A DNA stretch of 64,000 nucleotides from Micromonospora tulbaghiae (GTDB taxonomy: Bacteria; Actinomycetota; Actinomycetes; Mycobacteriales; Micromonosporaceae), in NCBI RefSeq assembly GCF_900091605.1, contig NZ_FMCQ01000001.1, forward strand, positions 62,001 through 126,000, written 5' to 3'. The notes beneath the pieces were generated by a model. It saw only the letters and a program-made list of their open reading frames with translations. It searched no databases and had not been told where the DNA came from. The position numbers and the translations under genes are program-made. Within the stretch, counting starts at the first letter, position 1; each line of letters opens with the position of its first letter. Below, one piece after another: positions 1 through 64,000 of the stretch.

Positions 1-568
1 AGTCCTCGCCGTCGACCACCTCGGGGCGGCGCACCTGCTTGCCCCACGAGTACGCCACCGCCCGGCTGTCCCGGACCAGGTGCAGCACCCGCAGGTCGAG
101 CCCCTCGGCCCAGCGCAGGGCGAAGGCGAGCGAGGCGTGCTTGCTGGAGTCCACCACCACCCGTGCGCCGGTCACCGACAGCGCGGCCCGGTAGATCCGG
201 GTGTACAGGTCGGCGTAGCGGCGCACGTCGGCCAGCTGCTCCGGCGGGAGCGCGTCCTTGGCGAGCCGGGGGATGTGCCGGGTCCGGTCGACGCGGTCCT
301 TGAGCGCCAGCACGTCGTCCCGGTCGACCGCGGCCCAGCCGCCGAACGCCTGGTCGCCGACCTGCCGCCAGAACGGGCAGGCGGTGAACCGCTCACCGCA
401 GCCGCAGCGCTCGTCGGCGCCGAGCGCCCGCTCCCACAGGTGCACCACCTCACCGACGGCACACACGTCGGCGCTCTGCGCCAGCAGCAGTTCCAGCAGC
501 GTGGAACCGCTGCGGCCGAGGCCGCCGACGAAGAGGACCCGCGGCGGTGCCGGATCCGGGGCGCTCAT
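1..568 (-). CDS. Sulfotransferase family protein, 3' part beyond the window
   Basis: A PAPS-dependent sulfotransferase transfers sulfate to a sugar or other acceptor. The N-terminus carries the 5'-phosphosulfate loop GGLGRSGSTLL (about residues 15-25). The 3'-phosphate segment LVRDSRAVAYSW lies near residue 170, just before the gene leaves the window. The ATG at 568 overlaps the stop of the upstream glycosyltransferase (ATGA), so both are probably co-translated. A CxC-type cluster (ERCGCGERF, about residues 56-64) could bind metal or form a disulfide. It is one of three sulfotransferases within 11 kb. Family assignment is firm; the substrate is unknown. Confidence 0.85.
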   Translation of the reverse strand, partial: MSAPDPAPPRVLFVGGLGRSGSTLLELLLAQSADVCAVGEVVHLWERALGADERCGCGERFTACPFWRQVGDQAFGGWAAVDRDDVLALKDRVDRTRHIPRLAKDALPPEQLADVRRYADLYTRIYRAALSVTGARVVVDSSKHASLAFALRWAEGLDLRVLHLVRDSRAVAYSWGKQVRRPEVVDGED

Positions 569-1146
569 CCGCGACGCCCGACGGCTCGTTGCCGTACCCG
601 GCGCGCCACCAGCTCGTCGATCACCGCGCCGACCCGGGCGACCGCCTCGGCGCGCGGGTCCGGGCGGCCCGGGTCGGCGGCCAGGACGAACCGGCTCGGG
701 TCGGCCAGCCCTTCGTCCAGCGCGGCGAGCAGCTCCGCCTCGGACTCGCACAGCCGCACCATGCCGGCCGCGCCCAGGCGGCGGGAGAACAGCTGCTGGT
801 GGTTGTCGACGTGCTCGTCGTGCGACGGGTCGCGGGGCACCACGATCGGCAGGTGGCCGTTGCGCCGGGCCTCGGTGATGGTGGCCGGGCCGCCGTGGCT
901 GACCACGAGCGTCGACTCCGCCATCGCCCGCTGGAGTTCCTCGTGGCCGAGGAACGGGGTGGCCCCGGGCAGGGCCGGGGTGCGGCTGTGGCCGTACTGG
1001 AGGACCAGCCGGACCTCGGGCCGGGCCGCGTGCCAGCGCTCCAGCCAACCGACCAGCCGGTCGAAGCGGTGCACGTCGGTGCCGACCACGACGAGCACGT
1101 ACGGTGCCGCGGAACGCCGGTCCCGCTGCTGCGGAATGTGCGCCAT
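565..1146 (-). CDS. Glycosyltransferase catalytic subunit, PssE/Alg13-like (GT28 C-terminal domain)
   Basis: The 193-residue protein matches the C-terminal half of GT28 glycosyltransferases, which binds the nucleotide sugar. Visible hallmarks are VVVGTDVHRFDRL near the N-terminus, VSHGGPATITEA, and IVVPRDPSHDEHVDNHQ in the donor-binding lobe. Alg13-like proteins work only with an Alg14-like membrane anchor, and that partner is the gene immediately upstream. The chosen ATG at 1146 shares one base with the partner's stop (TGATG). An in-frame extension to 1203 would run into the partner gene and is not favoured. It probably adds a sugar to a lipid-linked polysaccharide precursor at the inner membrane face. 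Confidence 0.85.
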   Translation of the reverse strand: MAHIPQQRDRRSAAPYVLVVVGTDVHRFDRLVGWLERWHAARPEVRLVLQYGHSRTPALPGATPFLGHEELQRAMAESTLVVSHGGPATITEARRNGHLPIVVPRDPSHDEHVDNHQQLFSRRLGAAGMVRLCESEAELLAALDEGLADPSRFVLAADPGRPDPRAEAVARVGAVIDELVARRVRQRAVGRRG

Positions 1147-1622
1147 CAGAGCAGATTCCCCACGACGGTGGCCTCCGGGTACATCCGGCGCTGCTCGTCC
1201 CACTGCACGAGCATCGCGGAGAGGAAGGGACGGCAGAGCCGGGCGGTGAGCGTCGCGCTGTCGATCCGGTCGTACACCTCGATGTAGACCGTCGGGATCT
1301 TGCGCATCCGGGCCGCCACCACGAACGGCAGGGCGACCCCGGCGCCGGTGGTGACCACGGCGTCGACCTGGCGCCGGCGGATCACCTTCAACGCGAGGAA
1401 CGCGTTGCGTACCAGGTTCTTGACGTTGCGTGTGGTGGGGTGGTGCGCCCAGACCACGTCCTCACCGGCGAGCAGCGAGCGCGCGTCCGGGGTGTCGAAG
1501 GTTACCCATGCGCGGCGCCGGTCCCGGTACCACGGTTCCAGGGCCAGGAGCTGGGCCAGGTGCCCGCCACTGGAACCCACCAGCAGGACCTGCCCCGAGT
1601 CCTCGGTTGACCCGCTCACCAC
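1146..1622 (-). CDS. Glycosyltransferase membrane-anchor subunit, PssD/Alg14-like
   Basis: The 158-residue protein is the usual length for the Alg14/PssD half of a split GT28 enzyme. It begins with a nucleotide-binding-type segment VLLVGSSGGHLAQLLAL. It continues with TTGAGVALPFVVAARM and PTVYIEVYDR, all typical of this subunit. It recruits the Alg13-like partner encoded directly downstream and presents the lipid-linked acceptor. Start codons GTG 1622 and GTG 1619 are adjacent; a GGGAGG ribosome-binding site lies about 6 nt upstream. It is divergent from the Wzz-like operon across a 0.5 kb intergenic region. Confidence 0.87.
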   Translation of the reverse strand: MVSGSTEDSGQVLLVGSSGGHLAQLLALEPWYRDRRRAWVTFDTPDARSLLAGEDVVWAHHPTTRNVKNLVRNAFLALKVIRRRQVDAVVTTGAGVALPFVVAARMRKIPTVYIEVYDRIDSATLTARLCRPFLSAMLVQWDEQRRMYPEATVVGNLL

Positions 1623-2121
1623 AAAAGTCCTCCCGTACGCGGATGACGCGTCCGGATTTTTGTGAATGCCCCTCGGACGCGTCCTGACAACCTACTGGCG
1701 CGCCCATGGGCAACTGAAGGGGCCATTGGACGGATCCTGGCTCGCCGGTCGGCTCACCTCTCGATTCCCGCCACTGGGATGTGCACCGGCCGGTCACCGT
1801 CCAGGTCAGCCCGGTGCGCCCCGGCTGCCGGGCCGGGCCCCCAAGAGAAAGTGAGATGTGTCAGGATTCCGTCACCGCTCCGCACGAGAGCCGCCGGCGA
1901 CGTCGGCTTATCCGGGGGCAGGTCAGGCCCAACACCGGGAAACCCGCCGAATGGTCAGCGCCGATCGGCCATTTCTACGCGGGCTGCCCACACCCGGGCA
2001 GGCTTACCGGAACGTGAGCAGACTTTCCCTCGTCGTTCGGATCGGGGACACTCAAGGCCACGGTCAGGTCCAGCTGTGCCGTGGACTGCCCGGCTCGGTC
2101 GAAAGGGAGCGACAGACTCTG
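1623..2121. other. Divergent intergenic region of about 500 nt between two polysaccharide operons
   Basis: I see no convincing gene here; short ORFs lack coding character. It holds a 10-bp inverted repeat (1645-1654/1674-1683) next to the leftward operon. It also holds a hairpin CTGCCC-acaccc-GGGCAG (1984-2001) in what would be the leader of the rightward operon. The sequence did not match any riboswitch core I could recall. An in-frame extension of the Wzz-like gene back to 1858 is possible but has no recognisable protein features. Confidence 0.6.
1645..1683. promoter_or_regulatory. Perfect 10-bp inverted repeat, possible operator
   Basis: GACGCGTCCG at 1645-1654 and CGGACGCGTC at 1674-1683 are perfect inverted arms separated by 19 nt. 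The repeat lies 23 nt upstream of the PssD-like start, where a regulator of the leftward operon could bind. The regulator is unknown. Confidence 0.4.
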
Positions 2122-3963
2122 ATGCCCTCACCCCATTTGGCCGAGAGCGACGCCGACGGTCTTGCCCTGATGGCATACCTGGGCTGGCTGCGCCGCCGCT
2201 GGTGGATCCTGCTGCTCGCCGCGGTCCTCGGGCTGGGCGGTGGGCTCGCGCTGAACCAGATCCAGGAGGCGCACTACACCTCGACCACCTCGCTGCTGGT
2301 GCGCCCGCTCGGCTCGGGCGCGGAGAGCAACCCCAACGCCAAGGTCAACCTCGACACCGAGGCCCAGGTGGTCCGATCCCTGGTGGTGGCCGAGCGGGCC
2401 AAGGCGCTGATGAAGGTCGACACCGGCGCCGACCAGCTCGTCAAGTCGGTGACCGTCAAGGTGCCGCCGAACAGCCAGATCCTCCAGGTGGCGTACGAGG
2501 CGAACAGCCCCGAGGGCGCCCAGTCGGGCTCGCACGCGTTCGCCCAGGCCTACCTGGACCTGCGCAAGGCCACCGCGCAGAAGGCGCTGGAGAACGAGAC
2601 CAACGCGCTCAAGCAGCAGATCGCCGACCTGAACAAGCAGTTGAGCGCGGTCGCCGGGCGCATCGCCGCGGCGCCGTCGAACTCGCCCGAGCGGGAGCGG
2701 GCCGAGGCCGAACGGAGCGTCCTGACCAACCAGCTCAACGGCCTGAACAACCGGCTCAGCCCGCTGGTCTCGGCCGGCTCCGACCCCGGCGAGATCATCT
2801 CCGACGCTCGCCTGCCGGAGCGGCCCAGCTCGCCGAACCGCACCCTCAACCTCGCCAGCGGCATGGGCGCCGGCCTGCTGCTCGGCATCGTGCTGGCGCT
2901 GGTGCTGGACCGGCTCGACACCCGGATCCGGCGCGGACGCGACATCTCCGACCGGGTCGGCCTGCCGCTGCTCGTGGAACTTCCGTCGCGGGTGCCCTCG
3001 CTGTCCGTCCTGCCGGCCACCCACCGGGCCTCCCGCGAGTTGGGCCGGCTGCGCAACGTGCTGCTGTCCGCGGTGCCCGAACCGGCACAGGGCGGACGCG
3101 GTCGCCAGCTGCTGCTCTGCGACGCGTCGGCCGGCACCGCGGCCGGGTTCGTCGCCGCCAACCTCGCCGCCTCGTACGCCCGCACCGGCCAGCAGGTCGC
3201 GCTGATCACCACCAAGCCCGACTCGGCGGTGGGCGCCATCACCGGCGTGGCCGAGGGGCGGCACAGCCTCGCCTCGGTGCTCCGCCGCGACGTGCCCCCG
3301 CTCAAGGCGCTGGCGCCGGTGCCGGGGCTCGGTCAGCTCCGGGTGCTGGTGCCGGGCGACCTGGACGCCGATGTCGAACTGCCGGTCGCCGGGCTGCTGG
3401 AGATCATGCACGAGCTGTCCGCGCGCTTCGACCACGTGGTGATCGAGACCGCGCAGCCGACGTTCGCCGTGGAGGCCCAGGCCCTGGGTCGGTACGTCGA
3501 CGCGGTCATCATGGTGGCCGAGGCGGGCAAGACCCGCAGCGGCGAGATCACCGCCGCCCTGCAGCAGTTCGAGCAGGTGAACGCGCCGGTGATCGGCGCC
3601 GTGCTGGCCCCGCGCCTGCCCGTCCCGGCCGGCGGTGCCGCCCGTCCGGCAGCGTCGGGCGGTTCCGGCAACTCGGGCAACTCGGGCGGATCGAGCGCGC
3701 CCGCGGCCCCGGCCAACCGGCCCAAGCCCCGGCCGAGCCCCGGCCCGTCCGCCGAGTCGACGATGGTGCTGCCGCGTATGCAGTCGTCCCGCCCCGGCCC
3801 GGCGAAGCCGGCACCGGGCAAGGCCACCCCGCCGCCGAACCCCGGCAACCAGGGCATGCCGGGCAAGCCGGCGCCGCTCAACGGCACCGGCGGCACGTAC
3901 CGCTCCCGCGGTGACGGCGACGGCCGCAGCTACGCCCTCGACTCCGGCGAGGACCTGGGGTGA
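2122..3963 (+). CDS. Wzz-type chain-length protein with degenerate BY-kinase-like domain
   Basis: The 613-residue membrane protein has a Wzz arrangement. A first membrane helix (about 28-43) is followed by an extracytoplasmic part with a heptad-rich stretch (about 150-235) and a second helix (about 243-265). A cytoplasmic P-loop-like domain (about 330-515) resembles bacterial tyrosine kinases. The Walker A position reads DASAGTAAGF, with no GK[ST], and the Walker A' position reads VALITTKPD, so ATP hydrolysis is doubtful. The tail (about 515-613) is Gly/Ser/Pro-rich with only two tyrosines. It should control polymer length with the Wzy-like protein two genes downstream. ATG 2122 has GGGAG about 12 nt upstream. 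The stop overlaps the next start (GTGA). Confidence 0.82.
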   Translation: MPSPHLAESDADGLALMAYLGWLRRRWWILLLAAVLGLGGGLALNQIQEAHYTSTTSLLVRPLGSGAESNPNAKVNLDTEAQVVRSLVVAERAKALMKVDTGADQLVKSVTVKVPPNSQILQVAYEANSPEGAQSGSHAFAQAYLDLRKATAQKALENETNALKQQIADLNKQLSAVAGRIAAAPSNSPERERAEAERSVLTNQLNGLNNRLSPLVSAGSDPGEIISDARLPERPSSPNRTLNLASGMGAGLLLGIVLALVLDRLDTRIRRGRDISDRVGLPLLVELPSRVPSLSVLPATHRASRELGRLRNVLLSAVPEPAQGGRGRQLLLCDASAGTAAGFVAANLAASYARTGQQVALITTKPDSAVGAITGVAEGRHSLASVLRRDVPPLKALAPVPGLGQLRVLVPGDLDADVELPVAGLLEIMHELSARFDHVVIETAQPTFAVEAQALGRYVDAVIMVAEAGKTRSGEITAALQQFEQVNAPVIGAVLAPRLPVPAGGAARPAASGGSGNSGNSGGSSAPAAPANRPKPRPSPGPSAESTMVLPRMQSSRPGPAKPAPGKATPPPNPGNQGMPGKPAPLNGTGGTYRSRGDGDGRSYALDSGEDLG

Positions 3964-4967
3964 ACCGCCGGCAGATGCTCCGTGCCGCGCTCGCCCCCGC
4001 CGTCGTCCTCGGCGTCGGGACGGGATGCAGCGAACCCGAACCCAAGCCCGGAAAGATCCAGGTGGCGGACCCGGGCGACGTCACCGCCTCGCCGTCCTCG
4101 GCGGCCCCGACGCAGAACCTGCCCACCGGCCCGCTGACCGGCGCGCCGATCGGCACCCCGGCCGCGGCCACCCGCCAGGCGGTCGCGGTGCCGCTGCGGG
4201 TGAGCCCCGCGACCACCCCGGCCGGCCTGGACGCCGCCGACCTGGTCTACGCCGAGTTCGCCGAGTCCGACACGCTGCACCTGACCGCCGTGTTCCACTC
4301 CAAGGACGCCGCCAAGATCGGCCCGGTCACCGAGATCCGGCCGGTCGACATCCGGTCGCTCGCGGTGCTGCGCCCGTTCGTCGGCTACGCCGGTGGCCCC
4401 ACCGGCTTCCTCTCCCAGTTCGAGAACTCCGACCTCGACGGCGTCACGCCGGACGACGACGGCAAGGTCTTCTCCGGCGACTACACCTCGACAGCCGCGC
4501 TGCTCAAGGCCGCCCCGAAGGGCGGCCAGCCGCCCTCTCCGCCGATCGACCACGCCGCCGAGGGCGACGCGCTCGCCGCCCGCGACCTCGTCCCCGCCAC
4601 CGAACTCTCCGTCACAGTGGCCGGCGGGCCGCCGATGGTCTGGCGGTACGACCAGGCGAAGTCCCTCTGGGCCGGCAAGGTCGGCAAGGTCACCGTGACC
4701 GCTGCCTCCGTCATCGTGCTGACGATGGAATACCGCACGCTGGATGTGCGCAAGCCGTCCCCGCGCTCACTGCCGTCGGCGAACGTCTTCGGCGAGGGCG
4801 CGGTCGTCGCGGTGTCCGGGCCGAACAGCGCGAAGGGCCGGTGGCGCAAGCCCGGCCTGGGCATGGTCTGCACGCTCGCCGACACCGGCGGCGACCTCCT
4901 GCATCCCCAGCCCGGCAACGCCTGGGTGATCTACGCACCGACCACCGCCAAGGTCTCCGTGAAATGA
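3960..4967 (+). CDS. DUF3048 (YerB-like) lipoprotein
   Basis: The 335-residue protein has a lipoprotein signal peptide with the lipidated cysteine at about residue 23 (VGTGC). A Pro/Thr-rich linker and the DUF3048 fold follow. Landmarks are VYAEFAESDTLHLTAVF and IGPVTEIRPVDI in the first half and GNAWVIYAPT near the C-terminus. The family's biochemical role is not established to my knowledge. Its position between the Wzz-like and Wzy-like genes, with GTGA and ATGA overlaps on either side, places it in the polysaccharide assembly complex on the outer face of the membrane. The GTG start is fixed by the overlap. Confidence 0.85.
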   Translation: MNRRQMLRAALAPAVVLGVGTGCSEPEPKPGKIQVADPGDVTASPSSAAPTQNLPTGPLTGAPIGTPAAATRQAVAVPLRVSPATTPAGLDAADLVYAEFAESDTLHLTAVFHSKDAAKIGPVTEIRPVDIRSLAVLRPFVGYAGGPTGFLSQFENSDLDGVTPDDDGKVFSGDYTSTAALLKAAPKGGQPPSPPIDHAAEGDALAARDLVPATELSVTVAGGPPMVWRYDQAKSLWAGKVGKVTVTAASVIVLTMEYRTLDVRKPSPRSLPSANVFGEGAVVAVSGPNSAKGRWRKPGLGMVCTLADTGGDLLHPQPGNAWVIYAPTTAKVSVK

Positions 4968-6448
4968 GCACCGCCACCCCGCCCCGCACCGCGCGCGGGA
5001 CGGTCCCGGTCGGGGCGGTGTCGCCGCCGGACGGGAACCGTCTCCGGCCGGTGACGGTGCGGCCGGAGGGCTGGTCGTGGCGGCTGCCGACGGCGTGGCC
5101 GCTGATCGGGGTCTTCCTGCTGTACCCGCTGTGGTGGGTGCTCGGGGTGTCGAGCTTCGTCTTCGTCATCTTCGCAGTGCCGATGATCTGGCAGATGCGC
5201 AAGCGCGGCCCGGTGCGGGTGCCGCCCGGCTTCGGGATCTGGATGGTCCTGCTGCTCTGGGTGTTCCTGTCAGTGGTCACCCTCGACCTCACCGCGCCGA
5301 ACACGCTGCCGCCCGGCGGCAGCGGCAAGTACATCGGCTGGGGCATCCGGCTCGCCAACTACCTCGCGATGACCGTGACGATGCTCTACGTCTACAACCT
5401 GCGCGACCGGGAGCTGTCCCAGCGCCGGATGGTCCGGCTGTTCGGGTTCATGGGCGTGGTCGTGGTCCTGGGCGGCTGGATCGGCTCGCTCTTCCCGAAC
5501 CTCACGTTCGTGGCGCCGCTGCGTTTCGTCCTGCCCCAGTCGATCGCCGGTCACCCGTACGTCACCTCCCTCATGGAGATCAAGTTCGCCCAGGTGCAGC
5601 AGGTGATCGAGGGAGAGGCCAGCTCGCCCCGCCCGTCCGCGCCGTTCACCTACACGAACTCGTGGGGCCAGAACACCGCGATCCTGCTGGTCTGGCTGAT
5701 CGTCGGCTGGGTCGTGCTGGGCAAGCCGCTGCGCCGTACCGCCGGCGTGGCCATCGCCCTGGCGGCGATCTTCCCGATCGTCTACTCGCTGAACCGCGGC
5801 CTCTGGATCGGTCTCGGCATCGCCGCCGCGTACGTCGCGCTGCGGCTCGCGCTGCGCGGCCGGATGGTGGTGCTCGGCGGGCTCGCCCTGGGGGTCGGGC
5901 TGATCGGGGTGCTGATCGTCGCCACACCGCTCGGCCGCACCTTCGACGAACGCCTCCAGAACGGGCACAGCGACGACATCCGGACCACGCTGTCCCAGGG
6001 CGCGGTCGCCGCGGCCAACCACTCGCCGGTCCTCGGGTACGGCGGCAACCGGGCGCTGATCGGCAGCAACCGGTCCATCGCCATCGGCAAGTCCGAGGAC
6101 TGCAAGCAGTGCGGCAACCGGGAACTGGGCAGCAACGGCCAGGTCTGGGCGCTGCTCGTCGGGCAGGGCTGGGTCGGCGCCATCTGCTACAACGCCTTCT
6201 TCATCTACTGCATCTGGCGCTACCGGCGCGACCACAGCGCGATCGGGATCGCCGGCACGCTCGTGCTCATCCTCATGCTGTTCTTCCAGTTCACCTACGG
6301 TGCGATGGAAGCGACACTCGCCTACGCCCTGATCACGGTCGCCCTGCTGGCCCGCAACGACCGGATCCGCCGGTCGCTCGGGCCGGCGCCACCCGAGGGC
6401 ACGATCGCCGGGCTACGGGCCCGACTGGAAAAGACCGGTGACCACTGA
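4964..6448 (+). CDS. O-antigen polymerase/ligase-like membrane protein (Wzy type)
   Basis: The 494-residue polytopic protein has about ten to twelve hydrophobic helices. A long extracytoplasmic loop lies in its second half (roughly residues 340-390), the layout of Wzy polymerases and WaaL ligases. This loop contains SKSEDCKQCGNRELG, whose cysteines may form a disulfide. Wzy proteins join repeat units on undecaprenyl pyrophosphate outside the membrane. Wzz-like and Wzx-like partners are in the same operon. ATG 4964 overlaps the preceding stop (ATGA) and its own stop overlaps the next ATG. Polymerase rather than ligase is inferred from context. Confidence 0.82.
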   Translation: MSTATPPRTARGTVPVGAVSPPDGNRLRPVTVRPEGWSWRLPTAWPLIGVFLLYPLWWVLGVSSFVFVIFAVPMIWQMRKRGPVRVPPGFGIWMVLLLWVFLSVVTLDLTAPNTLPPGGSGKYIGWGIRLANYLAMTVTMLYVYNLRDRELSQRRMVRLFGFMGVVVVLGGWIGSLFPNLTFVAPLRFVLPQSIAGHPYVTSLMEIKFAQVQQVIEGEASSPRPSAPFTYTNSWGQNTAILLVWLIVGWVVLGKPLRRTAGVAIALAAIFPIVYSLNRGLWIGLGIAAAYVALRLALRGRMVVLGGLALGVGLIGVLIVATPLGRTFDERLQNGHSDDIRTTLSQGAVAAANHSPVLGYGGNRALIGSNRSIAIGKSEDCKQCGNRELGSNGQVWALLVGQGWVGAICYNAFFIYCIWRYRRDHSAIGIAGTLVLILMLFFQFTYGAMEATLAYALITVALLARNDRIRRSLGPAPPEGTIAGLRARLEKTGDH

Positions 6449-7653
6449 TGGTGTTCCGCGTACCCCCGGACGGCGACGGCCGTGCCGCGTACCTCGGTGA
6501 ACTGGCCGGGCTGATCTGGCCCGCACCGGCCGAGCCCAGCCTGCGCCGCGGCGGCGCCGGCTGGGTGGTGGTGCCCTCGGCGGCCCGCCCCCGGCTGCTC
6601 GTGCCGACCGGCTCCGGCCGGGCGGCGGCGAGCGCGGTGCGGCACTCCACGGAGGCGGTCGGCCGCAAGGCCAAGCTGGTCCGGCAGGGGCTGTCCACCG
6701 CGTTCCGGCTCGGGCTGGGTCCGCTGGTGTTCCGCGACCGGCTGGTGGCCTACGGCGGCGGGCTGGACGCGTACCTGACCGAGGTGCTCGGTGAGCCGGC
6801 GCTGGTGAGCCTGCACATCGGGCCGGCCCGCGCGAACCGCAAGCCGGTGCTGCAACTGCTCGCCCCGGACGGCCGCGCCCTCGGGTACGCCAAGCTCGGC
6901 GTCGACCCGCTGACCCGCGCGCTGGTGCACGCGGAGGCGGACGCGCTGCGCCGCCTCGCCGAGGTGCCGCTCGGCCCGGTGGTGCTGGCCGGGGTACGCC
7001 ATCACGGCGACTGGCACGGCCACGCGCTGCTCGTGCAGGAGGCACTGCCGGTGCGGCTGCCCCGGGCCGCCCCGGCCGCCGCCGAAGCGGCCGAGCGCGC
7101 GGCCATGGTGGCGGTCGCCGGCTGTCTCGGCGTACGCCGGCAGTCGTGGGCGGGCAGCGGGCACGCGGCCCGGCTCACCGCCGCGGTGGACGCGCTCGGG
7201 CCCCGGCCGGAGGCCGGGCGGCTGCGCGCGGCGCTGAAGTCCGTCGCGGACGCCGACCCGGTGGTCGCCCTCGGCGCCTGGCACGGGGACTGGAACGGCG
7301 GCAACAGCGCGGTGCTGGCCGACGGCCGGGTGCTGGTCTGGGACTGGGAGCGGTTCGAGGCGGACGTGCCGGCCGGGTACGACGCGCTGCACCTGGCGGT
7401 GCAGAGCGCGATGAGCCACGACGGGGTGGAACCGGTCGAGGCGGCCCGGGCGCTGATCGCCGGCGCCGGCCGCACCCTGGCGCCGTTCGACCAGACCGGC
7501 GGGGGCGCCGATCTGGTCGCCGTGCTCTACCTGGTGGAGCTGGCGGCGCGCTACCTGCGGGACCGGCAGGCGGAGGCGGGTGCGCGACTGGGGCACGTCG
7601 ACACCTGGCTGCTGCCCGCCGTCGAGGAACACCTGGCCCGCCGGGCCGGGTGA
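6448..7653 (+). CDS. Aminoglycoside-phosphotransferase-fold kinase-like protein
   Basis: The 401-residue protein belongs to the APH/choline-kinase superfamily. It has the catalytic loop HGDWNGGN (about residues 279-286) and the Mg-binding segment WDWERF about 14 residues later. The N-terminal half is less typical and lacks an obvious glycine-rich loop. In this operon it could phosphorylate a sugar, an amino alcohol or a polymer end rather than an antibiotic; this is inference. ATG 6448 shares a base with the Wzy-like stop, so it is translationally coupled. The following sulfotransferase starts 17 nt downstream. Confidence 0.75.
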   Translation: MVFRVPPDGDGRAAYLGELAGLIWPAPAEPSLRRGGAGWVVVPSAARPRLLVPTGSGRAAASAVRHSTEAVGRKAKLVRQGLSTAFRLGLGPLVFRDRLVAYGGGLDAYLTEVLGEPALVSLHIGPARANRKPVLQLLAPDGRALGYAKLGVDPLTRALVHAEADALRRLAEVPLGPVVLAGVRHHGDWHGHALLVQEALPVRLPRAAPAAAEAAERAAMVAVAGCLGVRRQSWAGSGHAARLTAAVDALGPRPEAGRLRAALKSVADADPVVALGAWHGDWNGGNSAVLADGRVLVWDWERFEADVPAGYDALHLAVQSAMSHDGVEPVEAARALIAGAGRTLAPFDQTGGGADLVAVLYLVELAARYLRDRQAEAGARLGHVDTWLLPAVEEHLARRAG

Positions 7654-7670
7654 GAGTGAGGAGTGGGGAC

Positions 7671-8534
7671 GTGACGCTGGCCAAGGAGCAGGCGCTCCGC
7701 GCGGTGAAGTCGGTGAGCCGGACGGTCGGCCGCTTGACCGCCGGTTCGCGGATGGTGCCGGGATTCCTGATCGTGGGGGCGCAGCGCTGCGGCACCACCT
7801 CGCTGTTCAAGACGCTCTCGCAGCATCCCGGTGTGCTGCCGCCCGCGTACCACAAGGGCGTGCACTACTTCGACATGGACTACCACCGGGGGATGAGCTG
7901 GTACCTCGGGCACTTCCCCACCACGAGCAAGGCCGAGGCGGTGAAGGCCCAGATCGGGGTACGCGGCATCACCGGCGAGTCCAGCCCGTACTACATGTTC
8001 CACCCGCTGGCCGGGCAGCGCATCGCCCGTGACCTGCCCTCGGTGAAGCTGCTGGTGCTGCTGCGCGACCCGGTGGAGCGGGCCTACTCCGCGCACTCGC
8101 ACGAGCTGGCCCGCGGCTACGAGACCGAGACCGACTTCGAGCGCGCGCTCGCGCTGGAGGAGTCCCGGACGGCGGGCGAGCGGGAGCGGATGATCAGCTC
8201 CGCGTCGTACGCCAGCGAGCACCTCCAGCACAACGCGTACCTGGCCCGGGGCCGCTACATCGAGCAGCTGGAGCGCCTGGAGGCGCTCGTCGGCCGGGAC
8301 CGCATGCACGTCATCGACAGCGACGACTTCTTCGCCGACCCGCGTCCCTCCTTCGACGCGGTCTGCGACTTCCTCGAGCTGCCCCGCTGGGCGGACATCG
8401 CGTTCGGCAAACACAACTCGCGCTCCCGTTCGCCCATGTCGGCGGAACTGCGCACCCGGCTGGAAGACCACTTCGCGCCGTACGACGAGCGGCTGGCGGC
8501 GTGGTGGGGACGCGTGCCGTCGTGGCGGCGGTGA
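7671..8534 (+). CDS. Sulfotransferase family protein
   Basis: The 287-residue protein is a complete PAPS-dependent sulfotransferase. The 5'-phosphosulfate loop is GAQRCGTTSLF (about residues 36-46) and the 3'-phosphate site is LLRDPVERAYSAH (about 129-141). It resembles the heparan-sulfate-type branch in the spacing of these motifs and in the NAYLARGRYIEQL segment. GTG 7671 is chosen because GAGGAG lies 7 nt upstream. GTG 7650, which overlaps the previous stop, is an alternative. The stop overlaps the flippase start. It probably sulfates the polymer's sugars or lipid-linked repeat unit in the cytoplasm before flipping. Confidence 0.88.
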   Translation: MTLAKEQALRAVKSVSRTVGRLTAGSRMVPGFLIVGAQRCGTTSLFKTLSQHPGVLPPAYHKGVHYFDMDYHRGMSWYLGHFPTTSKAEAVKAQIGVRGITGESSPYYMFHPLAGQRIARDLPSVKLLVLLRDPVERAYSAHSHELARGYETETDFERALALEESRTAGERERMISSASYASEHLQHNAYLARGRYIEQLERLEALVGRDRMHVIDSDDFFADPRPSFDAVCDFLELPRWADIAFGKHNSRSRSPMSAELRTRLEDHFAPYDERLAAWWGRVPSWRR

Positions 8535-10114
8535 CCCGGGCGGACGCCGGCGGCACCCCGACGCTCACCGCACCGCCCCCCGGGCCGGGCGCGGGGCTGG
8601 GCGGCGCGGCCCGGCAGGGCTTCGCCAACCTCGTAGGGGTCGGGCTGGCCGCGGTGGCCGGCTTCGGCCTGAACATCGTCATCGCCCGGGGCTGGTCGGT
8701 CCGCGAGGCGGGCATGTTCTTCGCGGCTACCAGCGCGTTCATGATCGCCGCGTCGGCGGCGCGGCTCGGCACCGACGTCGGCACCGTCTACTTCGTCAGC
8801 CGCCAGCGCACGCTCGACCGCCGCGACCAGATCCGGGGCACGATCCTGGTCGGGTTGCTGCCGGTGCTGGTGGTCGGCACCCTGCTCGGGCTGGCCGGCT
8901 GGCTGGCCGCACCGGCGCTGGCCCGGGCCACCATGCCGGAGGCCGGGCCGGAGGCGGTGACCGCGCTGCGCATCCTGCTGGCGTTCGTGCCGCTGGCCGC
9001 GCTCAACGACTACGCGCTCGCCGCCTGCCGGGGCTTCGGTCAGATGCGCCCGCTGCTGACGGTGGAGCGGCTCGGCCGCACGCTGGTGCAGTTCCTGGCC
9101 GTGGCGGTGGCCGCCTGGCTCGGGCTGTCCGCCACCGTCGCGCTGCCGCTGGCCTGGGTGGTGCCGTACCTGATCGCCGCGGTGGTCGCGCTGTTCTGGC
9201 TGAGCCGGCTGGTCGGCCGGGCCGGCCGGCAGGTGATCCGGCCGGTGCCGGCGCGTGAGCTGGCCGGACCGTTCTGGCGCTTCACCGGGCCGCGTGCGGT
9301 CAGCAGTCTGGCCGCCATCGTGGTGCAGCGGCTGGACATCGTGCTGCTCAGTGCGTTGCGCGGGCCGGCCGAGGCGGCCATCTACACGGCGGCGACCCGG
9401 TTCCTGGCGCTGGGCCAGCTCTCCAGCGTCGCGCTGTCCAGCTCGGTGCAGCACCGGCTGGCCGCCGCGTTCGCCCGCAACGACCGGGCCGAGGCGGGCC
9501 AGCTCTACCAGGTCGCCACCGGCTGGCTCGTGATCCTCTCCTGGCCCGCGTACCTGATCTTCGCGGCGTTCGCCACGCCGATGCTGGCGCTGTTCGGAGG
9601 CGACTACGCCGACGGCCGCCGGGTCGTGGTGCTGCTGGCACTGACCATGCTGCTGGCCACCGGCTGCGGCATGGTCGACATGGTGCTCAACATGGCCGGG
9701 CGCACTGCGTGGACGTTCTACAACGCGATGACCGGCACCGTGCTCAACGTGGTCGGCAACGTGGTGCTCATCCCGCGTTACGGCATCCTCGGCGCGGCCC
9801 TGGCCTGGACCGTCTCCATCCTGGTCACCAACCTGGTGCCGCTGACCCAGCTCTGGTGGTCGATGCGGCTGCACCCGTTCGGCGCCGGCACCCGCACCGC
9901 GATGGCGCTCGCCGTCGTGACGCTGGGCCTGCCGCTCGGCGTGGCGACCCTGCTCGGCGCCGCGCCGCTGGTGCTCGCGCTGGTGACCGCCGTCGGCCTG
10001 GCCGCGTACGTGGCGGGTGTCTGGCGCTGGCGGCGCACCCTGAACCTCGACGCGCTGCGCGCCCTGCGCCGTGGCCGTAACCGGGCCGGGGCGGACCCGG
10101 CCGCCCAGTCCTGA
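8531..10114 (+). CDS. Wzx-type polysaccharide flippase (MOP superfamily)
   Basis: The 527-residue protein has about twelve to fourteen hydrophobic helices. Its features are typical of Wzx/MurJ-like lipid-linked oligosaccharide flippases: an N-terminal GLNIVIARGWSVREAGMF region, charged intracellular loops and a C-terminal repeat of the fold. It would move the lipid-linked repeat unit across the membrane to the Wzy-like polymerase. GTG 8531 overlaps the sulfotransferase stop (GTGA) and is preferred. GTG 8501, 30 nt earlier, is the alternative and would overlap the upstream gene more deeply. Confidence 0.87.
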   Translation: MTRADAGGTPTLTAPPPGPGAGLGGAARQGFANLVGVGLAAVAGFGLNIVIARGWSVREAGMFFAATSAFMIAASAARLGTDVGTVYFVSRQRTLDRRDQIRGTILVGLLPVLVVGTLLGLAGWLAAPALARATMPEAGPEAVTALRILLAFVPLAALNDYALAACRGFGQMRPLLTVERLGRTLVQFLAVAVAAWLGLSATVALPLAWVVPYLIAAVVALFWLSRLVGRAGRQVIRPVPARELAGPFWRFTGPRAVSSLAAIVVQRLDIVLLSALRGPAEAAIYTAATRFLALGQLSSVALSSSVQHRLAAAFARNDRAEAGQLYQVATGWLVILSWPAYLIFAAFATPMLALFGGDYADGRRVVVLLALTMLLATGCGMVDMVLNMAGRTAWTFYNAMTGTVLNVVGNVVLIPRYGILGAALAWTVSILVTNLVPLTQLWWSMRLHPFGAGTRTAMALAVVTLGLPLGVATLLGAAPLVLALVTAVGLAAYVAGVWRWRRTLNLDALRALRRGRNRAGADPAAQS

Positions 10115-10142
10115 CCGATCCTGCGCACCGATGGGACCTTCG

Positions 10143-11075
10143 ATGACAAGCGACTCCCCCCTCGCCCCGCACTCCGGCCTGTCCACGGTGAAGGCCGCGA
10201 AGCTCGCCGCGGTCGGCCTGCTGGCGGACCGCAAGGAACGGCGCGAGCTGGAACGGCCGGTGGAGGGGGGCAGCCGCCGGCTCACCCTGAAGGTGGAGCG
10301 GCCGATCTTCATCCTCGGCGCCCCGCGCTCCGGCACCACGTTCCTCGGCAGTTGCGTCGGCGCGCTGCCGGACGTGTCGTACCACTTCGAACCGCGCCTG
10401 ACCAAGGCCGTCGCCCGCTGTGTCTACGAGGGAAGCTGGACGCCGCAGCGGGCCGCGCGCTACTTCCGCGGCTACTACGGCGCGCTGCTCGCCGCCTCCG
10501 GACACGGCGGCCTGCGGTTCGCCGAGAAGGACCCGGAGAACTGCTTCATCGTGCCGTTCCTGACCGAGGTCTTCCCGGACGCGGTCTTCCTGCACGTCTA
10601 CCGGGACGGGCGGGACGTGGCGGTGTCGCACGCCGAGCAGCCCTGGCTGAACGCCGCGTCCACGGGCACCGGTCGCAGTGGGCGGGGCGGTACGCCGTGG
10701 GGCGCCGCGCCCCGGTTCTGGGTGGAGCCGGAGCGGCGCGACGAGTTCACGCAGGTCTCCGACCTGGGCCGGTCGGCCTGGATGTGGCGGCGGTTCACCG
10801 GCAGCGCACTCACCCAGCTCGCCGAGCTGCCCGCGGAGCGGGTGCGGCACCTGCGATACGAGGATGTCGTCACCCGCCCCGCCGAGGCGGCCGAGGTCGT
10901 GGCCGACTTCCTGGAGGTCGGTGACCCGGCCGGGCGGGAGGCGCTGCACGCCCGCTTCGCCAAGGCGCGGCCGGGCTCGGTGGGGCGCTGGCGGAAGCGA
11001 CTGACCGAAAAGGATCTGGCCGACGTGATGGCTCAGGCCGGGCCGCTGCTGACGCAACTCGGCTACCCCACCTGA
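10143..11075 (+). CDS. Sulfotransferase family protein
   Basis: The 310-residue protein is the third sulfotransferase of the region. It has the phosphosulfate loop GAPRSGTTFLG (about residues 59-69) and the 3'-phosphate motif YRDGRDVAVSHAE (about 153-165). The sequence differs clearly from the other two, so it is not a recent duplicate, and a different acceptor or position on the polymer is likely. ATG 10143 has GGGA 6 nt upstream; ATG 10131 is an in-frame alternative without a ribosome-binding site. It ends the tightly coupled part of the operon: the next gene starts 120 nt later behind its own promoter-like TACCGT (11160-11165). Confidence 0.87.
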   Translation: MTSDSPLAPHSGLSTVKAAKLAAVGLLADRKERRELERPVEGGSRRLTLKVERPIFILGAPRSGTTFLGSCVGALPDVSYHFEPRLTKAVARCVYEGSWTPQRAARYFRGYYGALLAASGHGGLRFAEKDPENCFIVPFLTEVFPDAVFLHVYRDGRDVAVSHAEQPWLNAASTGTGRSGRGGTPWGAAPRFWVEPERRDEFTQVSDLGRSAWMWRRFTGSALTQLAELPAERVRHLRYEDVVTRPAEAAEVVADFLEVGDPAGREALHARFAKARPGSVGRWRKRLTEKDLADVMAQAGPLLTQLGYPT

Positions 11076-11195
11076 GCGCCGCGTCACAGGTAGAGTGCCA
11101 GGGGTCGCCCGCCCGGCCCGGCGTGCCTCTCCGCCCACGCGGATTCGTCAGGGCCCCCATACCGTGGCCGGCGACCGTCCTGGGGAGAGGTTGCG

Positions 11196-12263
11196 GTGGT
11201 ACGACGGTTACGACTGACGATGGCTGCCGTGCTGGGCCTGGCCTTGCTGGCACCGGCGGTGGCGGCCTGTGACATCGGCTCCGAACGGTCCGGCGAGGAG
11301 ACGACTGCCGCGCCGGCCCCGCCGACGGTGACGCCGCGGACCGCTCCGGTCCGCACCACCGGACGCGGGCCGGAGCCGCCCGAGAAGGGGGCCTGGCTCG
11401 GCACCTGGGTCAAGCCGCGGTTCCACAACGCCAGCGGGCGGGCCACGGCGTTCGACGATTTCAACCGGGCGGCCGGCGGCCAGCTCGCCATCGCGCACAT
11501 GTTCCACGAGTGGAACGAGCCGTTCCCGGGCGCCACCGAGCGGGCGTTCCAGGCGCAGGGCAAGCTCCAGATGATCTCGTGGCAGGGCACCGACACCCGG
11601 TCCACTGTCAGCGGCGTCTACGACTCGCTGATCCGGGAGCGCGCGAAGGACGTCAAGGAGTTCGGCGTCCCGGTGCTGCTGCGCTACCGGTGGGAGATGG
11701 ACCGGCCGAACCTGGCCGCGAGCATGCACTCCCCGGAGGACTACGTCGCCGCCTGGAAGCACGTCCGCGGCATCTTCACCGAGATGGGCGTCACCAACGC
11801 GGGCTGGGTGTGGTGCCCGCACGCCGACGGGTTCGCCGAGCCGCAGCGGCGGGCCGCTGACTACTACCCCGGCGACGACCAGGTCGACTGGCTCTGCGCG
11901 GACGTCTATCCCAGCCCGGAGTGGAACAGCTTCTCCAACCGGATGGACCACTTCATGGCGTTCGCCAAGAAGCATCCGCGGCCGGTCATCATCGGTGAGT
12001 ACGGCCTGACCCAGGACGGGCGGCCGGGCCAGCGGGCCGAGTGGATGCGCGAGGTCGGGCCGTACCTGAAGAAGCACCCGCAGATCAAGGCGGCTGTCTA
12101 CTTCGCCGCCCGGCAGACGGAGAAGCCGATCTACGACAGCACGTTCGGCAACGACCCGGAGAGCGAGCAGGTCTTCCGGGAGATGGCGACCGATCCGTAC
12201 TTCCAGCCACCGATGCCGGACCTGAGTGTTCCCGGAGGAACACCCTCCGTGTCCCCCAGGTGA
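11196..12263 (+). CDS. GH26-like glycoside hydrolase lipoprotein
   Basis: The 355-residue protein has a lipoprotein signal (LLAPAVAAC, lipidated cysteine about residue 25), a Pro/Thr-rich linker and a TIM-barrel-type glycosidase domain. The GH26-type acid/base site reads RYRWEMDRP (Glu about 167). The nucleophile strand reads VIIGEYGLTQ (Glu about 268). Such enzymes cut mannan-like or other beta-linked polymers. Beside a biosynthesis operon it could trim, release or edit the organism's own polysaccharide at the cell surface. GTG 11196 follows GGGGAGAGG by about 5 nt. Confidence 0.8.
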   Translation: MVRRLRLTMAAVLGLALLAPAVAACDIGSERSGEETTAAPAPPTVTPRTAPVRTTGRGPEPPEKGAWLGTWVKPRFHNASGRATAFDDFNRAAGGQLAIAHMFHEWNEPFPGATERAFQAQGKLQMISWQGTDTRSTVSGVYDSLIRERAKDVKEFGVPVLLRYRWEMDRPNLAASMHSPEDYVAAWKHVRGIFTEMGVTNAGWVWCPHADGFAEPQRRAADYYPGDDQVDWLCADVYPSPEWNSFSNRMDHFMAFAKKHPRPVIIGEYGLTQDGRPGQRAEWMREVGPYLKKHPQIKAAVYFAARQTEKPIYDSTFGNDPESEQVFREMATDPYFQPPMPDLSVPGGTPSVSPR

Positions 12264-12300
12264 TCGTCGCTCGTCTTTTCGTGTGACCCGGGGCGTTTCC

Positions 12301-12317
12301 TCGGCCAAAAAGGCCGA
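12301..12317 (+). terminator. Hairpin between the GH26-like and malectin genes
   Basis: TCGGCC-AAAAA-GGCCGA forms a perfect 6-bp stem with an A5 loop, 38 nt after the GH26-like stop. There is no T-run, so this may be a weak terminator or a processing site. Confidence 0.4.
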
Positions 12318-12451
12318 ACCCGGGTGGACGGGCGACGGCCGAATGCGAGAAGGTATTGCTCTCACGTCTGCGGTCGGTCGAGTGACGCCCCGCCTCACGT
12401 CGGCACCGACCACGATCGCAGCGCCTCCGACGTTTCCCCCCGGAGTAGCCT

Positions 12452-15400
12452 GTGGCTTCCTCAATCCTGAGACACCGCTCGGTGTCCGCCTTCGGCGCTG
12501 CCGTACTCGGCATCGCCACCTTGTTCACACCGGTGCCGGCGCTCGCCGCGCCGGCCACGGCGCCCGCGCCCGACCACAGCACGATGGTCGGCGAGGTGCC
12601 GTCGGACAAGACGCCGAACATCAACGACGGCAACGTCGTGGCCATCCACGACGCCGGCAGCAAGGTGATCGTCGGCGGCTCGTTCACCAACGCGCAGAAC
12701 CGGGGTTCCTCACCCACCCCGGTCGACCGCCGCGGCCTGCTCGCCTTCGACAAGGCGACCGGCAAGATCGACAACGCGTTCGCGCCTGTGCTCGACGGTG
12801 ACGTCACCGCGGTCATCGCCGGCCCGACCCCGGGCACGGTCTACGTCGCCGGCAAGTTCAACAAGGTCGGCGACAAGAACTTCCGCAAGCTGGCGCTGCT
12901 GAACGTCGCGGACGGCACCCCCGTCGACGGGTTCAAGGGCCCGGCGTTCAACGGCACCGTGAACGACATCGCGCTCGTCGACGGCCACCTGCTGGTCGGC
13001 GGCATCTTCACCACCGTCACCGCGACGACCAACCGCAACGGGCTGGCCTCGCTGAACCCGACCACCGGCGCGGTAGACGACTACCTCACCGTGTCGCTCA
13101 CCGAGCACCACAACTGGACCCCGACCAACAACGGGGCCTCGGCCGGTGTCGGCGTGGAGAAGTTCACCGTCTCGCCGGACGGCAAGCACCTCGTCGTGAT
13201 CGGCAACTTCAAGAAGGCCGACGACGTGGTGCACGACCAGATCGTGCGGATCAACCTGGGCGCCAGCTCGGCCACGATCGCCGACTGGAACACCGACGGC
13301 TACTCCGCGGCCTGCAAGTACGCCGCGTTCGACTCGTGGGTGCGCGACATCCAGTTCTCCCCGGACAGCAAGTACTTCGTGGTGGTCACCACCGGCGCGT
13401 CGTACCCCGGCACGCTCTGCGACTCCGCGGCCCGCTGGGAGACCGACGCCACCGGCGACGGCCAGAAGCCGACCTGGACGAACTTCTCCGGCGGCGACAC
13501 GTTCCTCTCCGTCGGCATCAGCGAGAAGGCCATCTACGTCGGCGGTCACTTCCGCTGGTCGAACAACCCGCTGGCCCGCGACAAGGCCGGACCGGGCGCG
13601 GTGCCGCGGGCCAGCATCGCGGCGCTCGACCCGGTGAGCGGCCTGCCGCTGTCCTGGAACCCGGGCCGCCACCCGCGCGGCTACGGCGTCACCGAGATGC
13701 TGGTGACCCCGGAGGGCCTCTGGATGGGCAGCGACCAGGAGTACATCGGCAACTTCGACTACCAGCGCAAGCGGCTCGCCTTCTTCCCGCTGGACGGCGG
13801 CAACGCCCCGCACTCGACCAGCACGAAGGGTCTGCCGGGCAACGTCTACCAGGCCGGGCGCGCGGCGCAGACCGAGGTGCTCTACCGGGTCAACGCCGGT
13901 GGTCCGGCCATCCCGGCCACCGACGGCGGGCCGGACTGGGCCGCCGACAGCGCCACCGAGCCCAGCCCGTACCACAACACGGGCAACCAGGTCACCAGCT
14001 ACACCACGAACGCGACGTTCGACGCCACCGTGCCGGCGAGCACGCCGGCCACGCTGTTCAACACCGAGCGGTGGGACGAGGCGACCGCGCCGGACATGCA
14101 GTGGGACATCCCGGTCGCGGCCGGCACCCGGGTCGACGTCCGGATCTACATGGGCAACCGCTGGTCCGGCACGAGCAAGCCGGGCGCCCGCAAGTTCGAC
14201 GTCAGCGTCGACGGCGTGCTCAAGCTGAACGACTTCGACCCGGTCGTCGCGGCCGGCGGGACCGACCGCGGCACCATGCAGTCCATCTCGGTGGTCAGCG
14301 ACGGCGTGGTCGACATCGACTTCGGCCGGGTGCTCCAGAACCCGCTGCTGCACGGCATCGAGATCGTCAAGACCGCGCCCACGCCGGACGCCTCGGACGT
14401 GCTCTACCGGGTCAACGCGGGTGGCGACCAGCTGGCGGCGCCGAGCGGCCCGGCCTGGGCCGCGGACACCGCCGCCGCGCCGAGCACCTACCACAACGCC
14501 GGCAACCAGGTGACCAGCTACACCACGAACGCCTCGCTCGACGGCACGGTGCCGTCGGGCACGCCGGTCGAGCTGTTCAACGCGGAGCGGTGGGACGAGT
14601 CGCCCGCGCCGGACATGCAGTGGGACTTCCCGGTCCCGGCCGGCACGCCGGTGCAGGTGCGTCTCTACCTGGCGAACCGCTGGGCCGGCACCGCCACCGC
14701 CGGCAAGCGCAAGTTCAACGTGACCATCGACGGCGTGGTCAAGCTGAGCAACTTCGACCCGATCGCCGCGATCGGCGCCACCAACCGGGGCACCATGCGC
14801 GCGTTCCCGATCACCAGTGACGGCAACATCGACATCGACTTCGGTCGCGTCCTGGAGAACCCGCTGGTGCAGGGCATCGAGATCGTCAAGCTGCCCCCGG
14901 TGCCGCCGGCCACCACCGTCGACAGCATCACCAAGCGCACGTACGACGGTGCTACCTCGGTCGGCAACGCGATGTCGGTGCCGAACGGCGACAACACCGG
15001 CTGGTCGAAGATCAAGGGCGCGTTCTGGGTCGGTGGTGACCTGTTCTACGGCGTCGGCGGCGACCTCTACAAGCGCTCGTTCGACGGCAGCGAGTTCGGC
15101 ACCGCCAAGAAGCTCGACCCGTACCACGACGCCAAGTGGGACACGGTCGTCACCGGCTCCGCGCCGGAGGGCTCCACGTACGCCGGCATGACCGGCAACT
15201 TCGCCGCGGAGCTGCCGAACGTGACCGCGATGTTCTACAAGAGCGGCCGGATCTACTACTCGCTGGCCGGTCAGAGCACGCTGTTCTGGCGCGGGTTCGC
15301 GCCGGACACCGGCACCGTCGGCGCCGAGCGCAACACGGTCACCGGCACCACCGCCTTCGCCGACGCGGGCGGCCTGTTCCTGGACGGCGACAAGCTCTAC

Positions 15401-15538
15401 GTCGTCTCCCGGAGCACCGGCAACCTGTCCTCGATGGCGTGGTCGGACGGCGTGCCGACCGGCTCCGCCACGGTGCGCAGCGGTCCGGGCGTCGACGACG
15501 TGGACTGGCGCGGCACCTCGGTCTTCGTCGGCCCCTGA
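12452..15538 (+). CDS. Large secreted protein with beta-propeller region and two malectin domains
   Basis: The 1028-residue protein has a signal peptide (cleavage near ALA-AP, about residue 33). A beta-propeller-like region follows (about 50-460) with repeated units of the VIVGGSFTN, VYVAGKFNKV and IYVGGHFRW kind. Two tandem malectin-type carbohydrate-binding domains come next (about 475-645 and 650-820), each starting VLYRVNAGG. A C-terminal domain (about 835-1028) looks propeller-like again. The two malectin repeats are about 520 bp apart and very similar even at DNA level. It probably binds the extracellular polymer. GTG 12452 has GGAG 6 nt upstream. It is the last gene before a perfect hairpin terminator. 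Confidence 0.82.
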   Translation: MASSILRHRSVSAFGAAVLGIATLFTPVPALAAPATAPAPDHSTMVGEVPSDKTPNINDGNVVAIHDAGSKVIVGGSFTNAQNRGSSPTPVDRRGLLAFDKATGKIDNAFAPVLDGDVTAVIAGPTPGTVYVAGKFNKVGDKNFRKLALLNVADGTPVDGFKGPAFNGTVNDIALVDGHLLVGGIFTTVTATTNRNGLASLNPTTGAVDDYLTVSLTEHHNWTPTNNGASAGVGVEKFTVSPDGKHLVVIGNFKKADDVVHDQIVRINLGASSATIADWNTDGYSAACKYAAFDSWVRDIQFSPDSKYFVVVTTGASYPGTLCDSAARWETDATGDGQKPTWTNFSGGDTFLSVGISEKAIYVGGHFRWSNNPLARDKAGPGAVPRASIAALDPVSGLPLSWNPGRHPRGYGVTEMLVTPEGLWMGSDQEYIGNFDYQRKRLAFFPLDGGNAPHSTSTKGLPGNVYQAGRAAQTEVLYRVNAGGPAIPATDGGPDWAADSATEPSPYHNTGNQVTSYTTNATFDATVPASTPATLFNTERWDEATAPDMQWDIPVAAGTRVDVRIYMGNRWSGTSKPGARKFDVSVDGVLKLNDFDPVVAAGGTDRGTMQSISVVSDGVVDIDFGRVLQNPLLHGIEIVKTAPTPDASDVLYRVNAGGDQLAAPSGPAWAADTAAAPSTYHNAGNQVTSYTTNASLDGTVPSGTPVELFNAERWDESPAPDMQWDFPVPAGTPVQVRLYLANRWAGTATAGKRKFNVTIDGVVKLSNFDPIAAIGATNRGTMRAFPITSDGNIDIDFGRVLENPLVQGIEIVKLPPVPPATTVDSITKRTYDGATSVGNAMSVPNGDNTGWSKIKGAFWVGGDLFYGVGGDLYKRSFDGSEFGTAKKLDPYHDAKWDTVVTGSAPEGSTYAGMTGNFAAELPNVTAMFYKSGRIYYSLAGQSTLFWRGFAPDTGTVGAERNTVTGTTAFADAGGLFLDGDKLYVVSRSTGNLSSMAWSDGVPTGSATVRSGPGVDDVDWRGTSVFVGP

Positions 15539-15573
15539 CGGGCGGGCACGACCGAAACGAAACGCATGACGAC

Positions 15574-15603
15574 GATGGCCCGGCCGATATCGGCCGGGCC
15601 ATC
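15574..15603. terminator. Perfect 30-nt palindromic terminator between convergent genes
   Basis: Two 15-nt arms (GATGGCCCGGCCGAT and its complement) form an uninterrupted palindrome followed by GCCCTTT. It ends the polysaccharide operon and probably also terminates the leftward CBS gene. Confidence 0.75.
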
Positions 15604-15637
15604 GCCCTTTCTCCGGCGCCGGTCGCGCCGGACCGGA

Positions 15638-16030
15638 TCAGGTCCGGGTCGGCGCGTGCTGCCCCGCCCAGACCCGCATCAGGTCCCGTACCGAGATCAC
15701 TCCCGCCACCTCCCGCCCGTCGAGCACGACCAGGTGACGGAACCCGCCGCGGGCCATCGCGGCGGCTGCCTCCTCTACCGTCCAGTCCGGGCCGGCGTAG
15801 ACGACGTCCCAGGTCAGGTGTGCGCCGGTGCGCTCGACATCCGGGTCGAGCCCGGCTCCGATCGCCTTCAGCACATCGCGTTCGGTCATGATCCCGACCC
15901 CCTCGGAGTCCGGGTCGATCACGACCGCCGACCCGACACCGCGGGCCGACATCATCCGGGCCGCCTGCCGGAGCGTGTGCTCCGGCCCGACCACGAGTAC
16001 CTCGCTGGACATCGCTTCCCGTACCTGCAT
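15638..16030 (-). CDS. CBS-domain pair protein
   Basis: The 130-residue protein consists of two CBS motifs (about residues 8-60 and 75-125) and nothing else. The typical turns GVGSAVVIDPDSEGVGIMTERDVL and FRHLVVLDGREVAGVISVRDL (only partly conserved in detail) define each motif. Tandem CBS domains form a Bateman module that binds adenine nucleotides and regulates partner proteins. No partner is obvious here. The start is ATG 16030 or GTG 16033; AGGGGT lies 5-8 nt upstream of them. Confidence 0.85.
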   Translation of the reverse strand: MQVREAMSSEVLVVGPEHTLRQAARMMSARGVGSAVVIDPDSEGVGIMTERDVLKAIGAGLDPDVERTGAHLTWDVVYAGPDWTVEEAAAAMARGGFRHLVVLDGREVAGVISVRDLMRVWAGQHAPTRT

Positions 16031-16130
16031 CACACATCACCCCTGTGGGACGGCGACTGAGTACGGACATGGTGGGCCCTCGATGCGTACCGGGACAAGG
16101 ACGGGCATCGCCGGAGACGGCGCGGATGGC

Positions 16131-16145
16131 TACTGTCGGAGGGTG
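16131..16145 (+). promoter_or_regulatory. Leaderless-type promoter for the NUDIX gene
   Basis: TACTGT (16131-16136) ends 6 nt before GTG 16143, so transcription should begin at or next to the start codon. The GGAGG immediately abutting the GTG is too close to act as a ribosome-binding site. Confidence 0.55.
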
Positions 16146-16598
16146 CCCACCGAGCCCCTCCGCTGCGCCGGCGCGCTGATCGTCGACGACGACGGCCGCA
16201 TCTTCATCCAACGCCGGTCCCCCGAGCGGCGCCTCTTTCCGAACTGCTGGGACATCGTCGGCGGCCATCTGGAGCCGGGCGAGGAGATCGACGACGCGCT
16301 GCGCCGGGAGGTCACCGAGGAGACCGGCTGGGCCGTGTCGCACGTGCTCGGCCTGGTCGGCGAATACCGGTACACCGCCGACGACGGGCTGACCCGGGTG
16401 GAGACCGACTTCCTGATCCGGGTGGACGGCGACCTGAGCCGGCCCCGGCTGGAGGAGGGCAAGCACACCGAGTTCCGCTGGCTGGCCGAACGTGACATCG
16501 CCCTGCTCGACGAGCACCGGGACGTCAACGACGGGCTCATCCGGCGGATCGCGGAGGACGGCTTCGCCGCGCTGCGTTCGATCGGGCTGACGGGCTGA
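16143..16598 (+). CDS. NUDIX hydrolase
   Basis: The 151-residue protein has a complete NUDIX box beginning GGHLEPGEE and ending REVTEETGW (about residues 40-62), with the glutamates that bind the catalytic metal. NUDIX enzymes cleave nucleoside diphosphates linked to another moiety. The substrate here is unknown; the closest-looking relatives by motif are MutT/isopentenyl-diphosphate-isomerase-type small proteins. The leaderless-type promoter fixes the GTG start. The gene is separated by 70 nt from the nucleotidyltransferase that follows. Confidence 0.85.
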   Translation: MPTEPLRCAGALIVDDDGRIFIQRRSPERRLFPNCWDIVGGHLEPGEEIDDALRREVTEETGWAVSHVLGLVGEYRYTADDGLTRVETDFLIRVDGDLSRPRLEEGKHTEFRWLAERDIALLDEHRDVNDGLIRRIAEDGFAALRSIGLTG

Positions 16599-16668
16599 AC
16601 CACTGCGGGCCGGTGGCCGACGATATCCTCGCCGGGTGGAATCGGGTCGAGAAGAGGAGCGTGTCGGC

Positions 16669-17400
16669 ATGATCGGGATGGTGCTCGCCGCGGGTGCGGG
16701 GCGCCGGCTGCGGCCGTACACGGACACCCTGCCCAAGGCCCTGGTGCCGGTCGACGGGGAGACCACCATCCTCGACATCTCGCTGCGCAACCTCGCCGAG
16801 GTGGGGCTGAACGAGGTCGTGATCGTGGTGGGCTACGCGGCCGACGCGGTGCGGCAGCGCCAGGCCGCCCTGGAGGAGAAGTACGGCGTCACGCTCACCC
16901 TGGTCCACAACGACAAGGCGGAGGAGTGGAACAACGCGTACTCGCTCTGGCTGGCGCGTGAGCACTTCTCCCGGGGCGTGCTGCTCGTCAACGGCGACAC
17001 CGTGCACCCGGTGAGCGTGGAGAAGACGCTGCTGGCCGAGCGCGGCCCGGGCATCCTGCTCGCCGTCGACACGCTCAAGCCGCTGGCCGAGGAGGAGATG
17101 AAGACCACCTTCGACGCCGCCGGCCAGCTCACCCGCATCACCAAGCTGATGGACCCGGGCGAGGCGTACGGCGAGTACATCGGCGCGACGCTCATCGAGC
17201 CGCAGGTGGCGGTGCCGCTCGCCGACGCGCTGGAGGCGACCTGGCGGCGTGACCCGAACCTCTACTACGAGGACGGCTACCAGGAGTTCGCCGAGCGCGG
17301 TGGCGAGGTGCGGGCGGCACCAATCGGTGACGTCTCCTGGGTCGAGGTCGACAACCACGCCGATCTGGCCCGGGCGCGGGAGATCGCGTGCCGCTACTAG
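16669..17400 (+). CDS. Sugar/alcohol-phosphate nucleotidyltransferase (LicC/CTP-type)
   Basis: The 243-residue protein starts directly with the nucleotidyltransferase signature MVLAAGAGRRLRPYTD, followed by LPKALVPVDG. Metal-binding residues are visible in VNGDTVHP. Its size and the motif NNAYSLWLA resemble phosphocholine or glycerol-phosphate cytidylyltransferases of the LicC/HddC group. ATG 16669 has AGGAG about 9 nt upstream. A possible -10 TATCCT (16624-16629) would also allow leaderless initiation at GTG 16636, adding 11 residues. It overlaps the dehydrogenase gene by 13 nt, which suggests it activates that enzyme's product as a CDP derivative. Confidence 0.8.
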   Translation: MIGMVLAAGAGRRLRPYTDTLPKALVPVDGETTILDISLRNLAEVGLNEVVIVVGYAADAVRQRQAALEEKYGVTLTLVHNDKAEEWNNAYSLWLAREHFSRGVLLVNGDTVHPVSVEKTLLAERGPGILLAVDTLKPLAEEEMKTTFDAAGQLTRITKLMDPGEAYGEYIGATLIEPQVAVPLADALEATWRRDPNLYYEDGYQEFAERGGEVRAAPIGDVSWVEVDNHADLARAREIACRY

Positions 17401-18455
17401 CCCGCAGCGTCCTCACCCCGCTGCACATCGACGTGCGGCGGGGCGCGGTGGCCGACCTGGCGGCGATCCTCTCCGACGGGCGGATCTCCGCCGGTGGCGA
17501 CGTCGCTGTGGTGGTCGGGCCGGGGCAGGGCGAGCGGATCGCCGAGCTGATCCGGCCGTCGCTGCGCTCGGCCGACGTGTTCACAGTGGCCGGGGGCACG
17601 CTCGACGCCGCCGACGACCTGGGGGCGAAGCTGCGCACCCGGTCGTACGACGCGGTGGTCGGCATCGGCGGCGGCAAGACCATCGACGTGGCCAAGTACG
17701 CCGCGACCCGGCGCGGCCTGCCGATGGTGTCGGTGGCGACGAGCCTTGCCAACGACGGCATCGCCTCCCCGGTCGCCAGCCTGATCACCGAGGGCCTCAA
17801 GGGCTCCTACGGCGTGCACATCCCGATCGCGGTGATCGTGGACCTGGACTTCGTGGAGGCCGGGCCGGAGCGGCACAACCGGGCCGGCGTCGGGGACGTG
17901 GTCAGCAACATCAGCGCACTGGCGGACTGGGAACTGGCCCGGCGGGTACGCGGTGAGCGGGTCGACGGGTTGGCCGCCTCGCTGTCGCGCGCCGGTGCCG
18001 AGGCGGTGCTCAACCACCCGGGCGACATGAGCGACGACGGCTTCGTCACGGTGCTCGCCGACGCGCTGATCTCCAGCGGCCTGGCGATGGCGATCGAGGG
18101 CACCAGCCGGCCGTGCAGCGGCGGCTGCCACGAGATCATGCACGCGATCGACGCGCTGTTCCCCGGCACCGCCTCGCACGGCGAGCTGGCCGGGCTCGGC
18201 GCGCTGTTCTGCACGTACCTGCGCGGCGACGAGCGCCGGTTCGCCGAGATGGCGGCCTGCCTGACCCGGCACGGGCTGCCCCGCCTGCCCGCCGAGGTCG
18301 AGCTGACCGACGACCAGTTCGTGGAGGCGGTGCAGTTCGCACCGGCCACCCGGCCGGACCGCTACACCATCCTCGAACACCTCGCGATGTCGGCTACCGA
18401 GACGCGGGAGCGGCTGGCAGACTACGCCGGTGCCCTCCGCGACCACATTGGCTGA
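17388..18455 (+). CDS. sn-Glycerol-1-phosphate dehydrogenase-like protein (iron-containing ADH superfamily, AraM/EgsA type)
   Basis: The 355-residue protein fits G1P dehydrogenases, which reduce dihydroxyacetone phosphate to glycerol-1-phosphate with NAD(P)H. It has the cofactor motif GIGGGKTIDVAKYAA (about residues 88-102) and the G1PDH-type segment SLANDGIASPVAS (about 119-131). It also has GVGDVVSNISALADWELA and the metal-site regions SRPCSGGCHEIMHAID and GTASHGELAG. The family is universal in archaea and sporadic in bacteria. Placement between a nucleotidyltransferase and a CDP-alcohol phosphotransferase argues for a G1P-derived lipid or head group. GTG 17388 lies within the preceding gene's end and has GGGAG 5 nt upstream. 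Confidence 0.8.
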   Translation: MPLLARSVLTPLHIDVRRGAVADLAAILSDGRISAGGDVAVVVGPGQGERIAELIRPSLRSADVFTVAGGTLDAADDLGAKLRTRSYDAVVGIGGGKTIDVAKYAATRRGLPMVSVATSLANDGIASPVASLITEGLKGSYGVHIPIAVIVDLDFVEAGPERHNRAGVGDVVSNISALADWELARRVRGERVDGLAASLSRAGAEAVLNHPGDMSDDGFVTVLADALISSGLAMAIEGTSRPCSGGCHEIMHAIDALFPGTASHGELAGLGALFCTYLRGDERRFAEMAACLTRHGLPRLPAEVELTDDQFVEAVQFAPATRPDRYTILEHLAMSATETRERLADYAGALRDHIG

Positions 18456-19152
18456 GCCCCGTCCCACCGTCGCCGACTTCCACCGGGTCAACCGGGGAGG
18501 TGGCCTGTTCAGCGAGTCGATCAGCCAGTGGATCGGGGCGGCCTTCGCGCTTGCGGCCCAGCGCCTGGGGCTGCGCCCGACCGCGCTGACGCTGACCAAC
18601 CTGGTGCTGGGGCTGGCCGCCTCGGTCACAGTGGTGGCGCTCGCCGACGACGTGGCCGCCGGCACCGTCCCGGCCTGGGTGGTCGGGCTGGTCGCCCTGG
18701 TCGCCTGGCAGATCGCGTACGCGCTGGACTGCGCCGACGGTCAGCTCGCCCGGGTGACCGGTCAGGGCAGCGCGGCCGGCGCCCGGATCGACGTGCTCTG
18801 CGACGTGGCCGCCCAGATCGCGCTGGTGGCCGCCATCGGCGCGACAGCCGTGGCGCAGCGCCCGTCCACGCCGGTCTGGCTGGTGGCGGTGTTCGCCGGC
18901 ACCTGGATGGTCAACCTGGTGACCTCGGTGATGCAGTCCGGGCCGAACGCGGCGAGCATGGTCACCTCGACCTCGCTCCCGGTACGACTGGTGAAGCTGG
19001 TGCGCGACTACGGCGCGGTGATCTTCGTGGCCGGCCTGGTGCTGGCCTTCGCGCCCGCGCTGGCGCTCTGGCTGATGGTCGCGTTCACTGTGGTCAACGG
19101 CGGCTTCCTGCTGGCGAGCATCGCGTTCTCCGCCCGCGCCTCCCTGCGCTGA
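18430..19152 (+). CDS. CDP-alcohol phosphatidyltransferase family protein
   Basis: The 240-residue membrane protein carries the full family motif D-x2-DG-x2-AR-x8-G-x3-D-x3-D, seen as DCADGQLAR followed by GARIDVLCD (about residues 98-122). About six hydrophobic helices surround it. Such enzymes move a phospho-alcohol from a CDP-alcohol to an acceptor, or a CDP-lipid to an alcohol. With the two preceding genes it could complete a pathway from DHAP through G1P and CDP-glycerol to a phosphoglycerol product. GTG 18430 overlaps the upstream gene by 26 nt. TTG 18448 is an alternative start. Confidence 0.83.
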   Translation: MPSATTLAEPRPTVADFHRVNRGGGLFSESISQWIGAAFALAAQRLGLRPTALTLTNLVLGLAASVTVVALADDVAAGTVPAWVVGLVALVAWQIAYALDCADGQLARVTGQGSAAGARIDVLCDVAAQIALVAAIGATAVAQRPSTPVWLVAVFAGTWMVNLVTSVMQSGPNAASMVTSTSLPVRLVKLVRDYGAVIFVAGLVLAFAPALALWLMVAFTVVNGGFLLASIAFSARASLR

Positions 19153-19185
19153 ACCCCTCCCGCCCTCTTTCGCGCCCGCCATCCC

Positions 19186-19260
19186 CGTCGATCTTGCAGT
19201 TGCCGCCCCTCCGGAGGGAGTTCCGCCCCTTTTGTCGGGGCCGCAAGTGCAAGATCGACG
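19186..19260. repeat. Intergenic inverted repeat, member 1 of a dispersed family
   Basis: Arms CGTCGATCTTGCA (19186-19198) and TGCAAGATCGACG (19248-19260) are perfect inverted 13-mers. Pairing continues inward with isolated mismatches to about 24 nt per arm. It sits between convergent genes and may also serve as a bidirectional terminator. On the minus strand it aligns with the repeat at 34431-34485, including a shared CGACAAA. Confidence 0.75.
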
Positions 19261-19265
19261 CGGGG

Positions 19266-20516
19266 TCAGGTGAGCGAGGCGTAGACGTCGATCAGGCGCT
19301 TGGTGATCACGTCGGGGTGGAAGGTGCGCTCGTAGCGGGACCGGGCCGCGGCGGCGAGTGCAGGTGCCTCGGCGGCGGCCAGCGGCAGCGCGGCGGCGAG
19401 CGCGTCCACCTCCGGTGCCACCACCCAGCCGGCCTCGCCGCGCTGCACCCCGGAGGGCAACGCGACCCGCCCGTCGCCCGGCGCCGCGGTGGCCACCTCG
19501 GCCGGGCCGGTGCCGGCCGGCTCCCGCGGCCCGTCCGCGCCCACCAGGTACGGGATGCCACCGAGCGCGGTGCCGAGCACCGGCCGCCCCGCCGCCAACG
19601 CCTCGATGATCACCGTGGGCAGCACGTCGTGCCAGGTGGAGGTGGCCAGCACCACGGAGCTGTCGGCCAGCGCCGCGCGTACCCCGGAGCGGTCGAGCTG
19701 GCCCAGGTAGTGCACGTCGGGCCGTTCGGCGGCGGCCGCCTCGGCGAGCGGGCGCAGCTCGCCGTCACCGGCGATGCGCAGCGGGCCGAGCGCGCCCACC
19801 GGGTGCCGCCGCCACGCCGAGAGCAGCAGGTCCAGGCCCTTCTCGGGGCTGAGCCGCCCCATGAAGAGGAATCCGTTCCCGGCCGGCGCCGGGGTGCCCG
19901 GGTCGGGTACCGCGTTCGGCTTGACCACGATCCGCTCGTCCGGGATGCCGTAGTCGCGCAGATGATCAGCCACAGCCGTGGTGAGCGCGACGAACCGGTC
20001 CACCGACTTCCAGGTGGGGCGGTGCACGGCGAGCGTGGTCGCCATCAGCGCGCTCTGCGCCCGGGAGTTGCGGTAGCAGCGGTGCACGATCGCCGGTACG
20101 CCCAGCGTCCGCCCCCGGCAGTCCTGGCAGATCACGCCGTCGCGGAAGTAGAGGCCCGAGGAGCAGACCTGCCGGTAGTTGTGCACGGTCTGCACCACCG
20201 GCACGCCGCGCCTGTGCGCGGTCCGCACCACCCAGGGCGAGAGCAGGGGGTACGGGTTGTGCAGGTGCAACACGTCCGGCCGGTGCTCGGTGAGCAGGCG
20301 GTCCAGGTCGTGCTGGGCCTTCGGGGCCCAGATCGGCGAGATCGGCAGCAGCGCCTTGGCCGGCCTGGACATCGACGGGATCTCGTCGGAGCTGCGCAGG
20401 AACGGCAGCACCTCCACGCCGGCGGCGGTGAGCTGGGCGATCTCCGCGTCGACGATCGTGTTCTCGCCGGAGGGCTGGGCTTCCCGGTACCGGTTGTGCG
20501 CCACCACGATTCTCAC
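19266..20516 (-). CDS. Glycosyltransferase family 4 protein
   Basis: The 416-residue GT-B fold protein has an N-terminal acceptor domain starting MRIVVAHNRYREAQPSGE. A cysteine pair sits in DGVICQDCRGRTLG with another in HRCYRNS, a pattern common in this subgroup. The C-terminal donor domain contains FMGRLSPEKGLDLLL and the E-x7-E segment near TVIIEALAAGRPVLGT. It transfers a sugar from a nucleotide donor to a lipid-linked or surface glycan. GTG 20516 is the likely start; TAGCCT (20530-20525) lies just upstream. It faces the CDP-alcohol gene and is divergent from the DNA glycosylase gene. Confidence 0.86.
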   Translation of the reverse strand: MRIVVAHNRYREAQPSGENTIVDAEIAQLTAAGVEVLPFLRSSDEIPSMSRPAKALLPISPIWAPKAQHDLDRLLTEHRPDVLHLHNPYPLLSPWVVRTAHRRGVPVVQTVHNYRQVCSSGLYFRDGVICQDCRGRTLGVPAIVHRCYRNSRAQSALMATTLAVHRPTWKSVDRFVALTTAVADHLRDYGIPDERIVVKPNAVPDPGTPAPAGNGFLFMGRLSPEKGLDLLLSAWRRHPVGALGPLRIAGDGELRPLAEAAAAERPDVHYLGQLDRSGVRAALADSSVVLATSTWHDVLPTVIIEALAAGRPVLGTALGGIPYLVGADGPREPAGTGPAEVATAAPGDGRVALPSGVQRGEAGWVVAPEVDALAAALPLAAAEAPALAAAARSRYERTFHPDVITKRLIDVYASLT

Positions 20517-20540
20517 GGGAAAGAAGGCTACCGTTGTACC
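20517..20540. promoter_or_regulatory. 24-bp divergent promoter region with overlapping -10 elements
   Basis: The leftward -10 TAGCCT (20530-20525) and the rightward -10 TACCGT (20529-20534) overlap by two bases. The rightward element ends 6 nt before GTG 20541 and the leftward one 8 nt before GTG 20516, so both transcripts should be leaderless or nearly so. Confidence 0.55.
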
Positions 20541-21401
20541 GTGCCCGAACTTCCGGAGGTGGAAGCGCTCGCCGGTTACCTGCGCGAGCGTGCGGTGGGC
20601 CGCCGCGTCGAGCGGTTCGAGGTCGCCGCGATCAGCGCGCTGAAGACGTACGACCCGCCGCCGAGCGCGGTCGCCGGCCGCGCCGTCGCCGGCGCCGGCC
20701 GGTACGGCAAGTTCCTGGACGTCCGGTTCGACGAGGGACTGCACCTGGTGGTCCACCTGGCCCGGGCGGGCTGGCTGCACTACCGGGAGGCGTTCCCGTC
20801 GGCGACCCCGCTGCGGCCCGGCAAGGGCCCGATCGCGGTGCGGGTACGCCTCGACGACGGCTCCGGCTTCGACCTGACCGAGGCCGGCACCCAGAAGAAG
20901 CTGGCCGCCTACCTGGTCACCGATCCGGCGCAGGTGCCGGGCGTGGCGAAGCTCGGGCCGGACGCGCTGGAGGCGGACCTGCCCACATTCGCCGAGCGGC
21001 TGCGCAGCCGCCGGGGCCAGGTGAAGGGCGTGCTGACCGACCAGTCGGTGCTGGCCGGGGTGGGGAACGCGTACTCGGACGAGATCCTGCACGCGGCGCG
21101 GCTCTCGCCGTTCGCGATCACCGACCGGCTCACCGACGACCAGCTCGTCGGTCTGCACGCGGCGACACGCACGGTGCTCGGCGACGCGGTACGCCGGTCG
21201 ATGGGGCAGCGAGCCGCGGAACTGAAGGGCGAGAAACGCTCGGGGCTGAAGGTGCACGCCCGCAAGGGACTGCCGTGTCCGGTCTGTGGCGACACCGTAC
21301 GGGAGGTCTCGTTCGCCGATTCGAGCCTCCAGTACTGCCCCACCTGTCAGACCGGCGGCAAGCCGCTGGCTGACCGAAGGTTGTCCCGGCTCGTACGGTG
21401 A
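20541..21401 (+). CDS. Formamidopyrimidine-DNA glycosylase / endonuclease VIII family protein
   Basis: The 286-residue protein starts with PELPEVE after the initiator, giving the catalytic N-terminal proline and Glu of the Fpg/Nei family. The helix-two-turn-helix region contains DQSVLAGVGNAYSDEILHAA. The C-terminal zinc finger is complete: CPVCGDTVREV followed by YCPTCQTGG. The enzyme removes oxidised bases and nicks DNA. The motif resembles the actinobacterial Fpg-like branch rather than classical MutM; which lesions it prefers cannot be read here. It starts at a leaderless GTG, divergent from the GT4 gene. Confidence 0.9.
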   Translation: MPELPEVEALAGYLRERAVGRRVERFEVAAISALKTYDPPPSAVAGRAVAGAGRYGKFLDVRFDEGLHLVVHLARAGWLHYREAFPSATPLRPGKGPIAVRVRLDDGSGFDLTEAGTQKKLAAYLVTDPAQVPGVAKLGPDALEADLPTFAERLRSRRGQVKGVLTDQSVLAGVGNAYSDEILHAARLSPFAITDRLTDDQLVGLHAATRTVLGDAVRRSMGQRAAELKGEKRSGLKVHARKGLPCPVCGDTVREVSFADSSLQYCPTCQTGGKPLADRRLSRLVR

Positions 21402-21624
21402 GTAATGGCATTCGCCGGTTACCGAGCGGAATCGACCCGCGATCACCGAAGGTCCGGTCCGCCCCTCTACCCGAGCCGTCATCCATCGGTATAGTGGCTC
21501 GGTCCCCGGCTTCACAACTGATTCGGAGCCGGCCAGATCTCACCGAACACCGACGGCATGGCTTCTTCGCGGGGCCGGTCCGGGCCGGGCCCGCGTGGGA
21601 GACTGGGACGGTGAGCGACCCGGG

Positions 21625-21643
21625 CCCTCACACCGAGTGAGGG
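21625..21643 (+). promoter_or_regulatory. Leader hairpin upstream of the sugar transferase gene
   Basis: CCCTCAC-accga-GTGAGGG forms a perfect 7-bp stem, 31 nt before GTG 21674. A possible -10 TATAGT lies at about 21490-21495, so the hairpin would be in the transcript leader. The rest of 21402-21673 shows no gene. Confidence 0.4.
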
Positions 21644-21673
21644 TGCGGGTCATGCGGGAGGACATGGGTTGAG

Positions 21674-23233
21674 GTGACGACAAGCCTCCAGCGCCCGGTA
21701 ACCGACAGAGGCCGGAGCAAGAGCGTGCGGCACGTCGACAGCTTTGAGATCCAGCCGCCGACTCCGCCGTCGCACAACGGCGTACCCCGGTCGGCGTGGG
21801 CCCGCGCCCGGCGCCGGGTCTCGCGGTGGCACCGGCCCTACATCGTGTTCCTGCTGCTGCTCGACTTCGGCGCGGCGGCCCTGGCCAGCTTCCTGGCCGT
21901 GCAGATCTTCGAGCAGGCCGACTCCGGCTTCCGCAACTCGCCGCAGGTCTGGTTCTACACCGTGGCGTTCGTGCTGCTGCCGCTCGGCTGGCTGCTCTTC
22001 CTCTGGGGCAACCGGGCCTACGACCGGCGCTACCTGGGGCTCGGCCCGGACGAGTTCAAGCGGGTGATCCGGGCCGGCGTCGCGGTGGCGGCGGGGGTCT
22101 CGTTCATCGCCTTCGCCACGAAGACCTACTCCCTGTCCCGGTGGACGGTCGGCTTCGCGCTGCTCGGCGCGATGTCGCTGATCCTGCTCGGCCGCATGAT
22201 CGCCCGGGCCTGCCTGCACACGCTGCGCCGCCGCGCCGGCCACGCCGGGCACCGGATGGTGCTCGTCGGCACGCTTCCGGAGTGCCTGGAGGTCTACACC
22301 ACAGTCACCCGGAACCCGTCCGTCGGCCTGGTGCCGGTGGCCATCCACCTCACCGACGGGTATGCCGCCGCGCGCGGCCTGGAGACCCCGGTCCCGGTGT
22401 ACGCGGGCCGCGACGTCCTGGCCCTGGTGCGTGAGGTCGGCGGCGACACGATCGCGGTCTGCGGCTCGGCCAGCGCCGAGCCGGGCGAGCTGCGCCGGCT
22501 GGCCTGGCAGCTGGAGGGCTCCGGCGTCGACCTGGTGGTCGCGCCCCAGCTCACCGACATCGCCGGCCCCCGGGTGCACATCCGCCCGATCGAGGGCCTG
22601 CCGCTGCTGCACGTCGAGGAACCGACCCTGTCCGGGCCGGCGCTGCTGGCCAAGAACCTGATGGACCGGGTCGCCGCCGGGCTGGGCCTGCTGCTGCTGG
22701 TTCCGCTCTTCCTCGCCATCGCCGTCGCCATCCGGATCTCCGACCCCGGACCGGTCTTCTTCCGCCAGCCCCGCGTGGGCCACGAGGGGCGGACGTTCCG
22801 GGTCTGGAAGTTCCGGACCATGTACGTGGACGCCGAGGAGCGGCTGGCCGGCCTGGTCGACCGGAACGAGACCGACGGCATGCTGTTCAAGATGAAGCAG
22901 GACCCCCGGGTCTTCCCGGTGGGCCGCTTCCTGCGTGCCACGTCGCTGGACGAGCTGCCCCAGCTGATCAACGTGCTCTGGGGCGAGATGTCGCTCGTCG
23001 GCCCGCGCCCGCTGCCCGCCGACGACGGCGACTTCCTCGGCGACGTGCGGCGCCGGCTGCTGGTCCGGCCGGGCATGACCGGTCTGTGGCAGGTCTCCGG
23101 CCGCTCCGACCTGTCCTGGGACGAGGCGGTCCGGCTCGACCTCTACTACGTCGACAACTGGTCGCTGGCATACGACCTGAGCATCCTGTGGCGGACCGTG
23201 GGCGTGGTGCTGGCCCGCAAGGGCGCGTACTAG
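21674..23233 (+). CDS. Polyprenyl-phosphate sugar-1-phosphate transferase (WbaP/CpsE type)
   Basis: The 519-residue membrane protein has four N-terminal helices (about residues 50-170), a soluble nucleotide-binding-like middle and a C-terminal bacterial sugar transferase domain (about 320-519). The C-terminal hallmarks are FFRQPRVGHEGRTFRVWKF, LDELPQLINVLWGEMSLVGP and RPGMTGLWQVSGRS. It attaches the first sugar phosphate to undecaprenyl phosphate, initiating the repeat unit that the Wzx/Wzy genes upstream would export and polymerise. GTG 21674 is the longest start, with GGAGG 13 nt upstream. GTG 21725 has GGAG closer and is possible. Confidence 0.88.
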   Translation: MTTSLQRPVTDRGRSKSVRHVDSFEIQPPTPPSHNGVPRSAWARARRRVSRWHRPYIVFLLLLDFGAAALASFLAVQIFEQADSGFRNSPQVWFYTVAFVLLPLGWLLFLWGNRAYDRRYLGLGPDEFKRVIRAGVAVAAGVSFIAFATKTYSLSRWTVGFALLGAMSLILLGRMIARACLHTLRRRAGHAGHRMVLVGTLPECLEVYTTVTRNPSVGLVPVAIHLTDGYAAARGLETPVPVYAGRDVLALVREVGGDTIAVCGSASAEPGELRRLAWQLEGSGVDLVVAPQLTDIAGPRVHIRPIEGLPLLHVEEPTLSGPALLAKNLMDRVAAGLGLLLLVPLFLAIAVAIRISDPGPVFFRQPRVGHEGRTFRVWKFRTMYVDAEERLAGLVDRNETDGMLFKMKQDPRVFPVGRFLRATSLDELPQLINVLWGEMSLVGPRPLPADDGDFLGDVRRRLLVRPGMTGLWQVSGRSDLSWDEAVRLDLYYVDNWSLAYDLSILWRTVGVVLARKGAY

Positions 23234-23266
23234 CGCTACCGGGCCGGCACCCGGCAGGATCGCTGC

Positions 23267-24490
23267 GTGGGTGGCAACCTCTCCGCCGTCTTCGCCGTCG
23301 TCTCGCTGGTGACCGCGCTGGCCGCGGCGCTCTGGGCGGTGCTGCGGCTGCGCGGTCGGCGAGGCATCGCCACCGCCACGCAGCGGGCCACGTACGAGGT
23401 GCTGCACACCGCAGGGCTCGCCGCCGAGCCGTTGCGCGCCGGCCTGACCGCGGCGGACGCGGCGAAGGCCGTACGCCATCTGCGGGCCCTCGTGGGCGCG
23501 GCCGGGCTGGCGCTGACGGACCGGGACGTGTTGCTCGCGGTCGACGGGCAGGGCGCGCACCACGGCGACCAGCTGGTCGCGGCGGCCCGGCGCGCCGCCG
23601 ACAGCGGGCGCTCGACCGTGCTCGGCGAGTCGGACCTGCGCTGCGACCTGGTCGACTGCCCGGTACGCGGCGCGGTGGTGGCGCCGCTGCGCGCGGACGG
23701 GCGGGTGGTCGGGGCGCTGGTGGCGGTTGCCGACGAGCGCCCGGCCCCGGGTCTGGTGCAGGCGACGCTGGAGACCGCGCACTGGGCGGGTGACCAGCTC
23801 GCGCTGGCCGAGCTGGAGTCGTCGCGGGAACGGCTGGCGCGGGCCGAGGTACGCGCGCTGCGTGCCCAGATCAGCCCGCACTTCATCTACAACGCGCTCA
23901 CCGCGATCGGCTCGTTCGTGCGCACCGACCCGGAGCGGGCGCGGGAGCTGATCCTGGAGTTCGCCGAGTTCACCCGCTACTCGTTCCGCGCGCACGGCGA
24001 GTTCACCACGCTCGCCGAGGAGCTGCGCTCGATCGACCGCTACCTGACCATCGAGCGGGCACGTTTCGGCGAGCGGCTCCAGGTGCGCCTCCAGATCGCG
24101 CCGGAGGTGCTGCCGGTGACGCTGCCGTTCCTCTGCCTACAGCCGCTGGTGGAGAACGCGGTCCGCCACGGGTTGTCCCGCAAGCCGGGCACCGGCATGG
24201 TGAGCATCGAGGCCCGGGACGCGGGCGCGGAGTGTCACATCACGGTGGAGGACGACGGGGTGGGGATGGATCCGACAACGCTTACCGCCGGTATCGCCGA
24301 GGTGTCCGGCGCGGCCGGCGACCCGGCCGACGACCCGGGGCAGCACGTCGGCCTCTCGAACGTCGACGAACGGCTCCGGTCGGTCTTCGGGGACGGTTTC
24401 GGCCTGGTCGTGGAGACCGGGCTGGGTTCGGGTACGAAGGTCAGCATGCGCGTACCGAAGTTCCACCCCGGCGTCCGGGCGTCGTCGTGA
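23267..24490 (+). CDS. LytS-type sensor histidine kinase
   Basis: The 407-residue protein has one N-terminal membrane helix (about residues 5-25), a GAF-like region (about 60-170) and a His_kinase domain. Its phospho-acceptor motif is QISPHFIYNAL with His at about 205. The ATPase domain shows LVENAVRHGL and EDDGVGMDP. This class senses small carboxylates or cell-wall state and phosphorylates a LytTR regulator; that regulator is the next gene, overlapping by GTGA. A -10-like CAGGAT (23255-23260) ends 6 nt before GTG 23267, suggesting leaderless translation. Symporter genes 4-12 kb downstream are candidate targets. Confidence 0.88.
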   Translation: MGGNLSAVFAVVSLVTALAAALWAVLRLRGRRGIATATQRATYEVLHTAGLAAEPLRAGLTAADAAKAVRHLRALVGAAGLALTDRDVLLAVDGQGAHHGDQLVAAARRAADSGRSTVLGESDLRCDLVDCPVRGAVVAPLRADGRVVGALVAVADERPAPGLVQATLETAHWAGDQLALAELESSRERLARAEVRALRAQISPHFIYNALTAIGSFVRTDPERARELILEFAEFTRYSFRAHGEFTTLAEELRSIDRYLTIERARFGERLQVRLQIAPEVLPVTLPFLCLQPLVENAVRHGLSRKPGTGMVSIEARDAGAECHITVEDDGVGMDPTTLTAGIAEVSGAAGDPADDPGQHVGLSNVDERLRSVFGDGFGLVVETGLGSGTKVSMRVPKFHPGVRASS

Positions 24491-25254
24491 CCGTCACCGG
24501 CACCGGATTCCTCCGGGTGCTGGCGGTGGACGACGAGCCGCCCGCGCTCGACGAGCTGGCGTACCACCTGCGCGCCGACCCCCGGGTGGCCCGGCTGCAC
24601 ACGGCCGGGGACGCGACCGAGGCGCTGCGTGTGCTACGCGACGACGACGTGGACGTGGTGTTCCTCGACATCCGGATGCCGGGGCTGGACGGCATGGAGC
24701 TGGCCCGGGTGCTGCGCCGCTTCGCCCGTCCGCCGGCGATCGTGTTCGTCACCGCGTACGACGACGGCGCGGTGGACGCGTTCGATCTGGGCGCCACCGA
24801 CTACGTGCGCAAGCCGGTACGCGCCGAGCGGCTGGCCGAGTCGCTGCGCCGGGTGATCGGCTCCCGGGTGGTGCCGTCGCATCCGGCCGCGCTGGGCCGG
24901 GCGGAGGAGGATCCGACCATCCCGATCGAGCTGGCCGGCACCACCCGGATGCTGCCCCGCTCGGCGGTGCGGTGGGTGGAGGCGCAGGGTGACTACGCGC
25001 GGCTGCACACGGCGGAGGGGTCGCACCTGGTCCGGGTCTCGCTGGCGACGCTGGCCGAGCGCTGGGCCGACGCCGGGTTCGTCCGGATCCATCGCTCCTA
25101 CCTGGTGCAGCTGCGGCTCATCGCCGAGCTGCGGCTGGTCAACTCGGGCTACGTGGTGGTGATCGACGGGTCCGAGCTGCCGGTGAGCCGCCGGCACACC
25201 CGGGAGCTGAAGGACAAGCTGGTCCGTGCCGCGAAACAGGACTGGAGTCGCTGA
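24487..25254 (+). CDS. LytTR-family response regulator
   Basis: The 255-residue protein has a receiver domain (about residues 11-125) with phospho-acceptor Asp61 in VVFLDIRMPG, the acidic pair in AVDDEP, and the conserved Lys in YVRKPVRAERL. A LytTR DNA-binding domain follows (about 150-250), containing EAQGDYARLHT, FVRIHRSYLV and ELPVSRRHTRELK. GTG 24487 overlaps the kinase stop, so kinase and regulator are co-translated. Its DNA targets are not visible. LytTR sites are paired direct repeats, and I did not find a clear pair near the symporters. Confidence 0.9.
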   Translation: MTVTGTGFLRVLAVDDEPPALDELAYHLRADPRVARLHTAGDATEALRVLRDDDVDVVFLDIRMPGLDGMELARVLRRFARPPAIVFVTAYDDGAVDAFDLGATDYVRKPVRAERLAESLRRVIGSRVVPSHPAALGRAEEDPTIPIELAGTTRMLPRSAVRWVEAQGDYARLHTAEGSHLVRVSLATLAERWADAGFVRIHRSYLVQLRLIAELRLVNSGYVVVIDGSELPVSRRHTRELKDKLVRAAKQDWSR

Positions 25255-25281
25255 GGGACGGGGGCGCCGACGGCACTGACG

Positions 25282-25303
25282 TACAATGTACGGCAGACCG
25301 TAC
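25282..25303 (+). promoter_or_regulatory. Promoter with operator-like palindrome upstream of the DUF5701 gene
   Basis: A good -10 TACAAT (25282-25287) is followed at once by GTACGG-caga-CCGTAC (25288-25303), a perfect 6-bp inverted repeat covering the expected transcription start. This is where a TetR-like or similar dimeric repressor would block initiation. No -35 is obvious. Confidence 0.55.
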
Positions 25304-25321
25304 GACAGGGTGGAGGACCAC

Positions 25322-25984
25322 ATGTCCGACGACCGCTTCGACGCCGCTACCGAGTTCGACCGCCAGCTCGACCGCCTCGTCCAGCTCGGCTACCCGGCGC
25401 TGGCCGGGCAGACCGAGGAGGAGTTCCGCGCGTTGCTCACCCCGCTGCGCGACCCGGCCGTGGCCGGTGCCGCCGAGCTGGCCGGCCCCACCGACGCGCG
25501 GGTGCCGTTCCTGCTGGTGACCACGCGGGAGCTGGTGCCCGTGGCGGAACGGATCGCGCTCACCACGCTCGCCGGCAAGCGCAGGACCGGCGTCCTCGAC
25601 CGGAACTTCCCCGCCGACGACCTGCCCACCTTCGACCCGATCAAGGAGCTGGAGGTGCCGCCCGGGCCCGCGTACCTGCTCCTCGACGTGGACCGGGGCG
25701 AGGAGTACCGCAACGTGCCGCCGTCGGCCGCACTCGAGGACATGACCGCGAAGGACCGGCTGCCGATCACCATCGACGAGGGACTGGCATTCGTCACGCT
25801 GCACCCGCAGGCGCTGGCGAGCAACAGATGCTTCTCGCTCGTGGGGTCACGCTGCGGCGACCGGCGGGTGCCGGCGCTCTGGATCAGCCAGGGCGCGCCG
25901 AAGCTCGGCTGGTGCTGGTTCGGCAACCCGCACACCTGGCTCGGCTCGGCGACCGCGAACCCGGTACGGGTGGGGCTGGACTGA
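25322..25984 (+). CDS. DUF5701 family protein
   Basis: The 220-residue soluble protein matches the actinobacterial DUF5701 family, whose function is unknown to me. Characteristic segments are FDRQLDRLVQLGYP, a proline-rich VPFLLVTTRELVP, and a C-terminal aromatic patch GAPKLGWCWFGNPHTWLGSA. Two cysteines near residues 175-185 (RCFSLVGSRCGDRR) could pair. ATG 25322 has GGAGG 5 nt upstream and is preferred to the upstream in-frame 25286. It sits behind a -10 with a palindromic operator. It is convergent with the next gene across a strong hairpin. Confidence 0.75.
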   Translation: MSDDRFDAATEFDRQLDRLVQLGYPALAGQTEEEFRALLTPLRDPAVAGAAELAGPTDARVPFLLVTTRELVPVAERIALTTLAGKRRTGVLDRNFPADDLPTFDPIKELEVPPGPAYLLLDVDRGEEYRNVPPSAALEDMTAKDRLPITIDEGLAFVTLHPQALASNRCFSLVGSRCGDRRVPALWISQGAPKLGWCWFGNPHTWLGSATANPVRVGLD

Positions 25985-25991
25985 CCGGTGG

Positions 25992-26023
25992 CCGGGGCGG
26001 GGCCGGCAACGGTCCCGCCCCGG
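25992..26023. terminator. Bidirectional GC hairpin terminator
   Basis: CCGGGGCGGG (25992-26001) pairs with CCCGCCCCGG (26014-26023) around a 12-nt loop, between two convergent stop codons. There is no U-tract. Confidence 0.7.
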
Positions 26024-26028
26024 CGCGG

Positions 26029-27222
26029 TCAGGAGGACGCGAGCAGGATCCGGGTCCAGACCTGCCCGTCAGGCGTGAGGACCAGATGGTCCGCCTCACC
26101 GTCCCGGCCGTCGTCCCGGCCGAACAGCCACGCGTAGCCCGGCGCGACACTCACCGAGGCGACCGGCATGCCGCCCGCCCGGGCCACGGCGAGACTCCGG
26201 CCGTCGTCGCGGCTGACCCGTACCTCCGCGACCCGGTCGTCGCCCGCACCGGTCTGGGTGACGGCCAGCAGGGATCCGTCCGAACCGACTGTCAGATCCC
26301 AGTGCTCCACCCTCGGCAGCCCGGTCACCGTGGTGGACCAGGTCGTCCCGCCGTCCTGGGTCCGCTCCAGCGTCACCGCACCGTCCGCGTCCGCGACGAT
26401 CTGGTAGCCCACCCGCCGGTCCACCCCGGCCAGTCCCAGAACCGTCTTCCCCGGGGCCGGGGTCCAGGTCGTCCAGGTCACTCCCCGGTCGGCGCTACGC
26501 GCCCCGACCGTCGTTCCGTTGATCCCGTACGTGGTCCAGATACTGCCGTCCGACGCGGGGTAGAGGACGGCGAGCGGCAGCGGCGACGGCGGCTGCCCGC
26601 TGAGCCGGTAGACGTCCCCCGTCGACGGGTCCACCGCGAGCGGCTCGGTAACCGCCGGCGACGCCAGTCCACGCGGGACGGGCCGGGCGGCGGGCGGGAA
26701 GGCCCGTACGGCGGTGATCGCCTGCTCGGCGTCCCGCCAGGTGCGGCCGTAGTCGGTGGAGAGGCGACGCACCCCGTCGTCGTGGACCAGATAGGTGCTG
26801 TCGCTCAGGACGGCGTACTCCAGGCTCGTACCGCTGCGGGCCGGACCGGGCTCGCAGTCGGCGGCCCGGTAGCGCGCATCGTCCCAGTCGGTCCAGGTCC
26901 GGCCCCCGTCGGCGGTCCGGGCGAAGCGCAACACGCACGTCTCGACCCGTACGTCCACCCCGGAGGCCGGGCCGGTCAACGTGAAGTCGCCGGCCCTGCC
27001 CGGCAGGGCCGGCCCGGGCGGATCCGCCGATCCGAACTGTGCGGACCGGCTCGCCAGCGGCGTGGCGACCAGGGCCGCCAGCACCACCAGGGCGGTCGCG
27101 CCCAGGCCACCGGACCGGCGCCGGCGGGAGTGGGCCACGGACCGCAGCTCGTCGAGCGGCGGCTGCCGGACGCTGGCGGCGACGGTGTCGACGTCGAAAC
27201 CGGAGAGCCTACGATCGGACAT
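26029..27222 (-). CDS. Membrane-anchored beta-propeller protein downstream of an ECF sigma factor
   Basis: The 397-residue protein has a short cytoplasmic N-terminus (about 1-38) and one membrane helix (about 39-57). The extracytoplasmic domain carries repeated sialidase/BNR-type Asp-box units such as TADGGRTWTDW, STDYGRTWRD, SADRGVTWTTW and TQDGGTTWSTT. It overlaps the sigma factor gene by 14 nt, the usual position of an anti-sigma factor. The cytoplasmic tail lacks a recognisable zinc anti-sigma motif, so an anti-sigma role is only plausible. ATG 27222 follows GGGAGG by 5 nt. Confidence 0.72.
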   Translation of the reverse strand: MSDRRLSGFDVDTVAASVRQPPLDELRSVAHSRRRRSGGLGATALVVLAALVATPLASRSAQFGSADPPGPALPGRAGDFTLTGPASGVDVRVETCVLRFARTADGGRTWTDWDDARYRAADCEPGPARSGTSLEYAVLSDSTYLVHDDGVRRLSTDYGRTWRDAEQAITAVRAFPPAARPVPRGLASPAVTEPLAVDPSTGDVYRLSGQPPSPLPLAVLYPASDGSIWTTYGINGTTVGARSADRGVTWTTWTPAPGKTVLGLAGVDRRVGYQIVADADGAVTLERTQDGGTTWSTTVTGLPRVEHWDLTVGSDGSLLAVTQTGAGDDRVAEVRVSRDDGRSLAVARAGGMPVASVSVAPGYAWLFGRDDGRDGEADHLVLTPDGQVWTRILLASS

Positions 27223-27730
27223 CGATCCTCCCGTTGCTGGGGCTGTCGATGACGTCGGAATCCGTGAGCAGCGCCGCGAGGGCCCGCCGCCCACGGGAGA
27301 GCCGGGACTTCACGGTGCCGGCGGAGACGCCGAGGGTGGCCGCGATCTCCTCCACCGGCAGGTCGACCAGGTAGTGCAGAGCCAGCGCGGTTCGCTGCCC
27401 CTCGGGCAGTTCCCGCATCGCGGCCAGCAGGGCCAGGTGTTCCGGCGACCGGTCGGCGACGGCGGGCGGAGGACCGATCCGGAGCAGCAGCCGGTCGAGG
27501 ACCCGCCGACGCCGATGCCGGCTGCGGGCTACGTTCACCGCGACCCGCCGCAGCCACGCCTCCGGGTTCTCCAGCCGGGCGAACCGCCCGGGCGCGACCA
27601 GCGCCTTGGTGAACGCCTCCTGGACCGCCTCCTGAGCCTCGCTCAGGTCACCGGTCACCGCATAGAGCTGGACCACCAGCCGGCGGAAGGACCCCGCGTA
27701 CAGCTCCGCGATGAGATCACCGTCGGGCAC
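27209..27730 (-). CDS. ECF RNA polymerase sigma factor, SigE-family type
   Basis: The 173-residue protein has sigma region 2 (about residues 10-75, including YAVTGDLSEAQEAVQEAF and NPEAWLRRVAVNVAR). Region 4 (about 105-160) carries the helix-turn-helix LPVEEIAATLGVSAGTVKSRLSR (partly conserved). It would direct transcription of a small regulon, often its own operon. GTG 27730 is chosen because GGGGAGAGGGG ends 6 nt upstream. GTG 27736 and 27757 are alternatives. The downstream membrane gene overlaps it and is probably its partner. Confidence 0.87.
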   Translation of the reverse strand: MPDGDLIAELYAGSFRRLVVQLYAVTGDLSEAQEAVQEAFTKALVAPGRFARLENPEAWLRRVAVNVARSRHRRRRVLDRLLLRIGPPPAVADRSPEHLALLAAMRELPEGQRTALALHYLVDLPVEEIAATLGVSAGTVKSRLSRGRRALAALLTDSDVIDSPSNGRIDVRS

Positions 27731-27790
27731 CGTCACCCCCTCTCCCCACCTGTCCACTCACGGGACGGCGGGAAGGTTCCGGGGGGGCGC

Positions 27791-28156
27791 TCAGAAGATC
27801 TCGCCGACCGGCAGGACGAGAGGGAACGGCTGGTCGGCGCGGTACACGTCGGCCGGGGCGAGGGCCGGGCCCCCGCGTTCCAACGCCTCCTCACCGGCGA
27901 CGAAGACGTCCGGCAGGAAGTAGGACGAGCGGTTCGCGCTGACGCCGACGTCCTGCCCGACTAGCAGACCGGGCGGCGCCTGCCGGTCGAGGAGCCGGCG
28001 GAGGCGGTTCGCGATCGCCCCGTGCCGGACGTCGGCGTGTGGGGACACGAGCAGGCTCCCGTCGAAGATCTCGTAGTCCTGGCCGTCCTCGGGGAGATCC
28101 TGGAGGTCGTCGACCGTCCAGACGTCGCCGCTGCCGGGCCGTGCCGGGCTGGTCAC
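27791..28156 (-). pseudogene. Degenerate Uma2-family endonuclease gene with internal deletion
   Basis: The 121-residue product has a typical Uma2 N-terminal half: WTVDDLQDLPEDGQDYEIFDGSLLVSP (partly conserved), RLRRLLDRQAP and SSYFLPDVFVAGEE. It then jumps to a C-terminal-like end, DQPFPLVLPVGEIF. The stretch that normally carries the EV-SP motif and the following catalytic Lys (about 60 residues) is absent. No remnant lies in the 33 nt before the next gene. Family members are usually about 180-200 residues. GTG 28156 has GGAGG 7 nt upstream. It is either a pseudogene or a catalytically dead remnant. Confidence 0.65.
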
Positions 28157-28200
28157 TGTCACACCTCCTCTCTGCCGGCTCACCCTGACACCCCGTCCGG

Positions 28201-28272
28201 TTGTCCACAACGACTCCACGCCATCCACCGGGTTATCCACAGTCGTGAGGCGTTATCCACAGGTTGTGCACA
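28201..28272 (+). promoter_or_regulatory. Cluster of four DnaA-box-like 9-mers
   Basis: TTGTCCACA (28201-28209), TTATCCACA (28233-28241), TTATCCACA (28253-28261) and TTGTGCACA (28264-28272) all have the same orientation. Two match the DnaA consensus TTATNCACA exactly and two differ by one base. No dnaA or dnaN is present, so this is not a standard oriC; DnaA titration or DnaA-regulated transcription is possible. Confidence 0.6.
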
Positions 28273-28290
28273 GGGCTCGGAACCGTGCTC

Positions 28291-28318
28291 TTGACATTCC
28301 CGCTGAGCGGGCGAGACT
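28291..28318 (+). promoter_or_regulatory. Probable promoter of the first symporter pair
   Basis: TTGACA (28291-28296), a 16-nt spacer and GAGACT (28313-28318) form a sigma-70-type promoter. It ends 7 nt before GTG 28326, so the transcript should be leaderless. The -35 element lies 18 nt after the last DnaA-box-like site. Confidence 0.5.
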
Positions 28319-28325
28319 GCCGGGG

Positions 28326-28811
28326 GTGACCGGAGCCGAGGAACAGCAACCTTCGGGGCGGCCCGTCGGGGCCGCCCCGGTTCCCGGCCCGCGCGCGTCC
28401 CCACCCACCGCCGAGACGGGAGGCGCGCCGGCGCCGGCCGTCGCGCCGAAGCGGACCCGGATCGTGCTGGCCGAGATCTCCCGTACGGGCGACCCGGCCG
28501 ACCGCGCCCGATCCGAGCTGACCCAGCAGACCCCGGTCGGCGAGACGCTCGTGCAGGGGCTGATGCGCGCCCAGCTCTCCCTCGCGCTGCGGCTCAGCCT
28601 GCTGGTGCTGATCGGCCTCGGCGGCCTGCCGTGGCTGTTCGCCATCGCACCCACCGTCGGCCGGGTCACCGTGCTCGGCGTCAACCTGCCGTGGCTGCTG
28701 CTGGGCGTCGTGTCCTTCCCGTTCCTGATCGTGGTCGGCTGGGCGTACGTGCGGCTGGCCGAACGCAACGAGCAGGACTTCGTCGACCTGATCCGACGGC
28801 CGGAACGCTGA
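28326..28811 (+). CDS. Small membrane protein paired with a sodium/solute symporter
   Basis: The 161-residue protein has a long polar, Pro/Ala-rich N-terminal region (about 1-75) and two membrane helices (about 90-115 and 122-147). A charged C-terminus with RLAERNEQDFVDLIRRPER (partly conserved) ends the protein. It occupies the position of the DUF485-type small partner that precedes acetate-type symporters but is not clearly DUF485. Its stop and the symporter ATG overlap (TGATG), which supports a joint complex. The GTG start follows the predicted leaderless promoter. Confidence 0.68.
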   Translation: MTGAEEQQPSGRPVGAAPVPGPRASPPTAETGGAPAPAVAPKRTRIVLAEISRTGDPADRARSELTQQTPVGETLVQGLMRAQLSLALRLSLLVLIGLGGLPWLFAIAPTVGRVTVLGVNLPWLLLGVVSFPFLIVVGWAYVRLAERNEQDFVDLIRRPER

Positions 28812-30451
28812 TGTCCAACGGCTACGTGGTCCCGGCGATCGTCGCCGTCACCCTGGTCACCGTCGGCATCGGCTTCTACGGGCTGCGGCTGGCCCGCACC
28901 ACGTCGGACTTCCTGGTCGCGTCCCGGGCGGTCAGCCCGACGTGGAACGCCGCCGCGATCGGCGGCGAGTACCTGTCGGCGGCGAGCTTCCTGGGCGTCG
29001 CCGGGCTGATCCTCAAGTACGGCGTGGACGTGCTCTGGTACCCGGTCGGCTTCGCCGCCGGATACCTCGCGTTGCTGCTGTTCGTGGCCGCGCCGCTGCG
29101 CCGGTCCGGCGCGTTCACGCTGCCCGACTTCTGCGAGGTGCGGCTCGGCTCGCGCCGGCTGCGGACGCTCGCCACCGTCTTCGTCATCTTCATCGGCTGG
29201 CTCTACCTGGTGCCGCAGTTGCAGGGCGCCGGTCTGACGCTGGCCACGCTCACCGGCTCGCCGTACCCGCTCGGCGCGCTGCTCGTCGCCGTGGTGGTGA
29301 CCGCGAACGTGGCGCTGGGCGGCATGCGGGCGATCACGTTCGTGCAGGCGTTCCAGTACTGGCTGAAGCTCACCGCTCTCGCCGTACCCGCGATCTTCCT
29401 GGCATTGCAGTGGCAGGCCGACGCCCGCCCGGCGGTGACCCCGCCCGACGGGCCGACGTTCCGGACCGCGACCACCGTCGTGGTCGAGCACCGTGCGACG
29501 CTCACCCTGCCCGACGGCGACATCCGGGAGGTACGCCCCGGCGACCGCCTCGAGTTCGCCGCCGGTGACCCGGTGCCGGAGGTGTCCGGCGCGGCGACCG
29601 GCGCCACCGAATGGCTGCTGCCGGACACGGCGGGCGAGGACGACCGGGGACTGTTCGCCACGTACTCGCTGATCCTGGCCACGTTCCTCGGCACCATGGG
29701 CCTGCCGCACGTGCTGGTCCGCTTCTACACCAATCCCGACGGCGCCGCCGCCCGCCGCACCACGCTCGTGGTGCTGGCGCTCGTCGGCGTCTTCTACCTG
29801 CTGCCCACCGTCTACGGCGTGCTGGGCCGCATCTACACACCACAACTGCTCGTCAGCGGCCAGACCGACGCGGTGGTGGTGCTGCTGCCCGGGGCGGCGC
29901 TCGGCGACGGCACCACCGGCCGGCTGCTCGCCGCGCTCGTCGCCGCCGGCGCGTTCGCGGCGTTCCTGTCCACCTCGTCCGGCCTGCTCACGAGCGTGGC
30001 CGGGGTGATCTCCACCGACGTGCTGGGCCGAGGCTCGGTACGCGGCTTCCGGATCGCCACGGTGATCGCCGGCGGGGTGCCGGCGGTGCTCGCCCTGAAC
30101 GTCTCCGGGCTGGACGTCTCGCAGGTCGTGGGGCTGGCGTTCGCGGTGGCCGCGTCGAGCTTCTGCCCGCTGCTGGTGCTCGGCATCTGGTGGCGCGGTC
30201 TGACCGACCTGGGCGCCGCCGCCGGGGTGCTGGTCGGCGGCGGCGCGGCCGTCGGCGCGGTGCTGCTCACCGTGCTCGGCCCGCCGCTGACCGGCTGGCC
30301 GGCGACGCTCACCACCCAGCCGGCCGCGTGGACCGTGCCGCTCGCGTTCACGGTCATGGTGGTGGTGTCGATGGCGAGCCGGCGGCGGCTGCCCCGCGAC
30401 GTCCGCGCCACCATGCTCCGCCTGCACACCCCGGAGTCGCTGCGCCTGTGA
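28811..30451 (+). CDS. Sodium:solute symporter family protein (cation/acetate-type)
   Basis: The 546-residue protein has about thirteen hydrophobic helices and SSS-family landmarks: FLVASRAVSPTWNAAAIGGEYLSAASFLG at the first sodium-site helix (partly conserved), FTLPDFCEVRLGSRRLR, and GTMGLPHVLVRFYTNPD. A soluble loop of about 60 residues (about 215-275) is inserted and predicted extracytoplasmic. It probably imports a monocarboxylate such as acetate, propionate or pyruvate with Na+ or H+. A second symporter pair of the same design lies 4.5 kb downstream. Confidence 0.83.
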   Translation: MSNGYVVPAIVAVTLVTVGIGFYGLRLARTTSDFLVASRAVSPTWNAAAIGGEYLSAASFLGVAGLILKYGVDVLWYPVGFAAGYLALLLFVAAPLRRSGAFTLPDFCEVRLGSRRLRTLATVFVIFIGWLYLVPQLQGAGLTLATLTGSPYPLGALLVAVVVTANVALGGMRAITFVQAFQYWLKLTALAVPAIFLALQWQADARPAVTPPDGPTFRTATTVVVEHRATLTLPDGDIREVRPGDRLEFAAGDPVPEVSGAATGATEWLLPDTAGEDDRGLFATYSLILATFLGTMGLPHVLVRFYTNPDGAAARRTTLVVLALVGVFYLLPTVYGVLGRIYTPQLLVSGQTDAVVVLLPGAALGDGTTGRLLAALVAAGAFAAFLSTSSGLLTSVAGVISTDVLGRGSVRGFRIATVIAGGVPAVLALNVSGLDVSQVVGLAFAVAASSFCPLLVLGIWWRGLTDLGAAAGVLVGGGAAVGAVLLTVLGPPLTGWPATLTTQPAAWTVPLAFTVMVVVSMASRRRLPRDVRATMLRLHTPESLRL

Positions 30452-30603
30452 GGCGGTGCGCCGCCCGCACAACCGCTCAGCAGCTGTCGGTGCCGGCGCA
30501 GAGGCGGTTCACCACCCAGCCGGGCGTCGGTGATCCGACTCGTACCTCTCAGGGATGACGCGAGATCATCCTGGCGTCCGAGCAGCCGCTGGCCGGAGCC
30601 CGA

Positions 30604-30618
30604 TACGGTCGGACCATG
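30604..30618 (+). promoter_or_regulatory. Leaderless-type promoter of the ABC transporter operon
   Basis: TACGGT (30604-30609) ends 6 nt before ATG 30616. No ribosome-binding site precedes the ATG. The 164-nt gap from 30452 otherwise shows only a short GGCGG-tgcg-CCGCC hairpin at 30452-30465. Confidence 0.55.
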
Positions 30619-31380
30619 ACCGATCAGCACCCGGCGCTCTCCCTTCGTGGTCTGGCCAAGCGCTTCGACACCAAGGTCGCTGTGGCGGGCGTCGACCTCG
30701 CCGTGCCGACCGGCTCGTTCTACGGCCTGCTCGGACCGAACGGAGCGGGCAAGACCACCACCCTCTCCATGGCCGTCGGCCTGCTGCGGCCCGACGCCGG
30801 TGAGGCGCGGGTGCTCGGGTACGACGTCTGGGCCGACCCGGTCCGGGCCAAGAGCCTGCTCGGCGTGATGCCGGACGGCGTACGACTCTTCGACCGGCTG
30901 AGCGGGGCGGAACTGCTGGCGTACCACGGTCTGCTGCGCGGCATGGACCCGGCGGTGGTCGACCAGCGGGCGGCGGAGCTGCTCGACGTGCTGGCGCTCT
31001 CCGACGCCGGCCGCACGCTCGTGGTCGACTACTCGGCGGGCATGAAGAAGAAGATCGGGCTGGCCTGCGCGCTGCTGCACGGTCCGCGCCTGCTGGTGCT
31101 GGACGAGCCGTTCGAGGCGGTCGACCCGGTCTCGGCGGCGCTCATCCGCGACATCCTGCACCGGTACGTCGGCGGCGGCGGCACGGTGATCTTCTCCAGC
31201 CATGTGATGGAGGTGGTCGAGCGGCTCTGCTCCCACGTGGCGATCCTGGCCGAGGGCCGGATCAAGCAGGTCGGCACGCTGGCCGAGGTGCGCGGCGACC
31301 GGTCGCTGGAGGACGTCTTCGTGGAGGTGGTCGGCGGCCGGACCGCGACCGGCGAGGAGCTGTCGTGGCTGTCCCGGTGA
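30616..31380 (+). CDS. ABC transporter ATP-binding protein
   Basis: The 254-residue ATPase has Walker A GPNGAGKTT (about residues 39-47), the signature-like YSAGMKKKIGLA, Walker B LLVLDEPFEAVD and the H-loop FSSHVMEV. The signature is SAGMKKK rather than the canonical SGGQ, as in several drug or lipid export ATPases of the DrrA-like group. It is coupled to the large permease gene that overlaps its 3' end. Exporter direction is inferred from the two-gene layout without a binding protein. Confidence 0.9.
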   Translation: MTDQHPALSLRGLAKRFDTKVAVAGVDLAVPTGSFYGLLGPNGAGKTTTLSMAVGLLRPDAGEARVLGYDVWADPVRAKSLLGVMPDGVRLFDRLSGAELLAYHGLLRGMDPAVVDQRAAELLDVLALSDAGRTLVVDYSAGMKKKIGLACALLHGPRLLVLDEPFEAVDPVSAALIRDILHRYVGGGGTVIFSSHVMEVVERLCSHVAILAEGRIKQVGTLAEVRGDRSLEDVFVEVVGGRTATGEELSWLSR

Positions 31381-33059
31381 CCGTCCCCGAGCGTCCGGCC
31401 CGGCGCGTGTCGCCCTGGCACTTCGTCCGGCTCAAGCTGCGGGTGCTCGGCAACAACTTCCGGGGCCAGACCTGGCGGGTCGCGCTGTTCGTCCTCGGCC
31501 TGCTGTTCGGGCTCTGGTTCGCCGCCGTCGGGTTCTTCCTGCTGGCCGCGCCGGGGCTGGCCGGTGAGTCCCGGTACGCGCTGATGATCGCCGCCTTCGG
31601 CGGTGGCGTGCTGACGCTCGGCTGGCTGCTCCTGCCGCTCGTCTTCTTCGGCGTGGACGAGACGCTCGACCCGGCCCGGTTCGCGCTGCTGCCGCTGTCC
31701 CGCCGCACCCTGGTCACCGGCCTGCTGGCCGCCGCCCTGGTCAGCGTGCCGGCCCTGGCGACGGCGATCACGGCGGCCGGGCTGGTGGTCACCGCCGGCG
31801 CGCTCGGCGGATGGGCCGCCGCCCTGGCCGGCGCGCTCGGCGTGGTCCTCGGGCTGCTCGTCTGCCTGGCCGGCGCCCGCGCGATCACGAGCGCGTTCGC
31901 GACGATGCTGCGCTCACGCCGGGTACGCGACCTGGCCGCCGTGCTGCTCGCGGTGCTGGCCGCCCTGCTCGGGCCGTTGCAGTTGCTGGTGCTCGCCGCG
32001 GTACGGCAGACCGACTGGGACCGGCTGGACGGCGTGGCCCGGGTGGTCGGCTGGACGCCGTTCGGCGCACCGTGGACCGCCGGTGTCGACGTGGCGGAGG
32101 GCCGGGCCGGCGCCGCCGTGGTGAAGCTGCTGATCGCGGTCGCGACGCTCGGCGTACTCCTGCTCTGGTGGTCGCGGTCGCTGGAGTCGGCGATGGTGGG
32201 CACGGCGAGCAGCGGCCCCGCGCGGACGCCGCGCGGCGTGGCCGGTGGTGCGGTCGCGCAACTCTTCCCCCGCGCGGTGGGCTGGACCCGGCGGGACCGG
32301 TTCGGCGCGCTCGTCGCCCGCGAGTGCCGCTACTGGTGGCGGGACGCCCGGCGACGGGCCAACCTGATCACCGTCGCCGTGGTCGGTGTGTTCGTGCCGC
32401 TGATGGTCAACCTCGGCGGCCCCGCGTTCCTGTCCGAGGGCGGCGCGGCGTTCGAGCAGGCCACCGCCGACTCCTCGCCGGCGCTGGTCAGCCTCACCAT
32501 GATCTTCGTCGGGGCGCTCGCGTCGGTGACGCTCGCCAACCAGTTCGGCTTCGACGGCAGCTCGTACGCCGCGAACCTGGTCGCTGGTGTGCCCGGCCGG
32601 GTGGAGCTGCGGGCCCGGATGGCCGCGTTCTCGATCTACGTGGTGCCGATGCTCGTCGTGATCGCGGTCGCGCTGGCGGTCGTCCTCGGCCGGCCCGAAT
32701 GGCTCGGGGTCATGGGTGGCGCGTTGTTCGCCGCGTACGGCTGCGGGCTGGCGATCAACGCGTTCGTCTCCGTGCTCGGCGCGTACTCGCTGCCCGAGTC
32801 GAGCAACCCGTTCGCCATGAACAGCGGAGCCGGATTCACCAAGGGCCTGCTCACCCTGGTCTCCATGGTCGGCTCGGCTGTGGTGGCGGTGCCGTTCGTG
32901 GTGGCCGCCGCGCTACTGGGCGACGTGTGGCTCTGGCTGGCGCTGCCGGTCGGCCTGGCGTACGGCGGAGGCGCGGCACTGCTCGGCGCGTACATGGCGG
33001 GAGACACGCTCGACCACCGGCAGCCGGAGCTGCTGGCCGCTGTCACGCCGAGGCGCTGA
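31365..33059 (+). CDS. ABC transporter permease
   Basis: The 564-residue protein has about twelve hydrophobic helices in two similar halves split by a polar segment (about residues 275-320) containing TRRDRFGALVARECRYWWRDARRR (partly conserved). One polypeptide could therefore supply both transmembrane domains. GTG 31365 is preferred because GAGGAG lies 5 nt upstream. GTG 31377, overlapping the ATPase stop, is an alternative. The substrate is unknown. The stop overlaps the next ATG, adding a START-like protein to the operon. Confidence 0.82.
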   Translation: MAVPVTVPERPARRVSPWHFVRLKLRVLGNNFRGQTWRVALFVLGLLFGLWFAAVGFFLLAAPGLAGESRYALMIAAFGGGVLTLGWLLLPLVFFGVDETLDPARFALLPLSRRTLVTGLLAAALVSVPALATAITAAGLVVTAGALGGWAAALAGALGVVLGLLVCLAGARAITSAFATMLRSRRVRDLAAVLLAVLAALLGPLQLLVLAAVRQTDWDRLDGVARVVGWTPFGAPWTAGVDVAEGRAGAAVVKLLIAVATLGVLLLWWSRSLESAMVGTASSGPARTPRGVAGGAVAQLFPRAVGWTRRDRFGALVARECRYWWRDARRRANLITVAVVGVFVPLMVNLGGPAFLSEGGAAFEQATADSSPALVSLTMIFVGALASVTLANQFGFDGSSYAANLVAGVPGRVELRARMAAFSIYVVPMLVVIAVALAVVLGRPEWLGVMGGALFAAYGCGLAINAFVSVLGAYSLPESSNPFAMNSGAGFTKGLLTLVSMVGSAVVAVPFVVAAALLGDVWLWLALPVGLAYGGGAALLGAYMAGDTLDHRQPELLAAVTPRR

Positions 33060-33550
33060 TGCCTGTCGTCGAAGCGGTCACCACGGTCCCGGTCCCGCCG
33101 GAGCTGGCGTTCGCCGTCTCCCAGACCACCGCCCCGGTGCGGTACCGCTGGGATCCGTTCGTCCGCGAGCAGCACTTCGTCGACGGCGCGACGCGGCCCG
33201 GCCGGGGCGTGCGCACGTACACCCGGTCCCGGCACGGCCTGGTCATGGTCAGCGAGTACGTCTCCTGGTCGCCGCCGACCAACGTCGGCATGAAGATGGT
33301 GCGCGGACCGTGGTTCTTCGAGCGGTTCGGCGGCGGCTGGCGCTTCGCGCCCGGCCCGGAGCCCGGCACCACGATCGCGACGTGGCGGTACAACTTCCGC
33401 TGCCGGCCGGCGTTCCTGCGGCCGGTCGCCGAGCGGATCGGGGGGTGGTTGCTCGGGCGCGACATCCGCCGCCGCATCGCCGGGTACGCGGCCGGCTGCG
33501 CCGACCCGGAGGTGCTGGCCGCCGCCCGCCGCCTGCTCGCCGACGACTGA
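33059..33550 (+). CDS. SRPBCC (START-like) family protein
   Basis: The 163-residue protein fits the polyketide-cyclase/START-like fold: VEAVTTVPVPPELAFAVSQ at the start, then RYRWDPFVREQHFVDG, WFFERFGGGWRFAPGPEPGT and WRYNFRCRPAFLRPV (each partly conserved). Members bind lipids or small hydrophobic ligands in a deep cavity. The ATG overlaps the permease stop (TGATG), so its ligand may relate to the transporter's cargo; that is inference. Confidence 0.75.
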   Translation: MPVVEAVTTVPVPPELAFAVSQTTAPVRYRWDPFVREQHFVDGATRPGRGVRTYTRSRHGLVMVSEYVSWSPPTNVGMKMVRGPWFFERFGGGWRFAPGPEPGTTIATWRYNFRCRPAFLRPVAERIGGWLLGRDIRRRIAGYAAGCADPEVLAAARRLLADD

Positions 33551-33571
33551 TCCGCGCGCCCCGGGCTGCCG

Positions 33572-33829
33572 TCAGGCGGTGCGGCGCATCGCCGCGTAGA
33601 CGTGGTGGCCGTCGCCGACGCTGGTCATGGTGACCAGCTCCCAGCCGTAGTTCGACAGGTGCTCGACCGCTTCCATCAGCGGCTGGAACGCCCTGCGGCC
33701 CCAGGTGTTGTTCGCCCTGACCAGCAGGTGCCGGTGTGGATAGGCACGCAGGTCGACCTGACCGCCCAGGATGGCGTCGGCGGCGACGACCCGTTCCTGG
33801 GCGAGCTGCTGCGGTGGGATGAGAGCCAT
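33572..33829 (-). CDS. Small DUF4177-like protein
   Basis: The 85-residue protein has a C-terminal core HLSNYGWELVTMTSVGDGHHVYAAMRR (partly conserved). This resembles the 'lN..G..GWELV' core of DUF4177-type small beta proteins of unknown role. ATG 33829 is chosen because TACCCT (33842-33837) ends 7 nt upstream, a leaderless arrangement; an in-frame extension to 33880 overlaps the divergent promoter. The protein is convergent with the START-like gene. Confidence 0.62.
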   Translation of the reverse strand: MALIPPQQLAQERVVAADAILGGQVDLRAYPHRHLLVRANNTWGRRAFQPLMEAVEHLSNYGWELVTMTSVGDGHHVYAAMRRTA

Positions 33830-33890
33830 GCCCGGCAGGGTAGGGCGTTCCGTCGAACCTCGCCCGGGGACGGGCGGCACAATGTTTCAC

Positions 33891-34415
33891 GTGAATCCAG
33901 AGCCGGGCGCGCAGATCCACTCCACCGATCCGTTCGCGGCGCCGGCCGCGCAACGCTCGCCGGTACGCCGGCTGCGCGGACGGCTGGCCGCCCCGGTGAC
34001 GCTCTGGACCGCGCCCGGTCCGGAGGGGCTGACCGTCTCCTCCACGCTCGTGGCCGAGGGCGAGCCGGACCGCCTGCTGGGCCTGATCGACCCGGAGTCG
34101 GACCTGTGGGCGGCCATCGAGGAGGCGGGACGGTTCGCGGTGGCCCCGCTGGGCCCGCAGCACCGGCAGCTCGCCGACCGCTTCGCCGGCCTGTTCCCGT
34201 CACCCGGCGGTCTGTTCGCGCTGGACACCTGGACCGAGACGCCGTACGGCCCGGTGCCCTCGGACGCAGGCGGCTGGGCGGGCTGCCGCCTCACCGCCGC
34301 CCGCGAGTACGGCTGGAGCCTGCTGGTCGAGGCCACGATCGAGTCGGTGGACCTGCCCCGGGACACGCCCCCGTTGCTGCACTACCGAGGCCGCTACCAC
34401 GACCTCCCCGGCTGA
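33891..34415 (+). CDS. Flavin-reductase-like (FMN-binding split-barrel) protein
   Basis: The 174-residue protein resembles flavin reductase-like domains: VTLWTAPGPEGLTVSSTLV near the N-terminus, RFAVAPLGPQHRQLADRFAG in the middle and LLHYRGRYHDLPG at the end. These bind FMN and usually reduce it for a partner oxygenase; no partner is adjacent. GTG 33891 is preferred because CACAAT (33878-33883) ends 7 nt upstream. ATG 33882 lies in frame but inside that -10. The gene is divergent from the DUF4177-like gene across 61 nt. Confidence 0.7.
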   Translation: MNPEPGAQIHSTDPFAAPAAQRSPVRRLRGRLAAPVTLWTAPGPEGLTVSSTLVAEGEPDRLLGLIDPESDLWAAIEEAGRFAVAPLGPQHRQLADRFAGLFPSPGGLFALDTWTETPYGPVPSDAGGWAGCRLTAAREYGWSLLVEATIESVDLPRDTPPLLHYRGRYHDLPG

Positions 34416-34430
34416 CCCCCTTGCTCCGAC

Positions 34431-34485
34431 GATCATGAAGTTGACCGCATTCGGCGTCCGATTTGTCGCCGCCAACTTCATGATC
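34431..34485. repeat. Intergenic inverted repeat, member 2 of a dispersed family
   Basis: GATCATGAAGTTG (34431-34443) and CAACTTCATGATC (34473-34485) are perfect 13-nt inverted arms around a 29-nt loop. Read on the minus strand it aligns with the element at 19186-19260 (GTYGATCWTGMASTTG, then CGACAAA). It follows a stop codon by 16 nt. Confidence 0.75.
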
Positions 34486-34512
34486 AACCGGGTTGGGGTG
34501 ACCGGTTAGCGG

Positions 34513-34528
34513 AGTGACGTGAGTCACT
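34513..34528. promoter_or_regulatory. Crp-like binding site upstream of the DUF485-symporter operon
   Basis: AGTGACGTGAGTCACT is a perfect palindrome containing GTGA-N6-TCAC. It also fits the GTG-N6-GNCAC form I recall for Streptomyces Crp. A likely -10 TACCGT (34607-34612) places the site about 98 nt upstream of transcription start. Confidence 0.5.
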
Positions 34529-34654
34529 GGGCGCAGTGGGAGTGCCGTTCGGCGCAGCCGTTCGCCGCCCGGCGGCGGAGCCTTCCCGGGCCGGGAGCGC
34601 GCTCTCTACCGTGCGCGAAACTTCCCCCACGCCTGCGAAGGTGGTGATCCACAG

Positions 34655-35023
34655 ATGTCCACGGACACACCCGCGTCCGCACCCGCCGAGTCGGCGGCGG
34701 AACGGTACCTCGCCGTCCAGCGGTCGGACGAGTTCGCCGGGTTGCGTCGCGCGCTACGCGGCTTCGTCTTCCCGATGACCGTCGCGTTCTTCCTGTGGTA
34801 CGCGCTCTACGTCATCCTCTCCGCGTACGCGCGGGGATTCATGGGCACGAAGCTCATCGGCAACATCAACGTCGCCCTGGTCTTCGGCCTGCTCCAGTTC
34901 GTCTCCACGTTCGTCATCGCCTGGCTCTACTCGCGGTTCGCCAGCCGCCGGATCGACCCGGTCGCCGACCGGATCCGCGACGAGATCGGGGAGGTGACCC
35001 ATGAACACGGTCCTCGCGGCTGA
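34655..35023 (+). CDS. DUF485 family membrane protein
   Basis: The 122-residue protein is a clear DUF485 member. It has a polar N-terminus, then RRALRGFVFPMTVAFFLWYALYVILS (partly conserved) as helix 1 (about 39-60), FMGTKLIGNINVALVFGLLQFVSTF as helix 2 (partly conserved, about 70-95), and a charged tail. DUF485 proteins are encoded directly before acetate symporters and are thought to be small partner subunits. It overlaps the symporter gene by 23 nt. A Crp-like palindrome lies upstream. Confidence 0.88.
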   Translation: MSTDTPASAPAESAAERYLAVQRSDEFAGLRRALRGFVFPMTVAFFLWYALYVILSAYARGFMGTKLIGNINVALVFGLLQFVSTFVIAWLYSRFASRRIDPVADRIRDEIGEVTHEHGPRG

Positions 35024-36674
35024 GGCGGGCAGCACGACCGCCCGGAACCTCACCATCACGCTGTTCCTGGTCTTCGTGGCGATCACGCTGGCGATCACCG
35101 TCTGGGCCAGCCGGCAGACCAAGACCGCCACCGACTTCTACGCCGGCGGCCGGTCCTTCTCCGGCTTCCAGAACGGCATGGCGATCGGCGGCGACTACAT
35201 GTCGGCGGCGTCCTTCCTGGGCATCGCCGGCATCATCGCGCTCTACGGCTACGACGGCTTCCTCTACTCGATCGGCTTCCTGGTCGCCTGGCTGGTGGCG
35301 CTTCTGCTCGTGGCCGAGCTGCTGCGCAACTCCGGCCGGTACACGATGGCGGACGTCCTGGCGTTCCGGATGCGGCAGCGGCCGGTCCGGACCGCGGCGG
35401 CGGTCTCCACCATCACCGTGTCGATCTTCTACCTGCTGGCCCAGATGGTCGGCGCCGGCGCGCTCGTCGCCCTGCTGCTCGGCATCAAGCCGGACACCAC
35501 GTTCCTCGGCATGGACGCGGACACCGCCAAGGTCGCCACCATCATCATGGTCGGCGCCCTGATGATCATCTACGTGACGGTCGGCGGCATGAAGGGCACC
35601 ACCTACGTGCAGATCGTCAAGGCGTTCCTGCTGATGGGCGGCGCGCTGGCGATGACGCTTCTGGTGCTCGCCAAGTACAAGTTCAACCTGTCCTCGCTGC
35701 TCGGTGACGCGGCCAGCGCCTCGGGCAAGGGAGCGGCGTTCCTCGAACCCGGATTGCGCTACGGCGTGGAGACACCCGGCGACGCGCTGAAGACGTTCTA
35801 CAGCAAGATGGACCTGCTCTCGCTGGGCATCGCGCTGGTCCTCGGCACGGCCGGCCTGCCGCACATCCTGATCCGCTTCTACACCGTGCCGACCGCGCGG
35901 GCGGCCCGCAAGAGCGTGCTCTGGGCGATCGGCATCATCGGCACGTTCTACCTGCTCACCCTGGCGCTCGGCTTCGGCGCGGCGGCGATCGTCGGCGGGT
36001 CGGAGATCACCGCGCAGGACAAGGCGGGCAACACCGCCGCGCCACAGCTCGCCGAGAAGCTGGGAGAGCAGTTCCTCGGCGGAGACCTGGGCGGCGCGAC
36101 ACTGCTGGCGATCATCGCAGCGGTCGCGTTCGCCACCATCCTCGCCGTGGTCGCCGGGTTGACGTTGGCGTCGTCGTCCAGCCTGGCGCACGACTTCTAC
36201 GCCAACGTGGTGAAGAAGGGTGAGGCGTCGGAGCGGCAGGAGGTGACAGTCGCCCGGATCTCCGCGCTGGTGATCGGCGCGGTCTCGATCGTCCTGTCGA
36301 TCTACGCGCAGAACCTGAACGTGGCGTTCCTGGTCGCGCTGGCGTTCGCGGTCGCCGCCTCGGGCAACCTGCCGGCGATCCTCTACAGCCTGTTCTGGAA
36401 GCGGTTCAACACGTCGGGCGCGGTCTGGGCGATCTACGGCGGCCTGCTCGCCGCCGTGGTGCTCGTCTTCTTCTCGCCGGTCGTCTCCGGCGCGCCGACG
36501 GCGATGTTCCCCGACCACGACTGGCAGTGGTTCCCGCTGTCGAACCCGGGCATCATCTCGATCCCGTTCGGCTTCCTGTGCGGCTGGCTCGGCACGATCC
36601 TGTCCAAGGAGAGCGACGAGGAGAAGTACGCGGAGCTGGAGGTGCGCTCGCTCACCGGAGCCGGCGCCCACTGA
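35001..36674 (+). CDS. actP: Cation/acetate symporter (ActP-type)
   Basis: The 557-residue protein has about thirteen membrane helices and strong ActP-type motifs: FYAGGRSFSGFQNGMAIGGDYMSAASFLG (partly conserved) at the sodium site, RYTMADVLAFRMRQRPVR, GTAGLPHILIRFYTVPTARAARKS (partly conserved) and AFAVAASGNLPAILYSLFW. It imports acetate or related monocarboxylates. ATG 35001 has GGGGAGG about 7 nt upstream and overlaps the DUF485 gene, so the two are co-translated. It is the second SSS pair within 8 kb and closer to canonical ActP than the first. A GC hairpin terminator follows. Confidence 0.88.
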   Translation: MNTVLAAEAGSTTARNLTITLFLVFVAITLAITVWASRQTKTATDFYAGGRSFSGFQNGMAIGGDYMSAASFLGIAGIIALYGYDGFLYSIGFLVAWLVALLLVAELLRNSGRYTMADVLAFRMRQRPVRTAAAVSTITVSIFYLLAQMVGAGALVALLLGIKPDTTFLGMDADTAKVATIIMVGALMIIYVTVGGMKGTTYVQIVKAFLLMGGALAMTLLVLAKYKFNLSSLLGDAASASGKGAAFLEPGLRYGVETPGDALKTFYSKMDLLSLGIALVLGTAGLPHILIRFYTVPTARAARKSVLWAIGIIGTFYLLTLALGFGAAAIVGGSEITAQDKAGNTAAPQLAEKLGEQFLGGDLGGATLLAIIAAVAFATILAVVAGLTLASSSSLAHDFYANVVKKGEASERQEVTVARISALVIGAVSIVLSIYAQNLNVAFLVALAFAVAASGNLPAILYSLFWKRFNTSGAVWAIYGGLLAAVVLVFFSPVVSGAPTAMFPDHDWQWFPLSNPGIISIPFGFLCGWLGTILSKESDEEKYAELEVRSLTGAGAH

Positions 36675-36687
36675 GCACCACTGTCGA

Positions 36688-36718
36688 GCGGGGCCCCTGC
36701 CTTACGCGGGGGCCCCGC
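36688..36718 (+). terminator. GC hairpin terminator after the symporter operon
   Basis: GCGGGGCCCC (36688-36697) pairs perfectly with GGGGCCCCGC (36709-36718) around an 11-nt loop, 13 nt after the symporter stop. It is followed almost directly by the next gene's -10. Confidence 0.7.
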
Positions 36719-36728
36719 CTCGCGTGTA

Positions 36729-36744
36729 TAGGCTGACCGCCATG
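36729..36744 (+). promoter_or_regulatory. Leaderless-type promoter of the epimerase gene
   Basis: TAGGCT (36729-36734) ends 7 nt before ATG 36742. It fixes the start at 36742 rather than the longer in-frame start at 36724. Confidence 0.55.
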
Positions 36745-37719
36745 AAGGTCGCTCCCCGCTTCGGAACCGGACACCGCATCCTCGTCACCGGCGGCGCCGG
36801 TTTCGTCCCGTCCCACCTGGTCGACCGGCTCGTCGAGCGCGGGTGCGACGTCGTGGTGCTGGACAACTTCGTCACCGGGTCCAAGGACAACGTCGCCCAC
36901 CTGCTGGACCGGCCGACCTTCACGCTCGTCGAGGCGGACATCTCCGACGGCCTGCCGAACCACCCGGCGATGGCCGAGCGGTTCGACGCGATCCTGCACA
37001 TGGCGTCCCCGGCCAGCCCCACCGACTTCGAGAAGCTGCCGGTCGAGATCCTCCGGGTCGGCTCGGTGGCCACGCTGGCGCTGCTGGAGCGGGCCACCGA
37101 CGACGGCGCGCGGTTCCTGATGGCCTCCACCTCCGAGGCGTACGGCGACCCGAAGGAGCACCCGCAGCGCGAGACGTACTGGGGCAACGTCAACCCGATC
37201 GGCATCCGGAGCGTCTACGACGAGGCGAAGCGCTTCTCCGAGGCGGCCACCATGGCCTACCACCGCAGCCGGGGCACGGACACCGCGATCGTGCGGATCT
37301 TCAACACGTACGGTCCCCGGATGCGCCCGGACGACGGCCGGGCCATCCCGACGTTCATCTCCCAGGCGCTGCGCGGCGAGCCGATCACGGTGCACGGCAC
37401 CGGCAACCAGACCCGCTCGATCTGCTACGTCGACGACCTGGTGCGCGGCATCCTGCTGCTGCTCGACTCGACCGAGACCGGCCCGATCAACTGCGGCACC
37501 GAGCACGAGATGTCGATGCGGCAACTTGCCGAGACGATCGTGTCACTCACCGGAAGCACGTCCGAGGTGAGTTACATCACTCGCGCTTCCGACGACCCGG
37601 AGATGCGCCGCCCGGACCTGACCCTCGCCCGCGAACTGCTCGGATACGAGCCGAGCGTCACGCCCGAAGACGGCCTCCGACGCACGATCGAGTACTTCCG
37701 CGGGCGGCTCGGGTACTGA
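36742..37719 (+). CDS. NAD-dependent epimerase/dehydratase, UDP-glucuronate decarboxylase-like
   Basis: The 325-residue short-chain dehydrogenase has the NAD motif VTGGAGFVPSHL (usual GxxGxxG with FIGSHL altered to FVPSHL). It also has the catalytic Ser/Thr region STSEAYGDP and the YDEAKRFSE active site (Tyr-x3-Lys). Segments RIFNTYGPRMRPDDGR and RSICYVDDLVRGI are typical of UDP-xylose synthase-type enzymes. It would convert a UDP-sugar for surface glycan synthesis. The exact reaction (decarboxylation or epimerisation) cannot be fixed from motifs. LCP glycan-ligase genes follow. Confidence 0.85.
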   Translation: MKVAPRFGTGHRILVTGGAGFVPSHLVDRLVERGCDVVVLDNFVTGSKDNVAHLLDRPTFTLVEADISDGLPNHPAMAERFDAILHMASPASPTDFEKLPVEILRVGSVATLALLERATDDGARFLMASTSEAYGDPKEHPQRETYWGNVNPIGIRSVYDEAKRFSEAATMAYHRSRGTDTAIVRIFNTYGPRMRPDDGRAIPTFISQALRGEPITVHGTGNQTRSICYVDDLVRGILLLLDSTETGPINCGTEHEMSMRQLAETIVSLTGSTSEVSYITRASDDPEMRRPDLTLARELLGYEPSVTPEDGLRRTIEYFRGRLGY

Positions 37720-37793
37720 ACCCGGCGGGGACGCGGCTGACATCGGCGCGCGTACGAGGGCGTCGGTGGCCCGGCCGACCTACCCTCGGTTAC

Positions 37794-39041
37794 ATGTCAG
37801 CGACCTCGTCTGCCGGCGCCCCGATCCCCCGACACCTGAGCCGGGGCGCGGGCCGCGCCCAGGTTCCGGGCTCCGACCGGGCCGCCACCGGGCGCGCCCG
37901 GCCCTCGGAAACCAGGTGGTACCCCGCACACGACGAGGCGCCCCGCTCGGGCGGTCCCGGCGGTCCGGTGGGGCCGACCGGCCCCGGTGGTCCTGGGGGC
38001 GGCGGTCCAGGCGGGTCCGGCCGGCGGGGCCCCCGGCCGCGCTGGGGGCGCATCGGCCTGGTGGCCGGCGTGGCGGTGCTGGTGCTGGCGCTGCTCGGCG
38101 GCCTCGGCGCCTGGTTCTACGCCCGCAACCTGGACGACGACCTGGCCCGCACCGACCCGTTCGCCGGGATCACCGGGGGCCGGCCGGCCAAGCAGGTCGA
38201 CGGCGCGTTCAACATCCTGCTCGTGGGCAGCGACTCACGGGATCCGGACGCCCCGGTCGACGGGAGCGGCAAGTGGCGTGCGGACACCGTGATCGTCATG
38301 CACATCCCGGCCGACCACAAGAGCGCCTACCTGGTCTCGGTGCCGCGTGACCTGTACGTGCCGATCCCGGAGAGCGCGGGCGCGTCCTGCGACTCCGGTT
38401 CGCGCAACAAGATCAACGCGGCGTTCGCGTTCGGCGGTCTGCCGCTCGCGGTGAAGACCGTCGAGTGCTTCACCGACGTACGGATCGACCACGTCATGGC
38501 CATCGACTTCGGCGGCTTCAAGGAGGTCACCGACGCCCTCGGCGGGGTGGACCTCAAGGTCGAGCGGACCGTCACCTCGATCCACAAGCCGTACCGGACG
38601 TTCACCAAGGGCGTGAACCACATGAACGGCGCCGAGGCGCTGGACTGGGTCCGGCAGCGCAAGCAGTTCCCGGACGGCGACTTCGCCCGGATGCGGCACC
38701 AGCAGGAGTTCCTGAAGGCGCTGATGGACAAGGCCGCGAGCACCGGCACGCTCACCAACCCGAAGAAGCTGAACGACTTCCTCAAGGCGGTGACCGCCGC
38801 CGTCACGGTCGACCAGGGATTCTCGTTGACCGACATGGCAGTGCAGTTCCGCAGCCTGCGGGGCGAGAACCTGACGTTCGTCACCAGCCCGCACCTGGGC
38901 GGCCAGACCATCGACGGGCAGTCCGTGGTGGTTTCCGACCGGGAGAAGGCGCTGGCGATGTACAAGGCCATCGCCGCGGACCGGATGGCCGAGTGGATGC
39001 AGGCCAACCAGAAGGGTTCGGGCGACAGCGCGGGCGGCTGA
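37794..39041 (+). CDS. LytR-CpsA-Psr (LCP) family protein 1
   Basis: The 415-residue protein has a Gly/Pro-rich cytoplasmic N-terminus (about 1-85), one membrane helix (about 86-107) and an extracytoplasmic LCP domain. Landmarks are FNILLVGSDSRD, RADTVIVMHIPADHKSAYLVSVPRDLYV (partly conserved), RNKINAAFAFGG and EALDWVRQRKQFPDGDFARMRHQQ (partly conserved), with the Arg/Asp residues that bind the polyprenyl pyrophosphate. LCP enzymes move glycopolymers from lipid carrier to peptidoglycan. TACCCT (37781-37786) ends 7 nt before ATG 37794, so translation is probably leaderless. It is the first of three tandem LCP genes. Confidence 0.9.
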   Translation: MSATSSAGAPIPRHLSRGAGRAQVPGSDRAATGRARPSETRWYPAHDEAPRSGGPGGPVGPTGPGGPGGGGPGGSGRRGPRPRWGRIGLVAGVAVLVLALLGGLGAWFYARNLDDDLARTDPFAGITGGRPAKQVDGAFNILLVGSDSRDPDAPVDGSGKWRADTVIVMHIPADHKSAYLVSVPRDLYVPIPESAGASCDSGSRNKINAAFAFGGLPLAVKTVECFTDVRIDHVMAIDFGGFKEVTDALGGVDLKVERTVTSIHKPYRTFTKGVNHMNGAEALDWVRQRKQFPDGDFARMRHQQEFLKALMDKAASTGTLTNPKKLNDFLKAVTAAVTVDQGFSLTDMAVQFRSLRGENLTFVTSPHLGGQTIDGQSVVVSDREKALAMYKAIAADRMAEWMQANQKGSGDSAGG

Positions 39042-39168
39042 CGCCGGCACGACATGACCGGTCTCTCGCGCTAGGACCTCGCCACCACGGAGGCCAACCG
39101 CCGACCGGCTCCTTACCCCTGCCCGTTCGGTCACAACCAAAAGGTGTTGGCCGGTATTGACGGGAATT

Positions 39169-39186
39169 GCGACCCTACGAGGTCGC
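39169..39186. promoter_or_regulatory. Operator-like inverted repeat before LCP gene 2
   Basis: GCGACC-ctacga-GGTCGC is a perfect 6-bp inverted repeat, 59 nt before ATG 39245. A possible -10 TAAAGT lies at 39206-39211, so the palindrome covers the expected -35 region. Confidence 0.4.
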
Positions 39187-39244
39187 GAGAACGGGAACAG
39201 ATACGTAAAGTGGTCCCGCCCCCGATCACCGAGCTGGAGCACGC

Positions 39245-40459
39245 ATGTCGGTCCAGACCAGCCGTCGCCCGCAGTCACCGGCACCCGGATCATCCGGGCG
39301 GGTCCCTCCGGTCATCCCCACACAGCCCGGTTCCGGCGGTCGCGGCCCGGGCGGTGGCAAGAAGAAGCGCACCAAGCGCAAGGACCCGCTCTGGGCGAAG
39401 CTCACGCTTGTGCTCGGCGCGGTGCTGATGGTGACCAGCGGCGTCGCGATCGTCGGCAGCAAGGCGGTCATCGGCCAGGCCACCGACAACATCGCCCAGC
39501 GCAACCTGCTCGGCGGAGCGGGCAAGAGCGAGGCCGAGGGCGGCAACAGCCTCGAAGGCCCGATCGACATGCTGCTGCTCGGTGTGGACGCCCGCGAGCG
39601 CTGGGCGGCCGACGACGTCCGGTCGGACACGATCATCATCCTGCACATCCCGGCCAGCCACGACCAGGCGTACCTGATCTCGATCCCCCGGGACACCGAG
39701 GCGCGTATCCCGGCGTTCGAGAAGAGCGGCTACCGGGGCGGCACCGACAAGATCAACGCGGCCTTCTTCCACGGCGCCCAGAACGGCGGCGGCTGGGAGG
39801 GCGGCGCCCAGTTGATGGCCAAGACGATCAAGTCGATGACCGGCATCGGCTTCGACGGCGCCGCGATCATCAACTTCGGCGGCTTCAAGAGCGTGATCGA
39901 CGCGCTCGGCTCGGTGCGGATCTGCGTCAGCCACGAGGTCAAGTCGCACCACATGTCGTACGTCGACGGCAAGGCGATGTGGAACGCCGACGCGAAGAAG
40001 ACCGGCAAGCCGTACAAGGCAGTGGTGCACAAGAAGGGCTGCCGGGAGATGGAGGGCTGGGAGGCGCTCGACTACTCCCGCCAGCGCTACGGCCTGCCGA
40101 ACAGCGACTACGACCGGCAGCAGAACCAGCAGCAGCTGATCAAGGCGATGGCCAAGAAGGCCACCGAGGGCGGCATGCTGACCAACCCGCTCAAGCTGAA
40201 CTCGCTGATGAAGGCCGCGGGCAAGGCGTTCGTCCTGGACACCGGCGGCGTGCCGATCGCCGACTTCATCTTCACGCTCAAGAACCTCAACGGGAACGAC
40301 CTGGTCACCCTGCGGACCAACGGGGGAACGTTCGCCGGCAACAGCAACGGCCGGGAGACGTTCAACGAGACGACCATGGACATGTTCCAGGCGGTCAAGA
40401 ACGACAAGCTGGCCGACTTCGTGGTGAACAACCCGGACGTCCTGTCCACCCGGAAATGA
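39245..40459 (+). CDS. LytR-CpsA-Psr (LCP) family protein 2
   Basis: The 404-residue protein has a basic cytoplasmic tail (KKKRTKRKDPLW, about residues 39-50), a membrane helix (about 53-75) and an LCP domain. The domain shows IDMLLLGVDARER, RSDTIIILHIPASHDQAYLISIPRDTE (partly conserved), TDKINAAFFHGAQNGGG and LDYSRQRYGLPNSDYDRQQNQQQ (partly conserved). A disulfide between CVSHEV and KKGCREM is plausible. The function is glycopolymer attachment to the wall. ATG 39245 has GGAG about 6 nt upstream. LCP3 is more similar to LCP2 (ISIPRD/ISVPRD, DYDRQQ/DYDRQR) than to LCP1. Confidence 0.9.
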   Translation: MSVQTSRRPQSPAPGSSGRVPPVIPTQPGSGGRGPGGGKKKRTKRKDPLWAKLTLVLGAVLMVTSGVAIVGSKAVIGQATDNIAQRNLLGGAGKSEAEGGNSLEGPIDMLLLGVDARERWAADDVRSDTIIILHIPASHDQAYLISIPRDTEARIPAFEKSGYRGGTDKINAAFFHGAQNGGGWEGGAQLMAKTIKSMTGIGFDGAAIINFGGFKSVIDALGSVRICVSHEVKSHHMSYVDGKAMWNADAKKTGKPYKAVVHKKGCREMEGWEALDYSRQRYGLPNSDYDRQQNQQQLIKAMAKKATEGGMLTNPLKLNSLMKAAGKAFVLDTGGVPIADFIFTLKNLNGNDLVTLRTNGGTFAGNSNGRETFNETTMDMFQAVKNDKLADFVVNNPDVLSTRK

Positions 40460-40526
40460 CCCGCTGACCTGCGCGAAAGCGGTAACGGTCGGCCGATCCC
40501 CCCGTAGCCTGACGTGAGCGGGTCTC

Positions 40527-41574
40527 ATGTCGCGGCTACGGGGGGATCGTCACGTCCAGGCCAGCACGGAACCGACGCGGGCGGGGTGGACCCGCCCGCT
40601 GGGCCCGGTTCCTGCTCGGCACCGGCCTCGTACTGGTCCTGCTCGCCACGCTCGGCGTCGCCGGGCTGCACTGGCTCACCTCGCGCTACGACCGCACCGT
40701 CGCCAAGGAGCAACTGCTCGACCCGGCCGCCCGGAACAAGCGGACAGACCTGGACGGCGCGCTCAACTACCTGCTGATCGGCTCGGACCACCGGCCCGGC
40801 GCGAACCCGGAGGACCAGCGCTCCGACAGCATCCTGATCGTGCACGTGCCCGCCGGGATGCGGCAGGCGTACCTGATCTCCGTGCCGCGCGACCTGCTGG
40901 TGGCGCTCCCCGCGGCGCCCGGCTTCCCCGGCGGCCAGGACAAGGTCAACGCCGCGTACGAGCACGGCGGCGGCGGTGAGGGCGGCGCACGGCTGCTCAG
41001 CACCACCCTGAGCCGGCTCACCGGAATCCGCTTCGACGGCGCGGCACTCGTCGACTTCTCCGGCTTCAAGCAGGTGATCGACCAGCTCGGCGGCATCCGG
41101 ATGTGCGTGGACACGCCGGTGCGCTCGATCCACACCCGGCAGCAGTTCGACACCGGCTGCCAGCAGATGGACGGCGCGCGGACGCTCGACTACGTGCGGC
41201 AGCGCTACGACCTGCCCGGCGGCGACTACGACCGGCAGCGGCACCAGCAGCAGATGCTGCGGGCGGTGCTCGACCGGGCGGGCGAGACGCGGCTGCGCAG
41301 CGACCCGGTCAAGCTGGACCGGGTGCTCCGCGCGGCCGGCGGGGCGCTGACCGTGGACACCAACGGCGTACCCCTGGACGAGCTGTTGTTCGCGCTGCGC
41401 GGCCTGCCCGCGGACGCCCTGCGCGGGGTCCAGGTGCCCTCCTACCCGCAGACCATCGACGGCGTCTCGTACGTGGTGCTGGACAACGGCGGCGGCGGAC
41501 TGTTCACCGCGCTGCGCGACACGCGCGTGCCGGAATGGGCCGGCGCCAACCCGCGCTGGGTCAACCGGCTCTGA
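40527..41574 (+). CDS. LytR-CpsA-Psr (LCP) family protein 3, frameshifted near its start
   Basis: The LCP reading frame runs open from a TGA at 40510-40512 to 41574 but contains no ATG, GTG or TTG before the membrane helix. Removing one G from the G6 tract at 40540-40545 joins ATG 40527 (MSRLRG) in frame to IVTSRPARNRRGRGG. This gives a 348-residue protein with a basic tail, a helix (about 33-55) and an LCP domain (LNYLLIGSDHRPG, SDSILIVHVPAGMRQAYLISVPRD (partly conserved), DKVNAAYEHGGGGEGG, DYVRQRYDLPGGDYDRQRHQQQ (partly conserved)). It is a sequencing error, a real inactivating or phase-variable indel, or a rare non-AUG start such as ATC 40546. Confidence 0.8.
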
Positions 41575-41602
41575 GCGACGAGGACGACTAGGCTTGGTGA
41601 CC

Positions 41603-41938
41603 GTGTTCGGAGCCTCACTACCCAGCGTCCCCGCGTCGGCCGTGCCCGACGACGTCTACCTGCTCGACGTCCGGGAGGACGACGAGTGGGCCGCCGGCCA
41701 CGCGCCGGCCGCCCATCACCTGCCGATGACCGAGCTGCCCGCCCGGCTCGCCGAGATCCCGCAGGACCGCGACGTGGCGGTGATCTGCCGGGCCGGTGGC
41801 CGCTCCGCCCAGGTGGTCGGCTACCTGCTGCGCAACGGCTGGGACCAGGTGCGCAACGTCGACGGCGGAATGGGCGACTGGGCCGCCGCCGGCCGCCCGG
41901 TGGTCACCGACGACGGGCAGCCGGGCCGGGTCGCCTGA
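41603..41938 (+). CDS. Rhodanese-like domain protein
   Basis: The 111-residue single-domain protein has the rhodanese core VYLLDVREDDEWAAGHAPAAHHLPM (partly conserved) and the active-site loop ICRAGGRSAQV with the sulfur-carrying cysteine. GlpE/PspE-type proteins of this size move sulfane sulfur to thiol acceptors. TAGGCT (41589-41594) lies 8 nt before GTG 41603, which favours that start. Upstream in-frame TTG 41594 and GTG 41597 would overlap the -10. The next gene starts 15 nt downstream. Confidence 0.87.
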   Translation: MFGASLPSVPASAVPDDVYLLDVREDDEWAAGHAPAAHHLPMTELPARLAEIPQDRDVAVICRAGGRSAQVVGYLLRNGWDQVRNVDGGMGDWAAAGRPVVTDDGQPGRVA

Positions 41939-41953
41939 GCCGGTGACGCGGCC

Positions 41954-42745
41954 ATGACCGTCCCCCTGGTCTTCGCCCATCGCGGCGCCTCGTACGACCT
42001 GCCGGAGCACACGCTCGCCGCCTACCTGCGCGCTCTCGACGAGGGCGCGGACGGGCTGGAGTGCGACGTCCGGCTGACCCGCGACGGACACCTGGTCTGC
42101 GTGCACGACCGCCGGCTGGACCGCACCAGCAACGGCCGTGGGCTGGTCAGCGCGCGGACGCTCGCCGAGCTGGAGGCGCTCGACTTCGGCTCCTGGCATC
42201 GTGCCGCGACGCTGGCCGAGGACGACGCGCCGCTCGACGAGTCGCACACCCGGCTGCTCACGCTGGAGCGGCTGCTCGACGCGGTGCTGGCCGCCGGGCG
42301 GCCGGTCCGGCTGCTGATCGAGACCAAGCACCCGTCCCGCTACCGGGGCGAGGTCGAGCGCCGCCTGGTCGAGATGCTGCGCCGGTACGGGCTGGCCGAG
42401 CCCCGCCCGGACCATCCCGTCCAGGTGACCGTGATGTCGTTCTCGCCGCTCGCCGTACGCCGGATCCGGGAACTCGCGCCGGCGCTGCCCACGGTGCTGC
42501 TGCTGGAGGTGCTGCCGCGCCTGCTGCCGCTGGGCCGGCTGCCGTTCGGCGCCCGGATCGCCGGCCCCGGTGTGGCCCTCGTCCGGACCCGCCCACGGCT
42601 GGTCCCCGCGCTGCGTGCCGCCGGCAACTCGGTGTACGTGTGGACCGTCAACGAGCCGGAGGACCTGGAACTCGTGCTCGAAGCCGGCGTGGACGGGGTG
42701 ATCACGGACCGGCCGGCCCACGCGCTGGCCCGGTTGGGCCGGTGA
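41954..42745 (+). CDS. Glycerophosphodiester phosphodiesterase family protein
   Basis: The 263-residue TIM-barrel enzyme has the GDPD signature: FAHRGASYDLPEHTLAAY, then GLECDVRLTRDGHLVCVHDRRLDRT (partly conserved) with the two catalytic histidines and metal-binding Glu/Asp. It has LLIETKHPSR and a C-terminal VYVWTVNEPEDLELVLEAGVDGVITDRP (partly conserved). It hydrolyses glycerophosphodiesters to glycerol-3-phosphate and an alcohol. No signal peptide is present, so it should be cytoplasmic. It probably shares a transcript with the rhodanese gene. Confidence 0.9.
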   Translation: MTVPLVFAHRGASYDLPEHTLAAYLRALDEGADGLECDVRLTRDGHLVCVHDRRLDRTSNGRGLVSARTLAELEALDFGSWHRAATLAEDDAPLDESHTRLLTLERLLDAVLAAGRPVRLLIETKHPSRYRGEVERRLVEMLRRYGLAEPRPDHPVQVTVMSFSPLAVRRIRELAPALPTVLLLEVLPRLLPLGRLPFGARIAGPGVALVRTRPRLVPALRAAGNSVYVWTVNEPEDLELVLEAGVDGVITDRPAHALARLGR

Positions 42746-42821
42746 GCCCCGTCGATCGGTACCGGGGACGGTCGACCGGCGGGGGGTGTCCCGGACGCGG
42801 ACGGCGCGGCACACTCGGGAC

Positions 42822-44276
42822 ATGCCGGAGCGAACCGATTACCCCGCCTTCATCGCCGGCCACACCGCAGTGATCAACATGATCAACTCGGGCGAGTCCG
42901 GTCTCGCCGTGCTCACCCGTCTGCTCCGCGAGGTCGAACCGACGGTCGGCGCGGCCGGCCTGGTCTTCGTGGAGTTCACCTCGGCCGGGGGCCGGGTGAT
43001 CGCGGCGACCGGCAGCGCCGAGTTCGTCCTCGGCCGCCCGCTGCCCGCCAGCGACCCGGCCACCGTCTGCCTGCTCGCCGGCCCGCCGGTGCGGGAGTTC
43101 CGGGTCGACGCGATCCCCGGTGCGCTCGCCGACGAGGTCGCCGGCCGGGGCCTCTGCCGGATGATCGTGGCACGCGCGGAGATCGGCGGGCTCACAGTCG
43201 GCAGCCTGCACGCGCTCTACCGGCTGGGCGAGCCGCTGCAACCCGCGCAACGCGCCGTCATCGGCTACATCGCCGCATGCGTCGCCCACATGTACGGCGA
43301 CCAGACCGGCCTGCCCGTACACGGGGACGGCCCGGTCGTGGCGGCGCTCGCCGACGGGCTCGCCGTGGTGGACCGGGACGGGCGGGTCCGGCTCTGGAAC
43401 CCGGCCGCGGTCCAGGTGACCGGCCGGCCGGCGGAGGAGGCGCTGGGCCGTCCGCTGCCGTTCCCGCTGCCGCCGCCCGGCCAGGTGCTCGACCACCGGC
43501 TGCCGGACGGCCGCTGGCTGCGGATCACCTCCGGCGAGCTGCCCGGCCCGAACGCGCTGCGGGTGGTCAGCTTCCGCGACACCACCGACCAGCAGCGGCG
43601 CGACCACGACCGGGACCTGTTCGTCGCGGTGACCAGCCACGAGCTGCGTACCCCGGTCACCGTCATCAAGGGGTACGCGGACACGCTCACCGACCACTGG
43701 GACTCGCTGAGCGACGCCGACCGGAGGCAGGCCGCCCGGATCATCGGCCAGCGCGCGAACGAACTGGCCCGCCTGGTCGACCGGCTGCTGACCGCCGCCA
43801 CGGAGAACCGGCCCGGCGGTGAACCGGCCGCGCCGTTCGACCTGGTCGACGCCCTGCGCGCGGCGGTGGTCGACCTGCCGGCCGACGTCCGGCACCGGGT
43901 CGTGCTCGACCTCCCCGCCGACCTGCCCAAGGCGCTCGGTGACCGGCACAGCCTCGCCACGGTGCTCACCGAGCTGGGCACCAACGCCGGGAAGTACTCG
44001 CTGCCGGACACGCCGATCGAGATCACCGCCGAGGCGAACGAGCGGACCGTCTCGTTCCGGGTGGCCGACCGGGGCATCGGCATCCGGCCGGAGCACGTGG
44101 AGCGGGCCTTCGACCGGTTCTGGCAGGGCGAGTCCGGCGACCGCCGCCGGTATCCCGGTGCCGGGCTCGGTCTCTATCTCGTCCGCCAGATCGTTGAACA
44201 GCAGAATGGATGGGTATCCCTCCGGCCCAGAGCCGGTGGCGGTACGGTCGCAGAGGTGCGGCTGCCCCGGGGTTGA
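42822..44276 (+). CDS. Sensor histidine kinase with GAF and PAS domains
   Basis: The 484-residue soluble kinase has a GAF-like domain (about residues 15-155) and a PAS domain (about 170-255, beginning ALADGLAVVDRDGRVRLWN). The HisKA motif is FVAVTSHELRTPVTVIKGYA (about 265-285). The HATPase domain shows TELGTNAGKYSL, VADRGIGIRPEHVERAFDRFW (partly conserved) and GAGLGLYLVRQIVEQQ. There are no membrane helices, so it senses a cytoplasmic or redox signal. No response regulator is adjacent. CACACT (42810-42815) ends 6 nt before ATG 42822; the in-frame start at 42786 is not favoured. Confidence 0.86.
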   Translation: MPERTDYPAFIAGHTAVINMINSGESGLAVLTRLLREVEPTVGAAGLVFVEFTSAGGRVIAATGSAEFVLGRPLPASDPATVCLLAGPPVREFRVDAIPGALADEVAGRGLCRMIVARAEIGGLTVGSLHALYRLGEPLQPAQRAVIGYIAACVAHMYGDQTGLPVHGDGPVVAALADGLAVVDRDGRVRLWNPAAVQVTGRPAEEALGRPLPFPLPPPGQVLDHRLPDGRWLRITSGELPGPNALRVVSFRDTTDQQRRDHDRDLFVAVTSHELRTPVTVIKGYADTLTDHWDSLSDADRRQAARIIGQRANELARLVDRLLTAATENRPGGEPAAPFDLVDALRAAVVDLPADVRHRVVLDLPADLPKALGDRHSLATVLTELGTNAGKYSLPDTPIEITAEANERTVSFRVADRGIGIRPEHVERAFDRFWQGESGDRRRYPGAGLGLYLVRQIVEQQNGWVSLRPRAGGGTVAEVRLPRG

Positions 44277-44307
44277 CCGGGGCGCTCACGGGCGGGGAAG
44301 GAACGAC

Positions 44308-44757
44308 GTGTCGACTGGTCCGGCCGAACGGTCGTGGTGCGTGGTGGTGCCCCACGACGCCACCGGCGCGCGCCTGGCCCGGCACCGGCTCGCCGACGAG
44401 CTGACCGGTGTCGTACCCCCGGTCCTGGTGGCCGACCTGGTCGCGGTCCTCGCCGAACTGGTCGGCAACGCGGTCCGGCACGCCGACGCGCTGCCCGGCG
44501 GCGTCGTCCGGGTCGCCTGGCGGCTGCGGGTGACCGAGCGGGGGCCGAGTGTCGAACTCCGGGTCACCGACGGCGGTTCCGGCGCCGGCCCGTGCATGCG
44601 TACCGCCTCGCCGGACGCGGCGGACGGGCGGGGACTGCACATCGTCGCCGGGCTGGCCAGCGGCTGGGGCGTGGAGCGCGACGGGCTGGGCCAGAGCGTG
44701 TGGGCCCGGTTCGACCCGGTCCCGGTGCAGCGGACGGACCTGGTCGCCGCCGGCTGA
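44308..44757 (+). CDS. RsbW-like anti-sigma/ATPase domain protein
   Basis: The 149-residue protein is a stand-alone HATPase_c domain of the RsbW/SpoIIAB type. The N-box region is LAELVGNAVRHADALPGG and the G-boxes are VTDGGSG and DGRGLHIVAGLASGWG. Such proteins bind sigma factors or anti-anti-sigma factors, or act as switch kinases in stress responses. GTG 44308 follows GGAAGGA by about 6 nt. It lies 31 nt after the sensor kinase stop and may act with it. No sigma or anti-anti-sigma gene is adjacent. Confidence 0.8.
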   Translation: MSTGPAERSWCVVVPHDATGARLARHRLADELTGVVPPVLVADLVAVLAELVGNAVRHADALPGGVVRVAWRLRVTERGPSVELRVTDGGSGAGPCMRTASPDAADGRGLHIVAGLASGWGVERDGLGQSVWARFDPVPVQRTDLVAAG

Positions 44758-44817
44758 CCGACGCGGCGGGCGGGTCCGGCACCCACCGCCGAGGCCCGGC
44801 ATCTAGGCTGTCTCGCC

Positions 44818-44847
44818 ATGAGCGAGCGGAGCGGAGCGGGCGCATGA
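44818..44847 (+). CDS. Nine-codon leader ORF coupled to the DUF5926 gene
   Basis: ATG 44818 opens a short ORF (MSERSGAGA) whose TGA overlaps the ATG of the DUF5926 gene (ATGA). TAGGCT (44804-44809) ends 8 nt before it, so the transcript probably begins at this ATG. Ribosomes finishing the leader could restart on the main gene. Expression of the peptide itself is inference. Confidence 0.45.
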   Translation: MSERSGAGA

Positions 44848-45728
44848 GCAAGCGTCGGAAGAACCAGCGGGCCGTCGAGGCCACCCCGAAGCGGGAGAAG
44901 GTGCGCGACGTCTTCGTGCCCCGGCCGTTCGAGGGCCTCGCCGACGAGCCGGAGTGGATCGCCCTGCGCGAGCTGGTCCCGGCCGCGTCCGCGCCGCTGC
45001 GGCTGACCCCGGAACTGGTCGAGGAGTACGGCGACCGGCCGGTCACGCTGGCCACCGTGCTGCCGATGGCCGCCCCGGCGATGACCAAGCCGGACGGGCG
45101 GGTCTTCATCGGCCTGCAACGGCACCAGCAGTCCGGCGACGTCTCCCGTGACCTGGCCGACGCGCTGATCTCCGCGCTGCGGACCGAGCCGGGCGGCCAG
45201 GTGAGCGTGCCGCCGCTGCCCGGGCCGGGCCCTCGCCTCCAGGACATCCTGGTGGACGGCCCGCTGGAGATCAGCATGCACGACGGGTTCGACTTCTGGC
45301 TCGACCCGGGCGCCGCCGACGACCCGAACGTCCAGGCATCCCTGGAGCGGGCCAACTCGGCGATCTACCCGACCGTGAAGCTGGCCGCGGCGCGGGCCGC
45401 GTACTGGTGCCAGGTGCCGGAGAAGGCCCACGTGCGCCTGGTCCTGCCGGACGACGAGGACGCCGCACTGGACGCCTTGTCCCGGCTCGCCGCCGCGGGC
45501 GCGCTGACGCTCGGCGACGACACGAAGTTCGCGGGCATGTTCCGGGCGCACGGCCGCCTCGCGCCGGTCTGGGACCTGCCGGAGGACACCCCGGCCGCCG
45601 AGTGGGAGGCGCCGGTGGCGGAGTTCGCCAAGCGCTACGCCGAGGCGGTCGCGGAGCGGGAGCCGCTCGACGCGGCCGGCCGACGGGTCCGCCAGGGGCT
45701 GCTCGGCCGCCAGCTGACGCTGCGCTGA
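44844..45728 (+). CDS. DUF5926 family protein
   Basis: The 294-residue protein matches the actinobacterial DUF5926 family of unknown function. It has a very basic N-terminus (MSKRRKNQRAVEATPKREK), then VFVPRPFEGLADEPEWIALRELVPAASA (partly conserved) and LATVLPMAAPAMTKPDGRVFIGLQ (partly conserved). A middle segment is ISMHDGFDFWLDPG, and a C-terminal region is rich in acidic residues and ends LDAAGRRVRQGLLGRQLTLR. The basic tail followed by a SecC-less body suggests nucleic-acid or ribosome association only speculatively. The start overlaps the stop of a nine-codon leader ORF. The protein is convergent with arcA. Confidence 0.78.
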   Translation: MSKRRKNQRAVEATPKREKVRDVFVPRPFEGLADEPEWIALRELVPAASAPLRLTPELVEEYGDRPVTLATVLPMAAPAMTKPDGRVFIGLQRHQQSGDVSRDLADALISALRTEPGGQVSVPPLPGPGPRLQDILVDGPLEISMHDGFDFWLDPGAADDPNVQASLERANSAIYPTVKLAAARAAYWCQVPEKAHVRLVLPDDEDAALDALSRLAAAGALTLGDDTKFAGMFRAHGRLAPVWDLPEDTPAAEWEAPVAEFAKRYAEAVAEREPLDAAGRRVRQGLLGRQLTLR

Positions 45729-45738
45729 CGTCTCCGGG

Positions 45739-46953
45739 TCAGGCGGGCCCGCCCTTCTCCCGCACCAGCGGGCAGGACATGCAGCGCGGGCCACCCCGCC
45801 CGGAGCCCAGCTCCGACCCGGCGATGGCGATCACCTCGATGCCGGCGCGTTCCAGTTGCGCGTTGGTCTCCACGTTGCGCTCGTAGCCGACGCAGAGCCG
45901 GGGCGCGAGCGCGAGCGTGTTGTTTCCGTCGTCCCACTGCTCGCGTTCGGCGGTGACCGGGTCGAGGCCGGTGTCGATCACCCGGAGCTGGTCGAGGTCC
46001 ATCGCGTCGGCTGCGGCCCGCAGGAACGGCGCCGGGCCGTCGACCCGCAGGTCGTCGCCGTCCGCGCCGGCGATGACCGTGTACGCGGACAGTTGGTCGG
46101 CGACGTTCGCGTACATCAGTACGGCGTCGACGTCGACCATGGTGCAGATCGTGTCCAGGTGCATGGTGGCGCGCTCCTGCGCGATCGGCACCACCAGGAT
46201 GGTGTGCGCCAGCCCGGCCGCGAACACCTGCCGGGCCAGCCGTTCCGCACCGGCCGGGGTGGTGCGCTCGCCGACGCCGACGGCGAGCACCCCCGGCGCG
46301 AGCAGCAGCACGTCGCCGCCCTCCAGGTGCTCCAGCCGCGGGTGGTAGACGAACTCGGTGCCGACGAAACGCGGGTGGTAGCGGTAGATCGCGTCGGTGA
46401 GCGTGGTCTCCCGCCGCCGGGCCGGCATGGCCAGGCTTGTCACACCGACCCGGTCGCCGATCCAGACCGACGAGTCGCGGGTGAACAGCAGGTTGGGCAG
46501 CGGGTCGATGACGAAGTCGTGCCGGTCCATGAGCGTCCAGACCAGACCGCCGGGACGGTCGGCGCCGATCCGCAGTTCCTCGTGTGCGAGCCCGGCGGTG
46601 AGCACGTCGGCCAGTCCGGCCGGATCGAGGTAGGTCAGATGGTCGGCGACGCGGCGCCGCAGGGTGTGGCCGAGCCGGCGGGACCGCAGCACCTGGTCGG
46701 TCAGCTCGGCCCGGGCGTCCGGCACGGCGAGCGTCTCGACCAGCAGGTCGGCCAGGTAGAGCACCTCGACCCCGCGGGACCGCAGCGCCGCCGCGAACCC
46801 GTCGTGCTCCTCCTGCGCGCGTCCCACCCATGGGATAGCGTCGAACAGGAGGCTGTCGTTGTTCCGTGGGGTGAGGCGGGCCAGTTCCGGTCCCGGGCGG
46901 TGCAGCAGCACCGTCCCGAGGCGGGCGACTTCGCTGTCCACATAGTGGGTCAC
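45739..46953 (-). CDS. arcA: Arginine deiminase
   Basis: The 404-residue enzyme hydrolyses L-arginine to citrulline and ammonia. Visible active-site elements are [20 protein letters not shown] (Glu and Asp), [12 protein letters not shown] (His) and the C-terminal [10 protein letters not shown] with the nucleophilic cysteine. Ornithine carbamoyltransferase and carbamate kinase genes are not next to it. TAGGCT (46965-46960) ends 6 nt before GTG 46953, so translation is probably leaderless. A candidate ARG box (47002-47018) lies about 57 nt upstream of the start. This fits ArgR-type control by arginine. Confidence 0.92.
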
Positions 46954-47001
46954 CCTCGCAGCCTAGGGCAGGCTTGCGCACCATCCGGAAAAGAAGTGTG
47001 A

Positions 47002-47018
47002 ATGAATATGGCATTCAT
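47002..47018. promoter_or_regulatory. Candidate ARG box (ArgR site) upstream of arcA
   Basis: ATGAATATGGCATTCAT contains inverted arms ATGAAT and ATTCAT around 5 nt, close to the ARG box form TGAAT-N4-ATTCA. It is centred about 57 bp upstream of the predicted arcA start site. It could also affect the divergent NERD-like gene. Confidence 0.5.
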
Positions 47019-47115
47019 CCGCACTCACTCCGGCGGTCCAACTTGCCGAGCCCCCGGGGGCGCAACGTAGGGTAGTGGAGACATAACTTCGAGAGACCTT
47101 TTGCCGGAGGTCGCG

Positions 47116-47853
47116 ATGACTGTCTTTCCCGCTCGTCAAGCCGTACCGAGCAGGGCACTGCCGCCCCGCACGGTGCCGCACTCCCGGGTCGAGCCCACCT
47201 CGGTGCTCGAGCCGGCCCGACCGACTCCATTGGAGTGGGCCCGGCGTCGCCGGGCGGAGCGGGGGGCCCGCCGGTTGGAAGCGGCCGGGGCCCGCGCCCT
47301 GGGCCAGCTCGACCATCTCGGTCCCGCCTGGCACGTCATCGAGTGGCCCCGGACGGACCCGGCGGACATGCTGCTCGACCGCGCCCGCGACGACCGGGCC
47401 GGGTTCCTGGCCATCGGTCCGAGCGGCCTGTTCGCGGTCACCATCGCCGACCACGGCCGGGCCCGGGTGCTCGTGGCCGGAGACGTGGTCCAGATCAACG
47501 GCAAGCGCCCGCCGTACGTGGCGGAGGCGCGCCGGGACGCCAAGCGGGCCAGCAAGGCCCTCTCCGACGCGGTCGGCCTGCCGATCCCGGTGAGCCCGGT
47601 GCTGACGTTCGTCGGCTCCGGGGTGATCAGCGTCTACGGCCTGCCGAAGGACTGCCTCATGGCCACCCACCGCGAGCTGGACCGCCTGCTCGTGGCCGGT
47701 GGGAACCGGATCAGCCCGGCCACCGCCGAGAAGCTCTCCCGCGTCGCCCAGGCGCCGGCGACGTGGTTCAACGGCACGTACCGTCCAACCGCCGACTACC
47801 GGTGGTATGACGAGGGCCGAACGGCCGCTGACAAGCGGGCCGCCCGCCGGTAA
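47116..47853 (+). CDS. NERD-like (nuclease-related) domain protein
   Basis: The 245-residue protein has a Pro/Arg-rich N-terminus, then a domain resembling NERD: LDHLGPAWHVIEWP, GFLAIGPSGLFAVTIADHGRARVLVAG (partly conserved), NGKRPPYVAEARRDAKRAS and PVSPVLTFVGSGVISVYG. In NERD proteins the strand after PSG-F ends with a catalytic Lys (ETK). Here it reads VTIAD, so nuclease activity is doubtful. ATG 47116 has GGAGG 5 nt upstream. A promoter TTGCCG (47043-47048)-N19-TAGGGT (47068-47073) is plausible. It is divergent from arcA. Confidence 0.6.
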   Translation: MTVFPARQAVPSRALPPRTVPHSRVEPTSVLEPARPTPLEWARRRRAERGARRLEAAGARALGQLDHLGPAWHVIEWPRTDPADMLLDRARDDRAGFLAIGPSGLFAVTIADHGRARVLVAGDVVQINGKRPPYVAEARRDAKRASKALSDAVGLPIPVSPVLTFVGSGVISVYGLPKDCLMATHRELDRLLVAGGNRISPATAEKLSRVAQAPATWFNGTYRPTADYRWYDEGRTAADKRAARR

Positions 47854-47997
47854 CGTCTCCGGCGACGCCACGCGGCCCACGGCACCGCCCCCGACTGGTT
47901 CCGTCGGTCCGCGCCGTCGCCGGCCGCCCGGCAGCCGATGCTTCCGCCGCACCGACCGGCTAGCGTGGACAGACCGTCGGTGTACATAGGAGGCGCG

Positions 47998-48447
47998 GTG
48001 GCCCACGTCGAACTCTCACTCTCGGACGTGTTCGCGCCCGCGGCATCCACCGAGCAGGAGTCCGACAACTTCGGGCAGTGGTCCGGCATGGTCTCCCGGG
48101 CCGCCGAGCCGTGCCTGCTGATCGACGAGGGCACCACTGTCGTGGCTATCTCCTCGTCCGGCTGCGACCTGCTCTGCCTGGGTGCCCCGGAGGACGTGAT
48201 CGGCCTGCCGCTGCTGGAGGGCGGCCTGCGCCTGGTCGACTTCACGGCGAGCCCGAGCGAGCTGACCGAGCAGGAAACCGACAAGATCCCGCCGCTGCTC
48301 GCGCTGCACTCCGGGCGGCTCGCCCGCGGCCTGCTGCGGGTGCAGGGGCCCGGCTCCGACGCCGGCCGGACGGTCGACGCCATCTCCACGCCGGTCCTCA
48401 CCGACGGCGCGGTGGTCGGCTCGCTCACCTTCCTCTCCGCGGTCTGA
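47998..48447 (+). CDS. PAS-like domain protein
   Basis: The 149-residue protein looks like a single PAS-type sensor domain. It has EPCLLIDEGTTVVAISSSGCDLL, then a loop LGAPEDVIGLPLLEGGLRLVDF (partly conserved), and a closing strand DAISTPVLTDGAVVGSLTFLSAV (partly conserved). No output domain is attached, so it probably works through protein contacts. GTG 47998 has a strong AGGAGG 4 nt upstream. It was chosen over the in-frame ATG 47938, which lies before the ribosome-binding site. Confidence 0.65.
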   Translation: MAHVELSLSDVFAPAASTEQESDNFGQWSGMVSRAAEPCLLIDEGTTVVAISSSGCDLLCLGAPEDVIGLPLLEGGLRLVDFTASPSELTEQETDKIPPLLALHSGRLARGLLRVQGPGSDAGRTVDAISTPVLTDGAVVGSLTFLSAV

Positions 48448-48464
48448 GCTCTCCGCGGTCCGAC

Positions 48465-48509
48465 CCGGCGCGCTTCACCCCGGCGCGCTTCACCCCGGCG
48501 CGCTTCACC
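48465..48509. repeat. Three perfect 15-bp tandem repeats
   Basis: CCGGCGCGCTTCACC occurs three times without any change at 48465-48479, 48480-48494 and 48495-48509. The array ends 18 nt before a good -10 TACTAT (48528-48533) of the lipoprotein gene, so the last copy overlaps the expected -35. It could be a multi-site operator or a variable minisatellite. Confidence 0.8.
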
Positions 48510-48566
48510 CCGGGCCGGTCCTGCTCCTACTATGGCCTCGGCCCCACCACACGACGACATCCCTCG

Positions 48567-49106
48567 ATGCCCGAGGACGCCCCCGTGCCCCGCGCCCCAC
48601 AGCCCCGACGCCGCCACCCTCCGCTGGCGCTGGTGACGCTGCTCGCCCTCGCCGCCTGCGGCACCCCGCCCGAGCTACGCGCGCCACCCGCGGCCGCCAC
48701 ACCCGTCCCGGCCCCGTCGGCGACTGCCACGCCCAGCCCGAGTGCCACCCCGACCCCACCGGCCCCGGTCCTCCCGCCCACGCTCGCGCCGTCCGCGCCG
48801 GCCTCGGCGGCGCCCTGCCGGGGGCGGCCGTCCGGCGACCGGATCGTCGCGCTGCTGCGCGGATCCGCAGGCGTGCTGCCCCGGGACGTCAAGGTGACGG
48901 TGGCGACCGGTCCGCTCTGCGCCGAGGGCTGGCAGTACACGGTGCTGACTGTCACCGGGCACGAGGATTTGCAGGTGGTCACGCGTGGCGAGACCGGCAC
49001 GCCGAGGCTGGTCACCGCCGGCACGGACGTGTGCGGCGTCGAGGTACGGACCGTGGCGCCGATCGGCATCCGTACCCTGGCCTGCGACGGCACGCCGGGT
49101 GCGTAG
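48567..49106 (+). CDS. Putative lipoprotein
   Basis: The 179-residue protein has a twin-basic N-terminus (PRRRHPPLALVTLLALAAC) with a clear lipobox, LALAAC. A long Pro/Ala/Thr/Ser linker follows (about 35-85), then a small domain of about 90 residues with four cysteines (APCRGR, PLCAEG, DVCGVEV, LACDG) that could form two disulfides. I do not recognise the domain. Transcription probably starts about 48540 from TACTAT, behind the tandem repeats. Its TAG stop is part of the -10 of the next gene. Confidence 0.72.
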   Translation: MPEDAPVPRAPQPRRRHPPLALVTLLALAACGTPPELRAPPAAATPVPAPSATATPSPSATPTPPAPVLPPTLAPSAPASAAPCRGRPSGDRIVALLRGSAGVLPRDVKVTVATGPLCAEGWQYTVLTVTGHEDLQVVTRGETGTPRLVTAGTDVCGVEVRTVAPIGIRTLACDGTPGA

Positions 49107-49119
49107 GCTGGTCGGCATG
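49104..49119 (+). promoter_or_regulatory. Leaderless-type promoter of pheA overlapping the upstream stop codon
   Basis: TAGGCT (49104-49109) ends 7 nt before ATG 49117. Its first three bases are the stop codon of the lipoprotein gene. Confidence 0.55.
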
Positions 49120-50073
49120 CCGGGAACACCGCCGACCCGCTTCGTCTACCTGGGCCCCGAGGGCACCTTCGCCGAACAGGCCCTGCGTACCGTGCCCGCC
49201 GCCGAGCGCGGGGACCGCACGCCGGCCCGCAGCGTCGGTGAGGCGCTCGACGCGGTACGCGCCGGGGAGGCGGACGCGGCGCTGGTGCCGCTGGAGAACT
49301 CCATCGGCGGCGCGGTCGGCGTGACGCTCGACGAACTGGTCGAGGGCGACCCGCTGGTGATCACCCGCGAGGTGGTCCTGCCGGTGGAGTTCGTGCTGGC
49401 CGCCCGCGCCGGCACCACGCTGTCCGACGTCCGCTCCGTCGCGGCCCACCCGCAGGCGTCCACCCAGTGCCGGGGCTGGCTGCGGGAGCACCTGCCCGAC
49501 GCCACAGTGGTCGACGTGCTCTCCAACGGTGCCGCCGCGGCCGGAGCGGCGAGCGGCGAGTACGACGCCGCCATCTGCGCCCCGATCGGCGCGACCCGGC
49601 ACCGGCTGGCAGTGCTGGCCGACAAGATCGCCGACCACCCGGACGCGGTCACCCGGTTCGCGCTCGTGTCCCGCCCCGGGCCGCCCCCGCCGCCCACCGG
49701 CGACGACCTCACCTCGCTCGCGGTGTGCCTCGCCCACGACCGGGTGGGTGCGCTGCTGGCGGTGCTGATGGAACTGGCGGTGCGCGGCGTGAACATGACC
49801 CGGATCGAGTCCCGCCCGACCGGCGAGGCACTCGGCCGCTACGTGTTCTTCCTGGACTGCGCCGGGCACGTCGCCGACGTACGCCTCGGCGAGGCGTTGC
49901 AGGGGCTGCGCCGGGTCTGCGCCGACGTGCGGTTCCTGGGGTCGTACCCCCGGCACCGCTGGAGCACGGCGCCGGGTGACCAGCAGGCGCCGGTGCCGCC
50001 CGGTCTCACCGACGCCGACTACGCCGACGCGGCGGCCTGGGTGGCCCGGCTGCGGTCGGGCGAGCTGAGCTGA
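49117..50073 (+). CDS. pheA: Prephenate dehydratase
   Basis: The 318-residue enzyme converts prephenate to phenylpyruvate in phenylalanine synthesis. The catalytic part (about residues 1-185) contains YLGPEGTFAEQA, LVPLENSIGGAVG and the conserved TRF in DAVTRFALVSR. An ACT regulatory domain follows (about 198-275) with LMELAVRGVNMTRIESRPTG and the ESRP motif that binds phenylalanine. No chorismate mutase domain is fused. Translation should begin at the leaderless ATG. A GC hairpin separates it from the convergent AIM24 gene. Confidence 0.93.
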   Translation: MPGTPPTRFVYLGPEGTFAEQALRTVPAAERGDRTPARSVGEALDAVRAGEADAALVPLENSIGGAVGVTLDELVEGDPLVITREVVLPVEFVLAARAGTTLSDVRSVAAHPQASTQCRGWLREHLPDATVVDVLSNGAAAAGAASGEYDAAICAPIGATRHRLAVLADKIADHPDAVTRFALVSRPGPPPPPTGDDLTSLAVCLAHDRVGALLAVLMELAVRGVNMTRIESRPTGEALGRYVFFLDCAGHVADVRLGEALQGLRRVCADVRFLGSYPRHRWSTAPGDQQAPVPPGLTDADYADAAAWVARLRSGELS

Positions 50074-50076
50074 CCG

Positions 50077-50107
50077 GCCCGGGGCGACCTCGGCGGACGC
50101 CCCGGGC
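50077..50107. terminator. Bidirectional GC hairpin terminator
   Basis: GCCCGGGGCG (50077-50086) pairs with CGCCCCGGGC (50098-50107) around an 11-nt loop between convergent stop codons. Confidence 0.72.
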
Positions 50108-50116
50108 ACCGGAGGG

Positions 50117-50836
50117 TCACTGAAGCAGGCCGCCGAGCACGCCGCCCTGCTGCTGGGAGCCGCTGCCGGCCACCGGAGGCTCCTCCGAGGGCTGGACCAC
50201 GACGAAGCCCTGACCGGCGAAGCTCATCGTGAACGCCTCACCGGTGCTGCGACCGAGAAGCGTGCCGAGACCGAGCTGCTCGGCGCGGTGGTAGCCGGTC
50301 TGGAGGTTCGCCGACCAGCAGACCGCCGCCTGCGGGTCCACGTACGTCGGCGCGTCCACGTTGAGCACCACCGGGGTGCCCTTGGTGGTGATGGCGATCC
50401 GGCCGTGGCCGGTGAAGACGCAGTTGAACAGGCCGGACGAGGACGCGAAACCGGCGCCGCCGACCATCTTGATGTCGTACTGGAGCGTCGAGTCGAACGC
50501 CAGCACGCTGGAGCCGTTGATGGACAGCGCGTCGCCCGGCTCCAGGTCGATGATGTGCACGTCCTTGGCGAAGTCGGCGAGGAAGACGTCGCCGCGCCCG
50601 GAGAGCTTCATCAGCGGCACGCCCTCACCGGTGAGCCGCTGCTTGATGAACTTGCCGATGCCGCCGGAGCCGAGGGCCTGGAACTGCACCTGCCCCTGGT
50701 AGGCGACCATCGACCCGACCCGGGCCATCGCCTCGCCGTTCAGCTCGATCTTCAGCATCTTGGCGTTCTGCAACCGCATGCCCGGCTGCTGGGACTCCTT
50801 CTCAAGGTTCTCCGCGGAGAACAGCGCGCTGCGCAT
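50117..50836 (-). CDS. AIM24 family protein
   Basis: The 239-residue protein belongs to the AIM24/TRAP-like beta-barrel family. It starts with NAKMLKIELNGEAMARVGSMVAYQG (partly conserved) and includes RGDVFLADFAKDVHIIDLEPGDALSING (partly conserved). A later segment is SSSGLFNCVFTGHGRIAITTKG (partly conserved). The C-terminus is Gly/Gln-rich (GSQQQGGVLGGLLQ). The molecular role in bacteria is unclear. ATG 50836 is preceded by AGGAGG. A palindrome spans the expected transcription start (see 50852-50868), so a repressor is likely. Confidence 0.82.
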   Translation of the reverse strand: MRSALFSAENLEKESQQPGMRLQNAKMLKIELNGEAMARVGSMVAYQGQVQFQALGSGGIGKFIKQRLTGEGVPLMKLSGRGDVFLADFAKDVHIIDLEPGDALSINGSSVLAFDSTLQYDIKMVGGAGFASSSGLFNCVFTGHGRIAITTKGTPVVLNVDAPTYVDPQAAVCWSANLQTGYHRAEQLGLGTLLGRSTGEAFTMSFAGQGFVVVQPSEEPPVAGSGSQQQGGVLGGLLQ

Positions 50837-50851
50837 GGGTTTTCCTCCTGC

Positions 50852-50868
50852 ATCAGGATGTGCCTGAT
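50852..50868. promoter_or_regulatory. Palindrome at the AIM24 transcription start
   Basis: ATCAGG-atgtg-CCTGAT is a perfect 6-bp inverted repeat. The leftward -10 TAACCT (50878-50873) predicts initiation near 50866, inside the palindrome, a typical repressor position. Confidence 0.5.
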
Positions 50869-50931
50869 CCGCAGGTTAGGGGACCGGCGCAACCGCCGGA
50901 ATCAGCCGGGTGGCGACGCGCCGGAGGCCGG

Positions 50932-51282
50932 TCAGCCCCAGCCCAGCGCGTGCAGGCGCTCGTCGTCGATGCCGAAGTGGTGGGCGATCTCGTGCACCAC
51001 TGTGATCGCCACCTCGTCGACGACGTCGTCGTCGCTGTCGCAGATCGCCAGGATCGGGTTGCGGTAGATCAGGATGCGGTCGGGCAGCACGCCGGAGTAG
51101 TCCCAGCCGCGAGAGGTGAGCGAATGCCCCTCGTACAGGCCGAGCAGGTCCTCGCCCGGCGGCGGGTCGTCCTCCACCAGGATGACCACGTTGCTCATCA
51201 ACCCGAGCAGTTCCTCGGGCACCTCGTCGAGCGCCTCGCCGACCAGTTCCTCGAACCGGTCCCGGCTCATCTCCACGGCCAC
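50932..51282 (-). CDS. Zincin-like metallopeptidase (PF06262 type)
   Basis: The 116-residue protein is the full length of this small family. It carries the zinc motif VVHEIAHHFGID near its C-terminus (about residues 96-107). The N-terminal half contains FEELVGEALDEVPEELLGLMSNV (partly conserved), then LLGLYEGHSL and PDRILIYRNPI, all typical. The substrate is unknown. GTG 51282 is the longest start with GGAGGGAG 12-14 nt upstream. ATG 51270, four codons later, is equally possible. Confidence 0.85.
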   Translation of the reverse strand: MAVEMSRDRFEELVGEALDEVPEELLGLMSNVVILVEDDPPPGEDLLGLYEGHSLTSRGWDYSGVLPDRILIYRNPILAICDSDDDVVDEVAITVVHEIAHHFGIDDERLHALGWG

Positions 51283-51365
51283 GCCGCCCGGTCACTCCCT
51301 CCGGATCGGGCACACCGCACGGCGAGGGCGTCCCGCAGGACACCCCCGCCGTGCCGTACGCGATG

Positions 51366-51794
51366 TCAGGCCAGACGGGCGTTCAGCGTGATCTGCGCGC
51401 CCGGGGACAGCAGCCGGGAGATCGGGCAGTTCTCCTTGGCCGCCTCGGCGAGCTTGGTGAACTCGGCCTGGTCGATGCCCGGAACCTGGCCCACGGTCTC
51501 CAGGTCGATGCGGGTCACGGTCATGCCGGCGTCGGTCTTGTCGAAGTGCACCTTGGCGGTGGTCTCCACCGCCGTCTCCTGGGCGCCGGCGTCGGCGAGC
51601 TGCTTGGAGAGGGCCATCGAGAAGCAGCCGGCGTGCGCGGCGCCGATCAGCTCCTCGGGGTTGGTGCCCTCGCCCTCCTCGAAGCGCGACTTGAAGGAGT
51701 AGTTGCCGGACAGGCCGCCCTTGCCGGTGCGGACGGTGCCGGACCCCTCGGTGAGGTTGCCCTGCCAGCGAGCGGATGCGGTACGGATAGGCAT
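51366..51794 (-). CDS. OsmC/Ohr family peroxiredoxin-like protein
   Basis: The 142-residue protein has both catalytic cysteines of OsmC: one in HAGCFSMALS (about residue 60) and one in ENCPISRLLS (about residue 124). The latter falls in the ISRLLS form typical of OsmC rather than Ohr. It reduces organic hydroperoxides and is induced by osmotic or oxidative stress in relatives. TAGCGT (51807-51802) ends 7 nt before ATG 51794, a leaderless arrangement. Confidence 0.9.
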   Translation of the reverse strand: MPIRTASARWQGNLTEGSGTVRTGKGGLSGNYSFKSRFEEGEGTNPEELIGAAHAGCFSMALSKQLADAGAQETAVETTAKVHFDKTDAGMTVTRIDLETVGQVPGIDQAEFTKLAEAAKENCPISRLLSPGAQITLNARLA

Positions 51795-51912
51795 GGCACC
51801 GACGCTAACCGAAAGCGGGCCGCCCCGCACCGGACCTCGGGGTCGCGATCCCGGCCGTCGGGAGCGGGCTGTGCCATGATTCGACGCAGGCCCGCGCACG
51901 GGAAGGGTGGCC

Positions 51913-52644
51913 ATGTCGCAGGATCTCCCCGTTCCCCGGCAGGAGAAGCGAATCCCCATGCAGGACAACCGGTCCGACGACACCACGATCGTCGAGTGGG
52001 GCGACGCCGAGCCGAAGTCGTCCGGCCGGGCCGCGCGCTCGCTCGCCGCGCTGGGCCGGGACCGCCGCCTGCCGCCCGTGCTCACCGGGCTCGGCGCGGT
52101 GGCCGCGATCGCCTCGCTGCTCGGTGAGTGGCTGGCGATCACGGTGCCGGCCGAGACCCGGGGCGACGACGCGCCCGCGCGGCTGACCAGCGGCATCTCC
52201 GAGATCGGCGGGTTCGGTACGACGTACCTCGTGGGGCTGCTCGGGCTGTCGGTCGCGGTGGGGCTGGCGCTGCGCGGCGCCCCTGCGGTACGGCAGCACG
52301 CCCGGCTGGCCGGGCTGGGTCTCGCGGCGGGTGTGCTCGGGGTGCTGGTCGCGACCGCCGCCTCGCTCGAAAAACTGGCCCGGCGCATCCTGTTCTTCGT
52401 CGGCGAGCAGCGCCTGGAGGTCGAGCACGGACGCGGCCTGGTCAGCGCGTTCGTCGCCGTCGCGCTGCTGGCGGCCGCGCTGCACCTGGCCGGCCGGGCG
52501 GTCGGCGGGGCGCCCACCGACGGGGAGCCGGACGACGACCGGCCCGACCGCCGCCGGGCGGACGAGGACGACGTACCCCCGGCCCCGGCGGACCTGACGG
52601 TGCAGCCCACGGTGCCGTTCGCCGGCCCCGAACGGTCCTACTGA
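51913..52644 (+). CDS. Hypothetical membrane protein
   Basis: The 243-residue protein has a polar N-terminus (about 1-50) and then four hydrophobic helices (about 55-75, 98-118, 128-148 and 175-195). The acidic, Pro-rich C-terminus contains DGEPDDDRPDRRRADEDD (partly). I do not recognise a family. ATG 51913 is chosen because GGAAGGG sits about 5 nt upstream; GTG 51907 overlaps that site. A probable -10 CATGAT lies at 51876-51881. The gene is divergent from osmC. Confidence 0.65.
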   Translation: MSQDLPVPRQEKRIPMQDNRSDDTTIVEWGDAEPKSSGRAARSLAALGRDRRLPPVLTGLGAVAAIASLLGEWLAITVPAETRGDDAPARLTSGISEIGGFGTTYLVGLLGLSVAVGLALRGAPAVRQHARLAGLGLAAGVLGVLVATAASLEKLARRILFFVGEQRLEVEHGRGLVSAFVAVALLAAALHLAGRAVGGAPTDGEPDDDRPDRRRADEDDVPPAPADLTVQPTVPFAGPERSY

Positions 52645-52811
52645 ACCAGGTCCGGCAGCGCGTCCGGCGGCCATCGGAGCTTCGCCGCCGATTCGCCGGA
52701 AAGCCGTGGTTGCCGACCGTTCCGCGAGATACGGTTGCTGCCCGCCGTCCCATGGTCGCGGCACCGAGGACCTGGTCGGCCGGCGTGACGGCGGCGGGCG
52801 AAGGAGGAACC

Positions 52812-53633
52812 ATGACCCGCCCGGGACTGCCCAAGCTGATCGCCACCGACCTCGACGGCACGCTCGTCCGCAGCGACGAGACCGTCTCCGCGTACACCCA
52901 TCGGGTGCTGGACCGGGTGCGGTCCGCCGGGATCCCTGTGGTCGGCGCGACCGGCCGCGGACCCCGCCTGACCGAACTCACCCGCAACGACATCCGGGCC
53001 GCGGACTTCCTCGTGATGGCCGGTGGCGGCCGGGTGGTGGACCAGAGCGACCCGGAGGGGCCCCTGGTGCTGCGGGACGAGCGGCTGCCCGGCGAGGTGC
53101 TGGCCCGGATCCTCACCGACCTGGAGGCAGCGGTCGGGCCGCTGACGGTGATGGTGGAGGCGTCGGACGAGCACGACGCGCCGCTCTGGGGCGACTACCA
53201 CCCGAGCTGGCCCTACCCGGACCGGTTCGAGGCGCGCAGCCGGGTCGAGTGCCTGTCCTGCGACGTGATCAAGGCGTTCGCGCGTACCGCCGACCACCAC
53301 GTGGACGAGCTGCTGGCCGCGGCGCGGGCGATCGTGCCACCGGACGTGGCCACGCTCACCCAGGCCGGGCTCGACTTCGTCGAGATCTGCCCGCCCCGCA
53401 CCGACAAGGCCAGCGGGCTGAGCGTCATCGCCGAGCGCCTCGGCGTGGACCCGGCCGACGTGCTGGTCTTCGGCGATCAGCCGAACGACCTGCCGATGTT
53501 CGACTGGGCGGGCTGGGCGCGGGTGGCGGTGGCGAACGCCCACCCGGAGGTGCGCGCCGCGGCGGACGAGATCACCTTGCGCAACGACGACGACGGGGTC
53601 GCGGTCTACCTGGACCGGCTACTCTCCCGGTGA
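52812..53633 (+). CDS. HAD-superfamily hydrolase, Cof type (copy 1)
   Basis: The 273-residue phosphatase has the four HAD motifs of the Cof/IIB subgroup: ATDLDGTLVRSDE (nucleophile Asp), GATGRGP, the conserved Lys in RTDKASGL and VFGDQPNDLPMFDWAG. The cap domain between motifs II and III sets the substrate, likely a sugar or cofactor phosphate. ATG 52812 has AAGGAGG 6 nt upstream. The stop overlaps the next ATG. The copy 2 gene is a diverged paralogue. Confidence 0.88.
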   Translation: MTRPGLPKLIATDLDGTLVRSDETVSAYTHRVLDRVRSAGIPVVGATGRGPRLTELTRNDIRAADFLVMAGGGRVVDQSDPEGPLVLRDERLPGEVLARILTDLEAAVGPLTVMVEASDEHDAPLWGDYHPSWPYPDRFEARSRVECLSCDVIKAFARTADHHVDELLAAARAIVPPDVATLTQAGLDFVEICPPRTDKASGLSVIAERLGVDPADVLVFGDQPNDLPMFDWAGWARVAVANAHPEVRAAADEITLRNDDDGVAVYLDRLLSR

Positions 53634-54445
53634 TGGAAGATCCACCTCGCCTCGTCGCCTCCGACATCGACGGCACGCTGCTGCGCGACGACCGGACGCT
53701 CAGCCCGCGTACCGCCGCGGTGCTGGCCCGCATCAACGCCGCCGGCACGCCGGTGGTCCTGGTCACCGGCCGTCCGATCCGCTGGCTCCAGATGGTGTAC
53801 GAGCAGCTCGCCGAGCCGCTGCCGGCCATCTGCGCCAACGGCGCGGTGGTGTACGACCCGGTCACCGACCAGGTGCTGCGGGCCGACCCGCTCGCCCCGG
53901 AGCTGCTGGCGGAGGTGGCCCGGCGCCTGCGCGCCGAGGTGCCCGAGGTGAGCTTCGCGGTGGAGATCGTGGACAGCCGGCAGATGCGACACGAGGCGCA
54001 CTACCCGCTGCGCTGGGACGCCGACCTCGACGCGATCCGGGCCGTCGAGTCGCCCGAGGAGCTGCTGGCCGCGCCTGCGGTGAAGCTGCTGGCCCGGGCC
54101 GGTGAGCAGGACCCGGACGTCTTCGTGCGGGTGGTGGCGGGCGCGCTGGAAGGGCTGGCCGAGGCAACCCACTCGTCGTACAGCGGGTTGATCGAGATCT
54201 CCGCCGCCGGCGTGACCAAGGCGGCCGGTCTGGCCTGGTACGCGGAGCGGCTCGGCATCGACGAGCGGGACGTGCTGGCCTTCGGCGACATGCCCAACGA
54301 CGTACCGATGCTGGCCTGGGCCGGACGGGCGGTGGCCGTCGCCAACGCCCACCCGGCCGTACGCGAGATCGCACACGAGGTCACCGGGCCGAACACCGAG
54401 GACGGCGTCGCGGCGTACCTGGAGAAGGTCTTCGGGGTGGACTGA
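53633..54445 (+). CDS. HAD-superfamily hydrolase, Cof type (copy 2)
   Basis: The 270-residue phosphatase is a tandem paralogue of the preceding gene, with ASDIDGTLLRDDRTLS, VTGRPIRWLQ, GVTKAAGLAWY (conserved Lys) and AFGDMPNDVPMLAWAG. It shares a base with the upstream stop (TGATG), so the two phosphatases are co-translated. The motif II segment RPIRW and the cap differ from copy 1, so substrates probably differ. A strong terminator follows. Confidence 0.88.
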   Translation: MEDPPRLVASDIDGTLLRDDRTLSPRTAAVLARINAAGTPVVLVTGRPIRWLQMVYEQLAEPLPAICANGAVVYDPVTDQVLRADPLAPELLAEVARRLRAEVPEVSFAVEIVDSRQMRHEAHYPLRWDADLDAIRAVESPEELLAAPAVKLLARAGEQDPDVFVRVVAGALEGLAEATHSSYSGLIEISAAGVTKAAGLAWYAERLGIDERDVLAFGDMPNDVPMLAWAGRAVAVANAHPAVREIAHEVTGPNTEDGVAAYLEKVFGVD

Positions 54446-54446
54446 G

Positions 54447-54475
54447 CGGCCGGGGCGGGTGAGGCGCCCCGGCCG
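54447..54475. terminator. Bidirectional 11-bp GC hairpin terminator
   Basis: CGGCCGGGGCG (54447-54457) pairs perfectly with CGCCCCGGCCG (54465-54475) around a 7-nt loop, between the HAD and bpa stop codons. Confidence 0.75.
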
Positions 54476-54480
54476 ACAGG

Positions 54481-55068
54481 TCACAGGTACTGGCCGGGCG
54501 CGTGGCCCTCGCCGCCGGGCATCCCCGGCATGCCCGGAATCACGCCGCCCGGGCCACCCGGGCCGCTCGGCAGCGCCTGGCGGCCGGAACGCATCTGCTC
54601 CAGCTGGACGCGGGCGGCCATCTGCTGGGCCACCAGCGCGGCCTGGATGCCGTGGAACAGTCCTTCCAGCCAGCCCACCAGCTGGGCGTGCGCGATGCGC
54701 AGCTCACCCTCGCTCGGCGCCTGCTGCTCGGTGAACGGCAGCGAGATCCGCTCCAGCTCCTCGCGCAGCTCGGGGGCGAGGCCCTCCTTCAGCTCGACGA
54801 TCGAGCGCTCGTGGATCTCCCGCATCCGGTGCCGGCTCGCGTCGTCGAGCGGCGCCGCCTTCACCTCCTCCAGCAGCTGCTTGATCATGCTGCCGATCCG
54901 CATCACCTTGGCCGGCTGCTCGACCAGACGGGTCGGGTCCTCGCCCTTGCCCTCGTCGGTCTGCACCGTGCCGACCGGGCGGCCGTCCGGCCCGACCACC
55001 ACCACGGTGCCGGGGATGCCATCGTTGCCCTGTTCGTCGTCGTGTCCGGCGGAGTGCGCTTCGGTCAT
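54481..55068 (-). CDS. bpa: Bacterial proteasome activator Bpa/PafE
   Basis: The 195-residue protein matches the ATP-independent activator that opens the 20S proteasome gate in actinobacteria. The helical core (about residues 55-160) contains RIGSMIKQLLEEVKAAPLDD, LAPELREELERISLPF and AHAQLVGWLEGLFHGIQAAL. The C-terminus ends in GQYL, the short motif that docks into proteasome pockets. A Gly/Pro-rich linker joins them. ATG 55068 is preferred; TAAAGA (55082-55077) lies 8 nt upstream, and ATG 55077 overlaps it. Proteasome genes are not in this window. Confidence 0.9.
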   Translation of the reverse strand: MTEAHSAGHDDEQGNDGIPGTVVVVGPDGRPVGTVQTDEGKGEDPTRLVEQPAKVMRIGSMIKQLLEEVKAAPLDDASRHRMREIHERSIVELKEGLAPELREELERISLPFTEQQAPSEGELRIAHAQLVGWLEGLFHGIQAALVAQQMAARVQLEQMRSGRQALPSGPGGPGGVIPGMPGMPGGEGHAPGQYL

Positions 55069-55122
55069 GGCACCCATCTTTACCCACGCCGACCATGTGC
55101 ACGCGGCCGGACCGGTGGACGC

Positions 55123-55137
55123 TACCGTCGCGGCATG
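55123..55137 (+). promoter_or_regulatory. Leaderless-type promoter of the alpha/beta hydrolase gene
   Basis: TACCGT (55123-55128) ends 6 nt before ATG 55135. Confidence 0.55.
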
Positions 55138-55962
55138 CTCTCCGACCCGCGCGAGGTGCTGACCCGCCCGTCCCCGCCCCCGGATGCCACGGTCTCCTAC
55201 GGCGACCACCCGGACCAGTGCGCCGACCTGCGCCTCCCGGCGGGCGACGGGCCGCCCCGGCCGCTCGTCGTCGTGGTGCACGGCGGCTTCTGGCGTGCGG
55301 AGTACGACCGGACCCACACCGGCCCGATGGCGGCGGCGCTCGCCGCGCTCGGCCACCCGGTCGCGCAGATCGAGTACCGGCGGACCGGCCGGCCGGACGG
55401 CGGCTGGCCGCACACGCTCACCGACGTCCGCGCCGGGATCGCCGCGCTGCCGGAACTCGCCGCCGCCGCGCTGCCCGGCCGGGTGGCGCCCGTGCCGCCG
55501 ATCCTGGTCGGTCACTCCGCGGGCGGGCACCTGGCCCTGTACGTGGCCGCGCACGCCCCGGAGACGGTCGGCGGGGTGCTCGCGCTGGCGCCGGTGGCCG
55601 ACCTCGCGCAGGCGTACCGGCTGGACCTGGACGGCGGTGCGGTGGCCGCGCTGCTCGGCGGCGGCCCGGACGACGTGCCGGACCGGTACGCGACCGCGGA
55701 TCCGTCGAAACTCGTACCCATGCGAACACGTACAGTAGTCATTCACGGTGATCAAGATGTTCAGGTTCCCATCGCGATCAGCCGGTCCTGGATAGCCGCA
55801 GATCAGGCCGCCGGAGGCTCAGCCACGCTCATTGAGCTGTCCAAATGTGAGCATTTCGGGCTGATCGCACCAGGCTCCACCGCATGGCCCCGGGTCGTCG
55901 AGGCGTTGCGGTCGCTTCACGATGATCTTCCGGGCATTGACGCAGCGTCGTCGACCAGGTAG
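55135..55962 (+). CDS. Alpha/beta hydrolase (esterase/lipase-type)
   Basis: The 275-residue enzyme has the oxyanion motif VVHGGFWRAEYD near residue 43, the nucleophile elbow VGHSAGGHLAL (about residues 124-134), a catalytic Asp in HGDQDVQVP and a His in CEHFGLI. This is the layout of kynurenine-formamidase-like or carboxylesterase-type proteins. From about 55710 onward codon use changes sharply: many A/T-ending codons (att, gat, caa, gtt, aaa) replace the usual G/C-ending ones. The 3' quarter may have a different origin. No membrane or signal segment is seen. Confidence 0.82.
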   Translation: MLSDPREVLTRPSPPPDATVSYGDHPDQCADLRLPAGDGPPRPLVVVVHGGFWRAEYDRTHTGPMAAALAALGHPVAQIEYRRTGRPDGGWPHTLTDVRAGIAALPELAAAALPGRVAPVPPILVGHSAGGHLALYVAAHAPETVGGVLALAPVADLAQAYRLDLDGGAVAALLGGGPDDVPDRYATADPSKLVPMRTRTVVIHGDQDVQVPIAISRSWIAADQAAGGSATLIELSKCEHFGLIAPGSTAWPRVVEALRSLHDDLPGIDAASSTR

Positions 55963-56011
55963 AACGCCGAAGGGGTGTGCACCATGGCCACCCGGTCGGG
56001 AAGGAAACTCG

Positions 56012-57232
56012 GTGGCACAGATGAACCGCAGGCGGGCGCTGCAACTGCTGGCCGCGCTGGGTACCACCGGACTGGCGGCGGGTTGCGGCTCCGGGAACGA
56101 CGACGGGGAGCAGACCGGATCCGGCAGCCCGATCAAAGTCGGGCTGATCGTGCCCGGCAGCGGGGCGAACAAGGCCATCGGCGACGAGATCACCAACGGC
56201 TTCCAGCTCTTCCTCAGCATGCGCGGCCAGCAGATCGCCGGCCACCCGGTCACGCTCGTGACCGCCGAGGAGGGCGACACCGCCGCCACCGGCAAGGCCG
56301 CCGTCGACCGGTTGCTCAAGGAGGGCGTGCTCGCGCTCACCGGCGTGGTCAGCCCGACCGTGATGACAGGCATCAAGGACGCGGTCGAGGAAGCCCGGGT
56401 GCCCCTGCTGGGCTCCAACGCCTCCCCGTCGACGCTCCAGGGCGTCGTCTACATCTGGCGCACGTCGTACGTGCTGACCGAGCCCGGCGAGGCGCTCGGC
56501 GAGTACCTGCGCCAGAAGCTGGACGCCTCCAGCCGGATCGCCATCTTCGGCACCCGCGGCCTGGGCAGCCAGGACGTCGTCAAAGGGCTGCGGCGCGCGT
56601 ACGAGCGGGGCCGCCGGCTCACCGAGGACCCGATCTTCACCGACGACGACCCCAACCCCTCCCGGACGCTCTACTCCGGGCCGATCCGCAAGGCGCTCGA
56701 GCGCAAGCCGGACGCGGTGTTCTGCCACTACTCCGGCGCGCAGGCCGTGCAGTTCGTCAAGCAGCTCTACGCCCTGGGCTACCGGGGACCGATCTACGCC
56801 CCCGGGTTCCTCACCGAGGGCACCGCGCTCGACCAGCTCGACGACGGGGAGAAGGGCCGCGAGCGCAAGCTGATCCAGTCGTACGGCATCGAGACCGCGC
56901 TGAACTACTCGGCCGACCTCAACAACACCGCGAACCGGATCTTCGCCTCGGCGTACCGCAAGACGTTCAACTCGGCGCCCACCACGTACGCGATGGCCTC
57001 CTACGACGCCGCGCTGGTGCTGGACAAGGCGATCCGGCTGGCCGGGTCGAACCCCTCACCGCAGCAGGTCAACCTGGCGCTGGGCAAGGTCGGCCAGGTG
57101 GACAGCCCGCGCGGCACGTGGCAGTTCAACCAGACCCGTACGCCGCAGCAGAAGTGGTACCTGCGGCGGGTGCAGACCGACGGCCGGCTGCTCTCCAACG
57201 TCGTGATCAACGAGCTGGCGACGCTGGGCTGA
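56012..57232 (+). CDS. ABC transporter substrate-binding lipoprotein (branched-chain amino acid type)
   Basis: The 406-residue protein has a lipoprotein signal (LLAALGTTGLAAGC, lipidated Cys about residue 25) and a type-I periplasmic binding fold. The fold starts IKVGLIVPGSGANKAIGDEITNGFQLFL (partly conserved) and includes GVVSPTVMTGIKDAVEEARVPLLGS (partly conserved). A later segment is YAMASYDAALVLDKAI. No permease or ATPase genes are adjacent, so it is an orphan binding protein or a receptor. GTG 56012 follows GGAAGGAAA. ATG 56021 is the alternative. A strong hairpin follows. Confidence 0.87.
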   Translation: MAQMNRRRALQLLAALGTTGLAAGCGSGNDDGEQTGSGSPIKVGLIVPGSGANKAIGDEITNGFQLFLSMRGQQIAGHPVTLVTAEEGDTAATGKAAVDRLLKEGVLALTGVVSPTVMTGIKDAVEEARVPLLGSNASPSTLQGVVYIWRTSYVLTEPGEALGEYLRQKLDASSRIAIFGTRGLGSQDVVKGLRRAYERGRRLTEDPIFTDDDPNPSRTLYSGPIRKALERKPDAVFCHYSGAQAVQFVKQLYALGYRGPIYAPGFLTEGTALDQLDDGEKGRERKLIQSYGIETALNYSADLNNTANRIFASAYRKTFNSAPTTYAMASYDAALVLDKAIRLAGSNPSPQQVNLALGKVGQVDSPRGTWQFNQTRTPQQKWYLRRVQTDGRLLSNVVINELATLG

Positions 57233-57251
57233 CCGGCCCCGTACACGCGCA

Positions 57252-57280
57252 AGGGCGGTCTCCCACCGGGAGGCCGCCCT
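57252..57280. terminator. 13-bp hairpin terminator between convergent genes
   Basis: AGGGCGGTCTCCC (57252-57264) pairs with GGGAGGCCGCCCT (57268-57280), with one G-U wobble and a 3-nt loop. Confidence 0.8.
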
Positions 57281-57297
57281 CGGCGTCGAGGCGTCGC

Positions 57298-58122
57298 TCA
57301 GTGCCGCAGCTCGGCGATGCAGCACTTCACGCTGCCACCGCCCTTCTTCAGCTCGGCCAGCTCCACCGGGACCGGGTGGTAGCCGGCGGCCTTCAGCTTG
57401 CCGGCGAGCCGGGTCGCCTCGTTGTTCAGCACCACGTTGAGCCCGTCGCTCACCAGGTTCAGGCCGAACGCCAGCGCGTCCTCGTCGTCCGCGACGATCG
57501 CGTCCGGGAAGAGCTGGGCCAGCACCTTCTGACTGGCGGCGGAGAAGGCCCCCGGGTAGTAGACGATGTTCTCGTCGTCGATCGAGGCCAGCGCGACGTC
57601 CAGGTGGTAGAAGCGCGGGTCGACCAGGCGCAGCGAGACCACCGGCCGCCCGAGCGCCTCCTGCGCCTCGGCGTGCGCGGCCGGCTCGGTCCGGAAGCCG
57701 TGCCCGGCGAGGATCAGACCGCCGTGCGCCTCCGGGAGGTACGCGAAGTCGCCCTCACCCTCGTTCGTCTCACTCGGCGCGATGAACCGCCAGCCCTGTT
57801 CCTCGTAGAACGCCCGGTGCGCGGCGGCCTCGGCGGACCGCTGCTCGTGCTTGAACCGGGCGCCGTAGGCGGTGCCGTCGACCACGAAGGCGCCGTTGGC
57901 CGCGTAGACCATGTCCGGCAGGCCCGCCTCCGCGGTGAGCAGGTGCACCTCGTGGCCCAGCCCGACGAGCGTCTCCCGCAGCCGGTCCCACTGCTTGACC
58001 GCCAGGTCGGCGTCGACCGGTGTGGTCACGTCCATCCACGGGTTGATCGCGTACTCGACCGCGAAGTGCTCGGGCGAGCACATGAGATATGTCCGCTTTC
58101 GCGAGACTCGCTGCTGGTTCAC
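57298..58122 (-). CDS. Dimethylargininase (DDAH)
   Basis: The 274-residue enzyme belongs to the amidinotransferase fold and resembles DDAH, which splits dimethylarginine into citrulline and dimethylamine. Key segments are YLMCSPEHFAVEYAINPWMD at the start, GEGDFAYL, FYHLDVALASI (catalytic His) and the C-terminal GGGSVKCCIAEL (nucleophilic Cys). An arginine- or ornithine-related amidinohydrolase cannot be excluded. GTG 58122 is favoured because TACTCT (58136-58131) lies 8 nt upstream; an in-frame extension to 58170 overlaps the divergent regulator's leader. It is paired with a divergent Lrp/AsnC regulator. Confidence 0.83.
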   Translation of the reverse strand: MNQQRVSRKRTYLMCSPEHFAVEYAINPWMDVTTPVDADLAVKQWDRLRETLVGLGHEVHLLTAEAGLPDMVYAANGAFVVDGTAYGARFKHEQRSAEAAAHRAFYEEQGWRFIAPSETNEGEGDFAYLPEAHGGLILAGHGFRTEPAAHAEAQEALGRPVVSLRLVDPRFYHLDVALASIDDENIVYYPGAFSAASQKVLAQLFPDAIVADDEDALAFGLNLVSDGLNVVLNNEATRLAGKLKAAGYHPVPVELAELKKGGGSVKCCIAELRH

Positions 58123-58190
58123 GGTCACCAAGAGTAGGTACGGTACAACTTTGGTAACAGCCACAAGCATTGCTTCCCGGGAGCGGAACG

Positions 58191-58649
58191 TTGCAGATAG
58201 ACGCGGTCGACCAGCGAATCATTGCGTTACTCGTCGCGGATGCTCGCGCCTCGTACGCGGACATCGGCAGCCGGGTGTCACTCTCCGCCCCCGCCGTCAA
58301 GCGACGGGTCGACCGCCTCAGATCCGCCGGGGTGATCCGGGGATTCACCGCCGTGGTCGACCCGGCCGCGGTCGGCTGGACCACCGAGGCGTTCGTCGAG
58401 CTGTTCTGCGCCGGCCGGACCACCCCGGCGCAGATCGGCGCCGCCGCCCGCCGGCACCCCGAGGTGGTCGGCGCGTACACCGTCTCCGGCGAGGCGGACG
58501 CGCTCGTGCACCTGCGCGCCGCAGACATCTCCCACCTGGAGGAGGCGCTGGAACGGCTGCGCGCCGAATCGTTCGTCACCTCGTCCCGCAGCACCATCGT
58601 GCTCTCCCGGCTGGTCGAGTCCCCCGGCGTCGGACCGTCGACGGTTTGA
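58191..58649 (+). CDS. Lrp/AsnC family transcriptional regulator
   Basis: The 152-residue protein has an N-terminal winged helix (about residues 3-60; LQIDAVDQRIIALLVADARAS (partly conserved) and SLSAPAVKRRVDRLRSAGVI (partly conserved)). A RAM ligand-binding domain follows (about 70-140) with HPEVVGAYTVSGEADALVHL (partly conserved). Such regulators sense amino acids. Its divergent neighbour is the dimethylargininase, the most likely target. TTG 58191 is chosen because GGGAG sits 7 nt upstream. TTG 58170 is in frame but lacks a site. The 68-nt gap between the genes is unusually A/T-rich for this genome. Confidence 0.87.
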   Translation: MQIDAVDQRIIALLVADARASYADIGSRVSLSAPAVKRRVDRLRSAGVIRGFTAVVDPAAVGWTTEAFVELFCAGRTTPAQIGAAARRHPEVVGAYTVSGEADALVHLRAADISHLEEALERLRAESFVTSSRSTIVLSRLVESPGVGPSTV

Positions 58650-58704
58650 CCTCAACCCGGCTTCATGTCGTGCACTGGTGACCGGCTCGAAGCGAGGGGG
58701 CGGT

Positions 58705-59661
58705 ATGCGTGCGGTGTGGTTGCGGGAGTTCGGCGGACCGGAGGTGCTCGTGCCCGGGACGGCACCCGACCCGGCACCCGGACCGGGCCAGGTCCTCGTC
58801 GACGTGGCACACGCGAACATCACGTTCGTCGAGACGATGTTCCGGGCCAGCGGCTTCGGGCCGTTTCGCGCCGAACTGCCGGTGATCCCCGGCAACGGGG
58901 TCGGCGGCACGATCACCGCGCTGGGAGCGGGCGCCGACCCCGCGCTCGCCGGCCGCGTCGTGGTCACCGCCACCGGCGGCACCGGCGGGTACGCCGAGCG
59001 CGTCGTGGTCGACCAGGGCGCGCCTGTCCCCGTACCACCGGGGTTGGCGCTCGACGCGGCGGTGGCGCTGATGGCCGACGGCCGGACCGCCCTGATGCTG
59101 GCGCGGGCGGCCGGGCTGCGGCCCGGCGACCGGGTCCTGGTCGAGGCGGCGGCCGGCGGCGTCGGATCGCTGCTGACGCAGCTGGCGGCGACCGCCGGGG
59201 CGGTGGTGGTGGGTGCCGCCGGTGGCGCCCGCAAGGTGGACCTGCTGCGCGCCGCCGACCTCGACGTGGTCGTCGACTACCGGCAGGCCGGCTGGACCGG
59301 CCGGGTCCGGGACGCCGTGGGCGCCGTCGACGTGGTGTTCGACGGCGTGGGCGGGCCGCTCGCCCGGGAGGCGTTCGACCTGCTGGACCCCGGCGGGCGG
59401 ATGCTCAGCTTCGGGCTGGCCGGCGGCGCCTGGGCGGACATCCCGGCCGAGTCCGCCGCCGCGCGCGGGGTGACGCTGCTGAGCCCCCGGCCCGGCCCGG
59501 ACGAGCTGCGCGCCCTCACCGAGGCGGCACTCGCCGAGGGCGCGGCCGGGCGGCTGCGGCCGCTGATCGGGCAGCGCTTCCCGCTGGAACGGGCCGCCGC
59601 CGCGCACGCCGCGATCGGGGCCCGGGAGACAGTGGGCAAGACGCTGCTCGACGTACGCTGA
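58705..59661 (+). CDS. Zinc-free medium-chain dehydrogenase, quinone-oxidoreductase-like
   Basis: The 318-residue protein has a GroES-like N-terminal domain (about 1-115) and a Rossmann domain with the NADPH motif AAAGGVGSLLTQLA (about residues 150-163). FDGVGGPLAREAFDLL is further along. Zinc ligands of true alcohol dehydrogenases are absent, matching the QOR group. It probably reduces quinones or enones. ATG 58705 has GAGGGGG about 6 nt upstream; an in-frame start at 58678 is possible. It is convergent with the YbjN-like gene with a 7-nt gap. Confidence 0.85.
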   Translation: MRAVWLREFGGPEVLVPGTAPDPAPGPGQVLVDVAHANITFVETMFRASGFGPFRAELPVIPGNGVGGTITALGAGADPALAGRVVVTATGGTGGYAERVVVDQGAPVPVPPGLALDAAVALMADGRTALMLARAAGLRPGDRVLVEAAAGGVGSLLTQLAATAGAVVVGAAGGARKVDLLRAADLDVVVDYRQAGWTGRVRDAVGAVDVVFDGVGGPLAREAFDLLDPGGRMLSFGLAGGAWADIPAESAAARGVTLLSPRPGPDELRALTEAALAEGAAGRLRPLIGQRFPLERAAAAHAAIGARETVGKTLLDVR

Positions 59662-59668
59662 CCCGCGC

Positions 59669-60796
59669 TCAGAGGTACATGCCGGTGCGGTGCTCCTCGG
59701 CCCGCGCCGGCTTGTCGCCCTCACCGAAGAAGCGCTTGCCGCCGAACTCGCCGTGCAGGCGGTCGTCCAGCTCGTCGGCGAGACCGGTCATCACCTGCAC
59801 CGCGAGCATCAGGTGGGTGGGCTGGAAGTTGCGGCCGAAGACCGGGATCGAGGCCCACACCGTGTCGTCGGCGCAGTAGAGCCGGCCGATCGGCATCCGG
59901 TTGGTCAGCTCGGAGAGCTTCACGTAGAGGCGCTCGGTCGGCTCGACCTCGGTCAGCACCGGCGAGAAGACGTCCACCAGCGGCGGGTTGTCGCGTACCC
60001 GCACGAAGACCATGGCCGAGCCGGCCCGGATGTTGATGTCGCCGTCGGAGTCGACCTGAAGCTGGTCGGACGCCGACTTCAGCATGGTCGACACGACCGT
60101 GCGGACCCGCTCCTCCAGGGCCAGCACGTCGTTCTCGCCGGACTGCGCGGCCGCCGCCGCGGCCAGCGCCTCGTCCAGGTCGGCCTCGACGTCGCGGTCC
60201 GGACCGAACTCGCTGCGGGCGGTACCGAGCGGTTCCACCGGCAGCGCCTCGCCCTCGGCGTCGTGCACCAGGTAGACGAGGAAGGCCGGATGCGGGGCAC
60301 CGTAGACGTCACGCAGCGTCCGGGACAGCACGGCGGCCAGCCGGGTGGCCTCGTCGGTGCCGCAGTCCAGCCCGAACTGCTCGCCGGAGCCCGGCACCAC
60401 ACCCGGCGGCGACCAGCCGAGCGCCACCATGTCGGCCACCGCCGCCCGGTCCAGCCGGTAGCCCTGCGGCAGCGTGGCGTTGCCCACCGCTCGGGCCGAG
60501 AGGCGACCCTCCTCGCCCGCGTCCACACTCACCGAGTAGACGGCGTCACCGATGCCCGAGGCCGTCGGGTCGAGCGTGACCTCCAGGTGACCGCCGGAGG
60601 GAAGGTCGCGCACCCGGTCGGCGAGCGCCCGGGCGAACTCCCGCCAGGCCTCCGTGACCTTCGCCCGCAGATCGGCCGTGGTCGGCTCGTCGAGCAGGAT
60701 CGACTCGTGGTGCTCCGGCGCGCCGCCGGTGGCGTGGTGCTCCGGCGCGCCGCCGGCAGGCTCGTCGACCGGCGCCGAGGGGTGGTCAGCCGTCAT
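59669..60796 (-). CDS. YbjN/Tir-chaperone-like domain protein
   Basis: The 375-residue protein has a low-complexity N-terminus with a nine-residue repeat (GGAPEHHAT, GGAPEHHES; about 14-30). Two alpha-beta domains follow. The second (about 230-375) resembles the YbjN/type III secretion chaperone-like fold common in actinobacteria: VRTVVSTMLKSASDQLQVDSDGDINIRAG (partly conserved) and SELTNRMPIGRLYC. These are thought to act in signalling or as chaperones; the function here is unknown. ATG 60796 has GGAGG 5 nt upstream. It ends with GMYL. Confidence 0.72.
   Translation of the reverse strand: MTADHPSAPVDEPAGGAPEHHATGGAPEHHESILLDEPTTADLRAKVTEAWREFARALADRVRDLPSGGHLEVTLDPTASGIGDAVYSVSVDAGEEGRLSARAVGNATLPQGYRLDRAAVADMVALGWSPPGVVPGSGEQFGLDCGTDEATRLAAVLSRTLRDVYGAPHPAFLVYLVHDAEGEALPVEPLGTARSEFGPDRDVEADLDEALAAAAAAQSGENDVLALEERVRTVVSTMLKSASDQLQVDSDGDINIRAGSAMVFVRVRDNPPLVDVFSPVLTEVEPTERLYVKLSELTNRMPIGRLYCADDTVWASIPVFGRNFQPTHLMLAVQVMTGLADELDDRLHGEFGGKRFFGEGDKPARAEEHRTGMYL
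60706..60756. repeat. 24-bp perfect direct repeat inside the YbjN-like gene
   Basis: The 24-mer starting CGTGGTGCTCCGGCG occurs at 60706-60729 and again, unchanged, at 60733-60756. The 27-bp period equals nine codons, so changes in copy number would stay in frame. Confidence 0.8.
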
Positions 60797-60861
60797 GATC
60801 GCCTCCGTCCGTTCCCGCCACCCTACCCACGCGCCAAGGGGACCGGATCCCGCGCAAGGCG

Positions 60862-61119
60862 CTAATCCCCAGGCGTGGAACCGCCCAGGTCCACCGGCCA
60901 GGAACCGGCCAGGGCGCTGAGCCGCTCGGCCGCCGCGGCCGGGTCCGCGCCGCGCCCCACCGCCAGCCCCAACAGGTACGCGGTGACCGGCGCACCCGGC
61001 CGGACCACCTGATGGGCCACGTCCCGGGCCACGTCGAGCACCGTCGGCACGGGCACCCCCGCCGGGTCCAGGTCCAGTTCGGCGCAGACCGCCGTGACCC
61101 AGTCGTCCAGCACCGTCAT
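60862..61119 (-). CDS. DUF6457-type small protein next to MobA
   Basis: The 85-residue protein has a helical core LDDWVTAVCAELDLDPAGVP and TVLDVARDVAHQVVRPGAPVTAYLLGLAVG (partly conserved), matching the small DUF6457 family. The family is encoded next to molybdenum-cofactor guanylyltransferases. ATG 61119 overlaps the mobA stop (ATGA) and has GGAGGAG 8 nt upstream. GTG 61128 is an alternative. It is probably a partner or stabiliser of MobA; this is inference. Confidence 0.72.
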   Translation of the reverse strand: MTVLDDWVTAVCAELDLDPAGVPVPTVLDVARDVAHQVVRPGAPVTAYLLGLAVGRGADPAAAAERLSALAGSWPVDLGGSTPGD

Positions 61120-61772
61120 CTCGTCCACTCCTCCGCCCGGCGTACGTCCTCGTCAGTGTCGCAGTCGAACCAGGGCGGCGGCCCCGAGCCGGACCAGGAC
61201 ATCTCCCGTACGGCGACACCGGCCAGCAGCCCGCGTACCGGTGCCCCGTCGAGCGAACCGCCCCGCGTCGCGGCGAGCCGGTCGAGGGCCGCCCGCAGGG
61301 CCGGGAACCGCCAGACCGCGCAGAGATGCTGGCGGCGGCCGTCGCCGTCCACGTAACAGGCGAGCGCGGGTGGCTGCCCGTCGAGGACTCCGGGTCGGCC
61401 GGCGGTCCGAGCGTCCGCCGGCCCGGCGGACGGGGCGGCGAGCGCGCGTCGCAGCTCGGCCACCGCGGCGGTGGTGAGCAACGGCAGGTCGGCGGCGAGC
61501 AGGGCGACAGTCGTCGTACCGGAATCGAGCAGTGCCAGCCCGGCCGCCGTGGCGGCCACCGGACCGCCACCGGGCGGCTCCTCACGGGTGGTCCGGACTC
61601 CCTGTGACACCGGGCCGGCCGGGCCGACCACGATCCGCTGGTCCGCGTCGGCAACCGCGGCCAGCACCCGGTGCAGCATCGGCCGGCCGCCGATCGCGCG
61701 GGCCGGCTTGTCCACGCCGCCCATCCGCCGGGCCGCGCCACCGGCGAGCACGATCGCCGCGTACCCCGTCAT
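61116..61772 (-). CDS. mobA: Molybdenum cofactor guanylyltransferase
   Basis: The 218-residue protein carries the nucleotidyltransferase signature IVLAGGAARRMGGVDKPA (residues about 7-24) and the metal site AADLPLLTTAAV. Relatives transfer GMP to molybdopterin for formate dehydrogenase-type enzymes. This fits fdhD divergent from it. TAGTGT (61784-61779) ends 6 nt before ATG 61772, so translation is probably leaderless. Confidence 0.85.
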   Translation of the reverse strand: MTGYAAIVLAGGAARRMGGVDKPARAIGGRPMLHRVLAAVADADQRIVVGPAGPVSQGVRTTREEPPGGGPVAATAAGLALLDSGTTTVALLAADLPLLTTAAVAELRRALAAPSAGPADARTAGRPGVLDGQPPALACYVDGDGRRQHLCAVWRFPALRAALDRLAATRGGSLDGAPVRGLLAGVAVREMSWSGSGPPPWFDCDTDEDVRRAEEWTR

Positions 61773-61810
61773 CGCCTCACACTAGCCACGGCTCGGGCCC
61801 TGCCCGCTCT

Positions 61811-61845
61811 CCCGCCTTGATCGACTACATGTCGCCGGGGGCGGG
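61811..61845. repeat. Short inverted repeat in the mobA-fdhD intergenic region
   Basis: CCCGCC (61811-61816) and GGCGGG (61840-61845) flank TTGATCGACTACATG. The TTGATC core resembles the two longer inverted repeats at 19186 and 34431, but the match is partial, so membership in that family is uncertain. Confidence 0.3.
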
Positions 61846-61895
61846 AAGGTGTGGGGCGAGGTGCGGGCGGCGGGACGCCCGGGGAGGATGGCGGC

Positions 61896-62750
61896 ATGGG
61901 ACGGGCGACGGATCGGCGTGGTGTGCTGCGGATCGACCTCGACGCGGCCGGGGACGGCCGGGGGCGGATCCGGCGGCAGGACACCCTGGCCGTGGAGGAG
62001 CCGCTGGAGATCCGCGTCGGCGCGGCCGGCCCGGGCCGACGCCGGCCGCTGGCGGTGACGATGCGTACGCCCGGCGACGACCTGGACCTGGCCATCGGCT
62101 TCCTGCTCACCGAAGGGCTGATCCGGTCGGCGGAGGACGTGCACACCGCGCAGCTCTGCGCCGGGGCGGAGACCCCGAACACCTACAACGTGGTCGACGT
62201 GGTGCTCTCGCCCGGCGTGCCGGAACCCGTCACCGACCCTTCGCGCAACTTCTACACCACCAGCTCGTGCGGCGTGTGCGGCAAGGCGAGCATCGACTCC
62301 GTGCGGACCCGCTCGCAGTTCGCGGTGCAAGACGACCCGCTGGTGGTCACCGCCGACCTGCTCGCCGGGCTGCCGGACCGGCTGCGCGCCGCGCAGCGCG
62401 CCTTCGACCGCACCGGCGGCCTGCACGCCGCCGGCCTCTTCACCCCCGACGGGGAACTGGTCGTGCTGCGCGAGGACGTCGGGCGGCACAACGCGGTGGA
62501 CAAGGTGCTCGGCTGGGCCACCCGGGAAGGGCGGCTGCCGCTGGCCGGGCACGTGCTGCTGGTCTCCGGACGGGCCAGCTTCGAACTCACCCAGAAGGCG
62601 TGGATGGCGGGCGTGCCGCTGCTCGCGGCGGTGTCCGCGCCGAGCACGCTCGCGGTCGAGCTGGCCGAGGAGGCGGGGATGACGCTGGTCGGCTTCCTTC
62701 GCGGGCCGACCATGAACGTCTACACCGGGGCGGCGCGCGTCGGCGGCTGA
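61896..62750 (+). CDS. fdhD: Formate dehydrogenase accessory sulfurtransferase FdhD
   Basis: The 284-residue protein has the FdhD hallmarks [13 protein letters not shown] (CxxC that carries sulfur, about residues 127-130), [20 protein letters not shown] and [17 protein letters not shown]. It passes sulfur from a cysteine desulfurase to the molybdenum cofactor before insertion into formate dehydrogenase. Divergent mobA fits this pathway; the dehydrogenase itself is not in the window. ATG 61896 has GGAGGAT about 8 nt upstream. An in-frame start at 61851 is less likely. Confidence 0.92.
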
Positions 62751-62761
62751 CGGCGGCGTCG

Positions 62762-62778
62762 CGGGCCTGGTCGGCCCG
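62762..62778. terminator. Short GC hairpin between convergent genes
   Basis: CGGGCC-tggtc-GGCCCG forms a 6-bp stem between the fdhD and DUF4192 stop codons. Confidence 0.5.
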
Positions 62779-62794
62779 GCAGGCGGGTGAGCGG

Positions 62795-63997
62795 TCACCG
62801 GCGTGGCCGGCGTCGGCGGCGCCGCAGCACCACGCCGTCGTCGGAACCGGGCCACCCGTCCAGCGCGGACGGGGCGACTCCGCGCCGGAGCGCCTCGTCG
62901 AGCAGCACCGCGAGCGAGTAGCCGGGGTGGGCGGACAGCACCCGTTCCAGGGTGACAGCGGCCAGTGCCCCGTGCCCCGAGCGCCAGGCGGCGAACGCGA
63001 GCAGGCAGCCCGGCGCGGCGATCAGGTCCGGCTCGGCGCGTCGCAGCACGTCCGTCCAGAGGCTGATGTCCTCGTCCCGGCCGTCGGTGCGGGACCAGGC
63101 GTGGTCGCGTACCGCGACGTGGGTGAGGAGCACTGTCAGCCAGGCCACCTCGTCGTCGTCCAGCCGCTCGCCGCGCCGCTGCCGGCGAAAGGCGGCTCGT
63201 ACGGCCGCCGTGCCCGCCGTCCGCACGGCCCGAGGCTCCCCACCCGATCCGGCACCACCTGCCGGCACCTGGGACTGGCCACCCGACCCGGGCCCGCCAA
63301 CCGGGACCGACGACTTCCCCTCCGGCCCAGCACCGTCCGCCGGAACCGGCGGCTCCCCGCCCGCCCTCGAACTGTCGGCTGGCAGGCCTCCGGCCGGGCT
63401 CCCTGCCGACGGCGTCGACGGCCGTCCGGTGAGCGCGGCCAGGCGGAGGCGCGCCCGACCGGTGGCCCGGCGCATGGCGAGCCGGACCGGCCCATCGAGC
63501 GGGGACACCTGCGCGGCGAGCGCGGCCCGGTCGGGCAGGGCGACCTGACCGGCGAACACCGCAGCGGCGCTGACCTGGCTGGCGGCCAGGTCGTACGGGG
63601 TGCCCTCGGGCGGGCAGCAGGACGGCTCGACGCACAGGTACGAGAACCAGCGGCCATCGGTGACCCGCAGCGCGTCGAGTACCACCACCCCGGTGGCGGT
63701 CAGCGCGTCGCCGATCGCGTCCACGACGCCTGTCACCCAGGCGGCCGGACCGTAGCCGACGACAGTGGCGGCGTCGGCGTCCTGCCGGGCCACCACCTGC
63801 GCCAGGTGCCGGGCCGCCGGACCGGGGTCGGCGCCCGGTGCGGGCAGGTCGCCACGGGCGGCGAAGACGACGCGCCGGCCGCGTACGGCGACCACCACGA
63901 CGCTGTCGGCGGGATGGAAGCCGAGCAGGTAGGGCACGGCCGCGACCATGTCGGCCGGCGAGCGGACGGAGAGGCGCGCTGGCTCGGTGGAGTTCAT
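62795..63997 (-). CDS. DUF4192 family protein
   Basis: The 400-residue protein matches the actinobacterial DUF4192 family, whose function is unknown to me. Landmarks are LSVRSPADMVAAVPYLLGFHPADSVVVVAV (partly conserved), RWFSYLCVEPSCCPPEGTPYD (partly conserved) and HVAVRDHAWSR followed by LAFAAWRSGHGALAAVTLERVL (partly conserved). Residues about 205-260 hold an imperfect 13-14-residue repeat rich in Gly, Pro and Val (GGEPPVPADGAG, GKSSVPVGGPGSG, GQSQVPAGGAGSG) that interrupts the family core. The C-terminus is an Arg run. The start is ATG 63997, complete in this window. Confidence 0.82.
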   Translation of the reverse strand: MNSTEPARLSVRSPADMVAAVPYLLGFHPADSVVVVAVRGRRVVFAARGDLPAPGADPGPAARHLAQVVARQDADAATVVGYGPAAWVTGVVDAIGDALTATGVVVLDALRVTDGRWFSYLCVEPSCCPPEGTPYDLAASQVSAAAVFAGQVALPDRAALAAQVSPLDGPVRLAMRRATGRARLRLAALTGRPSTPSAGSPAGGLPADSSRAGGEPPVPADGAGPEGKSSVPVGGPGSGGQSQVPAGGAGSGGEPRAVRTAGTAAVRAAFRRQRRGERLDDDEVAWLTVLLTHVAVRDHAWSRTDGRDEDISLWTDVLRRAEPDLIAAPGCLLAFAAWRSGHGALAAVTLERVLSAHPGYSLAVLLDEALRRGVAPSALDGWPGSDDGVVLRRRRRRPRR

Positions 63998-64000
63998 GCC

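Follow-up and report, generated by a model that had tools for sequence, protein, structure and literature searches.

A Micromonospora variant of the wps-1 cluster with three sulfotransferase genes, a predicted locus for a sulfated polysaccharide

Sulfated sugar polymers are familiar from animals and algae and, to our knowledge, hardly known from Gram-positive bacteria. For Actinoplanes missouriensis, a paper of June 2026 described wps-1 (wpsA-K, AMIS_7280-7380, plus AMIS_7390) as a cluster predicted to make a sulfated EPS and needed for normal sporangia (PMC13390465). Expression of the cluster begins at an early stage of sporangium formation, and the mycelial growth of its mutants is normal. 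Deletion of wpsA, C, F, G, H, I, J, K or AMIS_7390 lowered spore release from 10^8 to 10^2-10^6, and the strictly required genes include that for WpsH, a sulfotransferase of the type called ST2 below. Loss of wpsB (ST1-type) left sporangia of normal shape, with tenfold fewer released spores (10^7 vs 10^8). The sporangium defect of the AMIS_7390 mutant was left unexplained. The authors do not count this gene within the cluster, and according to them the sulfated polysaccharide of A. missouriensis awaits verification (PMC13390465). The same paper states that bacterial sulfated polysaccharides have been reported from cyanobacteria only; the capsules of a marine Vibrio (PMC11641403) and of Cobetia, as described in the accessible parts of the sources, are counter-examples. 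The initial annotation of the DNA studied here had presented such polymers as little described in Gram-positive actinobacteria; with wps-1 published, its idea of a sulfated-polysaccharide locus is no longer new. Among the titles and abstract openings listed in a literature search, mostly outside subscription journals, none reported a sulfated polysaccharide for Micromonospora.

Gene content of the locus

The window analysed here is a stretch of 64,000 nucleotides from Micromonospora tulbaghiae. According to gene calls and Pfam, its first 15.5 kb form two divergent, tightly packed operons that hold three sulfotransferases (ST1, ST2 and ST3), Wzz-, Wzy- and Wzx-type proteins, a PssD/PssE pair and a GH26 lipoprotein. 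The minus-strand operon comprises the WpsB-type sulfotransferase ST1 (1-568; the window edge cuts the gene, and with the remainder read from the contig it spans -433 to 568, G000:C9:61567-62568) and the PssE-like (565-1146) and PssD-like (1146-1622) halves of a two-part glycosyltransferase. The PssE-like half matches PF04101 (58.5 bits), and its top NCBIfam models are WelK (63.2 bits) and then PssE (59.5 bits), under their cut-offs of 400 and 120; the PssD-like half matches PF08660 (40.3 bits) and has PssD as its top NCBIfam model (100.8 bits, under the strict cut-off of 110). Genes for a GT2, a GH26-like and a CysQ-like protein sit just left of the window in the contig sequence. On the gene map, the operons are separated by a divergent intergenic region (1623-2121) that is probably their promoter region.

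The plus-strand operon opens with a Wzz/PCP-type chain-length protein (2122-3963; PF02706 27.5 bits, cut-off 25.5; TIGR01007 50.6 bits, under the cut-off of 108), whose BY-kinase-like C-terminal domain has no GxxxxGK[ST] motif, that is, no Walker A. It is followed by a DUF3048 (YerB-like) exported lipoprotein candidate (3960-4967; PF11258 50.1 bits, PF17479 33.2 bits; E 0.0019 against YerB in the PDB), in which RRQML plus a Cys signal was read by eye. The Wzy-type polymerase (4964-6448) scores 30.0 bits with PF04932, slightly under the cut-off of 31.7; its place agrees with the assignment, as does its homology to the gene at the WpsJ position in L184 (39% identity), a locus that is almost certainly that of A. 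missouriensis. Downstream lie a kinase-fold protein (6448-7653), ST2 (7671-8534), a Wzx-type flippase (8522-10114; PF01943 43.4 bits, cut-off 28.2; PF01554 45.1 bits), ST3 (10143-11075) and the GH26 lipoprotein (11220-12263; PF02156 29.3 bits, cut-off 20.2; Clostridium thermocellum GH26 structures at E 1.9e-17), for which an alternative GTG start at 11196 is possible. The stretch closes with a secreted protein with beta-propeller and malectin domains in two stretches (12452-15538; PF11721 88.3 bits, PF17164 33.6 bits, PF12768 30.2 bits).

Gene calls, Pfam and NCBIfam bear out what had been read from the letters alone: chain-length, polymerase, flippase, PssD/PssE-like and GH26-like genes stand among three distinct PAPS-dependent sulfotransferase genes, all above Pfam cut-offs, and the genes are densely coupled by start/stop overlaps of four bases (565-568, 3960-3963 and 4964-4967), one base (1146 and 6448) and 13 bases (8522-8534). 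That first reading had overlooked the kinase-fold, DUF3048 and malectin/propeller genes, the three left-flank genes and an initiating polyprenyl glycosylphosphotransferase gene on the plus strand (21674-23233; PF02397 228 bits; TIGR03025 403 bits, cut-off 295.6). The genome has four PF02397 genes in all; the one here, which follows the malectin gene at a distance of 6 kb downstream, possibly encodes the first enzyme of the pathway.

Conservation, locus types and PAPS supply

Relatives were surveyed through the best 80 of 573 loci, 20 inside Micromonospora and 60 outside it, the latter being related to one another and hence not independent. Gene order is conserved in most of these 80, and in 12 further genomes of the genus as far as their contigs extend; because of this conservation, chance or mis-called frames can be rejected as an explanation of the locus. 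Among the 60 outside loci, the core genes are nearly always called (Wzz in 58, Wzy in 59, kinase in 57, ST2 in 59 and Wzx in 54), and others are found in 38 (ST1), 41 (GT2), 49 (GH26b-type; 55 when GH26a-type is added) and 24 (GT26). In 15 of them, no more than 10 kb separates ST2 from a homologue of the 21674-23233 transferase. The kinase is uncalled in three of these 60, one of which (L130) is also without Wzy and Wzx; an ST2-type gene thus need not belong to a cluster of this sort. What is new here is that Wzy, kinase, ST2 and Wzx remain together far beyond Actinoplanes. The comparison of gene order that the initial annotation had proposed came out in its favour, with sulfotransferases keeping company with Wzx/Wzy genes in several actinobacterial orders.

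Within the genus, 13 of 37 genomes carry this locus, 22 a related locus elsewhere (type B), two neither and none both (no-overlap tail probability 3e-8, a figure that ignores relatedness). Type B resembles the window locus in having GH26-like, malectin, Wzz, Wzy, Wzx, ST2-type and kinase-type genes, and in its PssD and GT2 (70-79% identity) and PssE (57-60%). It differs in its chromosomal place, in a Wzy only 27-28% identical to that of the window, and in a single sulfotransferase, as found in the four loci read (L059, L060, L061 and L064); its gene order is Wzy-Wzx-ST2-kinase-PssD-PssE-GT2. Simple vertical inheritance in the genus is rejected, the 13 carriers not forming one clade (p-AU 0.008). 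At least three changes between the two types are needed on the tree (five if "neither" is counted as a state). The tree was built quickly from three proteins encoded beside the locus, in a region that adjoins the site of insertion and could have undergone recombination too.

An APS kinase, CysD or CysN gene occurs within 10 kb in 40 of the 60 outside loci, and in 34 of the 41 that have at least 20 kb of sequence (best 80 of 573 relatives). Such genes were found in 0 of 24 control stretches (462 kb), all of them from Micromonospora whereas the PAPS-linked loci belong to other genera; 25 had been scanned, and L004, chosen in the first place for its APS-kinase gene, was therefore left out, while L003 overlaps part of the locus and L054 is only 4.8 kb long. 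In one locus (L055), CysD, CysN, a TauE-type permease and an APS-kinase gene lie beside GT2-ST1; the APS-kinase proteins of L055, L057 and L058 show no PF01747 sulfurylase match.

In the window genome, a Sat/APS-kinase fusion (PF01583 and PF01747 both over cut-off) is encoded on contig C17, away from the locus, and none of the 20 Micromonospora loci (best 80 of 573) has a gene for PAPS supply at 10 kb or less from ST2. As a discriminating marker, APS kinase was rejected: it is found in all 37 genomes of the genus, whatever their locus, and in 59 of 61 genomes searched at E 0.001 (58 over cut-off), so that its presence alone decides nothing. The fusion is 77% identical to the L184 copy and shares with it DeoR and GalT downstream and IDH further on; by sequence and neighbourhood, it is the syntenic orthologue of AMIS_7390. 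PAPS supply is thus likely to be the reason for the sporangium defect of the AMIS_7390 mutant, and the conserved linkage of PAPS genes offers a testable answer, namely that AMIS_7390 makes PAPS for the wps-1 sulfotransferases.

The CysQ-like protein left of the window scores 100 bits against a model cut-off of 228.8. At 76% identity or more, its gene is present in 10 of the 13 genomes with the locus and 0 of the 24 without (tail probability 8e-7, ignoring relatedness). A second CysQ-like paralogue (61-65% identity) occurs in all 37 Micromonospora genomes (partial in G011), which leaves more than one candidate for a PAP phosphatase.

Sulfotransferases and kinase-fold protein

The curated PF00685/PF13469 cut-off is passed by ST1 (Sulfotransfer_3, PF13469, 56.8 bits vs 27; PF00685 34.8 bits), ST2 (Sulfotransfer_1, PF00685, 52.4 bits vs 22) and ST3 (Sulfotransfer_3, PF13469, 80 bits vs 27). 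Between ST1 and the gene at the WpsB position in L184, identity is 52%. ST2, the counterpart of WpsH, is of the heparan-sulfate type, with 3-OST and NDST matches in the PDB (E 4e-15 to 4e-12), and ST3 is best matched there by tyrosylprotein sulfotransferases (E 3e-7). This last likeness would fit an enzyme acting on protein, and more generally at least one of the three might have a lipid, a protein or a small molecule as its substrate, its place in the operon being incidental. ST3 occurs in only 10 of the 20 Micromonospora loci (best 80 of 573), and no homologue of it was found in the part of wps-1 that was read (L184/L185). Profile searches place six PF13469/PF00685 genes in the whole genome, three in the locus and one each on contigs C9, C14 and C15; in A. 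missouriensis, wpsB loss left sporangia of normal shape (PMC13390465). We nevertheless regard such a substrate as very unlikely, since 59 of the 60 outside loci (best 80 of 573) have a called Wzy alongside the ST2 match and 48 have at least two called sulfotransferases, and since loci without ST3 sometimes have another sulfotransferase instead, ST1-like (L020, L022 and L023) or ST4 after Wzx (L091-L093).

The kinase-fold protein, the counterpart of WpsI, has no Pfam match at E 0.1 and, with an alignment profile, no PDB sequence match at E 1. Its assignment to a known Pfam kinase was accordingly rejected, and its relation to APH/choline kinases is one of fold likeness only. It contains the HGDxxxxN and DWE motifs of these kinases, with H279-G-D281, N286 and D299-W-E301 invariant in 19 sequences, and its AlphaFold model (pLDDT 89.0) resembles APH, FN3K and choline kinase in Foldseek and VIA (VIA Z of 15.8 for Rv3168, 15.6 for APH(4)-Ia and 15.4 for fructosamine kinase). 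The gene adjoins ST2 in 75 of the best 80 of 573 relatives, 55 of 60 outside Micromonospora and 20 of 20 within. In a phylum sample, matches at E 0.001 occur in 33 of 396 genomes; as 16 of these are weak (E above 1e-20), 17 were counted as carriers.

Proposed function and comparison with known systems

We consider it likely, judging from the genes, that the locus, as a variant of the wps-1 kind, uses the Wzx/Wzy route to make a polysaccharide that is sulfated and either extracellular or on the cell surface. Going by protein family and gene order, a PF02397 enzyme, perhaps that at 21674-23233, would transfer a hexose phosphate to undecaprenyl phosphate, and GT2 and the PssD/PssE pair would add further sugars. 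In the cytosol, ST1, ST2 and ST3 would each transfer a sulfate from PAPS to the lipid-linked repeat unit, with the Sat/APS-kinase fusion on C17 as the source of PAPS and the CysQ-like enzyme removing the by-product PAP; the kinase-fold protein may phosphorylate the repeat unit or a decoration. Wzx would then flip the unit, Wzy polymerise it and the Wzz-type protein exert control, and outside the cell the chain may be trimmed by GH26 and bound by the malectin/propeller protein. The suggestion in the initial annotation that sulfation is part of repeat-unit assembly gains from the favourable outcome of the main genomic tests and from the sporangium role of wps-1; the sulfate on the polymer is what we infer. 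Galactofuranose, proposed as a repeat-unit sugar of wps-1 (PMC13390465), is unsupported here because no PF03275 mutase was found in the genome.

The window also contains two LytR-CpsA-Psr genes (39245-40459 and 40858-41574), and the GH26 and DUF3048 proteins, read by eye, look membrane-anchored, as would suit a glycopolymer that LytR-CpsA-Psr ligases attach to the peptidoglycan of the wall, in place of a free sheath or matrix. Such genes are, however, common in Gram-positives. Those of the window lie about 24 kb off, and in A. missouriensis the effect was on the sporangium, with normal mycelial growth (PMC13390465); we consider wall attachment unlikely.

We favour a free sheath or matrix. Micromonospora forms single spores and is not known to form sporangia, so a spore or hyphal sheath is expected, and by analogy with wps-1 the polymer probably serves in forming the spore or a surface matrix. 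Homologous loci occur in Modestobacter, Blastococcus and Phycicoccus, lineages not known to form sporangia, which would be consistent with a mainly vegetative capsule or biofilm polysaccharide that has no role in sporulation in Micromonospora. The accessible part of one source likewise reports that the sporangium-matrix hydrolases GimA/GimB were not found in Micromonospora (PMC12691653). Yet the sole tested relative that we found combines early sporangium-stage expression with a developmental phenotype (PMC13390465), and we hold such a mainly vegetative role to be possible but doubtful.

If the polymer is sulfated, polyanionic matrices are made by a large group of antibiotic-producing soil bacteria, and the locus offers new heparan-sulfate-type carbohydrate sulfotransferases and a new candidate glycan kinase. 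We would give about an even chance to a broader view, in which sulfated polysaccharides, perhaps also phosphorylated by way of the nearly constant kinase-fold partner, are general surface or spore-matrix material of actinobacteria, filamentous and other, a bacterial counterpart of glycosaminoglycans, made by one ancient module of Wzy-kinase-ST2-Wzx with PAPS supply and PAP disposal; the three- and one-sulfotransferase versions of Micromonospora would be chemically different and mutually exclusive, like capsule types.

Synechan, in which sulfate was measured, is the product of the xss cluster of Synechocystis sp. PCC 6803. Like the window locus, xss is of the Wzx/Wzy type, and its two sulfotransferases belong to different subfamilies. 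It differs in its cyanobacterial host, its eight glycosyltransferases and its own regulators, and the accessible part of the paper mentions no kinase-fold or GH26 gene (PMC8205485). The capsule cluster of Vibrio sp. KMM 8419 shares polysaccharide-locus sulfotransferases, there with cysN/cysD/cysC, a pairing that its authors call a hallmark of sulfated polysaccharide synthesis; as far as the accessible part of the source goes, it differs in being Gram-negative, in ABC-transporter export and in a solved sulfated rhamnose-glucose polymer (PMC11641403).

The order in L184 is Sat/APS kinase-Wzz-Wzy-kinase-ST2-Wzx-MT-GH26-DUF4262-GT26-ST1-GT2, in agreement with PMC13390465. Wzz-Wzy-kinase-ST2-Wzx stand in the same order in the window locus, with DUF3048 inserted between Wzz and Wzy, and gene-by-gene identities are 36-53%. 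In both, WpsB-type ST1 adjoins GT2 (52% and 49% identical) and a GH26 gene belongs to the cluster, that of the window being 40% identical to the WpsE-position gene. The window locus differs in its two divergent operons, in a remote Sat/APS kinase, adjacent in wps-1, and in having PssD/PssE, with no GT26, methyltransferase or DUF4262 genes in the cluster; GT26 and methyltransferase genes are in our view accessory for the wps-1 kind. With ST3, DUF3048, the malectin/propeller gene and an adjoining CysQ-like gene as its additions, the window locus is a Micromonospora variant of wps-1.

Gene content of the locus

The window corresponds to positions 62001-126000 of contig C9 in a 6.49-Mb genome. By gene calls, the locus consists of two divergent operons that fill positions 1-15538. 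The minus-strand operon encodes PssD-like (1146-1622) and PssE-like (565-1146) proteins, both identified with Pfam/NCBIfam, the sulfotransferase ST1 (568 to -433) and, beyond the left edge of the window, a GT2 protein (-1344 to -430). On the plus strand, Pfam identified Wzz-type (2122-3963), DUF3048 (3960-4967), Wzy-like (4964-6448), Wzx-like (8522-10114), GH26 (11220-12263) and malectin/propeller (12452-15538) genes, together with the sulfotransferases ST2 (7671-8534) and ST3 (10143-11075); a kinase-fold gene was called at 6448-7653. Gene calls and Pfam thus bear out the initial annotation, which had noted three sulfotransferases among Wzx/Wzy-type genes, and the gene overlaps it described are present in the sequence. 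Further left lie a GH26-like candidate (-3025 to -1406, beyond GT2), called by eye and without a Pfam match, and a CysQ-like phosphatase gene (-4005 to -3127, about 57995-58870 of contig C9; PF00459, 100.9 bits; best NCBIfam model CysQ, 100.5 bits, below its cut-off). The window also holds two adjoining LytR-CpsA-Psr genes (39245-41574, plus strand), possible wall-glycopolymer ligases. At 16669-19152 (plus strand), a nucleotidyltransferase gene, at least 86% identical in all 37 same-genus genomes, is followed by genes for an Fe-ADH_2 protein, presumably glycerol-1-phosphate-dehydrogenase-like, and a CDP-alcohol phosphatidyltransferase; this trio appears to form an unusual CDP-alcohol or lipid pathway unconnected with the locus.

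All three sulfotransferases score above Pfam cut-offs, and a whole-genome search with PF13469 and PF00685 found six such genes in total, half of which are these three. In PDB sequence searches, ST2 best matched the bacterial sulfotransferase 3rnl (E 1e-22), followed by heparan-sulfate 3-O- and N-sulfotransferases (3uan, E 4e-15; 1nst, E 3e-13), while ST3 weakly matched tyrosylprotein sulfotransferases (E 3e-7) and ST1 matched CurM-type domains only (E 0.003). In one homologous locus (L024:16620-18116), PssE-like and ST1 sequences appear to form a single 498-aa reading frame, which would couple sulfation directly to that glycosyltransferase; another (L056) has an ST1-like frame of 480 aa. The GH26 protein best matches C. 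thermocellum GH26 structures (E 1.9e-17), with two glutamates (in RYRWE and IIGE) aligned opposite conserved glutamates, which we take to be the catalytic pair.

Pfam and PDB sequence searches gave no match for the kinase-fold protein. Its AlphaFold model (pLDDT 89.0, pTM 0.87) retrieved APH(3')-Ia, FN3K and choline kinase LicA with Foldseek (best E 3.4e-5), and Rv3168, APH(4)-Ia, and fructosamine and choline kinases with VIA (Z 14-15.8). Residues H279, G280, D281, N286, D299, W300 and E301 are invariant among 19 aligned sequences, and the protein is likely an active small-molecule or glycan kinase. The kinase-like WpsI of Actinoplanes missouriensis is required for normal sporangia (PMC13390465).

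Conservation and PAPS supply

At this locus, the closest named relatives among the matches listed are M. marina and M. chalcea, whose ST2 is 98% and 95% identical, respectively. Counting the window genome, 13 of 37 same-genus genomes have an ST2 orthologue of at least 78% identity, and the gene order, whose comparison the initial annotation had proposed, is kept in the 12 others as far as contigs extend. ST3 is variable, being called in 7 of these 12; three of the five lacking it carry an extra ST1-like gene in its place. Beside an extra ST1-like gene, four loci (L020, L022, L023, L024) encode a conserved protein of ~310 aa (L020:15092-16030), with a similar one in L027; by eye it resembles a GT14-type branching transferase, but a Pfam search with the L020 copy gave no match.

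A scan of named genomes returned at least 573 relatives; the 80 best matches (20 Micromonospora, 60 others) were used. The 60 outside loci include Pilimelia, Catellatospora, Dactylosporangium, Longispora, Modestobacter, Blastococcus, Streptosporangium, Microbispora, Nonomuraea, Actinomadura, Glycomyces, Phycicoccus and a Solirubrobacterales MAG. By blastp (E 1e-5; contig ends cut some loci), they contain ST2 (59), Wzy (59), Wzz (58), kinase (57), Wzx (54), GH26b-type (49), GT2 (41), ST1 (38), GT26 (24), malectin-type (20) and PssD (13) genes, the kinase adjoining ST2 in 55. One locus (L130) is a clear exception, having ST2-type genes without a called Wzy, Wzx or kinase. Across the family, an ST2 match at E 0.001, distant paralogues counted in, was found in 183 of 200 genomes and 39 of 44 genera.

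Within these best-matching outside loci, 40 of 60 carry a gene for APS kinase (31), CysN (13) or CysD (12). Of the 41 full-length loci, spanning at least 20 kb, 34 do so; the other seven are L087, L088, L124, L131, L134, L135 and L139. CysQ-like genes (10), TauE-type permeases (8) and homologues of the initiating transferase at 21674-23233 (15) also occur. The linkage is clearest in L055, where genes for CysD, CysN, a TauE-type permease and APS kinase adjoin GT2-ST1. PAPS-supply genes were found in 0 of 24 control stretches, all from Micromonospora (the linked loci are from other genera), and in 0 of 20 named Micromonospora loci within 10 kb.

Two locus types within Micromonospora

A search of the 37 same-genus genomes with the Wzy of a related locus elsewhere in the chromosome (type B) found it at 49% identity or more in 22, which do not overlap with the 13 genomes carrying the window's type (type A); two genomes (G013, G032) carry neither. 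The four type B loci read (L059, L060, L061, L064) have one sulfotransferase and a kinase gene, their PssD and GT2 being 70-79% and PssE 57-60% identical to those of the window; the remaining 18 are known from Wzy and ST2 matches. G008 and G012 are divergent (52-54%, second copy at 49%). The glycosyltransferases common to both types may point to a similar backbone, and the differing Wzy and sulfotransferase number to different linkage and sulfation. At the window's site, sampled in 20 of the 24 genomes that lack type A, small genes alone separate an aminotransferase and an NTP-transferase gene in all 20. The CysQ-like gene (at least 76% identity) tracks type A, with 10 of 13 genomes against 0 of 24; the three type A genomes lacking it are assemblies of 380, 800 and 890 contigs. 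A paralogue at 61-65% is listed in all 37 (partial in G011; C9:946189 in the window genome). A third sulfotransferase-rich locus type, with Wzx adjoining an ST2-like gene and more sulfotransferases, was read in one type A genome (L063, G006) and one type B genome (L062, G034).

Relation to wps-1 of Actinoplanes missouriensis

Tezuka and Ohnishi describe the A. missouriensis cluster wps-1 as encoding WpsK (Wzz), WpsJ (Wzy), WpsI (kinase-like), WpsH (heparan-sulfate-type sulfotransferase), WpsG (Wzx), WpsF (methyltransferase), WpsE (GH26), WpsD (DUF4262), WpsC (GT26), WpsB (sulfotransferase) and WpsA (GT2) (PMC13390465). Deletion of the cluster gave squashed sporangia releasing 10^3 rather than 10^7 spores; mutants lacking any one of wpsA, C, G, H, I, J or K formed sporangia of the same shape, loss of wpsB left shape normal and lowered spores tenfold, loss of wpsE was mild and wpsD was dispensable (PMC13390465). 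Loss of AMIS_7390, a sulfate adenylyltransferase/APS-kinase gene adjoining wpsK, caused a severe defect, "unexpected" to the authors, who placed it alongside sulfur amino-acid synthesis (PMC13390465).

A stretch almost certainly from A. missouriensis (L184, genome G588) has a gene order identical to wps-1; domain searches bore out its DUF4262, methyltransferase and Sat/APS-kinase genes. Its Sat/APS kinase is 77% identical to that of the window genome (L004:7156-8685), and DeoR, GalT and IDH genes lie downstream in both; in L184 the cluster sits between Sat/APS kinase and DeoR, whereas in the window genome these two directly adjoin. Sat/APS-kinase and IDH genes likewise flank the cluster in three Dactylosporangium loci (L109, L111, L132). 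Most simply, the cluster originally adjoined its PAPS synthase and moved away in Micromonospora, although the move may have gone the other way. On this view, AMIS_7390 probably provides WpsB and WpsH with PAPS.

The initial annotation's reading is supported by synteny, by the linkage to PAPS-supply genes and by the relative studied experimentally, and the locus is predicted to make a sulfated polysaccharide. We conclude that it is another version of an already known kind, first described in 2026.
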